Positions 1-64,000 of a stretch of DNA of 64,000 nucleotides are shown here, one piece after another; the first letter of the stretch is position 1; each line of letters begins with the position of its first letter. The position numbers and the translations under genes are program-made. Origin of the DNA: Parelaphostrongylus tenuis (Eukaryota; Nematoda; Chromadorea; Rhabditida; Metastrongylidae); assembly GCA_019055375.1 (NCBI GenBank), contig JAHQIW010007199.1, positions 310,001-374,000 of the forward strand, in the 5' to 3' direction. A model generated the notes under the pieces. It saw only the letters and a program-made list of their open reading frames with translations. It did not search any database and was not told the DNA's origin.

Positions 1-855
1 ACTCTCGTAAAGATCTTCCAACCACCTCATCTACTCCGGAAAACACTCAGAAGATGCGTGCCAAGTTCAACGAATCCGGAGCGCTTGATGCGCAATGGCT
101 CGCGCAGCTCGGGATCAGCGAGCGGAGAGTCCGAAACATTGTCAAAAATGAACTGAAGCTGCGCAGCCAAAAGGTTGCTCGAGTTCACTTTCTGGACAAA
201 AAATAGAAGAACAATGACGTCCAAAGGCTCGCTGAATGATTCGTTTGGTTACTAGTGTTCGTTAGCTAGGTTATTTTTCACGGATGAGAAAAATTTACGA
301 TCAAACTACCCAACACTCTACGGAAGCAACGTCACCTTCTCAAGAAGGGTCAGCCAGAATTCCGCAGATGCAAAAACCATGGGCTGCAATCATTTCCCGG
401 TCTCTGTGATGGTTTAGGCCTGCACTTGCACCACCTGAAAAACGCCGCCGATTTTCATCAACGGAAACGTCAAAATCAACTCTGCCAGCTATCATCAGGA
501 AATTTCACCGAAAGTACTAGAGCGTTAGAGTACTCAACACTTGGGCGCCGACCGATCTACGTCTCACCAGGACTGGGCTCCTGCGAATTCAATCCACTCA
601 ACGATTGCCATTTATCGAGAGCTATTTCGGCACTCATTTTGGCAAGGATATTTGGTCGTCAAAGTAGCCGTATCTTAACCCCGGTGCATCAATCCGTGAT
701 ACATGTTAGAGGAAAAAGTCTCCGCTGCTTCCCACATTTGCGTAAACGCGCTTAAAACGACTCTGACACGCGCTTGGGACGAAAATACGATGGAAACATG
801 TGCGAGCATTGGAAATTTCGCGAGCGACTTTGTAAATGTGTAATGGTCAAAGGAG
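1..855 (+). pseudogene. mariner-family transposase remnant, truncated by window edge
   Basis: A decayed cut-and-paste transposase of the Tc1/mariner superfamily. Read in shifting + frames, it shows in order: the end of the DNA-binding part with a GISERRVRNIVKNELKLR helix followed by a VHFLDKK-like stretch (about 110-208), an EKFTI block equivalent to the family's DEK.F element (about 282-297), a VKINSASY block (about 470), a YLNP motif (about 671), and the C-terminal LEEKVSAASH...ALK...AWDE block (about 703-785). Several in-frame stops and frame changes separate these blocks, so it cannot make a working enzyme. The 5' part and left terminal repeat lie outside the window. A catalytic DDE/D triad cannot be followed through the breaks. 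The superfamily is fairly sure; the subfamily is not determined. Confidence 0.75.
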
Positions 856-1034
856 GAAATTTTGAAAAAATGTCATAAACTGTTTTGCCAATTGTTATGA
901 TCGTCGATCTAAATAACGTATTTATCCCTTTAAGTAATGAATTATACGTTCATAGAGTATATTTCACTACTGAGATATCTGAAAAATTGACAAAACTTTC
1001 TACTCACTTTGAATACACTGCATATACACGTATG

Positions 1035-1059
1035 TATATATATATATATATATATATAT
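1035..1059. repeat. (TA)n microsatellite
   Basis: An uninterrupted TA dinucleotide run of about 25 bases. Confidence 0.9.
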
Positions 1060-1779
1060 CAAGTGTAATATATTGACCATCAGTTATGGAGTTCATTGGC
1101 AAATTTCGTGCTAAATTAGATTCACGAAAACCGAAAATATTTTAGAGAACAATCATGTGATGGCGACGACTGTGTAGAAGTGAGAGATCTGATTACGGTC
1201 TCTGAGTATATAAAGTGGGGAACTTGCTATTCACTCCTTCCTATTCGCGTATTTTATTTCACCACTAACTGTAATCTTTCCTTGCAATATTTTCATTATT
1301 GCCTTTTACAGCTTTTATATTGAACGACATATTATACAAGCAACAGGTGCACTAAAACTTGCAATGATGCCGCTTGTCAAACCTGAAGGTTTATCTAGAC
1401 TTTTCCTGGGCAGAGCTTTTTGACTCGGTTGCAAGACATGAGATCCCCTTTTGTTTCATCTATTCTGTAATATAATAATTTAGGTAGATTATATTCCAAC
1501 AACTTAGACACGACTAAATGGAAGTTGAAAAACGACAAATTGGATGTCGGTTATTTTGAAGATGCTATAATAGGTGGGCTTCATTCTGACAAATTCGCAA
1601 ACATTTCTTAGACCAAAAAAATTTGCAAACAAAATTGTACCCTCTATGGAGCTTTGACTAAAAAAAGTCATATCCGATATAACCTATAGAGGGACATTGT
1701 ATGTCTCCCTTCCCTGCTATTTAGGGTAGCTGATAAGGAGTGTGGCTCTGACAATGGGAGCGAAATCGTCGTAACATAT

Positions 1780-1852
1780 CTAATACATATTATATATTTA
1801 TATTATAGTATATATTATATTATATTATATTATATCTAATATATCTAATATA
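1780..1852. repeat. AT-only low-complexity tract
   Basis: Imperfect TATAT/TATTA repeats directly before a SINE copy. AT tracts are common insertion neighbourhoods, but no duplication was resolved here. Confidence 0.8.
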
Positions 1853-2156
1853 GAGCGCATGTGGCGCAGTGGTTAGAGGTGCCCTGCGTCGCACACGAGG
1901 TCAATGGTTCGATCTCGCGCTCATGGCTCATCAAGTCATCCATCCCTCCGGGGTCGGTAAATTGGTACCAGACAGGTCTTAGATTTGTCTGGGAGGATAA
2001 GCAGCACTGACTCGGTTCAGCGGGAGGCCTCCGCGAGTCACTGTAAAGGCCAGGTATGCATTCAATCACCTCAAACGAAGTTAAAAATTGAAGTCGAATG
2101 CATGGCGCATCCCTCAGGGATTGATCAACGCCGAGAGCTTTATCCTTTATCCTTTA
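1853..2156 (+). mobile_element. S1 tRNA-derived SINE, best reference copy
   Basis: About 300 bp, non-coding. The first 70 bases look like a tRNA gene: GAGCGC at the start pairs with GCGCTC about 65 bases on. TGGCGCAGTGG (1862-1872) fits a pol III A box and GGTTCGATCTC (1906-1916) a B box, at tRNA-like spacing. The rest is a family-specific body: a GGTACCAGAC block, a GCGGGAGGCC block, CACTGTAAAGGCCAG, and a tail ending in repeated TCCTTTAT. I count 14 copies or fragments in this window, on both strands. Pol III promotion and LINE-driven spread are inferred from this structure. Confidence 0.85.
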
Positions 2157-4198
2157 TATCTAATATATATTAATATATCTGAGCGCTGGCACACCGAAAG
2201 CCTGGAGAAGGCTTGAAACAGCCTTTGAAAACATATCCATTCAGATCATTTACTTTCTACTGATAAACATCTTAACGCGCATAATTATAATCGTTCGATT
2301 GCTATTTGAAAAGCAGATGTTGTAGCGAGCGTGCTGAAAAGGTCGACTCTGCACAAAGCAAAATAGAAACATCTCTTTTACAAATTCAGGTATAGGCGAC
2401 GTAATTGGCAAATAATTATCACTTCAACTGTTATGAGTGCAAAAAAATCATAGTCATCGTACGGAATGAGGGAGTACTAAACAATATACAAAACATCCAA
2501 ATGCTGACATTAGCGTGCTTCTATGACGTACTATGGTAAATTGTATACATACCATTCATACCCATATAACAGTCGAACAATGTTCCTTCTACAATTCTAG
2601 CATGATAACGAACCCTCATTTCAGCTATTGGAAATTTTTTTTAATTGTAGAAAAACCAAGATGTGTCCAATGGCTGAAAATTAGGCGTCGTCGCAAATGA
2701 GTTGAATATCATGTCATGAACAACCATTAGATGTTCCAGTTATTTTTTATGGCCAGACTTCACATATCGTACGGTTTCCAGCGCTTTTTTCAATCAGTAT
2801 GTTGTTACATCCAACTTACACTATGGTTTCGGATTAGCGTTTGTGTCAGTATGCCACTCGAGGACATGGCCTTCCCTACGGATGTTGTTGTATAGTAATC
2901 AAAGAGATCCTAAGAATCTTGGGAAAACAATATTGAGGTGATTCCAGGTCCCTATCACAGGCTGCTGCCAACTTTTATAGGTCGAACAGGGCTCTTCTTG
3001 AATTAATACAATTCCTACACGCCGGAAGGTAGGTAAACTTGGTTGCTCCGGTGTAGGACGAAACCAGGGACCTGCGCGTTGTTGGATGATATCCCTACAA
3101 TGCGCCATCAGCGCTTCGATAATTGTTGGAGAAGTCAATTTTTACGTCGCAAGAAATCACTGGATCTTTGTAGGATCGTAGACCATAGATCTCCCTTGAG
3201 AGGGAGTGAACTCTTGCGCGCCAGTCGCGAGACATGGTGGCGCATCTACAGGTGGCGGATAAGTGGTTGGATACAGATGGAACTTTCCTCGTGGATATCT
3301 GAAACGCAGGTGAACTCGAGGGATGGAATAAACATTTCTGCTACCTGTACTAGGCTTATATCTCTCGTGCTTACGTTAATATATTCACACAAACCTTTGT
3401 CGATGCGTTTTTGTTTATGGATATTGTATTCCACGTGTTAAAATGGCCAAAGTTCTGCATTCGAGTGGCAGAGAAGTACGCAGAGAGGGATTAGAAGTTG
3501 CTTCCAGCAAGTAAGTTTCTTCTCGTTCACTATGGGGGAAACTGCCTAACTATTCGTAAGTATATCAATCTCCAGTTCTGGGCTATGGAACTATACGCGG
3601 ATAACAAAATGCTGAACAAAGCAAAATAAATGGGCTTCTTTTTCTTGTTTCCGAATGAGCACACGACTTAGCAGTGTTAGGTAGAACGGGAAGAAGGCTG
3701 TCAAGATTCCAGGACCAATCAATGTTACATAAAGTCCAAAAGGCTAAAGCATTTTGTCCCTACACTCATTTGCATCTAAATCCTCTGTAGAGTACTTGAT
3801 CATGCAAACAGGAAGAATAATGTACGGCCATTGTTACCGAGTGATTTTGTCGGGATATCAAACGCGTAGCAGGAAAACTACTAAGAGACTGGTCAGAAAT
3901 TCTCGGGAAAACTCTAGAAAAGACTTATCATGCTTTACGAGTCTCTAGAGCGAGCAAAATCCACTAAACCTCTCGCGCCCAACAGGAAGATTTGGAAGGT
4001 TTACTCCCGCCCGCTCGAGTTAAGACAATTAACGGGACGATGAGTGATGGAGCTAAAGAACCGCAGTGAAACGTAATTCAATTCAACCTATATTCCACTC
4101 TACTAAGAAGAAGTACAGAGAAAGATGTTTTGTAGATTAACTGATTCCTTCCTTGTTCTTCTGAATTCATTTTACTTTGACATATTACATTTATTTAT
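2157..4198. other. no certain gene; one possible exon
   Basis: Mostly unassigned sequence with short, unconvincing ORFs. The one item of note is 3443-3510, a short open stretch beginning ATGGCCAAAG and running into a good donor (GTAAGT at 3511). It could be a 5' exon of the methyltransferase-like gene downstream, but nothing links the two. I see no repeat family here. Confidence 0.4.
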
Positions 4199-7100
4199 AT
4201 GGTTACCAAGATATGCTCACCTTCAAAAATTACCGTTCCAGAGCATATTTCCAAATTCAAAGCCTCTATAAACCATAACGAAGAGATAGCTGTACTAATA
4301 CTTGGAATCGGAAGCGGTATCATTGGGAAGTATCTGCACAAAAAGTATCCAGAGGTCGTAAGTCAATCAAAGAATCTTTCAAAACTATCCACCAGAACAT
4401 TACTTCGAGTCAGTTATCAGTGCCATCAAATACGAGTTACTTATTTCAGATAGCATTCACTTTCTCTCAAATGTTCATAAGATTTTAAACAGTAATTTTT
4501 CCATTGTAAGTTGATGTCTCTCCACTTCACGTTTACTTCATTAAGATCTGGTCGATGTTGTTATCTCCCACAATTTCTTTTCCAATTTCAGCCCCTTTCA
4601 TTGTTTTGCAAATTGCTATTGCGTGCTCTAACAAAGTTGAGGGACCAAAATTCTTAGTGGAGAAGGGCGCGTAGAATTTGGTGATTAGGTTGATAGAAAT
4701 AGGTTGATTCATAGGTTGATAGAAAGCACTAACTTGATACGCCGTTAGATCTCCGTACGTCCTTTTATGAATTAAAAATACATACATTAACTGACTGTTA
4801 CGATGTATGGAAAAGAATATATTGCATTTCTATAAGGACATCTGTAACGCATAATACTTAATTCTTTCACGTTCGCATTCCTTTTCTGCTGGAGTTATAT
4901 TGAATTCTTCGGTTAGAAAACGACCGCGATGGGTGCTTTCTGACATATTTAATCAAGGGTTTGGGTTTATAATGAATGACTGCAAGAATTAATGGAGCCT
5001 TGCAGTATAAGAGAGGGTTCCAAAGGATAGAACAGCTTAAGGTAATTTTGTTTCAGAGATGAATGGACCTGGGCAAAGAATCATCAGCTTATTCAGAACG
5101 ACATGTGCATCCGTATGAACAGCATTATGCATTTATGAGAGCACAGGAATATTTCATATCGCATTGAAATCACAGAAACAGAGCGAAATGACGAGATCGA
5201 GCGATGCTGCATGAGGAATGGGCTGTTTCTCGTCGAAACAACAACGCTCCATTTCAAAGGAAAATGACGATTTTGGGTGGCAAAATTGTTTGTGAACAAT
5301 TCACTCTTTGCACATAAGATGGGAATGCTCCGATGCGCTCATCCTAGGATTCAAAAGTGAAATAACTCGACCAAAGTACAACGACGTTCATAAACAAGAC
5401 GATCCTGGAGCAGCGGCTAAATCCACAAGCGGAGTGTTTAAAGACCTTCGTCTATGATGTACGCTAGGAAACAAATCGATTTGTGAAGACAGGTCAAGTA
5501 GAATTAGGACAAGAATTTGTATGCAATATTATTGCCAAATACAGCAGTATACTAAAAAAGGTGCAGTCTATAAACGAGAAGACACGCTCTACACTGTTCC
5601 ACACATTTGTTCACAGATACACACAATTCTGCAAAAGTCCAAAATTTCTTGTTGTGTGGTGGATTTTCCTGAAATTTAGCAGCATCTCATCAGAAGTTAA
5701 CACGTTGATTCATCTGAAAAAAATTTCAGATGAATATCTCTATTGTCGAAGTAAGAGCTACTTTGGTGAACATGGTGGTGAAATGGTTCAATGTTAGATT
5801 TGACAATAATCACCAAGTAATTTTTCAAACACCTGACAGCTATGTGGAGGAAGCAATGTTAAGAGGTTTTTATATTTATTCTTTATTTGATTTTAGAAAG
5901 GTAGAACCGGAATAACTTTCAGGCAAAAGAACTAAGAAAGAACTATACATTGTAGGCTCTACAAAACCAAAATTTGCATATTTTGAGAGCTTTTTTCGCA
6001 AATGATTTAGTTCAAACAATTTCAAAATTCACTCAAGCATTAATACATGCTACTTGAAGCTAAAATCAGGCTTTTTTGAACAACACAAAACTCCTGTGGA
6101 GGTTTTCTCTTGAGGGTTGATAGCTGCTGATGTAGAATCCTCTCATTAGAGGAGTGAAATTCGTACTGGTAGTGATGCCAAGCGCAAACCATGCCTTTGC
6201 TTCGAAAACTCCGCTTTTCAGTACTTTCGAGCAAAGAATTTTATTGCTAGTCAGTACTGACAGTGAAAAAGAAAACGTAGGAAAAAATGTAAAATATAGA
6301 ATTTTTTTCGAGGAATTTGAGGGTTCATTACTAGATTAGGATAACCATTTAAACCGCAAGTCTTTTTTCTAAAGATTAACTAATGATTCAGGAGAACTGT
6401 ATAATGTTGTTGTTCTCAATACTTGTCCAATATCACCATTTCCAAGCCACTCATGTCCTCAGGATATCAATCAAAAAACGTTGCAGAATATCCATTACCT
6501 ACTGAAATCTAATGGTATCTTTTCTTGCGTAAAGTCTTTTCCTTGTTTGCATTCTTCTTCCATTGCCGACTTCGTTTTCCTTCTTTAGCGATGTTCATTG
6601 CGAATTTGCTACCTCCAAACGATGATCCCTTTGAAATCAATGACATGGTTAGTGAGATTATAAATCAAAATCGGTACTAGATCCTTTAGAATTTCTAAGA
6701 ATGTTCTTAGCCGTTTTTTGAAATTTTTTACATTATGTTGCATTCGCCAACAATTCAGCAGATGCACGTTTAGGCAGTTTAATCATCAACAAAGCCTTTT
6801 CTCGGTCACTCGCTCCTATCATAGAGAATGAGCGCCATAGGATGGTAAACGTTCGTCAAATAAAATTATCCTTGGATACTAGCGCACCCAATGGGGAGCC
6901 GTGGCCGATTGGTTGTGCTGCTCGTCGCGGCGCACGTAGAGTCGAGCTCCACTTCCCAGCTCTCTCCGGCAGTCAACAACAACGTCCTATGGAATGCCAT
7001 TCCCAGGCTATCCTCGAGTTTGCAATGAGACTCGCTCAACCAGTATTCTAAGCTGTTAAAGAAGAATACGGAAAAACGAAATGAATGCTAGAAGTACTGG

Positions 7101-10100
7101 AATCCGCACAATCATGAAAAGACACTGCAATGACGGATCAAACAAAGTGCTAAAAAAAAAGTGCCAGCGTATCCACAGTCGACGCCTTACAGCTGGTATG
7201 AACAATGCAATATCATCTTATGTTGAATGTTCTCAGATCATTGGATTTTTCGCATTTGCACTGCAATTTTAAATTTATATAGATGCATCAAGTGAACTAT
7301 TATCATCCATAGCGGATTTGGTTTCGGCTTATTGAAACTAGTATTCTAACAGGAAAAGTACATGGCTTATTGAGAAATCTCAATATTAGTGAGAAAAGAG
7401 TCAAGTTACTTGCAGATATTTACCCTACCAAAAGTAACAAAAATTAAAATGACAACCGTCTCAGCTAAAAAATTCTCGGATGAGCCGAAGTTGTTCCAAA
7501 CGGCAGCGTTGCTGCTGAGATCTAGTAAGCCTTTCAGGCCGAAGAAAACTTCGTGGATTGCTTGGCGGCCTGCAATCATTTTGTACGCATGTTGAAACCA
7601 TGAAGTTGATTCTCGACGTGATGAAACAAGTTAGGAAAATCGTGAACAACGACGTCGATGACAGTGACGAGGAGACACTTGCTAATACCAACATTTATAA
7701 TTTCGAATGATTGCACCTCGAAGTATACGAAAGTAAGAAATGGCGAAAGTCATAGCTCTCCCAACACAAGCGAGCTCATGTATACGCACAAACTGCTCAA
7801 TTTTTTGACGAGCTTGCGTACATACAGAATTTGGTACGTACGACACAATAATATTCGCCATTCAGGAGTCTACAAGCTCTCAACCGTTTTCAAGCCCTTT
7901 TCCCCTCTTGTCAACCAGATCAAAACGACAATCTCAAATTTCGTTCGCCACTTCAGCCACGCTGGATTGGTTGTAGTAAAAGGGTTCATAAGTAGCTTCA
8001 AGTATTTGATGTTAACCATGAAAATGTAAATCAATGCAAGCTCGAAAGAAATTAACATGCTCATCTGAATACTTCGTTGTGAGCGATAGAGAATTGGCAG
8101 AGCATTTCATGCACAGTTTTGTGGAAAACATGCCCTTTCGACTTCATCATAGACCTTGACGCTAAAATACGCTTTAAAAGGAAAGACGTGTTTATTGGGA
8201 CCGAAGCGTAACGAACAAGATGAGATATTGTTTAAATCCACTGAAACGATCAAGATCGAGATCCAGTAAATGGCATTTATCTCATATCTCATAAGTGATA
8301 TTTGAGCGAACTTGTCAAGTGGTCTGTTAAATGGGCTCTTGTACAGCACGATACACGTGTTTCCACCTTACAATCTCGTCAGTCGGCAGAACCCTTCGTC
8401 TTTTAGTCTTTTAGCCAATCCTCTCAGAAGCCCCTACTCTCCCTATAAAGAGGTAAGTGACGACGAACGATTTACACTGTAGGTGAAGTGAAATTATCAC
8501 CGAATTTACAGTGTTGTACACTCGATTGCTCTTTGGCTGGTATTTAAATAATATTATACCTTTATTTCGAGTGAACAAACCACATGACAAGTTGGCTCAA
8601 ATAGCAATAATGAGAAATGAGATTTGTTGAAATTTGAGAGTGATCTTAAGAAAACACTGGAAATAAACGTAAAAATGGCATTTATTTTGAAAATCTCGCT
8701 ATGATTTAGATATAAATTTGAAATAAAGAACAGCTCCGTGAAATTGACAGCATCATATTTACTCGGTTTGGTATTACTAATCTCTTCGTTGTCGTGATAT
8801 TCTCAACAAACTCGCTCCATCTCTTCAAATGTACTTCCTCCTTTTAAAAGAAGAAGACGAAAACTCCAAAGTTTCTGAATCAAATTATCAAGACCATCAT
8901 GAAGTGGAATCACCTCCTTTTTGAACATTTTGGAAGAATATATCGGAAAAGGAGCACATCGACACCATCGATGGGAAATCTCGATAAGCAAAGTTAAAAA
9001 CTCACCTGTATCACCTGTATCACCTGTCCTCCCGTTGATCGTCGAGTGACTCGAGCGGGTACCAGCAACTCTTCCATTTTTCCCTATCGCGTGCAAGAGT
9101 AGCCCAGTGGGTCCTCCTCGTTCTAGGGATTCGCTGAGCATCATATCTTTCTTCTATCGCTTTCGTGAAGAAATCGGACCAACGGGTCAGTGGTCTTCCT
9201 CTAGAGCGCTTGACGTCGCGAGGAATCCAGTCGGTCACGGCTCTCGTCCATCGGTTGTCGTTGAAGCGCATCACTTGTCCGGTCCACCTTATTTTCGATA
9301 TCCTGGCGTGTAGAACGGCGTCTCTGATTTTCGATCGTTGACGTAGGTCGGAACTTCGGATCCTTTCTCTCATTTGCGAGATACGGGATACTCCTAGCAT
9401 CGACATTTCGACTGCGCGTTCGATAACGGCAAGTGATCTTTCATCCTGCTTACGTAGCGACCACGTTTCTGCTTCATACGTCAGGGAAGGGATAATTGTC
9501 GAGTCGAAAAGGTGGGCACGGAGTCGGATGTTCTTTGTCCTCTCCACTACATCTTCGATGCTCTTAAGCGTTCCCCAAGCCGCTCGTTTCCCCTGCTTGA
9601 CTTTGGAGCTAGGCCGTTCATCATGTTGATTTCACGACCTAGATAGACGTAACTGGAGCATTCGGAGATTGTCGTTCCGTTGAGCGTGAATGGGGCATTA
9701 GAAACCCATCCGTTCCTCATGAACATTGTTTTCGTTAGATTCAGTTGATGATCAATCTTTCCACAGGCGTTATCGAAATCGGTCAACATTCGTTCCGCTT
9801 GGCTGATGTTTGGTGTTATGAGAACGATATCGTCAGCAAAGCGAAGATGGTTTAATTGTCGACCGTCAATTTTCACTCCCATATCGTCCCATTCTAATGT
9901 TCGCATGACGTTTTGTAGGGTGGCAGTGAATAGTTTTGGCGAAATTGTATCGCCATGTCGAACCCCTCTTCTTACGTCAATGGTGATATTGTTGTAGAAT
10001 GGAGATATTTTGGTCGTGAAATCTTTATAAAGCTCACGAAGGATCATTTTGTGCCGAGTAGGGACGCCCTGGTTATCCAGAGCCTCTGTAACCGCTTCTG

Positions 10101-12754
10101 TTTCCACTGAATTATAGGTTTTCTTCAGATCGATGAAAGTGAGACAGAGTGGTTGTTTGTACTCTCGTGAAACTTCGATGAGTCTTGTAATCGTGTGGAT
10201 GTGGTCCATAAATTACGGTTAAAAACTCACTTGAATTACGGTTAAAAACTCACCAGCAGACATTTCACTTTACAAACTCACAGAAAGGCAAGGTAAAGAT
10301 GCCGAGCAACAGGCGTCAGTTATCTCATGACTGAACATGAGAAGACCTGGTGAAAGAACTCGAAAAAAACATAGCACACTGAACGATCAGTGGCTGTTAT
10401 TCCCATAGGAGAGCATGTGGCGCAGTGGTTAGAGGTGCTCTGCGGCACACGAGGTCAATGGTGTTCGATCTCGCGCTCTTGGTCCACCAAGCCATCTATC
10501 CCTCCGGGTTCGGTATATTGGTACCAGGCGGGTCTCTGACTTATCTGGGAGGATAAGCAGCACTGACTCGGTTCAGCGGGAGGCCTCCGCGAGTCACTGT
10601 AAAGGCCAGATATGCATTCAGTAACCTCAAACGAAATTAAAAATTGAGGACGAATGCATGGCGCATCCCTCAAGGATTGATCAACGCCGAGAGCTTTTTC
10701 CTTTATTCTTATTCTGCCATACATAAGTCACAATTTATATTATATTTTCATAGCGACAATCACAAGTTTGATGATTGGACATCCTTTGCCATTGGGTTCT
10801 TTTCATGCTTAAGTAAGATTCAGCTCAGCTGAGTTCTTCTGATCGTTAATTTGGTCACGGAATTGTTAAGGCTACTCATTACTCTAAAGCTTCAACTGAA
10901 TAGTCCTCTTCTGATGAGATAATTTCATATCAATTTCAGGTGATCGATCGATTCGTGAAGCAGTTCAAGAAATGTTGTCTTCATCATCTGAATGATGTGT
11001 ATAACAAGGTAGAAGTCGCAGAAGTCATCCTATTTGATTTGACATTTCTTGCTACTGATCTCATAGTATCGAGTTCCTAGTGCGCTTTTATCACAGTGGT
11101 TGAAGGTGCCTTGCTATACAAAGACGGTCCCTAGTACGCTCCCCTTGGCCTATCAAAGTTCTCATCCTTATGGAGTCGCCAAATTGGTACCAAACTTGTT
11201 TGGGAGAATAGTAACACTAACCTGATATAGTGGTAATACATTTGTAACTCATTGTACACGCCAGATTGCATTCTATCACCTCTGACAAGGCTTGTTGATA
11301 CAGATTACGTTGCACATCCCTCACAGCTTTAACGGCACCGAGTGTTTTATCCTTTTAGTGACAAACTAGCAAAAGGTTGTTATATGATACTTTTATTGTG
11401 AGTGACGTCTCGTAGCTTATTCGTCGTCCCAATGTTTAAGTCCACAGTCCACAGGATCTGCCATCTCACACGACTGACTTTCCATTTAGGCATATATAAT
11501 AACTGTAAAAATTTTGAAGTACCTGCCGACAAAAAACTCAAAAAGGAGACAGTACTTAACAGAAAGGAAAAAGAAAGAGAGATGGGAAGACGAGTGAAAT
11601 GATGAGAAATAAATTTGCGTGCTCCAAAAAGTGGTCCGATGCCTGAAATGGGCGAAGGAAGTAATGGCAACATCGCCGACTACAAAAAAAAAATTATTCT
11701 CAAAACCTCAATCACCTTATCAGTACCCATAATTCAAAAAAAAGATATGGGCGTTCACATTAGGACTTAAATTCTAGTTTCAAAACTATTTGTAACATGA
11801 TTTCTAACTTTATTGCTTTTCAATTCATTTGCAACGGCAGGGTACGATTTGAAATATGTTCACATAAACGCTCAGAAACGAACAAAACTTGGAAAAAGCG
11901 GACCTCGAACCACCGCTTACTCTTTGAAAAAGCTCACAAGGTTCTCCACTGCAGCAGGTCCTTGTTCTGTCTTTCCTACATCACACCCTGCCGCTAGGAA
12001 TTAATTGGGCAGAAGATAAGGTTAAAAATTGTCATTCCAATTACGGCTTCGGCTTCGCTAGGTTGTACGTCGATTTGTGCTACATTAATCAATTTCGCTA
12101 AGGAACGATTGCTGACTTTTAGCGTATAGGTTGAAACACGGCTAAGCGAAAGGCAAAACAAGGATATTGATAGTGCAGTAGAGAGCCTGGTGAGTTCCCG
12201 GAAAGAATTATCGCTGGTTCGAAATCCGCCTCAGGCTTCAAAATCTGCCTATATCTCAGCACTCGTCGTAATTTGCAATATACATAGGACGAATCGAGTC
12301 GGTCTCTGTAGTTGAGCATAGAGCGTGCTTCACGGATCTCTCCTTTTTCGATCTCAAATTTCCATTAACAAGATTTTATCGCATGATCATTTCTCAAATA
12401 GCCAACTCACGGCACTGCTTTTTTTTTCAGTGACGCTGCCTTCTAGTTGACGATTCTTTCTAAGAATTACTTCTCTAGATTGTTCTCTTCGTTCCAATTT
12501 CTGCTCAGTTGCCTAATACTACAAAATGTTTATTCTTAACATAATTTAGATGTTAAAATGGTGAGACAATTCAGCTTGATCAATCAGTCAACCAATTATT
12601 AGCTCAAGCATCAGAAAATATTACCGATTAGCTGGAATCAGATTTTTTGAATTTTTCTTCTTTCAAGCTTCTCATCTGCTCACCAAGCGCTTGTGGGTCA
12701 AAAAATCCGAGATTATCGCAGATCCCGCAGATTGGAAAGAGAAGAACGTCATGA
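4199..12754 (+). CDS. class I SAM-dependent methyltransferase-like protein (spermidine-synthase-like fold), 5' end uncertain
   Basis: Six exons join in phase: 4199-4357, 5730-5865, 6392-6514, 6589-6647, 10940-11008, 12668-12754 (210 codons from the ATG at 4199). The product shows the order of a Rossmann methyltransferase: VLILGIGSGIIGKYLHKKYP (motif I, glycine-rich loop), then ISIVEV (acid ending strand 2, binds the SAM ribose), a KWFNVRFDNNHQVIFQ segment, YNVVVLNTC (strand 4), LLKSNAMFIANLL (strand 5) and VIDRFVKQFKKC...NKLLICS at the end. Nematodes carry many such METTL13/spermine-synthase-like proteins. Substrate unknown. An N-terminal part is expected but not found, and strand 4 ends in N where D is usual, so it may be decaying. 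The 4.3 kb fourth intron holds a SINE, a palindrome, a LINE and another SINE. AATAAA lies 74 bases past the stop. Confidence 0.6.
6895..7142 (+). mobile_element. S2 tRNA-derived SINE
   Basis: Starts GCCGTGGCCGATTGGTTGTG, close to the start of a Ser/Leu-type tRNA (A-box-like). The family body then follows (TCTCCGGCAGTC, TCCTCGAG, ATGCTAGAAGTACTGG, ATCCGCA). Lies in intron 4 of the methyltransferase-like gene. Eight copies are seen in the window. Confidence 0.7.
8107..8640. mobile_element. P2 palindromic element
   Basis: Inverted arms around 8270-8350 and 8550-8625 share the blocks GTCAAGTGGTCTGTT and ATTTGAGC with the P2 copies near 25.7, 45.6 and 59.1 kb. The left arm carries a hammerhead motif. 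The right arm has lost its copy. Lies in intron 4 of the methyltransferase-like gene. Confidence 0.65.
8346..8387 (-). ncRNA. hammerhead ribozyme motif, type I-like
   Basis: On the - strand: core CTGACGA, then a weak stem II, GAAA, self-complementary CACGTG (stem III) and cleavage triplet GTA. Stem I pairs GC-CGA with TCG-GC around one bulge. The core is complete but stem II is poor (two G-T pairs and a mismatch), so activity is uncertain. Confidence 0.6.
9006..10217 (-). mobile_element. 5'-truncated RTE-type LINE with target duplications
   Basis: A 1.2 kb copy keeping only the reverse transcriptase end of a nematode RTE element. It ends 3' in short tandem repeats of ACAGGTGAT, as RTE elements typically do. 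GTTAAAAACTCAC occurs at 8993-9005 and again at 10218-10230, with a third copy at 10241-10253. This is a convincing 13 bp target duplication and marks a true insertion. Fragments of the same family lie near 18.1, 23.1 and 36.7 kb. Confidence 0.85.
9020..10209 (-). pseudogene. RTE reverse transcriptase, C-terminal half, one frameshift
   Basis: Two abutting open frames on the - strand. The first (10209 to about 9547, 220 aa) begins inside the reverse transcriptase: FIDLKKTYNSVE (block A, one catalytic Asp in FIDLKK), VRRGVRHGDTISPKLF (block B) and LRFADDIVLI (FADD, the catalytic Asp pair). It runs on to the thumb region with YLGREI. The second (9547 to 9020, 175 aa) is the C-terminal domain with LRKQDERSL, IRWTGQVMR and GRPLTRWSDFF. 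A single indel at about 9555-9590 splits them; restoring the frame would give the KSIEDVVERTKN junction usual in this family. The apurinic-type endonuclease is missing because of 5' truncation. The element can no longer move by itself. Confidence 0.85.
10411..10714 (+). mobile_element. S1 SINE, near full length
   Basis: Intact A box (TGGCGCAGTGG) and complete body. The B box is disturbed by a GT insertion (GGTGTTCGATC). Sits in intron 4 of the methyltransferase-like gene. Confidence 0.8.
11082..11357 (+). mobile_element. S1 SINE, strongly diverged
   Basis: CACAGTGGTTGAAGGTGCC marks the tRNA-like head, and AATTGGTACCAAAC and the TTTTATCC tail the body. The B box is no longer recognisable. Lies in intron 5 of the methyltransferase-like gene. 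Confidence 0.55.
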
Positions 12755-12827
12755 ATATTTTCTCCACGTCACAAATATCGACGAATCGAATTCATTTATT
12801 TACTGCGTATCTTATTCAGAATTTATC

Positions 12828-12833
12828 AATAAA
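12828..12833 (+). terminator. polyadenylation signal AATAAA, methyltransferase-like gene
   Basis: A canonical AATAAA 74 bases after the TGA of the methyltransferase-like gene, in AT-rich sequence. The position suits a short nematode 3' UTR and supports the assigned last exon. Confidence 0.55.
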
Positions 12834-13104
12834 CGATATTAAATTGATTGTGAGTTTTTTCGTCCACACAAAAATACTCTAGAATTCATGTAAAGGCAGT
12901 ACTGTACCAGTAATGAGGTCGTGTAGAGTGAAATGGAGACTGTGCGGAAAGGGAAAGAAACAAAGTCGAGAGAATGGATGAGACTGGGTGCCACTGAAGT
13001 TAACAGTGATTGCAAACGGCTTGATTTGAGGCGAACAGCATTACTGAGAAGGACACAAAGAGGTTTATAAAGTATGGGATAAATGTTATGTGTGTCCTCG
13101 TCTG

Positions 13105-13323
13105 ATTCCTCACCCATACTCACCAAATTTTCAATCCCACGGGGTCGACGAGTTCGGTACTTGACAAGTTTGGGAGAGCACTGACTCAATATATCTGTAG
13201 ACTACCACAGATTTTGTACATGTAGATAAGTATTCAACTATTTTTACGATATTTGACCAACACGAATGCACATCCTTTGGAGAGTGATTAATGACGAGTG
13301 CATTATTCCTTTTATCCTTTGAG
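13105..13323 (+). mobile_element. S1 SINE, 5'-truncated and diverged
   Basis: Only the body is kept: CTCACC, CACGGGGTCG, GGTACTTGACAAGTTTGGGAG, AATGCACATCC and the CTTTTATCCTTT tail. The tRNA-like head is missing. Confidence 0.5.
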
Positions 13324-14020
13324 GAAACTGGCTAAAAAAAGACAAGCAGAAAAGAATTCCGCACTGATCGTTGTATTCTATTTAATTCCATGCTACTGAA
13401 ATAAAAGCAAGGTAATGAGATGCCGAAATGAATTACATATTTCGAGAAATATGAACTGTATGGACCTCGCGCTAAGTTTTAAAAACGGAATAGTCATATA
13501 CATATTTGCCATTCATTGTGAAATGCGGTCAAACGGACTGATTATTAGTACATTTATAACGAACTCAGTATAGACGATGAATTTGGCATGAAGCATCCAC
13601 TTCAGATGCTAGTTGGAAAAACCACGGAAATCATTATCGCATCAGACGAGCACTGACTGAGAGGCAGCAAAGCACCCTCTGATCCACAATGGAAGCGAGG
13701 GCTTGTTGTTTGAGACTAAGGAACTGGTAACTTGAATCAATTGGTACGCAAAACCGATATGCACAACCCCAGTATAATCAATAATTCAATGTTTTGCTTA
13801 ACGAACAAACACGAGGTTGTTATTATACAATTTATCCACAACAGCTGACGCTTTGGCGGATCTAGGTCTCGTGATTTTTCTCTCGAAGTTATTGGGGTAT
13901 TTGGCTGGCTGGATTGCGATCACTTGATCTCTCCAGGTCTGAAAAAGGTGAAATCTGCCGAAATGGCAGCTGCTGTGAATAACTGTATAATGATTACCTC
14001 GTGTCTGTTCATTCGGACAT
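13324..14020. other. no recognisable feature
   Basis: Unique-looking AT-rich sequence. Short ORFs on both strands show no family resemblance, and no splice-bounded exon was convincing. Confidence 0.5.
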
Positions 14021-14346
14021 TTTTTATCACACGACCCGTTATCACAACTTCCTTTCCGGATCCCAGCACTTCTTGTCTTTGTCGTTTCCTCGTATTCATC
14101 CTTCACAAGTGTCCGAACATGTCACGTGTTGCTTCGGCTGCCTTTGAGATTCCCGTCTTCCTCATGAATTTTGTAGAATGCTGACCGAAACGATTCTTCC
14201 TGCAATATTGCAGGTAACCGAGGTAAAGCGCTCCCTAAAGTTATCTTTAATTGCAAGAAAATGCTAAGCGAGGGGATCGAACCGGCCCATTGCTTATCAT
14301 CTCGCCTTCTGATACACTGCATCATTGATCACTGCGCGACTCCTCT
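14021..14346 (-). mobile_element. S2 SINE, diverged subfamily
   Basis: Read on the - strand, it ends in the family's ACGGGTCGTGT 3' terminus and begins near a tRNA-like head with GATCGAACC (B box in reverse). Internal blocks match the copies at 34.0 and 51.0 kb better than the one at 16.7 kb, suggesting a subfamily. Confidence 0.6.
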
Positions 14347-14418
14347 CTAAGAAAAACACCAACTTCATTACCTATCAATTGACTGTCTTCAAAACCTTGC
14401 TCAAAAATTTGTATAAAA

Positions 14419-14692
14419 GAATAAATGATAAAGCTCTCGGCATTGTCCAATCCCTGCGATTTTTAACGTTTGAGATGACTGAATGCAAGTCTGGCCTTTA
14501 CGATGACTCGCGGTAGCCTACCACTGTATCGAGTTATTGCTAATATCTTCTTAGAGAAGTCTGGCACTTAACTGGTACCAATTTTACTGATCTCAGAGAG
14601 GAAGGCTCAGTGAACCATGACCGTGAAATCGAACCATCGACATTGTGTGCGACGCAGAGCACCTCTAACCACTGCGCCACGTGCGCTCATCT
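14419..14692 (-). mobile_element. S1 SINE
   Basis: On the - strand, TGGCGCAGTGGTTAGAGGTG (A box) is intact and the B box is GGTTCGATTTC. The whole body is present, ending at the AAAGCTCTCGG/ATAAAG tail. Confidence 0.75.
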
Positions 14693-14751
14693 CTAACTTC
14701 AGTGCATATGGTAGGGAAAGAAATTCAATATAGTTTGAGAGAAATACCAGT

Positions 14752-15206
14752 GGCTTACGTACGTTTCGGTGATCTCGCTCACCTCATTAGAGTCACATAA
14801 CTCACGGATCACCTCTCATTGTAGATGGATCAGTCAAGACAGTCTGGAATACCACGTAAGGTTGCGGTTTCACTGATTTCAGTAGATCGCTTACGAGACT
14901 GTTACGGAGCATGTGACATTACCAATCAGTCGACTGTTTCTAAATCCTTTTCTCTCAGACTATATTGAATTCTTAAGCGAGATTTCAGACACAGTCGATT
15001 GGAAGGTATCGTTATGTGCTTCGTAACACCTTTGTAAGCCATTGACTGAAATTCAAGGAAGACCGCAACATCACGTGATATTTCACGTTGTCTTGACTGG
15101 TCCATCTACGAGCGTCCCAGCTATTAATAGGGATGATCCATAAAGCATATTCCTACGATGTGGCGGGCGAGACCGCCAAATGTATGTAGACCACTGGTAC
15201 ATAACC
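14752..15206. mobile_element. palindromic element with decayed hammerheads (P6)
   Basis: About 455 bp of inverted arms (CCAGTGGC on the left, CCACTGG on the right). On the - strand the left arm reads CTAATGA, a GGTG/CACC stem, GAAACGTACGTA. The right arm on the + strand has a GGCGG/CCGCC stem but a broken core. Same outward layout as P1/P2, but both ribozymes are probably dead. Confidence 0.55.
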
Positions 15207-15457
15207 TTAGAAAGGCCTAAAACATTCTATAAGACAAATTAAGTTTATGTTTTCTTCTTGTTACCTTTTTTACTCTATTAATTTCCTAGTATGCTGAGGA
15301 TGTATACATCGATTAATGGAACACTTCTAAAGAACGCCATGGCTCAAAAAAAGCACTTACGAAACGTCAGCAGCAAAAGAAATAATGAATAAATCTTTCA
15401 GTCGTCAAACGAATATCACATAATCAACAAAACAGTAAATTATTGCCATTGATATAG

Positions 15458-15552
15458 AGTGATGTGCAAGACTTTTGCGTCAGCTGGGACCAGAACCCAC
15501 ATCTCACCTTATCCGGGGACGTGTGCTCAAACCGTTGCGCTACTTCCGACGT
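15458..15552 (-). mobile_element. S3 tRNA-like SINE, single arm
   Basis: On the - strand: a GACGTC-like head, a B-box-like GGGTTCTGGTCCC and the conserved 3' end GACGCAAAAGTCTTGCACATC. A short family (about 95 bp) that elsewhere forms inverted pairs. Confidence 0.6.
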
Positions 15553-15806
15553 CTATTTCGTAAATTACTGATTGATCGAATGTCTAAGGTAATAAGAAAT
15601 CAGTATTGGGAATTGGGAATTATCAAGGTGATATCGCTTGAAATGGGATCTCATAGCTATACGAAAGGAAACCCTGCCGATCTCAGTTAAACTAACTATC
15701 GACGATTGCAGTTTGCTCAGAATGACACAACTTCTTTCTTTATTTCATGGTGAAGGATTCAAAAAGACGACATCGAAGTAGAATTACTGGCAACAATTTA
15801 TTGATA

Positions 15807-16290
15807 ATACCTTTATATTCGACTGTTTTTTCAAGCGCCCGCTCAAAATGAATACATCGTGGCAGCATATTATATGTATTTTTCACTGTATACGTGCCAT
15901 AACAGATTTCATGGAAGGCCTATATTATGCTGTCACGATGTATTAATTCTAGGCGAGGTTGCAAAAAAAAGCAGTCGAATATAAAGGTATTGTAATAAAG
16001 CTAACAGCCTTGAGCAATCGACTGCTGATCAGTGCAATGTCCGGTGCTCATGTCACCGGTCATGCACTGATATGTTATTCATGGGTGAAGTGAATTTTCA
16101 CTTTGCATGCAGTGTAACATGTTCGTCAACAATTCCTTCATATAAGAGGGTTCTTCTTGAAAGAGGTTGGCTTAGACGAAATGCGCAGTGCAACTGACGA
16201 GGCTGCGAGGCCGAAACACGTGTACAGTACTGTATAAGTGTCATATCAGACTTCATGAAAGGCTTAAAATATGCTCTGAGGACGAAATTA
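15807..16290. mobile_element. P1-type element: ~200 bp hairpin plus hammerhead arm
   Basis: 15807-16005 is a hairpin with complementary ends (ATACCTTTATATTCGACTG against its inverse). It is followed by a P1 right arm (CAATCGACTG... to AGGCTTAAAATATGCT) that carries a hammerhead at 16186-16232. Confidence 0.6.
16186..16232 (+). ncRNA. hammerhead ribozyme motif with complete core
   Basis: CTGACGA at 16194-16200, stem II GGC/GCC, GAAA at 16213-16216, self-complementary CACGTG at 16217-16222, cleavage predicted after the A of GTA at 16224. In stem I the outer four pairs (CAGT with ACTG) hold while the inner part is mismatched. Confidence 0.65.
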
Positions 16291-16328
16291 TGGATGTTTG
16301 TTGCAAACATTAACGAAGCTGCAGCCCT

Positions 16329-16598
16329 CATAGTTGATCAGTCCCTGAAATAGGTGCCATGCATTCGATTCAATTCGTGGCATCATTGGAGGTGACTGGA
16401 TGCATATCTGGCCTTTACAATGATTCAAAGTGGCCTGCCGATGTATCAAGTCAGTGGCTATCCTCCCAGACAGGTCTGGTACCAATTTTACCGGCCCCGG
16501 ATAATTGGAAGTCTTGGTAAAGCTTGATCAAGGGATCAAACCATCAGCCACGTGTGTGCCATAGGACGCCTTTAACCACTACGTCACCCGCGCCTCAC
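16329..16598 (-). mobile_element. S1 SINE
   Basis: Full-length but diverged - strand copy. The A-box region reads GTGACGTAGTGGTTAAAGG and the B box GGTTTGATCCC. Body blocks GGTACCAGACC and TGTAAAGGCCAG are intact. Confidence 0.7.
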
Positions 16599-16700
16599 AA
16601 CTATTACTACTGATCATGTCAGTCTTGATATTCACAGCGGTATCATATTATCATTACTACTACTATCATACACTATTACCGAGACTACTGACGTTATTCA

Positions 16701-16950
16701 TTCATTATTTACACGACTCGCCATCAGAATTTTTACCATGCGGATCCCAGTACTTCCAGCACTCGATGCGTTTCTTGTCTTCTTCCTGAACGTCGTAGAA
16801 TACAGATCGAGCATGTCTCGCTGCAATCTCGAGGATAGCCAGGCTGTGGCGTTCCGTAGGGCGTTCGCTGCTGACTGCCGGAGAGCGTTCGGGGGTGGAG
16901 CTCGGCTCCACGCGCGCCGCGACGAGCTCACAACCACTCGGCCACGGCAC
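16701..16950 (-). mobile_element. S2 SINE, well preserved
   Basis: On the - strand it starts GCCGTGGCCGAGTGGTTGTG, the clearest A-box-like head of this family, and ends CGAGTCGTGTAAATAATG. It is open by chance on both strands, so the long ORFs over it are not genes. Confidence 0.75.
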
Positions 16951-17320
16951 GGCGCCTCATTATTGTCATTTTGTGGTTTATAGCAATATGCTGAAAAGTT
17001 TGAAAAAGCATACGAGAAGAGCAGATTGACGCGACGTTCATCTAGGATTCCATCGATCCGGAAAGGCATCACTCCTCGAGGAATTATCAAGCCAAACGGA
17101 TGCTTAGATCTCGATGAACGCTGACGAAGCAAACTTCCGTCGGATCGTCGAAGACTTCTTCCCAAAGAAATCGACGCAAAAGCGCCCAGTAAATCTAGTG
17201 CTGTTTCTGTAACTCAATTAGTAAAATATTTACAGAAGAAAAATCTTGATTTTTTCCATAAAAACTCTAAAATCATATAAATATCAGATGTGATTTCTGG
17301 CATATTCGATAATGTGGATT

Positions 17321-17470
17321 GCTGTGCAAAAACATTTGCGTCAGCCGGGATTCGAACCCAGATCTCACTCTTTCCGGAAGCGTGTGTTAACCGTTGTACC
17401 ACCGACGCTCGTTTTGCACAATGAATTCTGGGTTCGAATCCCGGCCGACGCACATGTTTTTGCACAGCGC
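17321..17470. mobile_element. S3 head-to-head palindrome
   Basis: Two S3 units in inverted order. The left unit on the - strand ends TGACGCAAATGTTTTTGCAC and the right unit on the + strand ends CGACGCACATGTTTTTGCAC. Each carries GGGTTCGAATCCCGGC, an excellent B box/T-arm. Only about 20 bases separate the units. Confidence 0.75.
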
Positions 17471-17909
17471 TCCACACTACTGGGTATACCATAACGTCAT
17501 ACCACCGCAAGTGGCAGTCAATTAAAAAGGCTTCTGGCATAACTTTCGCGCTCCACGGCGCCCACGTTTCCGCGCTCCAATCGACAATTGACGATAGAAA
17601 GGACTCGTCAATGCTTTGATTGTGATCTTCTTAGAGATTCCATCGATCTTCCCCCGCGGTTACTTTTAGCCGTGCCTTTACTGCACAGTATATTTTATGT
17701 AAAAATATTTTTAAAATGACGTGACTATCGATTTTTCCCGAAGAGATAGCTCTGCCCATTCAATTGGAGCTTCCCTGAGGATCGTACGTCTTCTTCGAAA
17801 TTGGCGGCTGACGTCTCGGCGAGTTCGCACCTCCTTCTGACTGCCGTTCTCTTAGGTGGTAGGACCTTCTCTTGCCCTGAGATGTTCGCGTCATTTTTCA
17901 TTTTACATA

Positions 17910-18285
17910 CCGACTGAATTCCTCGGGATATCAAGCGCTCTGCAGGAAGACCATCGACTCAAAATCAGAGACTCCGTTCTACACGCCAGGATATCGAAAG
18001 TAAGGTGAGCCGGACACGTGGTGCGCTTCAACGACAACCGATGGACGAGAGCCGTTACCGACTGGATTTCTTGAAATGTCAACACTCTACAGGAAGACCA
18101 CTGACCCGTTGGTCCGATTTCTTCACGAATAGCCTCGAGGAAAGATATGATGCTCAGCGAATCCTTGGAGCAAGCAGGACCCCCACTGGGCTGCTCTTGC
18201 ACGCGATAGGGAAAAATGGAAGTGTTGTGGGTGCTTGCTCGAGTCACTCGACGATCAGCGGGGCGACAGGTGATACAGGTGATGT
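17910..18285 (+). mobile_element. RTE LINE 3' fragment, rearranged
   Basis: Translated pieces GRPLTRWSDFFTNSLEERYD and LLHAIGKNGS..CSSHST match the C-terminal domain and 3' end of the LINE at 9.0 kb, followed by the ACAGGTGATACAGGTGAT tail. A partial duplication (17930-18050) sits upstream. No reverse transcriptase remains. Confidence 0.7.
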
Positions 18286-18567
18286 CGAAGTGGGAACCAG
18301 AGTCTTTCGTCGCCTATAGACTTTTAGAATCCTCAGGGGGAGTTGTAGTCCCATCAGCTTCTAAAGTTTTTTTTCTAATTGATTTTTTTCAAATAAGAAT
18401 GCACGGGAGCACGCGTAGGCTAAGGCTTATGCCCAAAAAATCGTCGAGCCCACAGCTCCCCAGTAGGGTCAGCGATTTTTTTGGGTTTCTGTTTGTAGTT
18501 AGTAGGGTTTTTGACGTCATATGACATGTTTAGAGCCTTTTTCAAGGTCTGGTAAGGCCCCTTTACA

Positions 18568-18612
18568 TCGCTAGGCGGGCTCGTTTCGCCTTTGCAGGCT
18601 CATCAATAGCAC
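18568..18612 (-). ncRNA. hammerhead-like motif, isolated
   Basis: On the - strand: GTGCTA, TTGATGA (core C changed to T), perfect stem II GCCT-GCAA-AGGC with a GNRA loop, GAAA, then an atypical stem III region and TAGCGA closing stem I by four pairs. The core substitution suggests little or no activity. Confidence 0.5.
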
Positions 18613-18749
18613 GGAGCTCATCGACCACAAATAACAAAAGGCTCGAAACATTATGTGATCATCAGATTATTATTGATTTTGAATGAGGTCTATAACAACT
18701 GTCGACTGAAGGAGTAAGGTTTTTTTCTATACTTACGTCTACATGCCAT

Positions 18750-19034
18750 GAGCGTGTATGACGTAGTGGTTATAGGTGCTCGTGCCGCACACGTGATCGA
18801 TGGTTCGATCCCGCGCTCGTGGGCTCACCTAGCTTTCCATCCCTTCGAAGCCAGTAAATTGGTATCAGACTCGTCTGCTAGGATAGCAGTCCCTACTTAA
18901 GACATCGAGAGGCCATCGCGAGTCACTGTAAAGGCCAGATATGCACTCAGCCACCTCTTCGGTGCTACGAATGGAATCGAATGCACGGCGCATCCGCCAA
19001 AGGATTGGTTAACGACGAGAGCTTTATCGTCTAT
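18750..19034 (+). mobile_element. S1 SINE
   Basis: Full-length. The A box is weakened (TGACGTAGTGG); the B box GGTTCGATCCC matches the tRNA consensus. The body carries the GAATGGAATCGAATGCA block shared with the 31.5 kb copy, a minor subfamily mark. Confidence 0.8.
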
Positions 19035-19232
19035 TTTTTTCTATTTTTGACTGAGAGCATCAGGAAATGTGTTTTTCAGTCTTCAAAATTCCATATATCA
19101 ATCTCTCCAAGTCCATCGATATTTTTTCCCTCATTTTCTTATTGTGTCTCTGCTGAATGGTATTCGGTCCTCGTTTCCTTATATTTTCTTATGCGAAATA
19201 TTCGATGATATTCTTGAATTAGATACTTATTG

Positions 19233-19455
19233 ATGTAGGATGGTGTGCAAAACTTTCGCGTCACGTGGGACTTAAACCTGCACCTCACTCTTTCCGGGAA
19301 TGCGTGCTCTATCCGTTACACTACTGACGCCAGTTGAAAGAGCGATGTGCAAAATGGGCATCAGCAGTGTAACGGAAAGAGCACGCATTCCCGAAAAGTG
19401 TGAGGTGCGGGTTCTAGTCCCGCCTGACGCGAAGGTTTTGCACATCATTCTACAT
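19233..19455. mobile_element. S3 head-to-head palindrome, long arms
   Basis: Each arm is a complete S3 unit of about 95 bp: a GACGC..ACTGGTGTAACGG-like head, a CTCTTTCCGGGAATGCG centre, a GGGTTCTAGTCCCGCC B box and a CGCGAAAGTTTTGCACATC tail. The arms are near-identical inverted copies around a short spacer with GAAAGAGCGATG. Confidence 0.75.
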
Positions 19456-19662
19456 CAATGGGTATATATTTGAAATATTATAACAGCGCTAGAAGCGGTT
19501 AAGTAAAAAGTATTTTGTTTGATTCTGGAGTCACTCAACAACGTTCTCATTCAATCGTTTCTGTCAAATCCCTAATTTGTATCTTTTGATCGTTTCTCTG
19601 GGACTTTCGTTGAATTTACTGAAGTATCTGTTCGTAACGAGTGTCGATAGCTTTGCTATTTC

Positions 19663-19664
19663 AG
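19663..19664 (+). promoter_or_regulatory. likely spliced-leader acceptor of cul-2
   Basis: TTTGCTATTTCAG ends 18 bases before the cul-2 ATG with no upstream exon needed. This is the usual picture of a nematode trans-splice site. It also supports the choice of start. A normal cis acceptor from a non-coding first exon would look the same. Confidence 0.55.
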
Positions 19665-19682
19665 AGAGAAGCAGCCTCTCTA

Positions 19683-30173
<10,491 letters not shown>

Positions 30174-31080
30174 ACAAGTGGAAGAATCGATGATTTATAC
30201 GTGTAAAGCCCTTTTTTATTTTATTTGATAAAATGGTCTACTCACGGAGTCGGGATGTGACATCACGTCTGCAGAGAATATCTATCTGATTACTTAATTC
30301 TTTGCTTCAATTCTGCGCAAGTTTGATTCAAAATGTCGAGATTCTCTTCTGTCGAAATCCACTCACACATATATTTGTATATTCGCAATGAATGGACGCA
30401 ACGTCGCCCGTATAGATCGTTGATGTTATTGAAAAATTGTAAATACTAATTGTATTCTCCGGTCTATTGCTCGTTGACTGAATAGGGTAAAGAATAGATA
30501 CTGTATCGATGTTGTGGTTGTATCTATGATAGAGTGATTTCAAATCACGTCGTCGTAATATCGCTTACAAGTGCCTTGTTCGGTTGTTGTTATGTTATCA
30601 AGCTTTGTGCAATTCGTTTTGCACAAACTATTTGAAGTACTACTGCCGAACAAAAATTTTGTAGTCAGGAAAATGCAATGCATACCTCATGTAAGAAATA
30701 AACATTCATTCTTGAGAGTTTATTTGGAGAACTAGCTTAACAACGGAATCAAACCTCCTCCTGCTTCATATCACGTGCTGTATTCATGAAGACATCAAAT
30801 TTGTCTTTTTTTAAAAATTTGGCCTATCGGCAGAGTACGGTTTGAAGACGTTGAGACTCGAGAAGGACTCAGAAACCTTAGGTGAACTTAAACTGGCGAT
30901 CACCCTCTGCCAGGCTCACTTGCTATTAGCTGTATCAATCAAGGCTCTTAGTTTGCCTTTCTCTCAGGTTTTCACTTCATTAGTGCTATCAGCAGTCAAC
31001 CGCCAACGGAAGCAATCTGACTAACACAAATCGGCTTCGAAACAAGTCAAGCCGAGGCTTGAGTCAGAACCGAGTATCAA
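30174..31080. other. cul-2 3' flank
   Basis: 3' UTR plus intergenic sequence. Apart from the AATAAA I see no repeat family and no convincing ORF. Confidence 0.5.
30697..30702 (+). terminator. candidate cul-2 polyadenylation signal
   Basis: First canonical AATAAA after the cul-2 stop, 524 bases downstream. A variant signal nearer the stop cannot be ruled out. Confidence 0.35.
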
Positions 31081-31292
31081 CCTTTTTAGGACTGTGGACC
31101 TACGGCGTCTGCATTTCTCATTGACAGCTCTGGACGGCCTGTTGTACCTCCTCTGCAACTCCAGTCCTCTCGTGCCATTGTTAGACGCAACTCGCTAGAT
31201 GTTAGAGATACAGAGGCGGTGGAGTAGACTGTCCGGAGATGCCAGTTGGAGAAGCAGACGCCTTGAGTCCACGGTCTCGAAAGGTTCAACAT
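31081..31292. mobile_element. P4 palindromic element
   Basis: About 210 bp with complementary ends (GGACTGTGGACCTACGGCGTCTGCA against ...CAGACGCC.TGAGTCCACGGTC). Same family as 39.5 and 42.4 kb. Ends resemble CCCTTTCGGGACCGTGG. Confidence 0.6.
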
Positions 31293-31470
31293 AATCGACT
31301 AAATAAGCATTTGCTAAGTATGCTACCAGTTTCAGGTGGTTGGTCGCCTGGAATCTTAGATGATTCCCTGAAGTCCTAAATTTTTCTTACAATTCCTTTT
31401 CGTTATTGTCGAGTTTTCGGTGACTGAAATTTTTCGTTTGATTTCGTACGACATCATTGACTACCAACTT

Positions 31471-31735
31471 ACAGGGCGCTGTGTCACATTGGTTAGAGCT
31501 TCGTGCAACGCACACCTGGTAAATGCTTTGACTTTGCGCTCAAGGATCACCAAACGTACCATTCCTCCGCGGCGAACTAATATGAGGATTGCAGCACTGA
31601 CTTGATACATCGGTAGGCCACTGAGAGACATAAAGGCCAGATAAGCATTCAATCACATTAAACGACGCTACGAATGGAATAGAATGCATAGCGTACCCCT
31701 CGGGGACTGACCAAGACCGAGGCTTTGGAGCTTTT
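31471..31735 (+). mobile_element. S1 SINE
   Basis: Diverged: head TGTGTCACATTGGTTAGAGC, body CATAAAGGCCAGATAAGCATTC and the GAATGGAATAGAATGCA block. The B box is lost. Confidence 0.6.
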
Positions 31736-32395
31736 CCAACAGCGCGTAGTCAGTCGGACAGGAAAGGAATTTTGACGAAATCCAGTGAAAATTAGCTGTG
31801 CTCCGATTCGATGGCGTGAAACATTACATTGCTTGTTTACACACCAACGACTGGATTGGCGATAAGATGACCGTGTGACCTAGGATCGATCCGATTAATT
31901 CGAGCTTTCTGCACGGCAAACTGAACCACATAAGCTGTTATGCGAGTTCTTTGATCAGTGAAAACCTCTGAAGACCTTAAGCGAAGGAAGCGTCTCCAAA
32001 CATGATCTCTATCTTGATAACAGGACGGCGAACATCAACAGTGTTTTTCGGCAAAAACCGGTCGATTCTCTAAGCAGTAATCATATTATTAATTCCTTTC
32101 TTTTCGACCATTTTGAGGCTACTATTACTACTATAATTAGCTGATTATCAGTACATTCTGACAGCATAATCTGAGCCTACAATGAGGTATGTTATGGATT
32201 TATAAAGACCTTTTAGCCTCATGATTCAAACGGTGCCTTTCGTTTCAGCCAATCGCTTGTAGGGGAGACTTGCACATATGAAGGGAAGATGTTACACAGC
32301 ATGTGTGTCAAGTGACAAAGCCACCCGACATTGCAATGATTGACAGTCGATTGCTCATGGCTGATAGATCTGATAATACCTTTGGTGCTTATATG
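31736..32395. other. unassigned flank and decayed P1 arm
   Basis: 31736-32140 shows nothing I recognise. 32140-32395 resembles a worn P1 left half (CTTTCGTTTCAGCCAATCGCTTGTA, CAGTCGATTGCTCATGG). No ribozyme core is left. Confidence 0.45.
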
Positions 32396-33204
32396 TTAGA
32401 CGCCGACAAATGAAAAACCGATCTCAATCGCTGGGCAGGGAAATTTTTATAGAAGTCACCGTAATCATTCGAAAGCTTGAATCTCTAGCCAAACCCTACG
32501 TGGTTGCCCTTTTATAACGCTGTAAAATCCAGAATAAGATTATGTTTCAGGCGACCACGTGTTTTTTTTTTCTTCGCTTATATTTCACTGGACAAAACTC
32601 CTTCCTTAGAATGCTGGTACTCATTTGATAGCACAAGTCAAAAATATGTTTGCTTTTTGCTTTACACTTCGCCGAGCAGAGCTCCTTGTTTGGAGTATTG
32701 GTAATAGTTCGATAGCGTAAGTTACAAAGCTTCCAGCGCTGTGCTCGTTTTCAGGAAATATCGTTAGCAGGAAAGATAAGATCGAGTTTCACGTTTTCGC
32801 CAACCCTGTTTATCGGCCAGTCCATGAGGTCGAGATGGAGGGCAATTGATCGATCACCGGGCCGTTGGATTGTGTGATGCAACTTGTTATTCAATTGGAA
32901 ATTTTATTTCCGCTCTGGAAGAAACTCCAGAGAAAACGACTGAATCAGACACTACGAAAATCTTCTGTGCACGTTGATGTGCTTTTCGTGCTTTCAGCGG
33001 ATTATATACGTGAGAAAAATGAAGGCGAACGGCGGGTGAGAAACATAATTTTATTCTAAATGCTACAGCGTTGTTGAGGTGTGTTCTAAGAAACTGACCA
33101 CGTGGGACTTTAGTCAGGGATTCAAGCTTTCGAATGGTTATTAGAAGTCCTATAAAAGGTCCTCACCAACGAATGAGATCGTTTCTTGATTTACCGCCGT
33201 CCAA
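32396..33204. mobile_element. P3 TIR element, second copy
   Basis: TTAGACGCCGACAAATGAAA on the left against TTGGACGGCGGTAAATCAAG (inverse) on the right. Internal ATTCGAAAGCTTGAATCTCT blocks are inverted. CTTATATG/CATATAAG flanks extend the symmetry, probably because it sits inside an older palindrome. Confidence 0.65.
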
Positions 33205-33251
33205 CATATAAGTATCATACCTTCGTATACGACTGTTTTCTGAAATCTCGT

Positions 33252-33464
33252 CTAACCCTCTGAAGACCATGAGAGTCATTCTGAAGCTCACCGCGCGACG
33301 TCAAATCTCACACAGTTACTGTAATGGCGGCGTGGCGTCTCGTGAGAAAGCAGGTGGGCAGCCACAACCACGCACAGACATACAGACACCGCCGCCTTGG
33401 TTGCCGCGCAAGCGACGGCGCAACGCCGACTGCCTATCAATATTGGCCCTCAAAAGGTTAAAAC
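33252..33464. mobile_element. P5 GC-rich short TIR element, copy 1
   Basis: Ends AACCCTCTGAAGACC and the inverse of AACCTTTTGAGGGCC. The inside is GC-rich (GCGCGACGTCAAATCTCAC, GCCGCGCAAGCGACG). Near-repeat of 33739-33985. Confidence 0.6.
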
Positions 33465-33745
33465 AATATAATATGATAACATATTTTGAGCTTTTCATGA
33501 GGTCTTCATAAGAGAAAGGTATAATATTAGAATTTTAATAGCCAAGAGCAATCGACTGCGAAAAACTGCCCAACAGTTGGTCTTTTCACTTTACGGCAGT
33601 GTAAACTGTTCGTCGTTGATTCTCTTACAAGTGGAGGGTTTAGATCTTCCTTGTAAGGGATTGGCTGAAATGAGAAAAAAACCGTGCTATTGATGAGACT
33701 GGAAGGCCGAAACACGTGTCTTGCACTATATAAGTGCCATAACCC
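33462..33745. mobile_element. P1 element, right arm with hammerhead
   Basis: Between the two P5 copies. Outer part TTTTGAGCTTTTCATGAGGTCTT, middle AGAGCAATCGACTGCGAAAAAC, right arm with the ribozyme and the CTATATAAGTGCCATAA end. The left-arm ribozyme is missing. Confidence 0.6.
33684..33726 (+). ncRNA. hammerhead-like motif, one core change
   Basis: GTGCTA, TTGATGA (first core base C to T), short stem II, GAAA, self-complementary CACGTG, GTC cleavage site at 33720, then TTGCAC closing stem I by four outer pairs. Probably weak. Confidence 0.55.
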
Positions 33746-33985
33746 TTTGGGGACCATACGGTACGTTTCGTACCGTGCCGCGCGACGTCAAATCTCACTC
33801 AGCTACTACAATGGAGGCGTCGCGCCCCGTGAGAACGGCAGCGCATGTCTTGGGAAGACAGACGCAGACAGCACGATATTCTCACACAGAGACGCAGATG
33901 CCGCCTCTTGTGAATGCCGCGCAAGCGACGTCGCGAAGTCGACTGCTATTATCGCTGGTCGTTGTAGGGTCAAAAGACCTCAAAA
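33739..33985. mobile_element. P5 GC-rich short TIR element, copy 2
   Basis: Starts AACCCTTTGGGGACCATACG and ends TAGGGTCAAAAGACC. Inside it repeats copy 1 (CGCGCGACGTCAAATCTCAC, CGCAGATGCCGCC). The ORFs across it are a by-product of GC content. Confidence 0.6.
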
Positions 33986-34024
33986 AAATAGGCTCAGGAT
34001 ATGTTATCAGAACATATTATTGAT

Positions 34025-34280
34025 TGATTACACGACACGTGATCACAGTTCGCTGTGCAGATGCCAGCACTTCGTGTACTCGCTCATTCGGTCGCATTCA
34101 TCCTTCACGAAGGACTTCGAATGTTCCATGTGCCGCTCCTGCTACTGCTTAAGGTTTACATCTTCTTCACGAATGCCGCAGAATGCTAGTCGAGACGATT
34201 TTGAAGAGGGAACCGAACCAGCACGTCGCTTATAATCTCGTTTCCCAACACACTGCATCACTAACCACTGCGCCATCCCA
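34025..34280 (-). mobile_element. S2 SINE
   Basis: On the - strand, 3' end ATCACGTGTCGTGTAATCAA and head GATGGCGCAGTGGTTAGTG (A box). Belongs with the 14.0 and 51.0 kb subfamily. Confidence 0.65.
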
Positions 34281-34299
34281 TTCTCAGCAACAGTAAGTG

Positions 34300-34488
34300 A
34301 CAAAGAATAAAGCTTTCGGTGTTGACTTTCAATTTCGTTTGAGGCGAGCGAATGTATATCTGGACTTTACAATGACTAGCGGTAGGCTACGGATGGATAG
34401 ATTGGTCAGTCATGATGGCCACAGGATCGAACCATCGACCTCGTGTGTGACGCAGAGCACTTCAAACCACTAGGCTACATGCGCTCCC
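34300..34488 (-). mobile_element. S1 SINE, middle deleted
   Basis: - strand copy with B box GGTTCGATCCTG and head TGTAGCCTAGTGGTTTGAAG. The GGTACC-containing centre is missing and the AAAGCTTTATT end kept. Confidence 0.65.
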
Positions 34489-34724
34489 AAAAACGATGCG
34501 GTTCTTTAAATGAAAGAACAGACCGAAAACTCTCGCTTCTAAAACTAGCATTTGCAAATGTAGTCTTTCCGCAATTGCGGACATGTTGTATTTGACGCAC
34601 AATCCAAAGAAATTTTTTGTTCATCCTTGAGTTTGCCGACGACATTTTTCTGGGAAATCACGAAAATACTGTTTCTCTGCAAATATTTTTTTACAGTACC
34701 CAGCTGGCTGTTTATTTTTTCACA

Positions 34725-34795
34725 TTGAACAGATCTTGGTTCAAATCCCGACTGACGCAAACGTTTTTGCACACCACTCTACAACAATAGGTTTA
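34725..34795 (+). mobile_element. S3 SINE 3' fragment
   Basis: B-box region GGTTCAAATCCCGACTGACGC plus the tail ACGTTTTTGCACACCACTCTAC. The head is absent. Confidence 0.55.
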
Positions 34796-34940
34796 TCTAA
34801 ACAATCATTTGACTCAAATCATTCGCATTGGAGTTTGGGAACAGATTTTCTTTCATTTTCGGCTTCAGAAATCAATCATATTTACCTGGATGGTTTAGCG
34901 TGGAGCACGAGGTTGTTAATGAAAGTCTAGTACTTTTCTG

Positions 34941-35794
34941 TTAGACGGAAACAAATGAAAAATCGATGCCATTCGCTGAATAAGAAATTTTCATGGGAGT
35001 GTTAGTAATCGTTGGAAAGCTTAGATCTCTGGCTAGAGTCTTACATGGCCGGTTTTTCAAAACACTCCTTTATAGCGCCGTAAAATCCCAAAGAAAATTG
35101 TGTTTCACATGACCGTGTGTTTTTGTTTCTTATCTCGCTTATATTTCGACTGGACAAAAACTCTTTTCCTAGAGTTCTAGTACTCATTCGATAGCACAGG
35201 TTTCGAGAAACTCAAAAATATGTCTACTCTTTGGAAAAACCCTTTTGATAGTGCTGTAGGAGAAAGGAAAGTTTTGTGCTTGACGCCTCGCCGCACAGAG
35301 CTCTTTCTTCAGTCTAATAGTAGTCAGTCGATAGCGTAAGTACCAGTGATTTCAACGCTGTGCTTATTTTTTTGGAAATATCGTTTAGCAAGGTAAATAA
35401 GGTCGGGTTTTACATTTTCAGCAAGCTTATTTACCTGCCAATTTACGGGGCGCAGCGATCGATCGCGTTTAAACATGTCCATTTCTCAATTGGAAATTTT
35501 TTCTCCTCTTTAAAAGGAACTCCAGAGAAAACGATTGGTTTAGATACGACGAAGGTCTCTCTAGACGGTCACTTGATTTTCGTGCTTTCAGCGAATTTTA
35601 CGCGTGATAAAAATGAAAGCGAACTGCGGATGCGAAACATAAATTTATTTTGAACTTTACAACGTCGTAAAAGGCTCTTCTCGAATTGACCACGTGAGGC
35701 TCTAGTCAGAGATCCAAGCTTTCAAATGATTATCAGCATATACCTATGAAAAGTTCTAAAAGCAAATGAGATCGGTTTCCAGTCGTGACTTGAC
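34941..35794. mobile_element. P3 TIR element, third copy
   Basis: TTAGACGGAAACAAATGAAA to an inverse right end, with the same order of internal blocks as 27.06 and 32.4 kb (GGAGTGTTAGTAATCG, GGAAAGCTTAGATCTCTGGC). No transposase. Confidence 0.65.
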
Positions 35795-35844
35795 AGAAAG
35801 TGCCGAAAGTTTTTATCGGCTAACGTCTCGACGCATTTCGTCCC

Positions 35845-35915
35845 CTTCAGGGCCGACTGATTGAATGATCATCGTCTACTGTCGTTCGTCCTCGATGTGC
35901 TCTTCGTCCTTCACA
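35845..35915 (-). ncRNA. decayed Penelope-type hammerhead-like segment
   Basis: On the - strand: CAGTCGGCCCTGAAGGGGAC, then GAAATGCGTCGAGACG. The CCC-TGAA-GGG stem II and GAAATGCGTC recall hammerheads I know from Penelope-like elements, but the CTGANGA side is broken. A weak call. Confidence 0.3.
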
Positions 35916-36036
35916 TTGTATTTCATCTATATGAAGCTTGATCTTCAAAGTGTTCCTAACATTCAGTTCCTCATGAAACGTCGCTGTCGTACTATTTTTG
36001 ATTCACAAACTTCGATTCACTCAAATGGTTTGCTGC

Positions 36037-36115
36037 CTCATCCTGGCTGTGAGGTGGTCCTGTGTATCGGACTGCGAAGCCACAGCGGGGGTTCGACCCC
36101 TCAGCAAGGCGACTT
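36037..36115 (+). repeat. tRNA-like sequence, single copy here
   Basis: GGGGGTTCGACCCCTCAGC gives a T-arm/B-box-like block. Upstream GGCTGTGAGGTGGTCC could act as an A box, but no full cloverleaf folds by eye. Probably the head of another SINE type running to about 36480. Confidence 0.35.
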
Positions 36116-36486
36116 AAACTGAGAAGAAGTCCGACTTTCCCATTCGGAAAGCTAAAGACTAAATCGTACCAGGAATGGCCCCATCTGGGTAGCTACTAGT
36201 CGCAAAGTGGTAATCTTCCTCTGATCCATAAGGACCGTCAACTGCTTCAATGTGGTGGCGACCCGACCAAGTCCGGCTGAGCCTACCTTGGGGATCCAGG
36301 AACAGAACAGGTAAACCAGTACATTTTCATGTACTGGGGTCCAACAATTTTCTAGAGACAGATCGTCCAAGTATCCAAATCTTTGATATCTGTACAGAGG
36401 CGTCATTTAGAAGTGAGCTGTAAACGTTGATGAGGAGCGTACGTTTTCCAGAACCTCTTCGTCAGACTTGCTTCAACGCTGGTCAA

Positions 36487-36970
36487 GCTCACCTGTTTCA
36501 CCTGTCGTCCCGTTGATCATCGGAGTGACTCGAGCGGGTACCAGCAGCACTTCCATTTTTCCTATCTCGCGTACAAGAGTGGACCCGTGGGTCCTCCTCG
36601 CTCCAGGGATTCGCTGAGCATCATATCCTTCTTCTATGCCTTTCGTGAAGAAAGCGGATCATTGGGTCGGTGGTCTTCCTGTAGAGCTCTTGATATCCCG
36701 AAGAATCCAGTCAGTAGCGGCTCTCGTCCATTGGTTGTCGCTGAAGCGCATCAGTGTCCGCCCATTTTATTTTCGATATCGTGGCGTGTAGAACGGCGTC
36801 TTTGATCTTCAGTCGATGACGTAGGTCGAAACTTCGGATCCTTTCTCTCATTTGTAAGATACGGGATACTCCTCGCATCGACCTTTTGACTGCGCGTTCA
36901 ATAACGCCAAGTGATCTTTCATCCTGCTTACGTAGCGGCCAGGATTCTGCTGCATACGTTAGGGTTAAGG
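36487..36970 (-). mobile_element. RTE LINE 3' fragment
   Basis: On the - strand, LRKQDERSLGVIERAVKRSM, SRILQMRERIRSFDLR and KIKDAVLHATISKIKWA match the C-terminal domain of the 9 kb LINE, ending in the GGTGAAACAGGTGA tail. 5'-truncated with frameshifts. Confidence 0.75.
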
Positions 36971-37021
36971 TAACATCATCAAATGAGGTAAATACATCAG
37001 TAGTTATAAGACCTACTCGGC

Positions 37022-37690
37022 GTATGGTAGCTCGTAGCTCAGATCTTCGAAGCCTACGACACTTTCGAGATCGAAGAGATTGTCTATCAGAAGCAAGATG
37101 TTGGCGGGTATAATCCACAAGAATTCTTTATTTTATCGCTTTTTTGGCAGTATTATCGTTATAGCTATACATCCAATAATGCTGTACCATCCGCAAAAAC
37201 TAATGAACCTCAAGCGGGATTGAACCCGTGGGCGTTTCTCTAACAAAATACGTTAGCTGACGACTTCGATACCTTGATATCGCAGAAAGAACGACGGCAG
37301 AGCAAAACTGAATCTCCGCCGAATGTTGAACCCAAGCTTCACTTTTATCAGAAGTGTCTACTAACCACTACACTACCGAAGCTCTTCCTTGCTAGGCCGT
37401 CGTCCTCTCTGCGCTATCAAGGTATCGAACCTGTCAGCTAACGCATTTTGTTAGAGAGAAACGCCGGAGTTCAATCCCGCCTGAGGTTCATTAGAGTTTT
37501 GCGGATCGTACAGCATTATTTGATGTGTAGCTTTGACGTCATAACACTGTCATAGAAGCGGTAAAATAAGCTATTCTTGTGGATTATAACAGCCAGCATC
37601 TTGCCTCTGATAGACAGTCTCTTCGACCTCGAAGGTGGCGTAGGCTTCGAAGATCTGAGCTACACATTTCGGCTAGGCATCATGTGTGTC
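37022..37690. mobile_element. nested ~660 bp palindrome with S3-like arms
   Basis: Outer arms 37022-37130 and 37572-37680 are inverted copies (CTCAGATCTTCGAAGCC). Inside, 37200-37260 and 37435-37500 are inverted again and carry tRNA T-arm-like blocks (GGGATTGAACCC, TTCAATCCCGCC). The apex holds a further tRNA-like piece (AACCACTACACTACCGAAGC). Confidence 0.6.
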
Positions 37691-37734
37691 AGCTACACTT
37701 CAAATTCGCAGGAAATAGCAGGAAAGGAGTCCAG

Positions 37735-37815
37735 GCATCGCAGTGGTTAACGTCCCGAAAAGGGTCAGACGCGGGTTGAACTTGCGCCCGTGGTTCGAAG
37801 TTTTGCGTGTCACTT
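37735..37815 (+). mobile_element. S3-related tRNA-like fragment
   Basis: GGCATCGCAGTGGTTAACG looks like an A-box head, and CGTGGTTCGAAGTTTTGCGTG holds a B-box core joined to the GTTTTGC tail typical of S3. Confidence 0.45.
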
Positions 37816-38039
37816 TTAGGTCACTGCATATAGTTTTAATATTGTACATTCATCTGAAGAAGGAGTTTAATAAAGAATTATGATAGATTAAAATCTAAAA
37901 AACATCGTTCATGTGCTTTGTGGGTAATCCAGGGGACACTTTGAGGCGTAGTAGAGCGGGTGTCGGAGTCGCCGAGTCGGAGAGTGGTGAACAGAGGTTT
38001 TCGTCTTCGTTAGCTGGGCGATGAATTTCAGATAGGCCC

Positions 38040-38760
38040 AGGGCCCAAACCTGACCCACATTGCTGTCCTTGTTCGATTTTATTCTCGATCTTCGACTTT
38101 GATCCTATCTGCCTCCTTCTTTTTGTTCTGAACGTTCGTTGAATGCTCAGAGTACACGTTGAAGGTGGGCTATATAATCATGGAACGACCTAGTCCTTCC
38201 TATCTGTTCCGTTTCGCACTATGGGCTTAGGTTTTTCATCATCTGGGTCATCTTTCGAATTACACGCAATCCAGTCTGTTCCTCGCGTTTTGAGTTTGTC
38301 TCAGAATCGTCTCTGCTTCATCTTTGCTCATTGAAAAGATGATAGTGTCATCTGCAAAAAGAAAATTCATAGGGAATTCTCCGTCAATACAAATGCCGTT
38401 CTCGTACCAATCGGCTCGTCCGTTACCCACTGAACCACGGCTCTGAACTTTTTTGACGACTTGGTATCGCCTTATGGAGCCTTTTTCAATTAATTAGTAT
38501 GAGATGGAGGAAAAGCTGTATATCTGTGCTTCAGTCTGATAGCAGTCAGATGGACTTCGTCTCTAGGACAGATCCACTTCTAAGTTAACGAGCGCTGAGA
38601 AAATTGCCTTCAGTTTGACTCTGTTGAGCACCTTTTCATAGCCGAAAACGTTAGGAAGGGGACTGGGAATATTCGCGGAATTTCCATGACCCAGGATAGG
38701 GTTTAACGTGGGCCATTCGGCAGGATCTCTTTCCTCATCCAAGGTCTTCGATTTGCGCGA
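38040..38760 (-). pseudogene. second non-LTR reverse transcriptase, badly broken
   Basis: On the - strand: GYEKVLNRVKLKAIFSALVN (block A, DYEKAFDSV in active relatives, both acids lost), later ICIDGEFPMNFLFADDTIIF with the FADD catalytic pair, then SMSKDEAETILRQTQNARNR. The layout fits RTE/Craftworm-type elements but differs from the 9 kb family. Stops and frameshifts throughout. Confidence 0.65.
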
Positions 38761-39055
38761 CGGGCTGATTTTCGTGATTAGCTTATAGAGTACGCTCAGT
38801 AGTCATATTGGACCATGGTTTTCAAGAATACTTTGGTTTCCCCACCTTCCTTCTCTTCTTTCTTCATCTTCCTCCTTCTTCTCCCTTGTGTACGGTGGCG
38901 CTGACATTTTACATTGATGAAGAAAATGACTCCATCATGGTGTGTTCTTCAAGTTTTTCCTTAGGGTTAGGCTTGGTTAAACGAAATGGAATGGATTCGT
39001 AACTACATATTTTTGATGTTTCCGCACATTTCCTTAATTTTATTTACTTATTTTT

Positions 39056-39297
39056 TATTTACACGACCCGCCGTCACAATTTATATTATGTAAATCCCAC
39101 TACTTCTAGCATTCGATAAGTTGTTCGCCTTCTTGAATGACGTAGATACTGGTTGAGCATTTCTCGTTGCAATCTCGAGGACAGCCTGGCTGTGGCGTTC
39201 CATAGGGCGTTGTTGTTGACTACCGGAGAGTGTTGTGGGGTAGAGCTCGGCTCTAGGCGCACCGTGCCGAGCATCACAACCACTCGGCCACGGCTCC
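39056..39297 (-). mobile_element. S2 SINE
   Basis: On the - strand: GCCGTGGCCGAGTGGTTGTG head, GGAACGCCACAGCCAGG, and the GACGGGTCGTGTAAATAAAA end. One of the two best copies. Confidence 0.75.
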
Positions 39298-39506
39298 CTT
39301 ATCCCTAATTAGAGTTTTGAAAAATGGGTAGTCTTTAAATTCTCATGAAATTAGTGTAAAGTTGGTGATTTTGAGAATCTCCTCTTCGACCAGAAATGCT
39401 GTGTTCCTTCAATGATCTTTCAGTTTCAATCTTTTTTTTTGCAAAAAATCCGATGTCATGAAGATTGAAGACGAGATTCAAGGATGCTGAGTGATGTGCG
39501 AAATTT

Positions 39507-39830
39507 TGGACCTGAATCCTTTCGAGACCGTGGGCCCACCTCCTCTGCATCTCTAACCCACAGCGTGCGCAGCGCTGGACGGTGTGCTCCATCTTCTCTG
39601 CGTCTTTAACTCTCAGCTGGGAACGCATTTAATCTACCATTCTACTATTCCAGTTGTGTAGTGTTGTTATTTTCCTACTTGTAGAAACATAATATATTTA
39701 CATATAACACTATATAGGAAAATACCAGCAATGATACAATTGAAGCAGCGACAATAGTACATTCATTGCGTTTCCAGACTGGGGGTTGGAGATGTGGCGG
39801 AGGTGGGTCCACGGTCCAGAAAGGGTTAAG
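39507..39830. mobile_element. P4 palindromic element
   Basis: CCTTTCGAGACCGTGGGCCCACC on the left pairs with GGTGGGTCCACGGTCCAGAAAGG on the right. The centre is an AT-rich palindrome (AATATATTTACATATAAC). Confidence 0.7.
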
Positions 39831-40494
39831 CGAGAATTGAGTCGCCTTTCACCCATACTGGGTTCACGTGCTACTATTCACTACGCAACTAAAACCACCG
39901 TCGCCCTAACAACTCTCTTCTGAAGACAAATTCTCTTATTTTTAACCACTTTATCACGTTAAAAATCCCGCAGTGTCCATTGTTCAACGTAATCTCTTGA
40001 TTTCAGCTCTCTTTTTTATTTCAGCGAGATCGTGAAGACTAAATGCTTTTCTGAAGCCTGAACGGTGCATTTTTTTTGTCTCGCTCAACGTGCATAGATC
40101 TCAAAACTCAATAGTCTAATATCTTTTGTTGATCAAGCGATTAGCAGGAAAATGTTGAAAATAAGATTCATTTGACCAATGTATTGACGCCTTTCGTCTT
40201 CTTCACAGCCGTCAATTCGAGTCGATTGGCAGCAGTCGTTCTTCCTCGTTGCGACTTTCGTCTCCGCCGTCAGTGGAGTAAATTTTCTTAGGTGGGCACT
40301 GCTCAGATAAAAACTTTGCTCGGCGATACCCTTATTCCTCACTTGAGCGGTGCTCCAACAAGTAAGATAAGACTCGAATGAAACGAAAACGAAGAGCACT
40401 ACGAGGCCGAACGATATGAGCAGTTGACAATGAAGAAGACAAAGACGACGGGTCGTTGGCCGAATGATTCTACTCTTAGAGCATTAGCATTACC

Positions 40495-41150
40495 TTGCGA
40501 TCGACTATGTTTAGACCTTGCTTAAAATTTTGATGAATTCTGGCAGAATATTTGAAGCCTTTTAAAAGCTGTGTGTATGACATCTTTAGGGGTATACATA
40601 CACTTCGTCGTTCTTACACGCCTCATCAGTTCCACGTGCTTCACAGCTCACCTCTGCTTCGGTTAGAAATCGGCACCGAAGAAGTATCACTCTAGTCAAA
40701 TGGAAGGATCACTTAAAAGTACGTTCTTCAGAGTGTTAGATTGCCGATTGCTTACGGCTGGTATAGAGCATATAACAATACCTTCTTATTGACTACCTTG
40801 AGACCTCGCTTAAGAATTTAATAAGTGTGATAGAGTATTATTCACTCAGTTAATATCTGTCGGGTTAAATCGAATTTTTGAGCGAGCTCTTAAGATAATC
40901 GATTGAAAAGTATTGTTATATGTTTTATAACAGCCGTAAGCTATCGACAATCAATCAGTCTGAAGGACGCGAAATCAAGTGATTGTTTCACCTGACCTGA
41001 AGTGATGCTTCTTCGGCGGCGATTGCTAGTAATTGTGGGGTTGAGCCGTGGAACATGTGGTACTGATGAAGCGGGCGAGAACGCCGAGATGTGCGTATAG
41101 CGCTGGAGATGCCATACCAACCCTCTCGAAAGGCTTCAAACATCCTACCA
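40495..41150. mobile_element. P1 palindromes in tandem, degenerate hammerheads
   Basis: Two partly overlapping foldbacks with P1 features (TAGACCTTGCTTAAAATTTTG, GATTGCTTACGGCTGG). A - strand motif near 40600-40645 has CTGATGA and a CGT/ACG stem but GAAG for GAAA. A + strand motif at 41057-41103 has CTGATGA but GAGA. Both are probably inactive. Confidence 0.55.
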
Positions 41151-42026
41151 GACAAAATCTATTCTCATCTGTTTAGTGCTATTCGCTTAATCAATAGAAA
41201 AGACGATTATAATTGGTAATGCCGAAATCAAAGGAGGGTTTTCATTTTACATGTTAGCCATTATGCTACTATTGTTGGCGCTCGTCGAATGTTATTTCCT
41301 GACAAATTTGTCCTTTGTCGTCGTCATTCGTTCTTCAGTTGTAATGATGAACGTCCAAGGATCTGTCATTTTTTGAGAGAAACATGCACATAGTAGACAC
41401 AGAGTTTTACGAGCGGACCGTGATTGACCCTGTTCTGACCCTATTGGAGGAGGGTTATGAGTTGTCGGGGTGATTTCGTGGCAGAAATGTTCGCTTTTTT
41501 CCAAGGAAAACATGATTACGATTCGGCCTATGCGTCATTGCGATGTTTTTTTTAGGAGGGCGGGGTCTCTGAATTTCCTTCGTAGTTCCTTCGTACACCT
41601 TTTGTCTTTCGTACTCCTGAGCTAACTTATATGACAGTATATTTTGAACTATCTTCCTCTAAACCTCTCTGATTATCAATACTCAGATCACTTTCAATAG
41701 CAGTTTCTTTTAAACTGCATAAGGACCTTCAAACGGGTAATTTACCCCTCCTTTTAAGGCTTTATCGTATTTTTTCACACTTATCGTATTATCGTAATTC
41801 TTTAGTGTTCACTTAGCTGGCTTCTCTATACTTACAACTCTTTCTCCTGTTTCGAAAATGATTTCTTTGCAACTGAATAATTAAAAAATTCTGACTTTCT
41901 TGAAATCAGCTTTTCTCCCTGAAAGCATCGTTCTCGATGAGATTGCTGAGATAGTAAAGATGATGACCGGCACTCCCTTTCGTTACTGTTCGATGAGATC
42001 GCCTGACATCTGTGCTTTCACATTTT
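41151..42026. other. no recognisable feature
   Basis: No exon, repeat family or RNA gene could be supported. Short ORFs on both strands have no family resemblance. Confidence 0.45.
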
Positions 42027-42352
42027 TTGAATTCAACAATTTTCAACTAACCAACATAGTTAATACCCTATTACTAAAATTCGGCATAAACATAGAACCA
42101 ATAAAAATAACCAACACCGACAAATAATAACAAAAATTCAATTCACCACTCAAATAATAAGTATTAAAAACTAAGACACTAGGCGAAATCAACATTGAAA
42201 CTACAGAAAATAGCAAGCTATTAGAATAAAAAACTTATTTCAATATTATTAGTTCCCATTTTAACAAAAAAAACTACCCAAAAAGTCAGGAATAATTACC
42301 AACATTATAATTAACAAAAAAATCAACAACGAAATTTAAAAACCAAAACTTT
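42027..42352 (-). pseudogene. nad5: nuclear mitochondrial insert (NUMT), start of nad5
   Basis: About 325 bp that differs sharply from its surroundings: the - strand is T/G-rich like the coding strand of nematode mtDNA. Read with the invertebrate mitochondrial code from about 42201 down, it gives an unbroken start of NADH dehydrogenase 5: VSMLISPSVLVFNTYYLSG, then GSMFMPNFSNSVLTMLVSW. TGA (at 42043-42045, complement) stands where Trp is conserved, and AGG (42067-42069) where Ser is. Under the nuclear code both would be wrong, so this is transferred mitochondrial DNA and not a nuclear gene. Upstream the copy is frameshifted near the nad5 start and runs a little into preceding mtDNA. Both edges are abrupt. 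Confidence 0.8.
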
Positions 42353-42361
42353 ATTTGAGTG

Positions 42362-42722
42362 CTCTTTTAGCCCTTTCGGGACCATGTACGTACCTTTCTC
42401 TCCATCCTGACTCCCTGCGTGGCAAGGTTGGACGTTCTGCTCCACCTTTCTGCATCTCTAACCCCTCCGCGTGGGATGTACTACTGTATTATTTGAATTG
42501 TATTATTGTAGTTATCTTCTTGCTTACAACAATCCAATATATTTATATATAGCATAGCATGGCGAAAAAGAACAATGATACAATTGAAATAATACATTAG
42601 TGCATCCGATGCTTTCTTTGGCTCGGGTTAGGGATGCAAGGAGGTGGAGCAGACCGCCCAGCGATGCCACGCTGAGGATTATAGATGCGGAAGAGGTTGA
42701 TCCACGGTCCCGAAAGGGTTCC
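42362..42722. mobile_element. P4 palindromic element, beside the NUMT
   Basis: CCCTTTCGGGACCATG on the left pairs with CACGGTCCCGAAAGGG on the right. About 360 bp with an AT-rich apex (ATATATTTATATATAG). Begins about 10 bases after the NUMT. Confidence 0.7.
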
Positions 42723-43729
42723 ATATATATATACATCTCGAGGACTGTCTTCGTCGTTGTTGTTTTATCTCCTCCCTTCCTTATATCTTTTTTTTTGGCT
42801 ATTATCGTCGAAAAAACTCTAATTAGTCTCTATAGAGCGAGTGTTTCACATTTCAGAGTTGTGATTTCACCGGAATTACTTCCATAACCAGTAGTGTCGT
42901 AGGGGCATCGAGACGTACATTAGGTATGTTCCCACACTTCAATACGTCTTTTAAGGCTTTTTTTCTACTCTATATATCTGTCAGTTCTACTTTAAACCCT
43001 TTTGCGAACTGTCGTTGTTCAATTTTGCAAGCGGCTCACGATTTTGTTATCTGATAGGTTTTTTTTCTTCATTTTGGAAAAATACCTAGTTTTCTTCACT
43101 CTATTACTACATACTTTTCTCTACCCTCTCATACGCTATTTGTGAATATATAACTCTTATGTGCGAAGAAAACTGAGCTTAAAACGTATTTTTTCTATTG
43201 CTGCGAATTAGTAAAGTCTAATAAAAAGCTGTCCATATATCCTACCCATATAAACAAAGCACTCCGAATGAGGAACATGATTTTATTTTCGCTCCTACAG
43301 TGTACCAGAGAGGGTTTTTTAGAATACAAAACGCAATCTTGAGAGAGAGATTTAAGATTTATTTCATCAAGATTTAAGCTTTTGATTGAGTGCTAAAGTC
43401 CTAAAAAAATTCTGTTCAACGAAACAACATCCGAAAAGTTAAGGGTTAAGTAGACTCTCACCGTCTTCAAAGGGTGAAGTTAGTTTTGTTTGTCTAAAAG
43501 TCTATTGGTTTTTCGAATCAAGGAAATAAATCACGAAGCACTCTTTGTTTTGGTTTGTGAGGAACACGCTAATGACTATGTTACAAAATATTTTGATTTT
43601 CTTCCTTCGTTTCTTTAACGAACGAAAAAAAAATGTCATCGATATTACAAAACAAATAAGATATGCCTTCATTTCTGTGCGATAGTACAGCTCTCAGATC
43701 TACGCGGCTACGAAATGTGATTCAAATGT
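42723..43729. other. AT-rich sequence without assigned features
   Basis: Possibly worn repeats (43260-43450 has phrases like CTCCTACAGTGTA and TTTAAGCTTTTGATTGAGTG that recall P3), but nothing certain. Confidence 0.35.
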
Positions 43730-43854
43730 AAAAAATCAAATATTATAAAAGATATAATATAATTTAATAATAATAATAAGTAATTTATAATACAATATAT
43801 TTATAATATAATATATTGTTAAATGTATTATATTATAAATTCGAGATTATTGTA
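43730..43854. repeat. AT-only low-complexity tract
   Basis: ATAATAATAATAAG and TATAATATAATATA repeats. Confidence 0.8.
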
Positions 43855-44215
43855 TTTTCACTGCTTTTTTCGCAGTGTTATGATGTTACTTATATAACTA
43901 AGAGAATTAAGTGGTGAACAAAAACACGGCCTCAGGCGGGAATCGACTGCGGATGAATCATAACACTGCGAAAAAGCAGTGAAAATACTATAATTTCGAA
44001 GTGTTATTTATAATAGTGGCTGTCAGCTTAGTGAAATCGCATATCCGACCAAACCTGTTAAAGGTTGGTGGCTGATAGCTAACATAGAGATGTTGAAGAA
44101 TGAGTGGTCGGGCAAATGTGCCTCAGTGGTGTAGTGGTAGAGCACGCGTTCTTGGATGTGGGTTCGATTCCCGCCTGAGGCCGTGTTTTTGCTCACCACT
44201 TAAATCTCTTAGTTA
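43855..44215. mobile_element. S3-like palindrome with tRNA-like head
   Basis: TTTTCACTGCTTTTTTCGCAG is repeated inverted within the left half, and ACACGGCCTCAGGCGGGAA (left) pairs with TTCCCGCCTGAGGCCGTGT (right). The right arm (about 44118-44182) reads as a tRNA lacking most of its anticodon arm: GCCTCAG pairs with CTGAGGC, GTGTAGTGGTAGAGCAC is a D-arm, GTGGGTTCGATTCCCGC a T-arm. Confidence 0.65.
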
Positions 44216-44563
44216 TATAGATAAACTATTATCATTGTTATTATATATTGATATATTACTATTATTATATAGTGAAGCTATCAGCAACGAAGCTTCAACG
44301 GATTCGATGTGCTCAGCCCGAAACCTTGTGTGTTTGAACCTTCTTTCATCTTTTCAGCATTTATGTGGCCTTGTTCTCGATATAACTATTGGAGATTATT
44401 GGCAGGCGGATTTGATCCACTTCGTTCTTGTATACATCTAGTAAAGTAAATTCCAATCAATGTAAATGTAGCCATAAAACAATAATCTGAATAAACAGAT
44501 GTCAGAGGATACATCTATCGATCGCCGACCATTGCTTTTTTTGGCTCGATGTAGCCTTGTTGA

Positions 44564-44586
44564 ATTGCTGATTGCTGATTGCTGAT
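44564..44586. repeat. 7 bp tandem repeat, three units
   Basis: ATTGCTG repeated three times. Confidence 0.85.
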
Positions 44587-44809
44587 TCATACCACAAGAC
44601 GTACGGTTGGTGCACCACTTCGATCCCGATTATCGACCACTTGACGTTCTCCCTTTCTTCATTGCCTATTCGTACTGATTTAAGGATGTTTAAGGCTCAA
44701 TTTAGCCTTGTCAAATTTCTGACCACTGACCCCATGCCATGTAAGACATAGGGTTCTTTACCACTTGTCGCTTGATTGTCGATTTCTCGATAATGCACTA
44801 AGGATTGTA

Positions 44810-45340
44810 ATCTCAAATCCCTGTCACGGAGACGAGCCCACTGGTGGGGGTCATGGGCGACTCACGCCCGGGAAATGGGTAGCGGACTCGTATGACGATT
44901 TCGAACATATAATGTGAGACTTATATGACACATACGACTATAATACCCACAGATCATCGACCCGGCTCACCACCCAGGGGTTTCATCTTTCCGAGGCATC
45001 GCGATAGCTCCCCGTGGCCCCTCGTTTCCTGATCGAGGTTTACAAACACTTTAAGTAAGCGGAATACTTCTAGTGTATTGTTCATCGGTTCTCGCTCTTC
45101 GTCATCAGGCATTTAACCCATGTTGACATATCATTCATGTTACGAAATTGTTACTAATCGAGCTATTACAGTTCATTGATCTATTGACTATTACGCATCA
45201 TGTTTATTGATCCGTCAGTTGTATTGGTTGATGGGTATTTGTATTATATGTAATTATTCTTTATTCTAGTTGTTTTTATTCTTACTATATTCATTGATAA
45301 ACCGCGCGGCAGACTAAGTGACTAGCTACATTACATCATA
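44810..45340. other. GC-richer segment then AT-rich flank, unassigned
   Basis: 44815-45030 is unusually GC-rich for this window (GGAGACGAGCCCACTGGTGG, ACTCACGCCCGGGAAATGGG) and may be another repeat family. It has no ORF and no tRNA boxes. Confidence 0.35.
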
Positions 45341-45451
45341 TCTTTCATTTCGAGTGTTTTCCTAAGACCACAGCCCAAATTTCAATGTGCCTGATAATTA
45401 TTTATCGAGCCACGCATGTCAATGGTCTGTCAAACAGGGCTGACTTATAGA

Positions 45452-45494
45452 GCCCGATACACTTGTTCCGATCTTGCGATCTCGTCAATCGGGC
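45452..45494 (-). ncRNA. hammerhead motif, left arm, core mutated
   Basis: On the - strand: GCCCGA/TCGGGC make a perfect six-pair stem I, and GATC-GCAA-GATC a perfect stem II. TTGACGA has one core change, GGAAC replaces GAAAC, and stem III is disturbed (CAAGTG). Likely inactive. Confidence 0.7.
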
Positions 45495-45753
45495 AGTTAC
45501 CCTTTCTCGTCTTTTGCCAATCCTGTGTGGGTGCTCCAGTCCCCAGACTAAAAGTTAGCGACGACGAACGTTTTACACTCTATGTCTAGATGTGCTGTGT
45601 TAATTATACTAGCCAAGAACAATCGAGTGTACAACGCTCTGTCTGCGGTGGTAGTTTTACAGGACACAGAGTGTAAAACGTTCGTCTTCGTTAATTCTTA
45701 GTGTGGGGACTGGAGCACCCACGCAGGATTGACAAAGACGAGAAAGGGTAACT

Positions 45754-45796
45754 GCCCGACTGACGAGATCGCAAGATCGAAACACGTGTATCGGGC
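45754..45796 (+). ncRNA. complete hammerhead ribozyme, best copy in window
   Basis: All elements are present: stem I GCCCGA (45754-45759) with TCGGGC (45791-45796); CTGACGA (45760-45766); stem II GATC-GCAA-GATC (45767-45778) with a GNRA loop; GAAA (45779-45782); self-complementary CACGTG as stem III (45783-45788); cleavage expected after A45790 of the GTA triplet. The stem III is too short for a stable monomer loop, so a dimeric fold is expected, as described for short-stem-III type I hammerheads. Intergenic, about 1.4 kb before mig-22, same strand. Confidence 0.85.
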
Positions 45797-46423
45797 TCTT
45801 GAGTTAGCCCTCTTTGATAGACCACTGACATGCGTGGCTCAATAAATAATTATCAGGCATATCTACATTACAGTTGCACTGCCCCACAGACACGAGCATT
45901 TTAGCACTCGAATTACTACTAAATTTTGGCCAAAAATAGCCATGAACTGTGAATCGCGAAAATCTTTCCTTTTTTTTAATGCAGTACACATTCCCTACTT
46001 CAGATTAACAATGTGTCCTTCCCTTTTTAGAAGAAAGTGAGAGCGCGTGATAAGATTAATGTATAATGGAGAAAGCGATGCACGTAAAATACTGGTTAAC
46101 ATCCATTTTTTTTCATTTTTTACTACACTCTAAATAAAATTTGTGTAGGGAATGAATTTTTATTCATGCTGTCAGAAAAAAACGAAAAAATTGGCAATTT
46201 TTTTGCAATGAACTTGTTTTCTTGCACAGCTTATTTCCGCAAACACTCCAGTGTGTTGTACCAAATGTATCGCAGTATTGTTGTAATCTGACGTTCCAGT
46301 CCTCCCAACTTTTCTCCTTTACAAGAGAACTTTGTCGTTGTGCTTTGATTGCTATAAACGCTCTGTATATTTTGTTTTGTTTAACGTTGACGCTAGTTAG
46401 ACGACTCTCTCTCCAGAAAAGAG

Positions 46424-46846
46424 TTGATGCTCCTTGGTGCTGTACTGATCTATTTTGCTCCTATGTGTTATTTCGTTTACGAAATATCTATCACTAACTC
46501 AGAAGTGGTGTCGTTCACTAACTGCGTGCGGTGTGTACACTATCGTACATGCGGCATCCAGATGTCTTCTAATTACGCCAATCATTTAGTCTCTTTTCTG
46601 GCCTCTGAATTCTTGTTTTCTCCTCGACTTCTTACTGAGAACTCAATTCTAGAACGACTGCTTTGGAATCAGTCCCGTGTGTCCAACGTTTTTTCGGTTT
46701 CCGAGAAATTATTATGCGCTGAAACGGATACTCATATATTTCGCACCCCAGTCAAATGCCTATGTAGGTATCATTTTTGGAGCTTACAATTTTTATTACA
46801 CTTCTATTCTAGAAAAGAAGGAGCTTTCAAAATGTTGGCTTCATAG
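46424..46846 (+). other. unassigned 140-codon open frame upstream of mig-22
   Basis: Begins MLLGAVLIYFAPMCYFVYE, a hydrophobic segment, and an overlapping frame contains ILIYFAPQSNAYVGIIFGAY. The echo of IYFAP in both frames hints at a small membrane-protein gene with an intron or a frameshift, but I cannot identify it or place splice sites. It may be non-coding. Confidence 0.2.
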
Positions 46847-46943
46847 TGGTAATGGAAGGGAAAAGACTAAGTGAGAGATCACCGTTCAGTTACACTATCC
46901 CAATCTTTCTTTCAATCGCTTGTAATATTTATTCGCAACTGTT

Positions 46944-47085
46944 GAGTGATATGCAAAACAGTGAACCTCGGACGGCAGTTCAAACAGCGACCCATATTTT
47001 CGAGCGGTTGAGGTTAGAAAGCGACCCCACAGAAGATGGACACGAGTTCAACTCTCGCGCGATTTTTTAAAGTTTTGCATATCGC
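46944..47085. mobile_element. S3-like palindromic unit
   Basis: GCGATATGCAAAACT-like ends are inverted (GTGATATGCAAAACAGTG left, AGTTTTGCATATCGCTTA right). GAGTTCAACTCTCGC is a decayed B box. Confidence 0.5.
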
Positions 47086-47206
47086 TTAGCGCAATTGGTG
47101 TTTTTTTTTCCAACATTGTAGCACTAATAGAAAAGCAACTAAATGAAGAAATCTTGTTGGTCGTTATGGTAATTTTTGATTTACTACAATTTTTTGAGTT
47201 TTCCGC

Positions 47207-47208
47207 AG
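47207..47208 (+). promoter_or_regulatory. likely spliced-leader acceptor of mig-22
   Basis: TTTTGAGTTTTCCGCAG ends nine bases before ATGATG, the start of the type II membrane protein. It fits trans-splicing. The upstream S3 insertion makes a tight operon with any upstream gene unlikely. Confidence 0.55.
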
Positions 47209-47217
47209 TCCTGCGCG

Positions 47218-50200
47218 ATGATGGCCGGCTCTCGAACGTGCATTCCGCTGTTTGGCGGTCTAATGCTGGGAGTTCTGCTGGCTTTGCTGTTCTTCTCGAA
47301 CGAAGAAGATACACCCTCCTTAGAACATGTGATATGTCCTCTTCGAAGTGTTTCACGAAAGAAGTAAGTGTATCTGCCTTTACAAATTTCTTACCACAGC
47401 TTTTCTCTGAAGAAAGCATCACCTCTTCGTTGCTTGTATATTCCAAGCTAATCGTACCTATCTTGTAGATACGTTGATGTGAGTGAACACTGGCAAGTTC
47501 ACCTCGACAATATGCCTTCGCCGCCACCAAATCAGGACGCGACGCCAAAGGTCAGTCTGGCCTTGGTTTTTTTTCAGAACTATATAGTTCTTTTTCTTCC
47601 AGTCGTTTTCTAATTGAAGTGGAAGTTGTGTTGTTCAAGATAATGTTCCCTCGTAGGGACTACTCGTGTTATTTTCTTATTCAACTGTTTTTCAAGACCT
47701 CGCTTCAAAATTCTATACAACCTGACAGTTTATTTTAGGCCTTCCGTAAGGTCTTATGTGGCACTTTTAGTGCTAGATGTGCGTTTCGACTTTTTCATGT
47801 TAAGTCTCATCAATATCACTTGCCTTTTGGTTCAACTGAGCTCCCAGCTATAAGGGAAGCGGCGTCGAACAATTTACATTGCACGTAAAGTGTTAGTTCA
47901 CTTGAAATTGCAGTGATTCACAGTCGATTGTTCGTGGTTCATGATCTTGTCACTCGACGTACAGTGTAAATTGTTTGACACCGCTTCCCTTTTACCTGGA
48001 GCTCTGTCGAACCGAAAGGCACGTGCTACTGATGAGGTTTGACTTGGAAAGCCGAAACGTATCTTTTGTACTAGAGGTACTATATTGGACCTTATGAAAG
48101 CTCAGAATATGCTGTCGGGATGTATTCGCGTTATTTGTTTTCGCTTATTTGCGGGAAAAAGCAAAGGTTATTAACGGCTAAGTCGTGAGAAACCACATAA
48201 AAAGAAACACGCTGGGATAGCCAGAATTTTATGAGTGTAAATAAACAGTTAGCCTTCTTTTTTTCCTGATTAGATTACTTTACTTCTATTCCAATAGCAA
48301 AAGAGTACGTCATTGATCAATCTCTTTTAGGACTATGACATGTGCTTGACTCTATCAAACATCATAAACGTGTTCTTTAAATGCAGCTTTTGCCTATTGA
48401 ATAACCTATAAGGCCCTATCGTTGTAGGAGATCAGTATACTTTATATTCAAAGAAAAAAGTCTGGTCCCAGTTTGTCGACCTCGAAAAGATCGCAAGTGT
48501 TTAGTCAAGTCGTGATGCCATGGTCGATTCAGCAACTATATGTACTTCAGGACAGTAGCGTTTAGGCTACATGCTGCTAGTTCATTTGTATTATTGAGAA
48601 ATTGAGTTCAAATCGTTGTTAAACTAGACTGAATCGTGATCTTATTTTTGCACAGCTGTGAAATGAAGCTGACCACGTGTGGCGCATCGATGAGGTGCTC
48701 TGTGACACACAAGTGGTTGATCAATCGAAGGTCAATGGATCAATCCCTCTCTCAAGATTCTTCAAGGCTTTCATTCTTGCGGGGTCGGTTAATCGATGCT
48801 ACACTTGTCTGGGTGAATATCACCACTTACTTGATGCTTCGGTAGGCCATCGCAAATCTTTGCAAAGGCCAGATATGAATCAGTCACCTCAAGCGATGCT
48901 AGATGAGAACGAATGCTTGGAAGATTCTTCAGGAACTGATCAGCGCCTTGAACTTTGTCTGTATCTTAATGAAGTGAATATGAAAAGATCGTTACAGGTG
49001 GTTCGTGCCCGGTTTGCTGCCACTGAGCTGGGCATCCGAGAGCGGCTTATGGTCGGAGTGCTGGCTGAATCGTCTTTAGCAGTGGCGATGAATGCCTCAC
49101 TTGGACGACATGTCCCGAGAATCCATGTGTTTGTCGATGCAAGCCGTATCAATACCGACTTAGCACATCTCACTAATCTTAGCCCTTACAAGTATGTTTT
49201 TCTATGAATGTATATGTTTCCTCCAAGTATCCCCGTTCTATGCAATTTCAGGAGTTAATTGAGTAAGCTTTCAGGCCTAATGGTCAAAAGTCGCACATTT
49301 TTGTACTTGGATTAATATTCAACATGGTAAGGAAGTCATTTAATTGCTCGTGTTTATTATTTTTGTCTTTAACTTGATCCAGGATTTAATATATGATTTC
49401 ATTTTAAGTGAGGATATATCAGAATTGGTGAGTTAATGTAGTGAAACAGAGCAATGTGTCGTTAGTTTGTTGTCGTTATTTGTGATTGCGCTCTTTTCAT
49501 AGTTCGTCTGTGCTTCGTTATCGATTTGATTCATTTCTATTTCAGACATTTCATGAGAATTTTGACTGGTTTCTACTAGTACGCGATTCCACCTACATCA
49601 ATCCATTCGAATTGAATCGTTTGATAAATAGCGTAAGTGATATGACGGACATTTCATTTGTCGTAATCATTTCTCTCTTATATTCAAAGAAGTCACATTT
49701 TTTCACTTGGAGTAAAAATTGAGAGTTTGGTTTTTTATCTTTGAATTGAGTGGTTTATTCATATATCACACTTAAGTAAACTAATTTACCAAAAGTCTTC
49801 TGTGTTTTGTTACAGGTGAACTGGAATCAGCCAGTTCTCATAGGTCAGCCTGCGGATGACGGTAGTGGCAGGTGTATGTTAGAAGCTGGAGTGATTCTTA
49901 GCAATCCAGCAATGCAGAAACTGATTCAGTAAGTTATAGCCTAAAGCCTCAGATTTATCTTACTGAAATATCCGAACCAAATGGAACATCGTACAATAAA
50001 TTTTGTCTTTCAACCCAGCGGTCGTAAATACGATATGTCGAGCTTTTTCCTTATTTAGGTGGATCTGACAGGGGCGGGCATATCTTGTAGACCTCAGTCC
50101 AACACTTAAGATTTGAATACGCAAAAAGTGGAAAGGCCTTTGTCTGTCTTTTCTTTATGCGTTGACGGAACTCTCTTGTATCTGTTTATCAATGATAATT

Positions 50201-53200
50201 TATTGAAACACTAATGAATTTTTAGGCACCGTCTCGCTTGCAACCTACTTGTTAGTGGCTCCGATTCAGATCACTTAGCATTTGAGAAATGTCTACAGTT
50301 GGCGACGAACTTGTCTTGTATCAATGAGTATCAGGTCAGGGTTTGGAATTCACAGTATCATATGTACACATCCCTTCCAACTGTTTATTTTGATTTGAGA
50401 ATTTTTTGTTTTTTTTTTTCAAAGACTTTTACGTGACTTGTCGTTCAACGCACAAGTTGTCCGTAGCGTGGCGCGGAGCCATTTTCTGCACCTAAAATTT
50501 ACGAGCAATCGTTTTATTGAGGAGTTCATTCATTTGAGCTCTATTACTAAGTCGACATCTGAAATGATGCCTTTTCAACTAGAACGATTGCGTCAAAATC
50601 TGCATTACTGGCGCCCATTTTCGTGTAGGTTAGAGAACGCGCTCCCGGATTGAGTGAGGTGCGGGTTCCAGTCCCTCCTGACGCGAAAGTTTTGCACATC
50701 ACTCTATAACACGGGGTATGTGTGTATAACATCATACCACCGCAAAAAAGCGGTCAGATAAAACAACTTCATTTAATCTATAAAACCAGTATCTGTCAGC
50801 GTGACTGGGTTCAATGTTGAAACCGACTACCCGGGCCAGGCCGTTGACGGCTGGCTGCTGACAGATGCGCTGTAACGTAGAAAGAGTGTTGTGCAAAATG
50901 GGCGTCAGTAGTGTAACGGATAGAGCAGGCGCTCCCGGAAAGAGTGAGGTGCTGGTTCTAGTCCCTTCCGACGCGAAAGTTTTGCACATCCTTCTACTTT
51001 TTTTTTACACGACCCGTTATCACAATTTATTGTGCTGCGGATTCCACACTTCTTCCATTCAAATCGTCTCCTGCATTCGTTCTCCACAGAGGTGTTAAAG
51101 CATCTCACGTGTCATTTTGAACGCTTCTCAAGGATTTCATCTTCTTTATGATGTCGTAGATTTTTTCCAGTCGTTGCATTTCTCTCCCAATCTTGCAGGT
51201 ATTTGAGCTAGGCGTCCTTAGAGCGTTCGTTGATTGATTGCAAAAGTGCTGAGGGTATCAAATTAGTGCCTAGTATACCGCCTTGCTTCTGATACACTGC
51301 ATCAGTGACCGCTGCGTTAGCCCATCCACCTCTAAGATTGCACTGAGAATCCTGTCGACCAGCATTCTATCACAATCATAAAGAAGAGAAAATGTTCAAG
51401 CAGTAGCCGAAGCAGTAGTGAGATGTTGGAGGCTTTTGTGAAGGACGATTTTGAAAAAATGAATGCAAGTGCTGAAACTTGCGCAATAAATTATGATGGA
51501 TCGGGTAAATGTGTAAATAAGTAAACAAACAAATAAGTAATAAATATAGTCGTTAGGGAGGACTACACAAAGTTGACGATCATTAATGAATCTGACAATG
51601 TATCTCTTTTTTGAGCTTTTTATGAGGTCTTTTATGGGCACTTATACAGTGCGATGCACGTGTTTCGGCCTTGCAGCCTCGTTGGTTTCACAGCCCTTTG
51701 GCCTGAGGCAATCCCCGATGTAAGTGGGCTTTTCCCCCCAAAGGAATTGCTTCAAACGAAAGGCAGTGTGCAACCGAAGAGGCTGCAAAGCCCAAACTAG
51801 TGTATTGCACTGTATAAGTGCCACTAAAGGACCTCATGAGAGCTAAAAAAAAAAAGAAATACATTGTCAGATAATGTTTTGAGCGAGGTAATAATGGATC
51901 GTTAGAATGCCGATTCTATATTTAGAGTCGAACATACAATGTCTGGCATGTTTACGGTGCACAGACAGCTCATGATGCCATAGACAAATGGCGTGAAGAC
52001 GAATCTTTCAATAAATCTATTGCTGTTACGAAGCTGTTGTCGGATGCAGATGCTTTAGCTTTGCACGACCATTTCGTAAGCGTTGAGTTAGCCAGGTATG
52101 CCAATGGTTGCAATGAAGACGTTGTTAGTCTCAATCATTATGCAACATCTGCTAGAGAAACGTCGTTTCTACAGGATTGATGCTGAAATCGCTGCAATGG
52201 AGACAGAGTTGGCAGAACTCCAAACGAATGCAGAGGAAGACCCGACATGGCCTGCAGCCGTTCACGCGTACAGCAAACCACCTAATCGTTACCAAGTGGG
52301 GTGGACGCCTTCTCTTATCAAACGTAGTGAATTCAGTGTTCCATGAGGAAATAGGACTTGAGAATTGTATCTTTCAGGTGCCTACGTGGGAATTCTTCAC
52401 AATGAAGGATATTTTCCGTAGTGAGCCCAATCAAAATGTGCGTCCACTTGAAGGGAAAGATCGGGATGACATTTTGGAGGTAAGTGGAACATTTAGCTTT
52501 GGACACCTTCATTTGCACAACACTGATTATCAAACAGAACATGTGCGTTAGTTTCTGCTTCAAATATCTACATTGGAACAGAATCGTTGGAAATGTGTTA
52601 CGCTATGAAAGGTCTACTTTTCTGAGGACCGACTTCCTCTTAATATTAGTGTTGATCAATAAGTGACCTCTCCCTGAGTAGAGTCGAATACTAGACGACA
52701 TTTGTCACTTGCTGACTAAAGTTTCGACCTATTACTTCCTCTCAAGAGCTCGAGAAGGGCAAATTAATGCGCCGTCCACACAGTGAAATACGTTCATGGC
52801 TTCAGCAGAAAGATTGATATCTTGATTTTGACCCTCTATAAAAGAAGTGTTGCGTTTGCGATTGGAAATTAAAATTTCAGTTCTTCTCTGCTGCACTTGC
52901 GAAAGTTTTTCATTGAGAAGGGTGCGTATTCAATTGACGTTTCCATACTAAGACGAAGGCGATATTGGCTGAGACATTAGCCATTAAGAAGTGAATATTG
53001 ATAGACAATCCTAAGTCTCTTTAAGAGGAAAAGAGTAACTTGAAATTCTGGCACTTTTGAATGCGATCTACCTTTCTAAGGAAACCTAATAATCTAATCG
53101 TTTCTTACCTAAGTATTTTAGGTGGTTGCTACAGCAAAGCAATATGTGGAATCTGAAGAGCCAGACTTGGAGTTTTTGCAAGTCAGGAATGGGTATAGGT

Positions 53201-55708
53201 AAGATCGTACTACGGTGTCATCTGAGTATTTCAATAACGCATCTTCGCAAATCATTTGAATTCGCACAAATCTTCATATCGCTTCCAACTGGCTGTAGCA
53301 ATCTGCCAGTTGGCCATGGTCTTCCTTAGAGTCTCGAATGGCGGTTGCTATGTCCTAGCGTTTTATCAAGTCATCACGACTTACCAGTCAGTGAATGTGT
53401 TGTTGACAGCATGGATGTGATTCTTAGCACCAGCTTATTCTTGACTACACTTTTTCTTCATTGCTCATGAAATTGATGAACTTCTCACCGAAATGAGATT
53501 CTGACTGCGTGAGCATCCCCGCTGTTCAAACCAGTTGTATACCTTGGACAGTTAGCTATCATAAAGAGATTAGCATTCGGAAGTATTGTGCATGGTAACG
53601 GGATAGTCTGTTTTATTTTTCGTAATATAATAAGGTTCGAAATGGATATTCATCAAGTTCGCTAAGTAAAATAACCTGTTGAGGTTGTTTGATCCACAGC
53701 GTGGCATGGACTACATGATTGATCTTGTCTATAAGGATAGTACAACACAGGCAACTATTGAACGCCGAGTTCATCTCTGTCGTATGATTGCCGGAACACA
53801 GCTTTTGAATCAGGTAGGGGCTATAACTAGTACGGCCATTTGTTCTAAACCAGTTCAAGTTATTCCTTTAAGTTCCAAGGGCTTTATTTACGCATACTTC
53901 ATTGTTCATTCAAAATCATTGGTATGAAATTTGGTGAACACAGACTGAAAGGATTTAAGAAATCCTAAATGTCGCTAACTATTCCTAATCTTTGTTCGGT
54001 AAATTGTGAGAAGTAGTTTTTCAGGTCCCCTATGTTAAAGAAGACACAGATATGACAATTGTTGTTCCCGTAAGCGACGAGTCAGAAGTACTACCTGCTC
54101 GGCGTCTCCTTGCAAGGCATGCCCGACTGTGCACCGCCCCAGCAGAAGAGACAAGAAAGGTTGGTATTCATTACACGTTTTTCTATTCTTACATAAAGCG
54201 TAATTCCAATTCGAAGAGTTATTCAAGACAAGAGTGGTAGTCGCACTTTTACCTGGGATTGATCCACGTTCTGCAACGAACATTGCAAACGATTTAGAAG
54301 AACTAAAAAGAAGGTACGTTGACGATATTTAGAGCCCAAGTGGCGATGATTGTTGTGTATCGACTTTTTGTCTGCTTTCGTATCAGTTTGAGTTTTAGAT
54401 GCAAACGATCTGGCTTAGAGTCGGACTTGTTGCAACTACAAGATACGTCGGGTGACAAGAGTGATCGTAAGAGCTCAGCTGGAGACGTGGCCGGTGGCAG
54501 TGCCGCACTCGACGAAGCCATTGATCGCTACGGTTCTGGATCAATCTTCTTGTTGTTGTCACCGTATGCTGACGTACAGAAAGAGTTCCTTGATCGCGCT
54601 CGTATCAATACTATCAAGCATTACCAGGTTTATTACATTTCCTTTCGTATTTTCCTGCATGTAAATATGCTTGTATTGGATGTGTGCGCTTTTGTTATAT
54701 TGTAAATAATTTTCTTTATCGTGATTCAGGTGTTCTTTCCTATTCCATTTGTGGAGTATCATCCAACAATTTCGGGAATGGACATTGAGGAGCATGAGGT
54801 GTGTTATATTGGAATTGTTATGAACATTGTGTAAGTTTCATTGCCCGAGTTGTTTGTTGTGTTTGATTTCTCGATGTTTCAGGCACCAATCGACCAAAAA
54901 GAAGCGCGAGATGCAGCCCTTGCGAGGTTGCGCGACTCTTCCCCACCTAAACGAAAACGGCCGTTGATTGTTCAAAAGGTTTGCTGTACTTCGATATTTT
55001 GTTAAAAATTGTTGAGCTATTCGTCTAAATTATAAGGTTAGCTGTATATGACTTGTTTTTCACACTCTTGAGACCCACTCTCTACATCTCTTCGTTCGTA
55101 CATCGTCCATTTTCCTCATTCCATCATTGGCTCATACATATATTGCGTTTCCCTGTACAGGGAGGTGAAAACAGAATATTAAGCGGAGGTCTGAATCTTT
55201 GTGCCGTTTTATTTAGAAATTTTCCACTTTGAGGCTGATTGAACTCAGCCCTAGAGCGTAGACATAGCGTAGTTGCGCGTAAAGGTTCATAGTCGACGAG
55301 CTAATCAGACTGTTTTTCCTCCGACCTCCATACATATAGCATGAAGAACATGTCATAGTACATGAGGATTCGGGATGTTCTCTGTATGATGGGAAATGGT
55401 TTATTTTTTTAATGTCTTTTTTGAGATCATCAACATGTGCCATAGCTCTTATCGCTTCACTATAACTATGCTTTCTTCAGGATCATGGTCGTTTTGACTC
55501 GCTTGACTTCTCATGCATGGCCGTTTACGGATCAGATTATGTTGTTATGCGACCTAAACTGTTTGGAAAGCGACTGGACCTTATAACTGCCTTTCTGAAC
55601 CAGGGCGAGATTCATATTCTTCGTGCTGTGGAGCCAACACTTAGGCTAAGGTTGTCTAGCTATCATTTTCTATATCATAACGTTCTCCACTGGTTATTTT
55701 TTGCATGA
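47218..55708 (+). CDS. mig-22: chondroitin polymerizing factor (ChPF), Golgi type II membrane protein
   Basis: Nineteen exons join in phase to about 759 aa (human CHPF 775): 47218-47363, 47469-47550, 48998-49191, 49275-49326, 49383-49427, 49546-49632, 49816-49928, 50226-50334, 51926-52095, 52175-52295, 52378-52479, 53122-53198, 53684-53813, 54025-54159, 54219-54313, 54399-54627, 54730-54798, 54883-54978, 55481-55708. It partners chondroitin synthase in elongating chondroitin chains. Residues 8-26 are a signal anchor. TELGIRERLMVGVL and FDWFLLVRDSTY match the GT31-like half. RLFDPQRGMDY, VFFPIPFVEYHP, DHGRFDS...YGSDYVV and LRAVEPTL match the GT7-like half. DxD motifs are missing from both (RDSTY at 186-190, SPYADV at 607-612), as in ChPF. 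The last exon is read through to 55708; a further 3' exon is possible. Introns 2 and 8 hold hammerhead palindromes. Confidence 0.92.
47768..47820 (-). ncRNA. hammerhead motif, left arm
   Basis: On the - strand: AGTGATA with TAGCACT (six of seven pairs), TTGATGA (first core base changed), stem II GACTT/AAGTC, GAAA, CGCACATC. Antisense to mig-22. Confidence 0.6.
48023..48075 (+). ncRNA. hammerhead motif, right arm, stem III deleted
   Basis: GTGCTA, CTGATGA, stem II GGTTT/AAAGCC and GAAA are intact, but stem III is shortened to CGTATC and stem I closes late (GTACTAG). Sense orientation in the mig-22 pre-mRNA. Confidence 0.6.
48672..48962 (+). mobile_element. S1 SINE in mig-22 intron 2
   Basis: Diverged full-length copy. 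The A box is recognisable (GTGGCGCATCGATGAGG), the B box replaced (GGTCAATGGATCAATCC). Ends about 35 bases before exon 3. Confidence 0.65.
50600..50705 (+). mobile_element. S3 SINE unit in mig-22 intron 8
   Basis: GGTTCCAGTCCCTCCTGACGC (B box) plus GAAAGTTTTGCACATCACTC. Head damaged. Tandem with the next copy, same orientation. Confidence 0.65.
50882..50997 (+). mobile_element. S3 SINE unit in mig-22 intron 8
   Basis: Complete single unit: TGTGCAAAATGGGCGTCAG start, AGTGTAACGGATAGAGC (A-box region), GGTTCTAGTCCCTTCCGACGC, GAAAGTTTTGCACATCC. It shows the unit from which the palindromic pairs are built. Confidence 0.7.
51001..51330 (-). mobile_element. S2 SINE in mig-22 intron 8
   Basis: On the - strand ends AACGGGTCGTGTAAAAAAAA, directly against the preceding S3. 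The head keeps GCAGCGGTCACTGATGC. Confidence 0.6.
51651..51690 (-). ncRNA. decayed hammerhead, left arm
   Basis: On the - strand: CCAACGA for CTGANGA, stem II GGC/GCC, GAAA, CACGTG, then CATCGCAC. The core is broken on one side. Confidence 0.45.
51768..51808 (+). ncRNA. decayed hammerhead, right arm
   Basis: Stem I GTGCAA/TTGCAC is perfect, stem II GGCT-GCAA-AGCC perfect, but CCGAAGA and CAAA replace the core blocks. Sense to mig-22, and probably dead. Confidence 0.5.
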
Positions 55709-55967
55709 AGCAGTAGCAGCAAGTTCGTAAATGTTTTGAGTCAGTTATAAGTCGTCAGTGTTATGTGTTAAGGGTCACGATGTCGATAAATTTATTATAA
55801 TTTACTGTAGTTTGCCTTGACACATTTGTGACTGACCTAAAACTCCACAGATAAGAGCGATCTGTGATGGAAAATAGTACTTAGTAGAGTAACTTTGGTA
55901 ATTTTTGGTAATTTCATTGCTTTAATGACCTGTAGTAATTTTTATCTGTTCTTATTTCCCAAAAATC

Positions 55968-55973
55968 AATAAA
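55968..55973 (+). terminator. candidate mig-22 polyadenylation signal
   Basis: AATAAA 259 bases after the assigned stop. If a further 3' exon at about 56301 is used, this signal would be intronic. Confidence 0.4.
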
Positions 55974-56023
55974 AGGTGTTGAAATCCGGGGAGATGACAA
56001 TATTACTGTTATATCAGGTATTT

Positions 56024-56300
56024 CCGCGCTTGTGACGCAGTGGTTAGAAGTGCCCCGCGGCGTAGACGTAGAAATCAATTCCGCGTTCATGGCTCACCAA
56101 GTCCTTCATCCATCCGGGGTCGGTAGATTGGTACCAGGCTTATCTGGGAAGATAGTAGTGCTGACTTGTCAAATTGATAGGTCCGCACGAGTCACTACAT
56201 ATGCATGCATTCAATCACATCTAACGATTTTCAGTGTCGTCGAATGTATGGTGATCTTTCAGTAATAGATTTTCGTCGAGTGTCTTCTTCTTTTTGATAG
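56024..56300 (+). mobile_element. S1 SINE
   Basis: Head GTGACGCAGTGGTTAGAAGTG with a good A box; B box lost. GGGGTCGGTAGATTGGTACC and a short body follow. It lies immediately downstream of mig-22. Confidence 0.7.
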
Positions 56301-57689
56301 GTGTTTAATGACTTAATCCAATCCCATCATGCTGTAGTTAGGGTGCTTACAGATATCATCAAAAGACATGTGATTCCGATATGGTAGAGGAGGACTACTC
56401 TCGATGTATGGCAAGCAAGCGTGAAAATATAGCAGCAAAGGATCAACTTGCTCGGCTCCTTTTTCATGAAGGATAGAATTTGCTCCAATTTGTTCTCACT
56501 TGTGTATGTTTGAAGTGGCCATAAGTCTACTTTGCTTTATTATTCTACCGAACAACAGCCGAGTGATATTTTTTAATTTTTAACACCACTTTTGTTTTAT
56601 GTGGAGCTACTTATTCTGCTCATTCAGCGTTCATGGGTCGTCCGTCGAATCGTTGATTTCATTCTTACATTTTTTTGTGAAAACGGGTAGCCATGTTTTC
56701 TGAGCCTTGGCCTAAGTGTGCTTATTTGTATAAGTGATATACCTTGTAATATGTTTCTAATTCGAATTTATTGTTTTATTTTTTTCTTTAAATATATATA
56801 TATGTATATACATATATATGCATATATATGTATATATATGCGGTTTTATATTTTTTGAGAAATCGATTATGTTCTCGAAACCGTCTGTTCATGTGATAAT
56901 GCTACCTAAAAAATTGCGATCATTCTTTTCTTCACCATCATTTATATCAAACCCCTAATTTCATATTATGTCATCGTATGAATGGCCCTGACTACACGGG
57001 AATATTTTGTCTACTTATTAAGCTTTTCCTACGTCCCTTGTTTTTCCTCCGACCCATCTGTGATAATCGCTTCTTGCCCATGTGCATGGTGTGTCTTTAT
57101 ATAGTCATGATTTTACCCAGTTCTCAATCTTCTCTACATTGTTTGGTGTACTTGCCCATTTTCTACAAAATCACTTATTTCGTGCCTGTTGATTTTACTT
57201 GAGCTTTTATCCATAATTGTTTTAGAGTCATTCTTTTTTGTGTTCTCGTATTGATGGTTCACTGTGATCGCATATTATTAGACTGTACAGATATCTCGTT
57301 ATCGAAGTGAAGAGCTTCTTATGGTTTTGTGAAGCATAATAGTTATTTTCCACATGGTAGGCATCGACCAAGTAATAAATTTGAATAGAATCTTAGAACT
57401 TCCAGCATTAGTAAATCTAGTCTTTTTTCGCTCTTTCGACTTTCTATGAACACCTTTTCACAAGGAAAACCAGTTTAAGTACGGTGAGAAGCCATTCACA
57501 GACTGTAGCCGAGTAAAAAGTACGCGCCGGGTAAGCGTAATCTTATTGTCGCTTTCAAGCCACTAGGAATCATCTAGGAACAATTACGTTAATGAAATTG
57601 CTGTTTTCTGGGCTAATGAATGAGTTTCTAAGATCCAATATATTAATTTTGTCCAACGAAAAAGTCATCTAAAGACGCCTACACGCCGT
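56301..57689. other. intergenic, AT-rich
   Basis: Contains an interrupted TATA/CATATA microsatellite at about 56792-56840. A possible exon (56301-56386, ending IKRHVIPIW and stop) was considered for mig-22 but does not fit its reading phase. Nothing else supported. Confidence 0.45.
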
Positions 57690-57925
57690 TCCGAAGGGGT
57701 CAACGCGGTACGATAATGGCTCTCGTTTACATTAAGAGAGCGATCTCTCCAACTGATGCAGGGTAAAACTTGTTCGGCGTTGATGTTCCATAATAGGGGG
57801 TGAGCAGTCGAATGGCATGACCTACCTACTGATGAGGCTTGCTAGAAAGCCGAAACGTACGTCTAGTACTAGCAGTTTGAGAACAGACCTCATGAAAAGC
57901 TTGAAACATTCTATCAAATTCAAAC
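57690..57925. mobile_element. P1 element, right arm
   Basis: GTGAGCAGTCGAATGGCATG, the ribozyme, then TGAGAACAGACCTCATGAAAAGCTTGAAACATTC, the usual P1 end. The left arm is unclear. Confidence 0.6.
57825..57870 (+). ncRNA. hammerhead ribozyme motif with intact core, weak stem I
   Basis: CTGATGA (57829-57835), stem II GGCTT/AAGCC, GAAA (57852-57855), perfect self-complementary CGTACG, GTC with cleavage after C57863. Stem I now pairs for only three bases (CTA/TAG). Confidence 0.7.
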
Positions 57926-58004
57926 GTTCCTGTCCCTACCGAAAAGCTGCATCAGTAGCTTGCTGAACTGGCAAAATTGATAGATTCAAAAAGTCCTTCT
58001 TATT

Positions 58005-58365
58005 CGACTATTTTTTGAGACTTCACTCAAAGTTCAACGTAGAGGCGCCATGACAGCCCTTATAAAGGGCTTAGATGCTGTAAGGATGTCTGCAAGTTCT
58101 AAGCGGGGTCTTAAAAAGCCGTCGAAATGTAGAGGTATAATTCAATTTACCATCATGAGCGATTGACTGTTGATCAGTGCAATGTAAGGTGATCTTATCA
58201 CCTTACATGCAGTGTAACGTGCTTGACGTCTTTTTATATGTAGGGAATTTGCTGAACCGAGAGACACGTGCTACTGATGAGGCGTGCTAGAATAAGCCGA
58301 GACGTACGTCTACCACTAAAGGTACTATAGCAGACCTCTCAAAGGTCTAAAACATGCGAGATCGT
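58005..58365. mobile_element. P1 element with small hairpin and right-arm hammerhead
   Basis: A short hairpin at about 58005-58140, then GAGCGATTGACTGTTGATCAG, an inverted AAGGTGATCTTATCACCTT, and the ribozyme arm ending CAGACCTCTCAAAGGTC. Parallel in layout to 15807-16290. Confidence 0.6.
58268..58316 (+). ncRNA. hammerhead motif, one core change
   Basis: GTGCTA/TACCAC (five of six pairs), CTGATGA, stem II GGC/GCC, GAGA for GAAA, CGTACG, GTC with cleavage site C58310. Confidence 0.6.
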
Positions 58366-59070
58366 TTCTGCTCTCTTTCATCCCATTTAATTCTACTGTC
58401 GATTGACTATCGAACCCACTGAAGTCAAAACGACCGATATACATAGCGCGTGGTCGTCTGTTCTAGGTTGATCACGAACAATGTATTGTTCGCACAGAGC
58501 TAAGCTTGGAGTTAATACGACGTAATAACCGCTACGAACTTGAACTAGCGATGTCTTTTGAATCGATCTCGTTTTTTTCCCTATGAAGCCGCGCGTGGGC
58601 CTCTGAACAAAGGAACGGCCTCGATATTATTCCTTATAGTTGGAGCATTCTACTTTCATTACGAAGCTAAATGCTGCGAATCGACAAGCTTCTGTTTAAT
58701 GTGAAAATGAAGCAGTGCATTCAATTTTCCGCACATTTATGGTACAGATATCGTCGATTAGATTGACCACATTTAATCGAGAGCAGCTGACAATCTACAA
58801 AGCAGATTTTTGGGAGTGGGAAACACAGTAGCAACCATTTCCCTTATACAGCAGCCTTATTTAACCACTTAAGGGTCCACATCTTCTATTTAACATTATG
58901 TTCAGTATAAAGAACAAATGCGCCGTATAACGCTATAGCAGAAAGTCACCTAGTGCAACGCTAATATCACATCAGTATTAGCCCTTCAGACTCATTTCCA
59001 TTGATGTGAAATCAGACCGTAGAAGAAAGTGTTTCTCATTTATCATTCAATATAAATATATCCATTCATT
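58366..59070. other. no recognisable feature
   Basis: Unassigned intergenic sequence; no exon or repeat family supported. Confidence 0.4.
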
Positions 59071-59186
59071 ATGCCAAATAAGTATTTTGAGCCACGCATG
59101 TCATGTGATCTGTAAAATTTTAAAAAAATTTAAAAAATTTAACAGACCACATGACATGCGTAGCTTAAAAATGCTTATTTGGCATA
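59071..59186. mobile_element. P2 miniature hairpin
   Basis: ATGCCAAATAAGTATTTTGA left and its inverse right, GCCACGCATGTCATGTGATC against its inverse, around an A/T-only loop. The following GAAAACACTCGAAACGAAAG is the P2 outer flank in the opposite orientation. Confidence 0.7.
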
Positions 59187-59689
59187 TTAAAATTTTAGCT
59201 TTGGTGTTAAGAAAACACTCGAAACGAAAGATTTAATATATCCATTCAGTTACTGTTTTTGGCATACCGTAATCTTCATAAATTTTCACGGCAATTAATT
59301 TGACTGCAGATGGATGCAGGATATTCACAATGACGATTTCTGGAAAAAGATGTTGTGCTTCAAATGAGTTAAGAAGGAATTTGTCAGATTGGTTACTTAT
59401 TACTTCTTGATGCTGTTTGAGATTATTGTATCAACAACATATCATTTCTTGATGATGAGATTAGGAATTGTTGTGTATGGAAAAGGAAATGATTCGTCTG
59501 TTTTGTTGGTAAGAGAATGTTGTAGGGTATTGCGATGGTGTTGTGAAGCGATCCTTCAAACCGTGGTTGTCGAATCGTAGATTGAAAAGTAAGCTAAATA
59601 ATAATTGAATTTCTTTGATGCAAAGTTACGAATTCACTGAGATTTGCGATGACTGAACAACACCTATTCCCTATCTGTTTAATAGGACC

Positions 59690-62110
59690 ATCACATAGCT
59701 AAGCGCTATTTCGACCCTTCAGAGAAGATTATTTCGCTCCTGCTTTGGCGAGTAAACTGCTGTTCGATGGCTCAAATCAAAAGAATTTGAAAGGTGTAAT
59801 TTACCTTCGAAAAGACGTTGTTATTGCGCTAAAAGAGCAGATATAATATTTTTGTTTCTCATTGGAAGATTTCTCGCTGATCAAAGCTTTTCCTGCGGAA
59901 CCTCATCAATCAGTCGATAGATCAAATCTTAAGGATTCCAACAATTTATTTGGTTTTTGTTGTGATGGACTTGATATTACGCTGCAACAGCCAAAAGAAG
60001 ATTAGGTTCCGCAAATAATGGATCACTTCAACTACCCTCTCTTCACTTCGATCCATTGGGAAAAACGTATTTTATGATCGTTTCTGATGTCTGAATAACC
60101 AATCAATAGCTTAAATAAAAGAATTTGAAAGGTGTACTTTACTTTCGAAAAGACATTGCTATTGCGCTGAAAGAGCAGAAATAATATTTTGTTTTTCAAT
60201 GATGGATTTCTCGCTAACCAGGACATCTCTCTTACAGTTTCAAGAATCAAACGATAGATCAATCTCACCGCACCTTCCGCTTCTTTTCAAGTTCTATCAG
60301 CTATCTAATAGCTCGAATTTCAAAGATTTCAATGGTGTAATTTGTTTCCGCGCAGCGACGTTGGCCCCAACCCACCACGCTTTGGAGCTATGTGGATGAG
60401 ATTCCGTATATGAGTGCCAAACCAACACGCTTCTACCTGCATATCAATAAGATTCCGCAACAAGCGACACCGGTACCCTGAACATCCACTTGCGTTTCAA
60501 TTGTTTTGTTTTTCATCGATTTCTCCTAATTATGAGCTTTTACACTTTACCAAGTACTGAAAGAGTTGTAGTCATCTTTCTATAAAAACATGGCGTTCTA
60601 CAGACCGAACGTCTCTGCAAGAAAGGTCATCGAATGAAGCTTGATTTCGGTGCATGCGTTTCCTAGCGATACCACAAACGTAGATGCCACCAGATTATAA
60701 GGATTAGCGTTGGAAGTTGGCACGAGAACACAGGCCTGCCCTTTGTGACTGCTCTTCGTTTCTTTCACTTATGGTCTGAAGAGGCAACGTCGATTGATTA
60801 GTGCAAAAGACATCTCGGTGCGAACCATAACACAGCCGTGGAGTGGAATAATTACATGCGTGAAGTCGTCGCCGAGCACTTGATTCGACACCGTGGTGAT
60901 AAGATTAGCAGCAGTGGTAAGATCGTGGAGGTAGACGCGTCGTTGTTTACGAAGAGAAAGTATAACGCTGGTCGTGTGCTCCCTTAGCAATAGATATTCG
61001 GGACAATCTGTCGGGAAACAAAGCATTGCCTCCTGGTAGTGGTTTCGGATCGCAAAGCGGCTACCTTGCTGACCGCTATCGTAGAAAACGCTGCCGAAGG
61101 CTCCACCATCTACTCCGACTGTTGGAAAGGGTATAAGTCGGACGAATTGAAAGAGGCTGGTTTCCATCATTTCACAGTCATACACCGACACAACTTTGTA
61201 GATTCTAGTACAGTGTTCACACTCAAACGGTCGAAAGAGTGTGGGGGATCTGCAAAAATGACGCAGCAAACTGCATCGGTTCACCGCACGTCATCTTCTG
61301 GAGTCGTACTTAGCTGAATTCATGTGGCCTCAGATGGTAGCAGGTGAGTGACAGTGTTTAAAGTCATTACTGAAAATACTTGATATTTTCTTGTCTCTTG
61401 CGTCTCAATCATAATCTCTGTTTTGATTTCGGTGACGACGTTTTCAAGTCACTTTTGAAAGCAATCAGAGATTTTTGGCCATCTGTGTATTGAATGTGAT
61501 CTCTGTTGGATTGTGTACATATCGATAAATTGGACATAATAAATATATTCAACAAAAAGTTTGTTAACTGAAACAACCCGATGAGAGAGCAATACTTTGT
61601 TCATATACTGATTTATGATGTGCATGTGCTCTAAAAAAGTCATTTAGGTTAAGACGCCCTGTGCGCACGAGTGCGAAACTCAATATTCTTTGGTTCTTCT
61701 GAAACACGAAGAAGTTTGTCAAAAAAAAAAACAAAAGTATTTTTGAAGTCCTTGAGATTTGGTCTATCGTTTGGATGGCCTGATCAGCGAGAAATCTTTC
61801 AATGAGAAACAAAATATTATTTTTGCTCTTTCAGCGCAATAGCAAGGCCTTTGTGAAGATGAAATACACTGTTCAAATTCTTTTGATTTAAGCTATTGAA
61901 TGGTTATTTGAACATCAGAAACGATCATAAAATACGTTTTTCCCAACGGATCGAAGTGAGGAGAGGATAGTTGAAGTGATCATTTCTTACAAGACCCAAT
62001 CTCCTTTAGGGTGTTACAGCGTAATACCAGGTTCATCAAAAAAGCCAAATAAATCATTGAAATCGTTAAAATTTCATCTATCGATGTTAATAAGATTCTG
62101 ATAACTTTCC
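59690..62110 (+). mobile_element. Merlin-type DNA transposon with long inverted repeats
   Basis: A broken transposase (60590-61345) lies between long inverted flanks. 59905-60270 on the left matches 61750-62095 on the right in reverse (shared CACTTCAACTA, GGGAAAAACGTATTTTATGA, TTGCGCTGAAAGAGCA). The left flank also repeats itself: AAGAATTTGAAAGG recurs at 59781 and 60119, a 338-base period, with a partial third unit. Exact ends and target duplication were not found. Confidence 0.65.
60590..61345 (+). pseudogene. Merlin transposase (IS1016/ISXO2-like DDE), frameshifted
   Basis: Reads across three frames: CKKGHRMKLDFGA (zinc-ribbon part, mostly lost), LPFVTALRFFHLWSEE, GANHNTAVEWNNYMREV, KIVEVDASLFTKRKYNAGR (first catalytic Asp in VEVD), SDRKAATLLTAIVENAAEGS, TIYSDCWKGYKSDEL (second Asp in SDCW), FTVIHRHNFVD, then a TQT.ER block (place of the catalytic Glu) and LLESYLAEFMWPQ. 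At least two in-frame stops near 61000 and frame changes near 61220 and 61290 break it. The domain is the ISXO2-like transposase; in animals this is Merlin. No intron seen. It could not act by itself. Confidence 0.8.
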
Positions 62111-64000
62111 AGGTATCGTGAAGGATCACTGCATCAATGGTAGTTATTTTGATAAAGTACAGTATTGCAGAAACGATTTGAAGTGAACGTTATAACTTCG
62201 TTGGTTAATGGAATAAGACATTTTTCCCGTATTTCTTAAAGGAAAAAAAGCAAATCCAAAAATGAACTGAAAGTAATTGACATTTATGTATGTCGAAAAC
62301 AATGACAGTACATAGACTGATCAGCAAAGTTCCTCGTCGAGTTAGTTCAACGCTGGTGTGATAATCCTATAGACCAAAAAGTGGAAGTAGGTGTTGTTCA
62401 CACATTGGAGATCTCACGTATCTCGTAATTTTGCAGCAGGATAACTCAACTGGTCATAGCTTGCTTTGCCGGACCACGAATTGTCAATTATAATCTAATG
62501 ACCATTTCGTAATCATCGAGATACCTTGCTACATTCTCTCAAGAACAAAATAGACGAATGATTTCATTCAACACTCACAACGATTCAGTTTTATGCATCA
62601 TCTGTCACGGTCGGCTGATTTTCTTTCCTACTTCTGCTTTTGATTTCGGCCTAACATCGTCTCCGAATCAACGAGTAGGAGCCCGTACAAGGATCCATCG
62701 CCGAATTCCATGCCTTGGAAACGACATCGAGAAGATCTGAAAAGGCCCTTGCAAGGTTACGTCAGGAAACGAAGGAATAACTAAGGCACGACCCTACTGA
62801 CCAGCGAAAACAATTGGTCTTTGATATAACAATCTCAAAGAGAATTTCAGATCGGTAAAAGCCAATCTTAAAAATATCCTCTGCCTACTCATTCGAAGCA
62901 TATTATTTCTTTAGAAACCTCATTATCAATATGCTGTATCGAATTGCTGATAATTTGATTGCCAGAAATATCAAAGATTGTGCACCAAAAGCAATGATTG
63001 AATGGATACAAATCATATAAAAAACGAACAAAAAAACTTCTCTTGCTTTCGCATGTCGAAATGTTCTCGATTTTTGTCATTGATTTTTAAGCACAGAAGT
63101 AATCTATTTGCTGTATAAAATTACTCTTGAGCACATGGAGTGTGATACCCTCAGTGGGATTAGGAAATAACTTCTTATCAATATTGATTCTCCGTGGAAT
63201 TTTAAAAAACTAGTACTACGATGTTCCGTTGGAATTATCACAGAGAGTGGCTGAGTTTTTTGAATCATTCGCTTCCAAAAATCACTAAAAGAATATCATG
63301 TACAACTCAGCGAGAAAGCACGTCATATCCACTAGAACGTGATAGACGAATATGCAGATTCACACTACTATGGAATCGTTGTACTTAATCAAGTGCACGT
63401 AGTGCACTACATCCGTGATCGCGTTCAAAAAAAGTGTCGTAAGTATTTCCTAGGATACTTAGACGGCACGTTTTCACTGGTAGTGCGAGCCCCAGCACAG
63501 GGCAACTATGCTGATTCAGGTGTTCTGTACCCTGGAATGCTAGTAAGCCTAGCCGGGGCTTCCTCAGGTTGTAACACATTAGAGCAGTGGCCGGGCCTCG
63601 TGGGATCAGAGGAAGACTACCATCTTACGAAAAGTACCTACCAAAACAGCGGTCATTCCTCATACGGTTTACGCTAAGCTAAACTTCTCGAGTGGAAATG
63701 TCGTTATAAGTAAACCTGAGAAAAGAGATCTGAAAGATATGACAAAAGGAAAGTTTTGAATATTTCTAGTCACCTCGACACCAACTTCTCCTTTTATTTC
63801 GCGTTTCTATCTCCTCTACAACACTTTGGAGTGACTTTTAGTCGAAGATAACTGCGCTGCTAAAGTAGATGTCCAAAGTTAGTGCAAGCTTTAGAAAAGG
63901 TACCTTGTAAGGCTGCCCTAGTTATTCAGGCTCACTTTAGACGAAAGTCGAACTTTCGATTGAAATTTATAGGTCTATTGCATATACAATAAAGACTGGC
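62111..64000. other. no gene supported
   Basis: Unassigned. The longest frame (63339-63677, 112 codons) shows no family resemblance, and its middle holds complementary stretches (GCCCCAGCACAGGG, CTTAGACGGCACG) more like a repeat. AATAAA at the extreme right end could belong to a gene outside. Confidence 0.4.

Follow-up and report, generated by a model that had tools for sequence, protein, structure and literature searches.

Of the 15 loci of short elements, with or without a hammerhead-like ribozyme, that we analyzed in the window (the whole 64,000-nucleotide stretch of Parelaphostrongylus tenuis DNA), 13 read as head-to-head pairs whose arms are copies, truncated at the 5' end, of a unit of about 275 to 360 nt. 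We consider it very probable that they are non-autonomous, non-coding, retrozyme-like retroelements, each unit having one type I hammerhead, that were inserted by the reverse transcriptase (RT) and GIY-YIG machinery of Penelope-like elements (PLEs). The details of the element ends match the insertion habit of PLEs, which suggests the kind of enzyme that moves such ribozyme elements. The features, with strand, target duplication, and means of detection of each predicted hammerhead arm, are as follows.

8281..8672: element with a ribozyme in the left arm only, right arm tailed; exact 13-bp duplication, 8268-8280 and 8673-8685
8331..8393 (-): hammerhead arm; covariance model
14364..15234: element; a nested repeat (about 14416-14688) apparently separates the left tail (14364-14409) from the rest of the arm
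14735..14801 (-): hammerhead arm, CTAATGA core; motif scan and covariance model
15144..15207 (+): hammerhead arm, broken core; covariance model, 31.9 bits
15790..16281: element, ends approximate; right arm exceeding one unit in length, left arm short, tailed, and ribozyme-free
16183..16245 (+): hammerhead arm; motif scan and covariance model
18513..18712: element absent from the initial annotation, right arm tailed; 12-bp duplication with one mismatch, 18501-18512 and 18713-18724
18551..18617 (-): hammerhead arm, outside the model's building set; covariance model, E 1.7e-4
20560..21054: element, left arm tailed, outer ends approximate
20640..20712 (-): hammerhead arm; covariance model
20952..21020 (+): hammerhead arm; covariance model, RF00163 26.6 bits
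25608..25769: small element without ribozyme core, left tail, arms beginning downstream of the cleavage site; exact 13-bp duplication, 25595-25607 and 25770-25782
33475..33754: element with a ribozyme in the right arm and a weakly supported short left arm (E 0.55), left out of tail scoring
33679..33741 (+): hammerhead arm; covariance model
40485..41152: element, longest uninterrupted pair, left arm tailed; both arms apparently start within the preceding unit
40574..40640 (-): hammerhead arm; covariance model
41052..41118 (+): hammerhead arm; covariance model
45336..45862: best-preserved element, head-to-head pair, left arm tailed; 10-bp duplication CTACATTACA, 45326-45335 and 45863-45872
45437..45499 (-): hammerhead, left arm, two core changes; covariance model
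45749..45811 (+): hammerhead, core and stems intact, predicted cleavage after 45790; motif scan, covariance model, RF00163 27.7 bits at 45754-45796
47675..48125: element, left arm tailed; 11-bp duplication with one mismatch, 47664-47674 and 48126-48136
47755..47824 (-): hammerhead arm; covariance model
48018..48086 (+): hammerhead arm; covariance model
51591..51905: element, short arms, right arm tailed, outer end approximate; tail score 22.2 (P 0.013), the lowest of all
51634..51696 (-): hammerhead arm, decayed core; covariance model
51763..51825 (+): hammerhead arm, decayed core; covariance model
57764..57918 (+): lone 5'-truncated arm, tailless; no left partner in a profile search
57818..57884 (+): hammerhead arm; motif scan, covariance model, RF00163 21.4 bits
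57980..58361: element, ends approximate; short tailed left arm (by eye), right arm slightly longer than one unit
58263..58331 (+): hammerhead arm; covariance model
59069..59234: small element without ribozyme, right tail; exact 14-bp duplication, 59055-59068 and 59235-59248

Seventeen hammerhead-like arms are present at the places where the initial annotation had put them, and an 18th, at 18551-18617, was retrieved at 26.6 bits by a covariance model built from those 17 (whose own recovery by it is trivial). Several arms show decay, such as the broken core at 15.1 kb. Seven sites in the window satisfied a motif scan that required CTGANGA, stem II, GAA, a stem III complementary to itself, and stem I and tolerated one core mismatch at most, whereas 20 Markov-1 random sequences yielded 0.3 on average; at a stricter threshold the counts were four and 0.0. 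Exact hammerhead patterns numbered 0 in viral and 0 in prokaryote contigs. The Rfam comparison that had been proposed gave a divided answer: a scan of the whole window returned no hammerhead match at the gathering threshold (score 34) or even at E ≤ 10, whereas RF00163 (Hammerhead_1) was the top match of each of three arms scanned singly, at 27.7, 26.6, and 21.4 bits (E 1.9e-5, 4.8e-5, and 2.6e-3), all below gathering. These single-arm matches were probably lost in the whole-window scan owing to its filters, and they bear out the earlier description of the arms as type I hammerheads whose stem III is short and self-complementary.

The covariation in stems I and II on which that description had been staked is seen both in the window copies and in those outside it. 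In the former, 82.8% of cells are paired versus 73.6% after shuffling, with 25 double-change cells versus 8.4; in the latter, the figures are 85.1% versus 79.7% and 47 versus 16.9, with slid controls at 23 to 37% paired. The measure that best resists the effect of relatedness is weaker, with 8 pairs changed on both sides versus 5.1 in the window (reached by 17 of 500 shuffles) and 11 versus 8.8 outside it (reached by 85 of 500). In 6 of 17 arms the stem I strands pair with their own partner no better than the swap mean, and RNAalifold predicted no structure from the window alignment; the outer portion of stem I, past a bulge, is supported by the copies outside the window. Judged by their sequences, the window arms and the outside copies carry a predicted type I hammerhead with helices I to III. 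That the motif arose by chance, or is a conserved DNA site rather than a ribozyme, could draw on the fact that no match reached the Rfam gathering score. However, the random-sequence control, the rank of RF00163 on single arms, and the covariation outside the window all speak against such a reading, as do intact cores in 29 of the 30 loci of a young subfamily described below (a count biased upward because the query used to fetch the loci itself had an intact core), and we regard it as scarcely credible.

The arrangement of left arms on the minus and right arms on the plus strand was confirmed at the six loci where each arm has a ribozyme (14.8/15.1, 20.6/20.9, 40.6/41.0, 45.4/45.7, 47.7/48.0, and 51.6/51.7 kb) but not at 57.8/58.3 kb, where both ribozymes are on the plus strand and the left partner of the latter is a short arm without one. 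The pairs do face outward, at core-to-core distances of 89 to 434 bases rather than the proposed 80 to 370 or so. Beyond the arms, a tail of about 45 to 50 nt occurs on exactly one arm at all 12 scorable window loci; with each locus left out in turn, the tailed arms scored 22.2 to 42.9 (P ≤ 0.013) and their partners 14.1 to 18.7. Target duplications of 10 to 14 bp frame six window loci, although for that at 47675..48125 an equally good match between two flanks is expected by chance 24% of the time. A long interspersed element (LINE) was considered as the source of the tail and rejected, as the RT fragment at 9547-10212 has a quite different end by eye.

These features do not fit the initial characterization of the elements as MITE-like palindromes: neither equal terminal inverted repeats nor a fixed duplication length was found, and the inner joint differs among all the distinct insertions compared. 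The unequal ends, variable duplications, and differing inner joints are instead consistent with retrotransposition. Long inverted repeats are typical of Mutator/Foldback DNA transposons, and the window elements share them; a transposon of that type, with an incidental hammerhead-like motif, would also account for duplications near 10 bp, and a Foldback family is reported from root-knot nematodes (PMC3169594). It would not, however, account for ends that are unequal at every scorable window locus, for duplications that vary in length, for inner joints unique to each distinct insertion, or for stems that covary in ribozyme fashion, and we consider such an origin very improbable.

The geometry of the pairs was further examined in the young subfamily. 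Counts from the genome are lower bounds, as 40 matches were scored among 610 candidates in one search, 40 among 1639 in another, and 150 among 1723 in the search for GIY-YIG; the 40 best matches elsewhere to the right arm of 45336..45862, drawn from the 1639 candidates, are 93 to 96% identical to it. Among 30 young loci, 19 (including the window's own and two with alike flanks) are head-to-head, none is tail-to-tail, and 11 have no head-to-head joint. The 19 pairs comprise 14 with one tailed and one short end, none with two tails, none with two short ends, and 5 with an off-class end. A duplication scoring at least 9 flanks 10 of 18 young pairs, as against 0.3% of 306 swapped pairs, and is absent in the other 8. 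The inner joints are all distinct save for the two loci with alike flanks, and the 5' ends are uniformly distributed over the unit (KS p 0.61). Three window joints had suggested by eye that the ribozyme cleavage site sets the 5' ends; this was rejected, as only 1 of 53 aligned young arms ends within 5 nt of it (1.7 expected). The head-to-head mirror pair is thus a frequent arrangement of short non-coding ribozyme elements in this genome.

These observations bear on two other ways of making a palindrome. In the first, the mobile RNA is the whole mirror hairpin, a palindromic SINE with the short arm 5' and the tail 3', whose inner deletions arise as the RT jumps across the hairpin. It likewise predicts a duplication and two unlike ends, one short and the other tailed, and some private variants are common to both arms at loci 25, 45, and 51 (partly by eye). 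Yet no two distinct young insertions share a joint, the uniform 5' ends and the loci without a head-to-head joint run counter to it, and a hairpin RNA is superfluous if a PLE cuts and extends both strands (PMC11167929); we hold it to be improbable. In the second, the palindrome forms after a one-sided insertion, when the cDNA folds back and primes itself, as discussed for Penelope in PMC3846280. The mean likeness of arms within a locus (0.77, versus 0.71 for same-subfamily copies at other loci) favors this, but a self-copy should share the outer end of its template, and one arm is tailless at every scorable window locus. The idea that partner arms are reliably nearest relatives was rejected: the closest relative is the arm's own partner in only 5 of 12 window arms (older copies). 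Self-priming strikes us as unlikely but not negligible.

Insertion by PLE machinery, the reading that we prefer, draws on a published structural precedent. According to PMC3846280, endonuclease-bearing Penelope elements typically have pLTRs in inverted orientation, one of which may carry a tail, and head-to-head is the commonest inverted form; the earlier view that such pairs would be out of the ordinary in a hammerhead element is not supported. The one-tailed head-to-head pairs of the window and young elements, with their duplications, are this published PLE signature. As far as PMC3846280 and PMC11167929 describe them, GIY-YIG PLEs (Penelope of Adineta vaga and Drosophila, Poseidon of Anolis) also resemble our elements in short target duplications, partial tandems, 5'-truncated copies, and a hammerhead close to the insertion end. 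Unlike PLEs, the elements have no ORF, their tail is about 45 to 50 rather than 30 to 40 nt, and stem I of their hammerhead is two-part, whereas the PLE form is reported as minimal. At about 160 to 670 bp they are too short for an RT plus GIY-YIG ORF, and among the 30 window ORFs scanned (of 59 with at least 95 aa) there was no GIY-YIG and one RVT_1 fragment, from another element. Such frames exist elsewhere in the genome: at least 150 GIY-YIG matches were recovered, and RVT_1 and GIY-YIG occur together in both PLE frames tested. One PLE, L077, has inverted 274-bp repeats that are 99.3% identical, extra sequence (a tail) on one arm only, and a 12-bp duplication, TATGTTTAGTGG, flanking both sides. 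Comparison of the element tail with the 3' ends of the genome PLEs seen gave no tie to a particular one (P 0.05 to 0.37), and the hammerhead-like motif of these PLEs is, by eye, shorter than and unlike that of the elements. These points weigh against the preferred reading, as do the young pairs with an off-class end or with no duplication scoring at least 9, the young loci lacking a head-to-head joint, and the weaker covariation measures.

In other respects, the elements resemble the metazoan non-LTR retrozymes of PMC7229834 and PMC7761336, which are non-autonomous, join in tandem, and have a type I hammerhead, duplications above 4 bp, and units that span a few hundred bases with less than 50% G+C. 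The G+C fraction is 0.41 to 0.45 in two arms and in two window units, which measure about 275 and 359 nt, and a 319-nt unit was found joined head to tail. The elements differ from these retrozymes in that their insertions are often inverted pairs, not direct tandems; inverted pairs and tails go unmentioned in the available text of those descriptions. The same sources call PLEs a "strong candidate" (PMC7229834) and "likely candidates" (PMC7761336) for moving animal retrozymes, arguing from co-occurrence and shared features.

On the basis of these comparisons, a mechanism can be conceived. Units, each with one type I hammerhead, can join head to tail, as the tandem units indicate, and the ribozyme most likely trims or circularizes the multimeric transcripts before insertion, as in other retrozymes. 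Since 47 of the 53 arms aligned in the young loci cross the cleavage junction, their templates were uncleaved or re-ligated there. By analogy with the published in vitro PLE reaction, the PLE endonuclease would make a cut in each strand at an AT-rich site, and the two resulting 3' ends would prime reverse transcription from two adjacent internal RNA start sites, which here, relative to the ribozyme cleavage site, would lie about 70 and 118 nt downstream. The inner ends of two paired arms fall at positions in the unit that bear no relation to each other, and in many pairs a short duplication flanks the element and one outer end is short, the other tailed; a pair would represent two cDNAs joined through their truncated ends. 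The hammerheads would face outward because of this two-strand geometry, so that inverted pairs are to be expected from PLE insertion rather than being a new switch.

More broadly, we suggest tentatively, and at slightly less than an even chance, that animal retrozymes are moved by PLE RTs, which start at two internal sites of a ribozyme RNA, be it circular or multimeric, and copy it onto both target strands. The PLE-specific internal start would let a circular RNA, lacking a 3' end, serve as template, and one-tailed mirror pairs would be a footprint for spotting retrozyme insertions in any genome. What is new here is insertion-scar evidence for a link between animal retrozymes and PLEs that had until now only been suggested: the PLE signature is borne by the scars of ORF-less elements, and GIY-YIG PLEs, one of which has the same anatomy, are numerous in the genome. 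Inverted hammerhead pairs can thereby be explained without any special switch, and the scars make the question of whether PLEs move retrozymes testable.

A permissive motif scan of the window found seven hammerhead sites against a chance expectation of 0.3. Manual placement of stems I, II, and III on an alignment of the 17 arms implied by the initial annotation gives 82.8% paired cells, compared with 73.6% in shuffled alignments and 23-44% in slid-partner controls; double-change cells number 25 (8.4 in shuffles) and pairs changed on both sides number 8 (5.1 in shuffles, with 17 of 500 reaching 8). RNAalifold predicted no structure on this 17-arm alignment. Pairing of stem I strands with their own partners exceeds that after random reassignment across copies (permutation p 0.0036); the effect is largest in the 45-kb element, and in 6 of the 17 arms pairing does not surpass the average obtained by swapping with other subfamilies. 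A covariance model built from the 17 arms recovers all of them plus an extra minus-strand arm (18551-18617), with the same element evident in its flanks. In Rfam, Hammerhead_1 (RF00163) is the top match for all three arms scanned singly, and no hammerhead is retrieved in the window at the gathering threshold or, in a whole-window scan, at E<=10.

By combining a unit profile (seven window copies), self-BLAST, and reading by eye, we mapped 15 element loci, each built from one or two arms of a noncoding unit of ~275-360 nt, usually 5'-truncated. Thirteen were read as head-to-head, with 5' parts central and 3' parts outward; at most of these the partner arm is clear from the profile or self-BLAST. 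The partners at 8, 18, 33, and 58 kb are short and were recognized from reading, from the tail score, or, at 33 kb, from a weak match. The 33.7-kb element is flanked on both sides by a direct repeat (33291-33433/33778-33946, ~490-bp spacing). Single arms occur at 57.8 kb and at 32160-32383, the latter with no ribozyme found by the covariance model. Truncation points in the unit vary between loci, and the unit end runs into the unit start, indicating that the unit is tandem- or circle-like.

The head-to-head elements are asymmetric in that one arm extends ~45-50 nt past the common 3' end. These tails were first spotted by eye and scored afterwards, leaving one locus out against the other tails (random 95% point, 19.5; 99% point, 25.6). 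At all 11 directly scorable loci, the tailed arm scores 22.2-42.9 (P<=0.013) and its untailed partner 14.1-18.7. At a twelfth, 14 kb, the tail (29.6, P 0.005) lies beyond an apparent nested repeat. Across these 12 loci, a set without the 33-kb one, the tail belongs to the left arm eight times and to the right arm four times; the sole arm at 57.8 kb is without a tail.

Direct repeats border the elements at six loci: exact ones of 14 bp (59 kb), 13 bp (8 and 25 kb), and 10 bp (45 kb), and ones with a single mismatch of 12 bp (18 kb) and 11 bp (47 kb). In an open comparison, none of 285 random flank pairs scores as well as the 14-bp and the two 13-bp repeats, and the chance rates of the 10-, 12-, and 11-bp repeats are 2.8%, 6.3%, and 24%. 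With fixed ends, themselves chosen partly from these repeats, each of the six gives P<=0.0014 (5000 random end pairs). Seven further window loci yielded no convincing duplication. ATT is present on the plus strand in five of the six duplications (P 0.005; either strand, P 0.036), resembling the preference for ATT of the Anolis Penelope-like element (PLE) protein (PMC11167929).

The window also holds other repeats and genic sequences, as follows.
17310-17479, 19214-19474, 37034-37663, and 43873-44237: palindromes with tRNA-like sequences, possibly tRNA-derived elements likewise produced by two-sided insertion; at 17 kb there is a candidate duplication, 10 bp long and exact (17295/17532; 2.8% by chance)
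27049-27912, 32385-33184, and 34930-35778: three copies of a separate ~800-bp family with terminal inverted repeats
1853-2155, 10409-10710, 14416-14688, 16333-16593, 18750-19042, and 19973-20267: ~300-bp interspersed repeats; the 14.4-kb copy appears inserted in a hammerhead-element tail and may help in dating
9020-10212, minus strand: LINE-type reverse transcriptase fragment (RVT_1 in 9547-10212), then short tandem units; the stretch after it is repeated twice (36489-36964 and 17961-18283)
60014-60227/61774-61988: inverted repeat of ~215 bp with arms 1.5 kb apart, a possible DNA transposon
52156-54705, plus strand: two frames like chondroitin N-acetylgalactosaminyltransferase (CHGN), probably host exons
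26671-27012, plus strand: a cullin-like frame, probably a host exon

Elsewhere in the 481.5-Mb assembly, the 20.9-kb arm has at least 43 matches (40 of 610 candidates scored), and the covariance model detects 53 arms at E<=0.01 in 28 fetched loci, a set excluding the window's own locus and one overlapping locus. Alignment of the 46 arms with E below 1e-6 (7 excluded; 45 distinct rows) gave 85.1% paired cells, against 79.7% shuffled and 23-37% slid, and 47 double-change cells against 16.9, figures to be read with the bias toward the structure that selection by a structure-aware model brings. One outer stem I pair occurs as CG 17, UG 11, and UA 10 times. Pairs changed on both sides number 11 versus 8.8; since 85 of 500 shuffles reach 11, this measure is unconvincing.

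A young subfamily was retrieved with the 45.7-kb arm: at least 44 matches, the best 40 of which (window included; 40 of 1639 candidates scored) are 93-96% identical. Across 30 fetched loci the unit is 319 nt; 19, including the window's 45-kb element, are head-to-head, none is tail-to-tail, and 11 are without such a joint within 60 nt. Two loci, L036 and L037, have a common joint and flanks, leaving 18 distinct joints in 18 insertions. The 3' ends mostly cluster at unit positions of about 70-76 or 114-121; with class limits set wide (62-90 and 108-140), 14 of the 19 pairs have one end per class, none has two of the same class, and 5 have an end outside both. The 5' ends are spread uniformly over the unit (KS p 0.61), and most of the aligned arms (47 of 53, with a few older nearby copies in the set) run across the ribozyme cleavage junction, two doing so twice. 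Duplication scores of >=9 were obtained for 10 of 18 pairs (L036 excluded) against 0.3% of 306 swapped pairs. Of the 30 loci, 29 carry one or more hammerheads with an intact core, a figure inflated by how loci were fetched. Among all stretches fetched from the genome, L014 and L028 carry more than two hammerhead arms, L014 has units of two subfamilies close together, and arms in L055 and L060 exceed one unit in length.

The genome encodes PLEs: Pfam GIY-YIG matches occur in at least 150 places, all above the cutoff (150 of 1723 candidates scored), with open frames of up to 902 aa, and RVT_1 and GIY-YIG are both present in the two frames tested. In the PLE stretches read, CCGAAACGTCAGC, found in 13 of 22 (L061-L082), sits ~300 nt past the GIY-YIG domain within CTCTGAAGA ... 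GAAACGTC, which by eye we take to be the minimal PLE hammerhead. L077, the one PLE compared at both ends, has inverted 274-bp repeats (200-473 and 1851-2124; 99.3% identical), of which the right arm alone carries ~43 extra nt; TATGTTTAGTGG begins at 191 and 2168, its first copy overlapping the arm by 3 bases. The predicted cleavage site lies about 63/106 nt from the short/long ends in L077 and about 71/119 nt in the noncoding unit. Element tails show no significant likeness to the tails of the PLEs seen.

This architecture has precedents. A typical Penelope insert is described as completed by an adjacent inverted pLTR; one inverted pLTR optionally bears a 31-bp tail, an example has a 9-bp duplication, and head-to-head is the inverted arrangement most often observed (PMC3846280). 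Experiments with a purified PLE protein reported cutting and extension of both strands, two observed internal start sites whose interval corresponds to the tail, and insertion in vitro that did not require hammerhead cleavage (PMC11167929). Animal retrozymes have been described, and PLEs put forward as what probably moves them, from shared features and co-occurrence instead of direct evidence (PMC7229834, PMC7761336). Among the titles and abstract openings of the open-access matches listed, none described retrozymes whose hammerheads form inverted pairs with a PLE tail; priority is not certain. The elements behave like nonautonomous, retrozyme-like passengers of Penelope-type retrotransposition, which is also their simplest classification, with RNA cleavage and circles as predicted features, and their outward-facing ribozyme pairs are a by-product of two-sided insertion.
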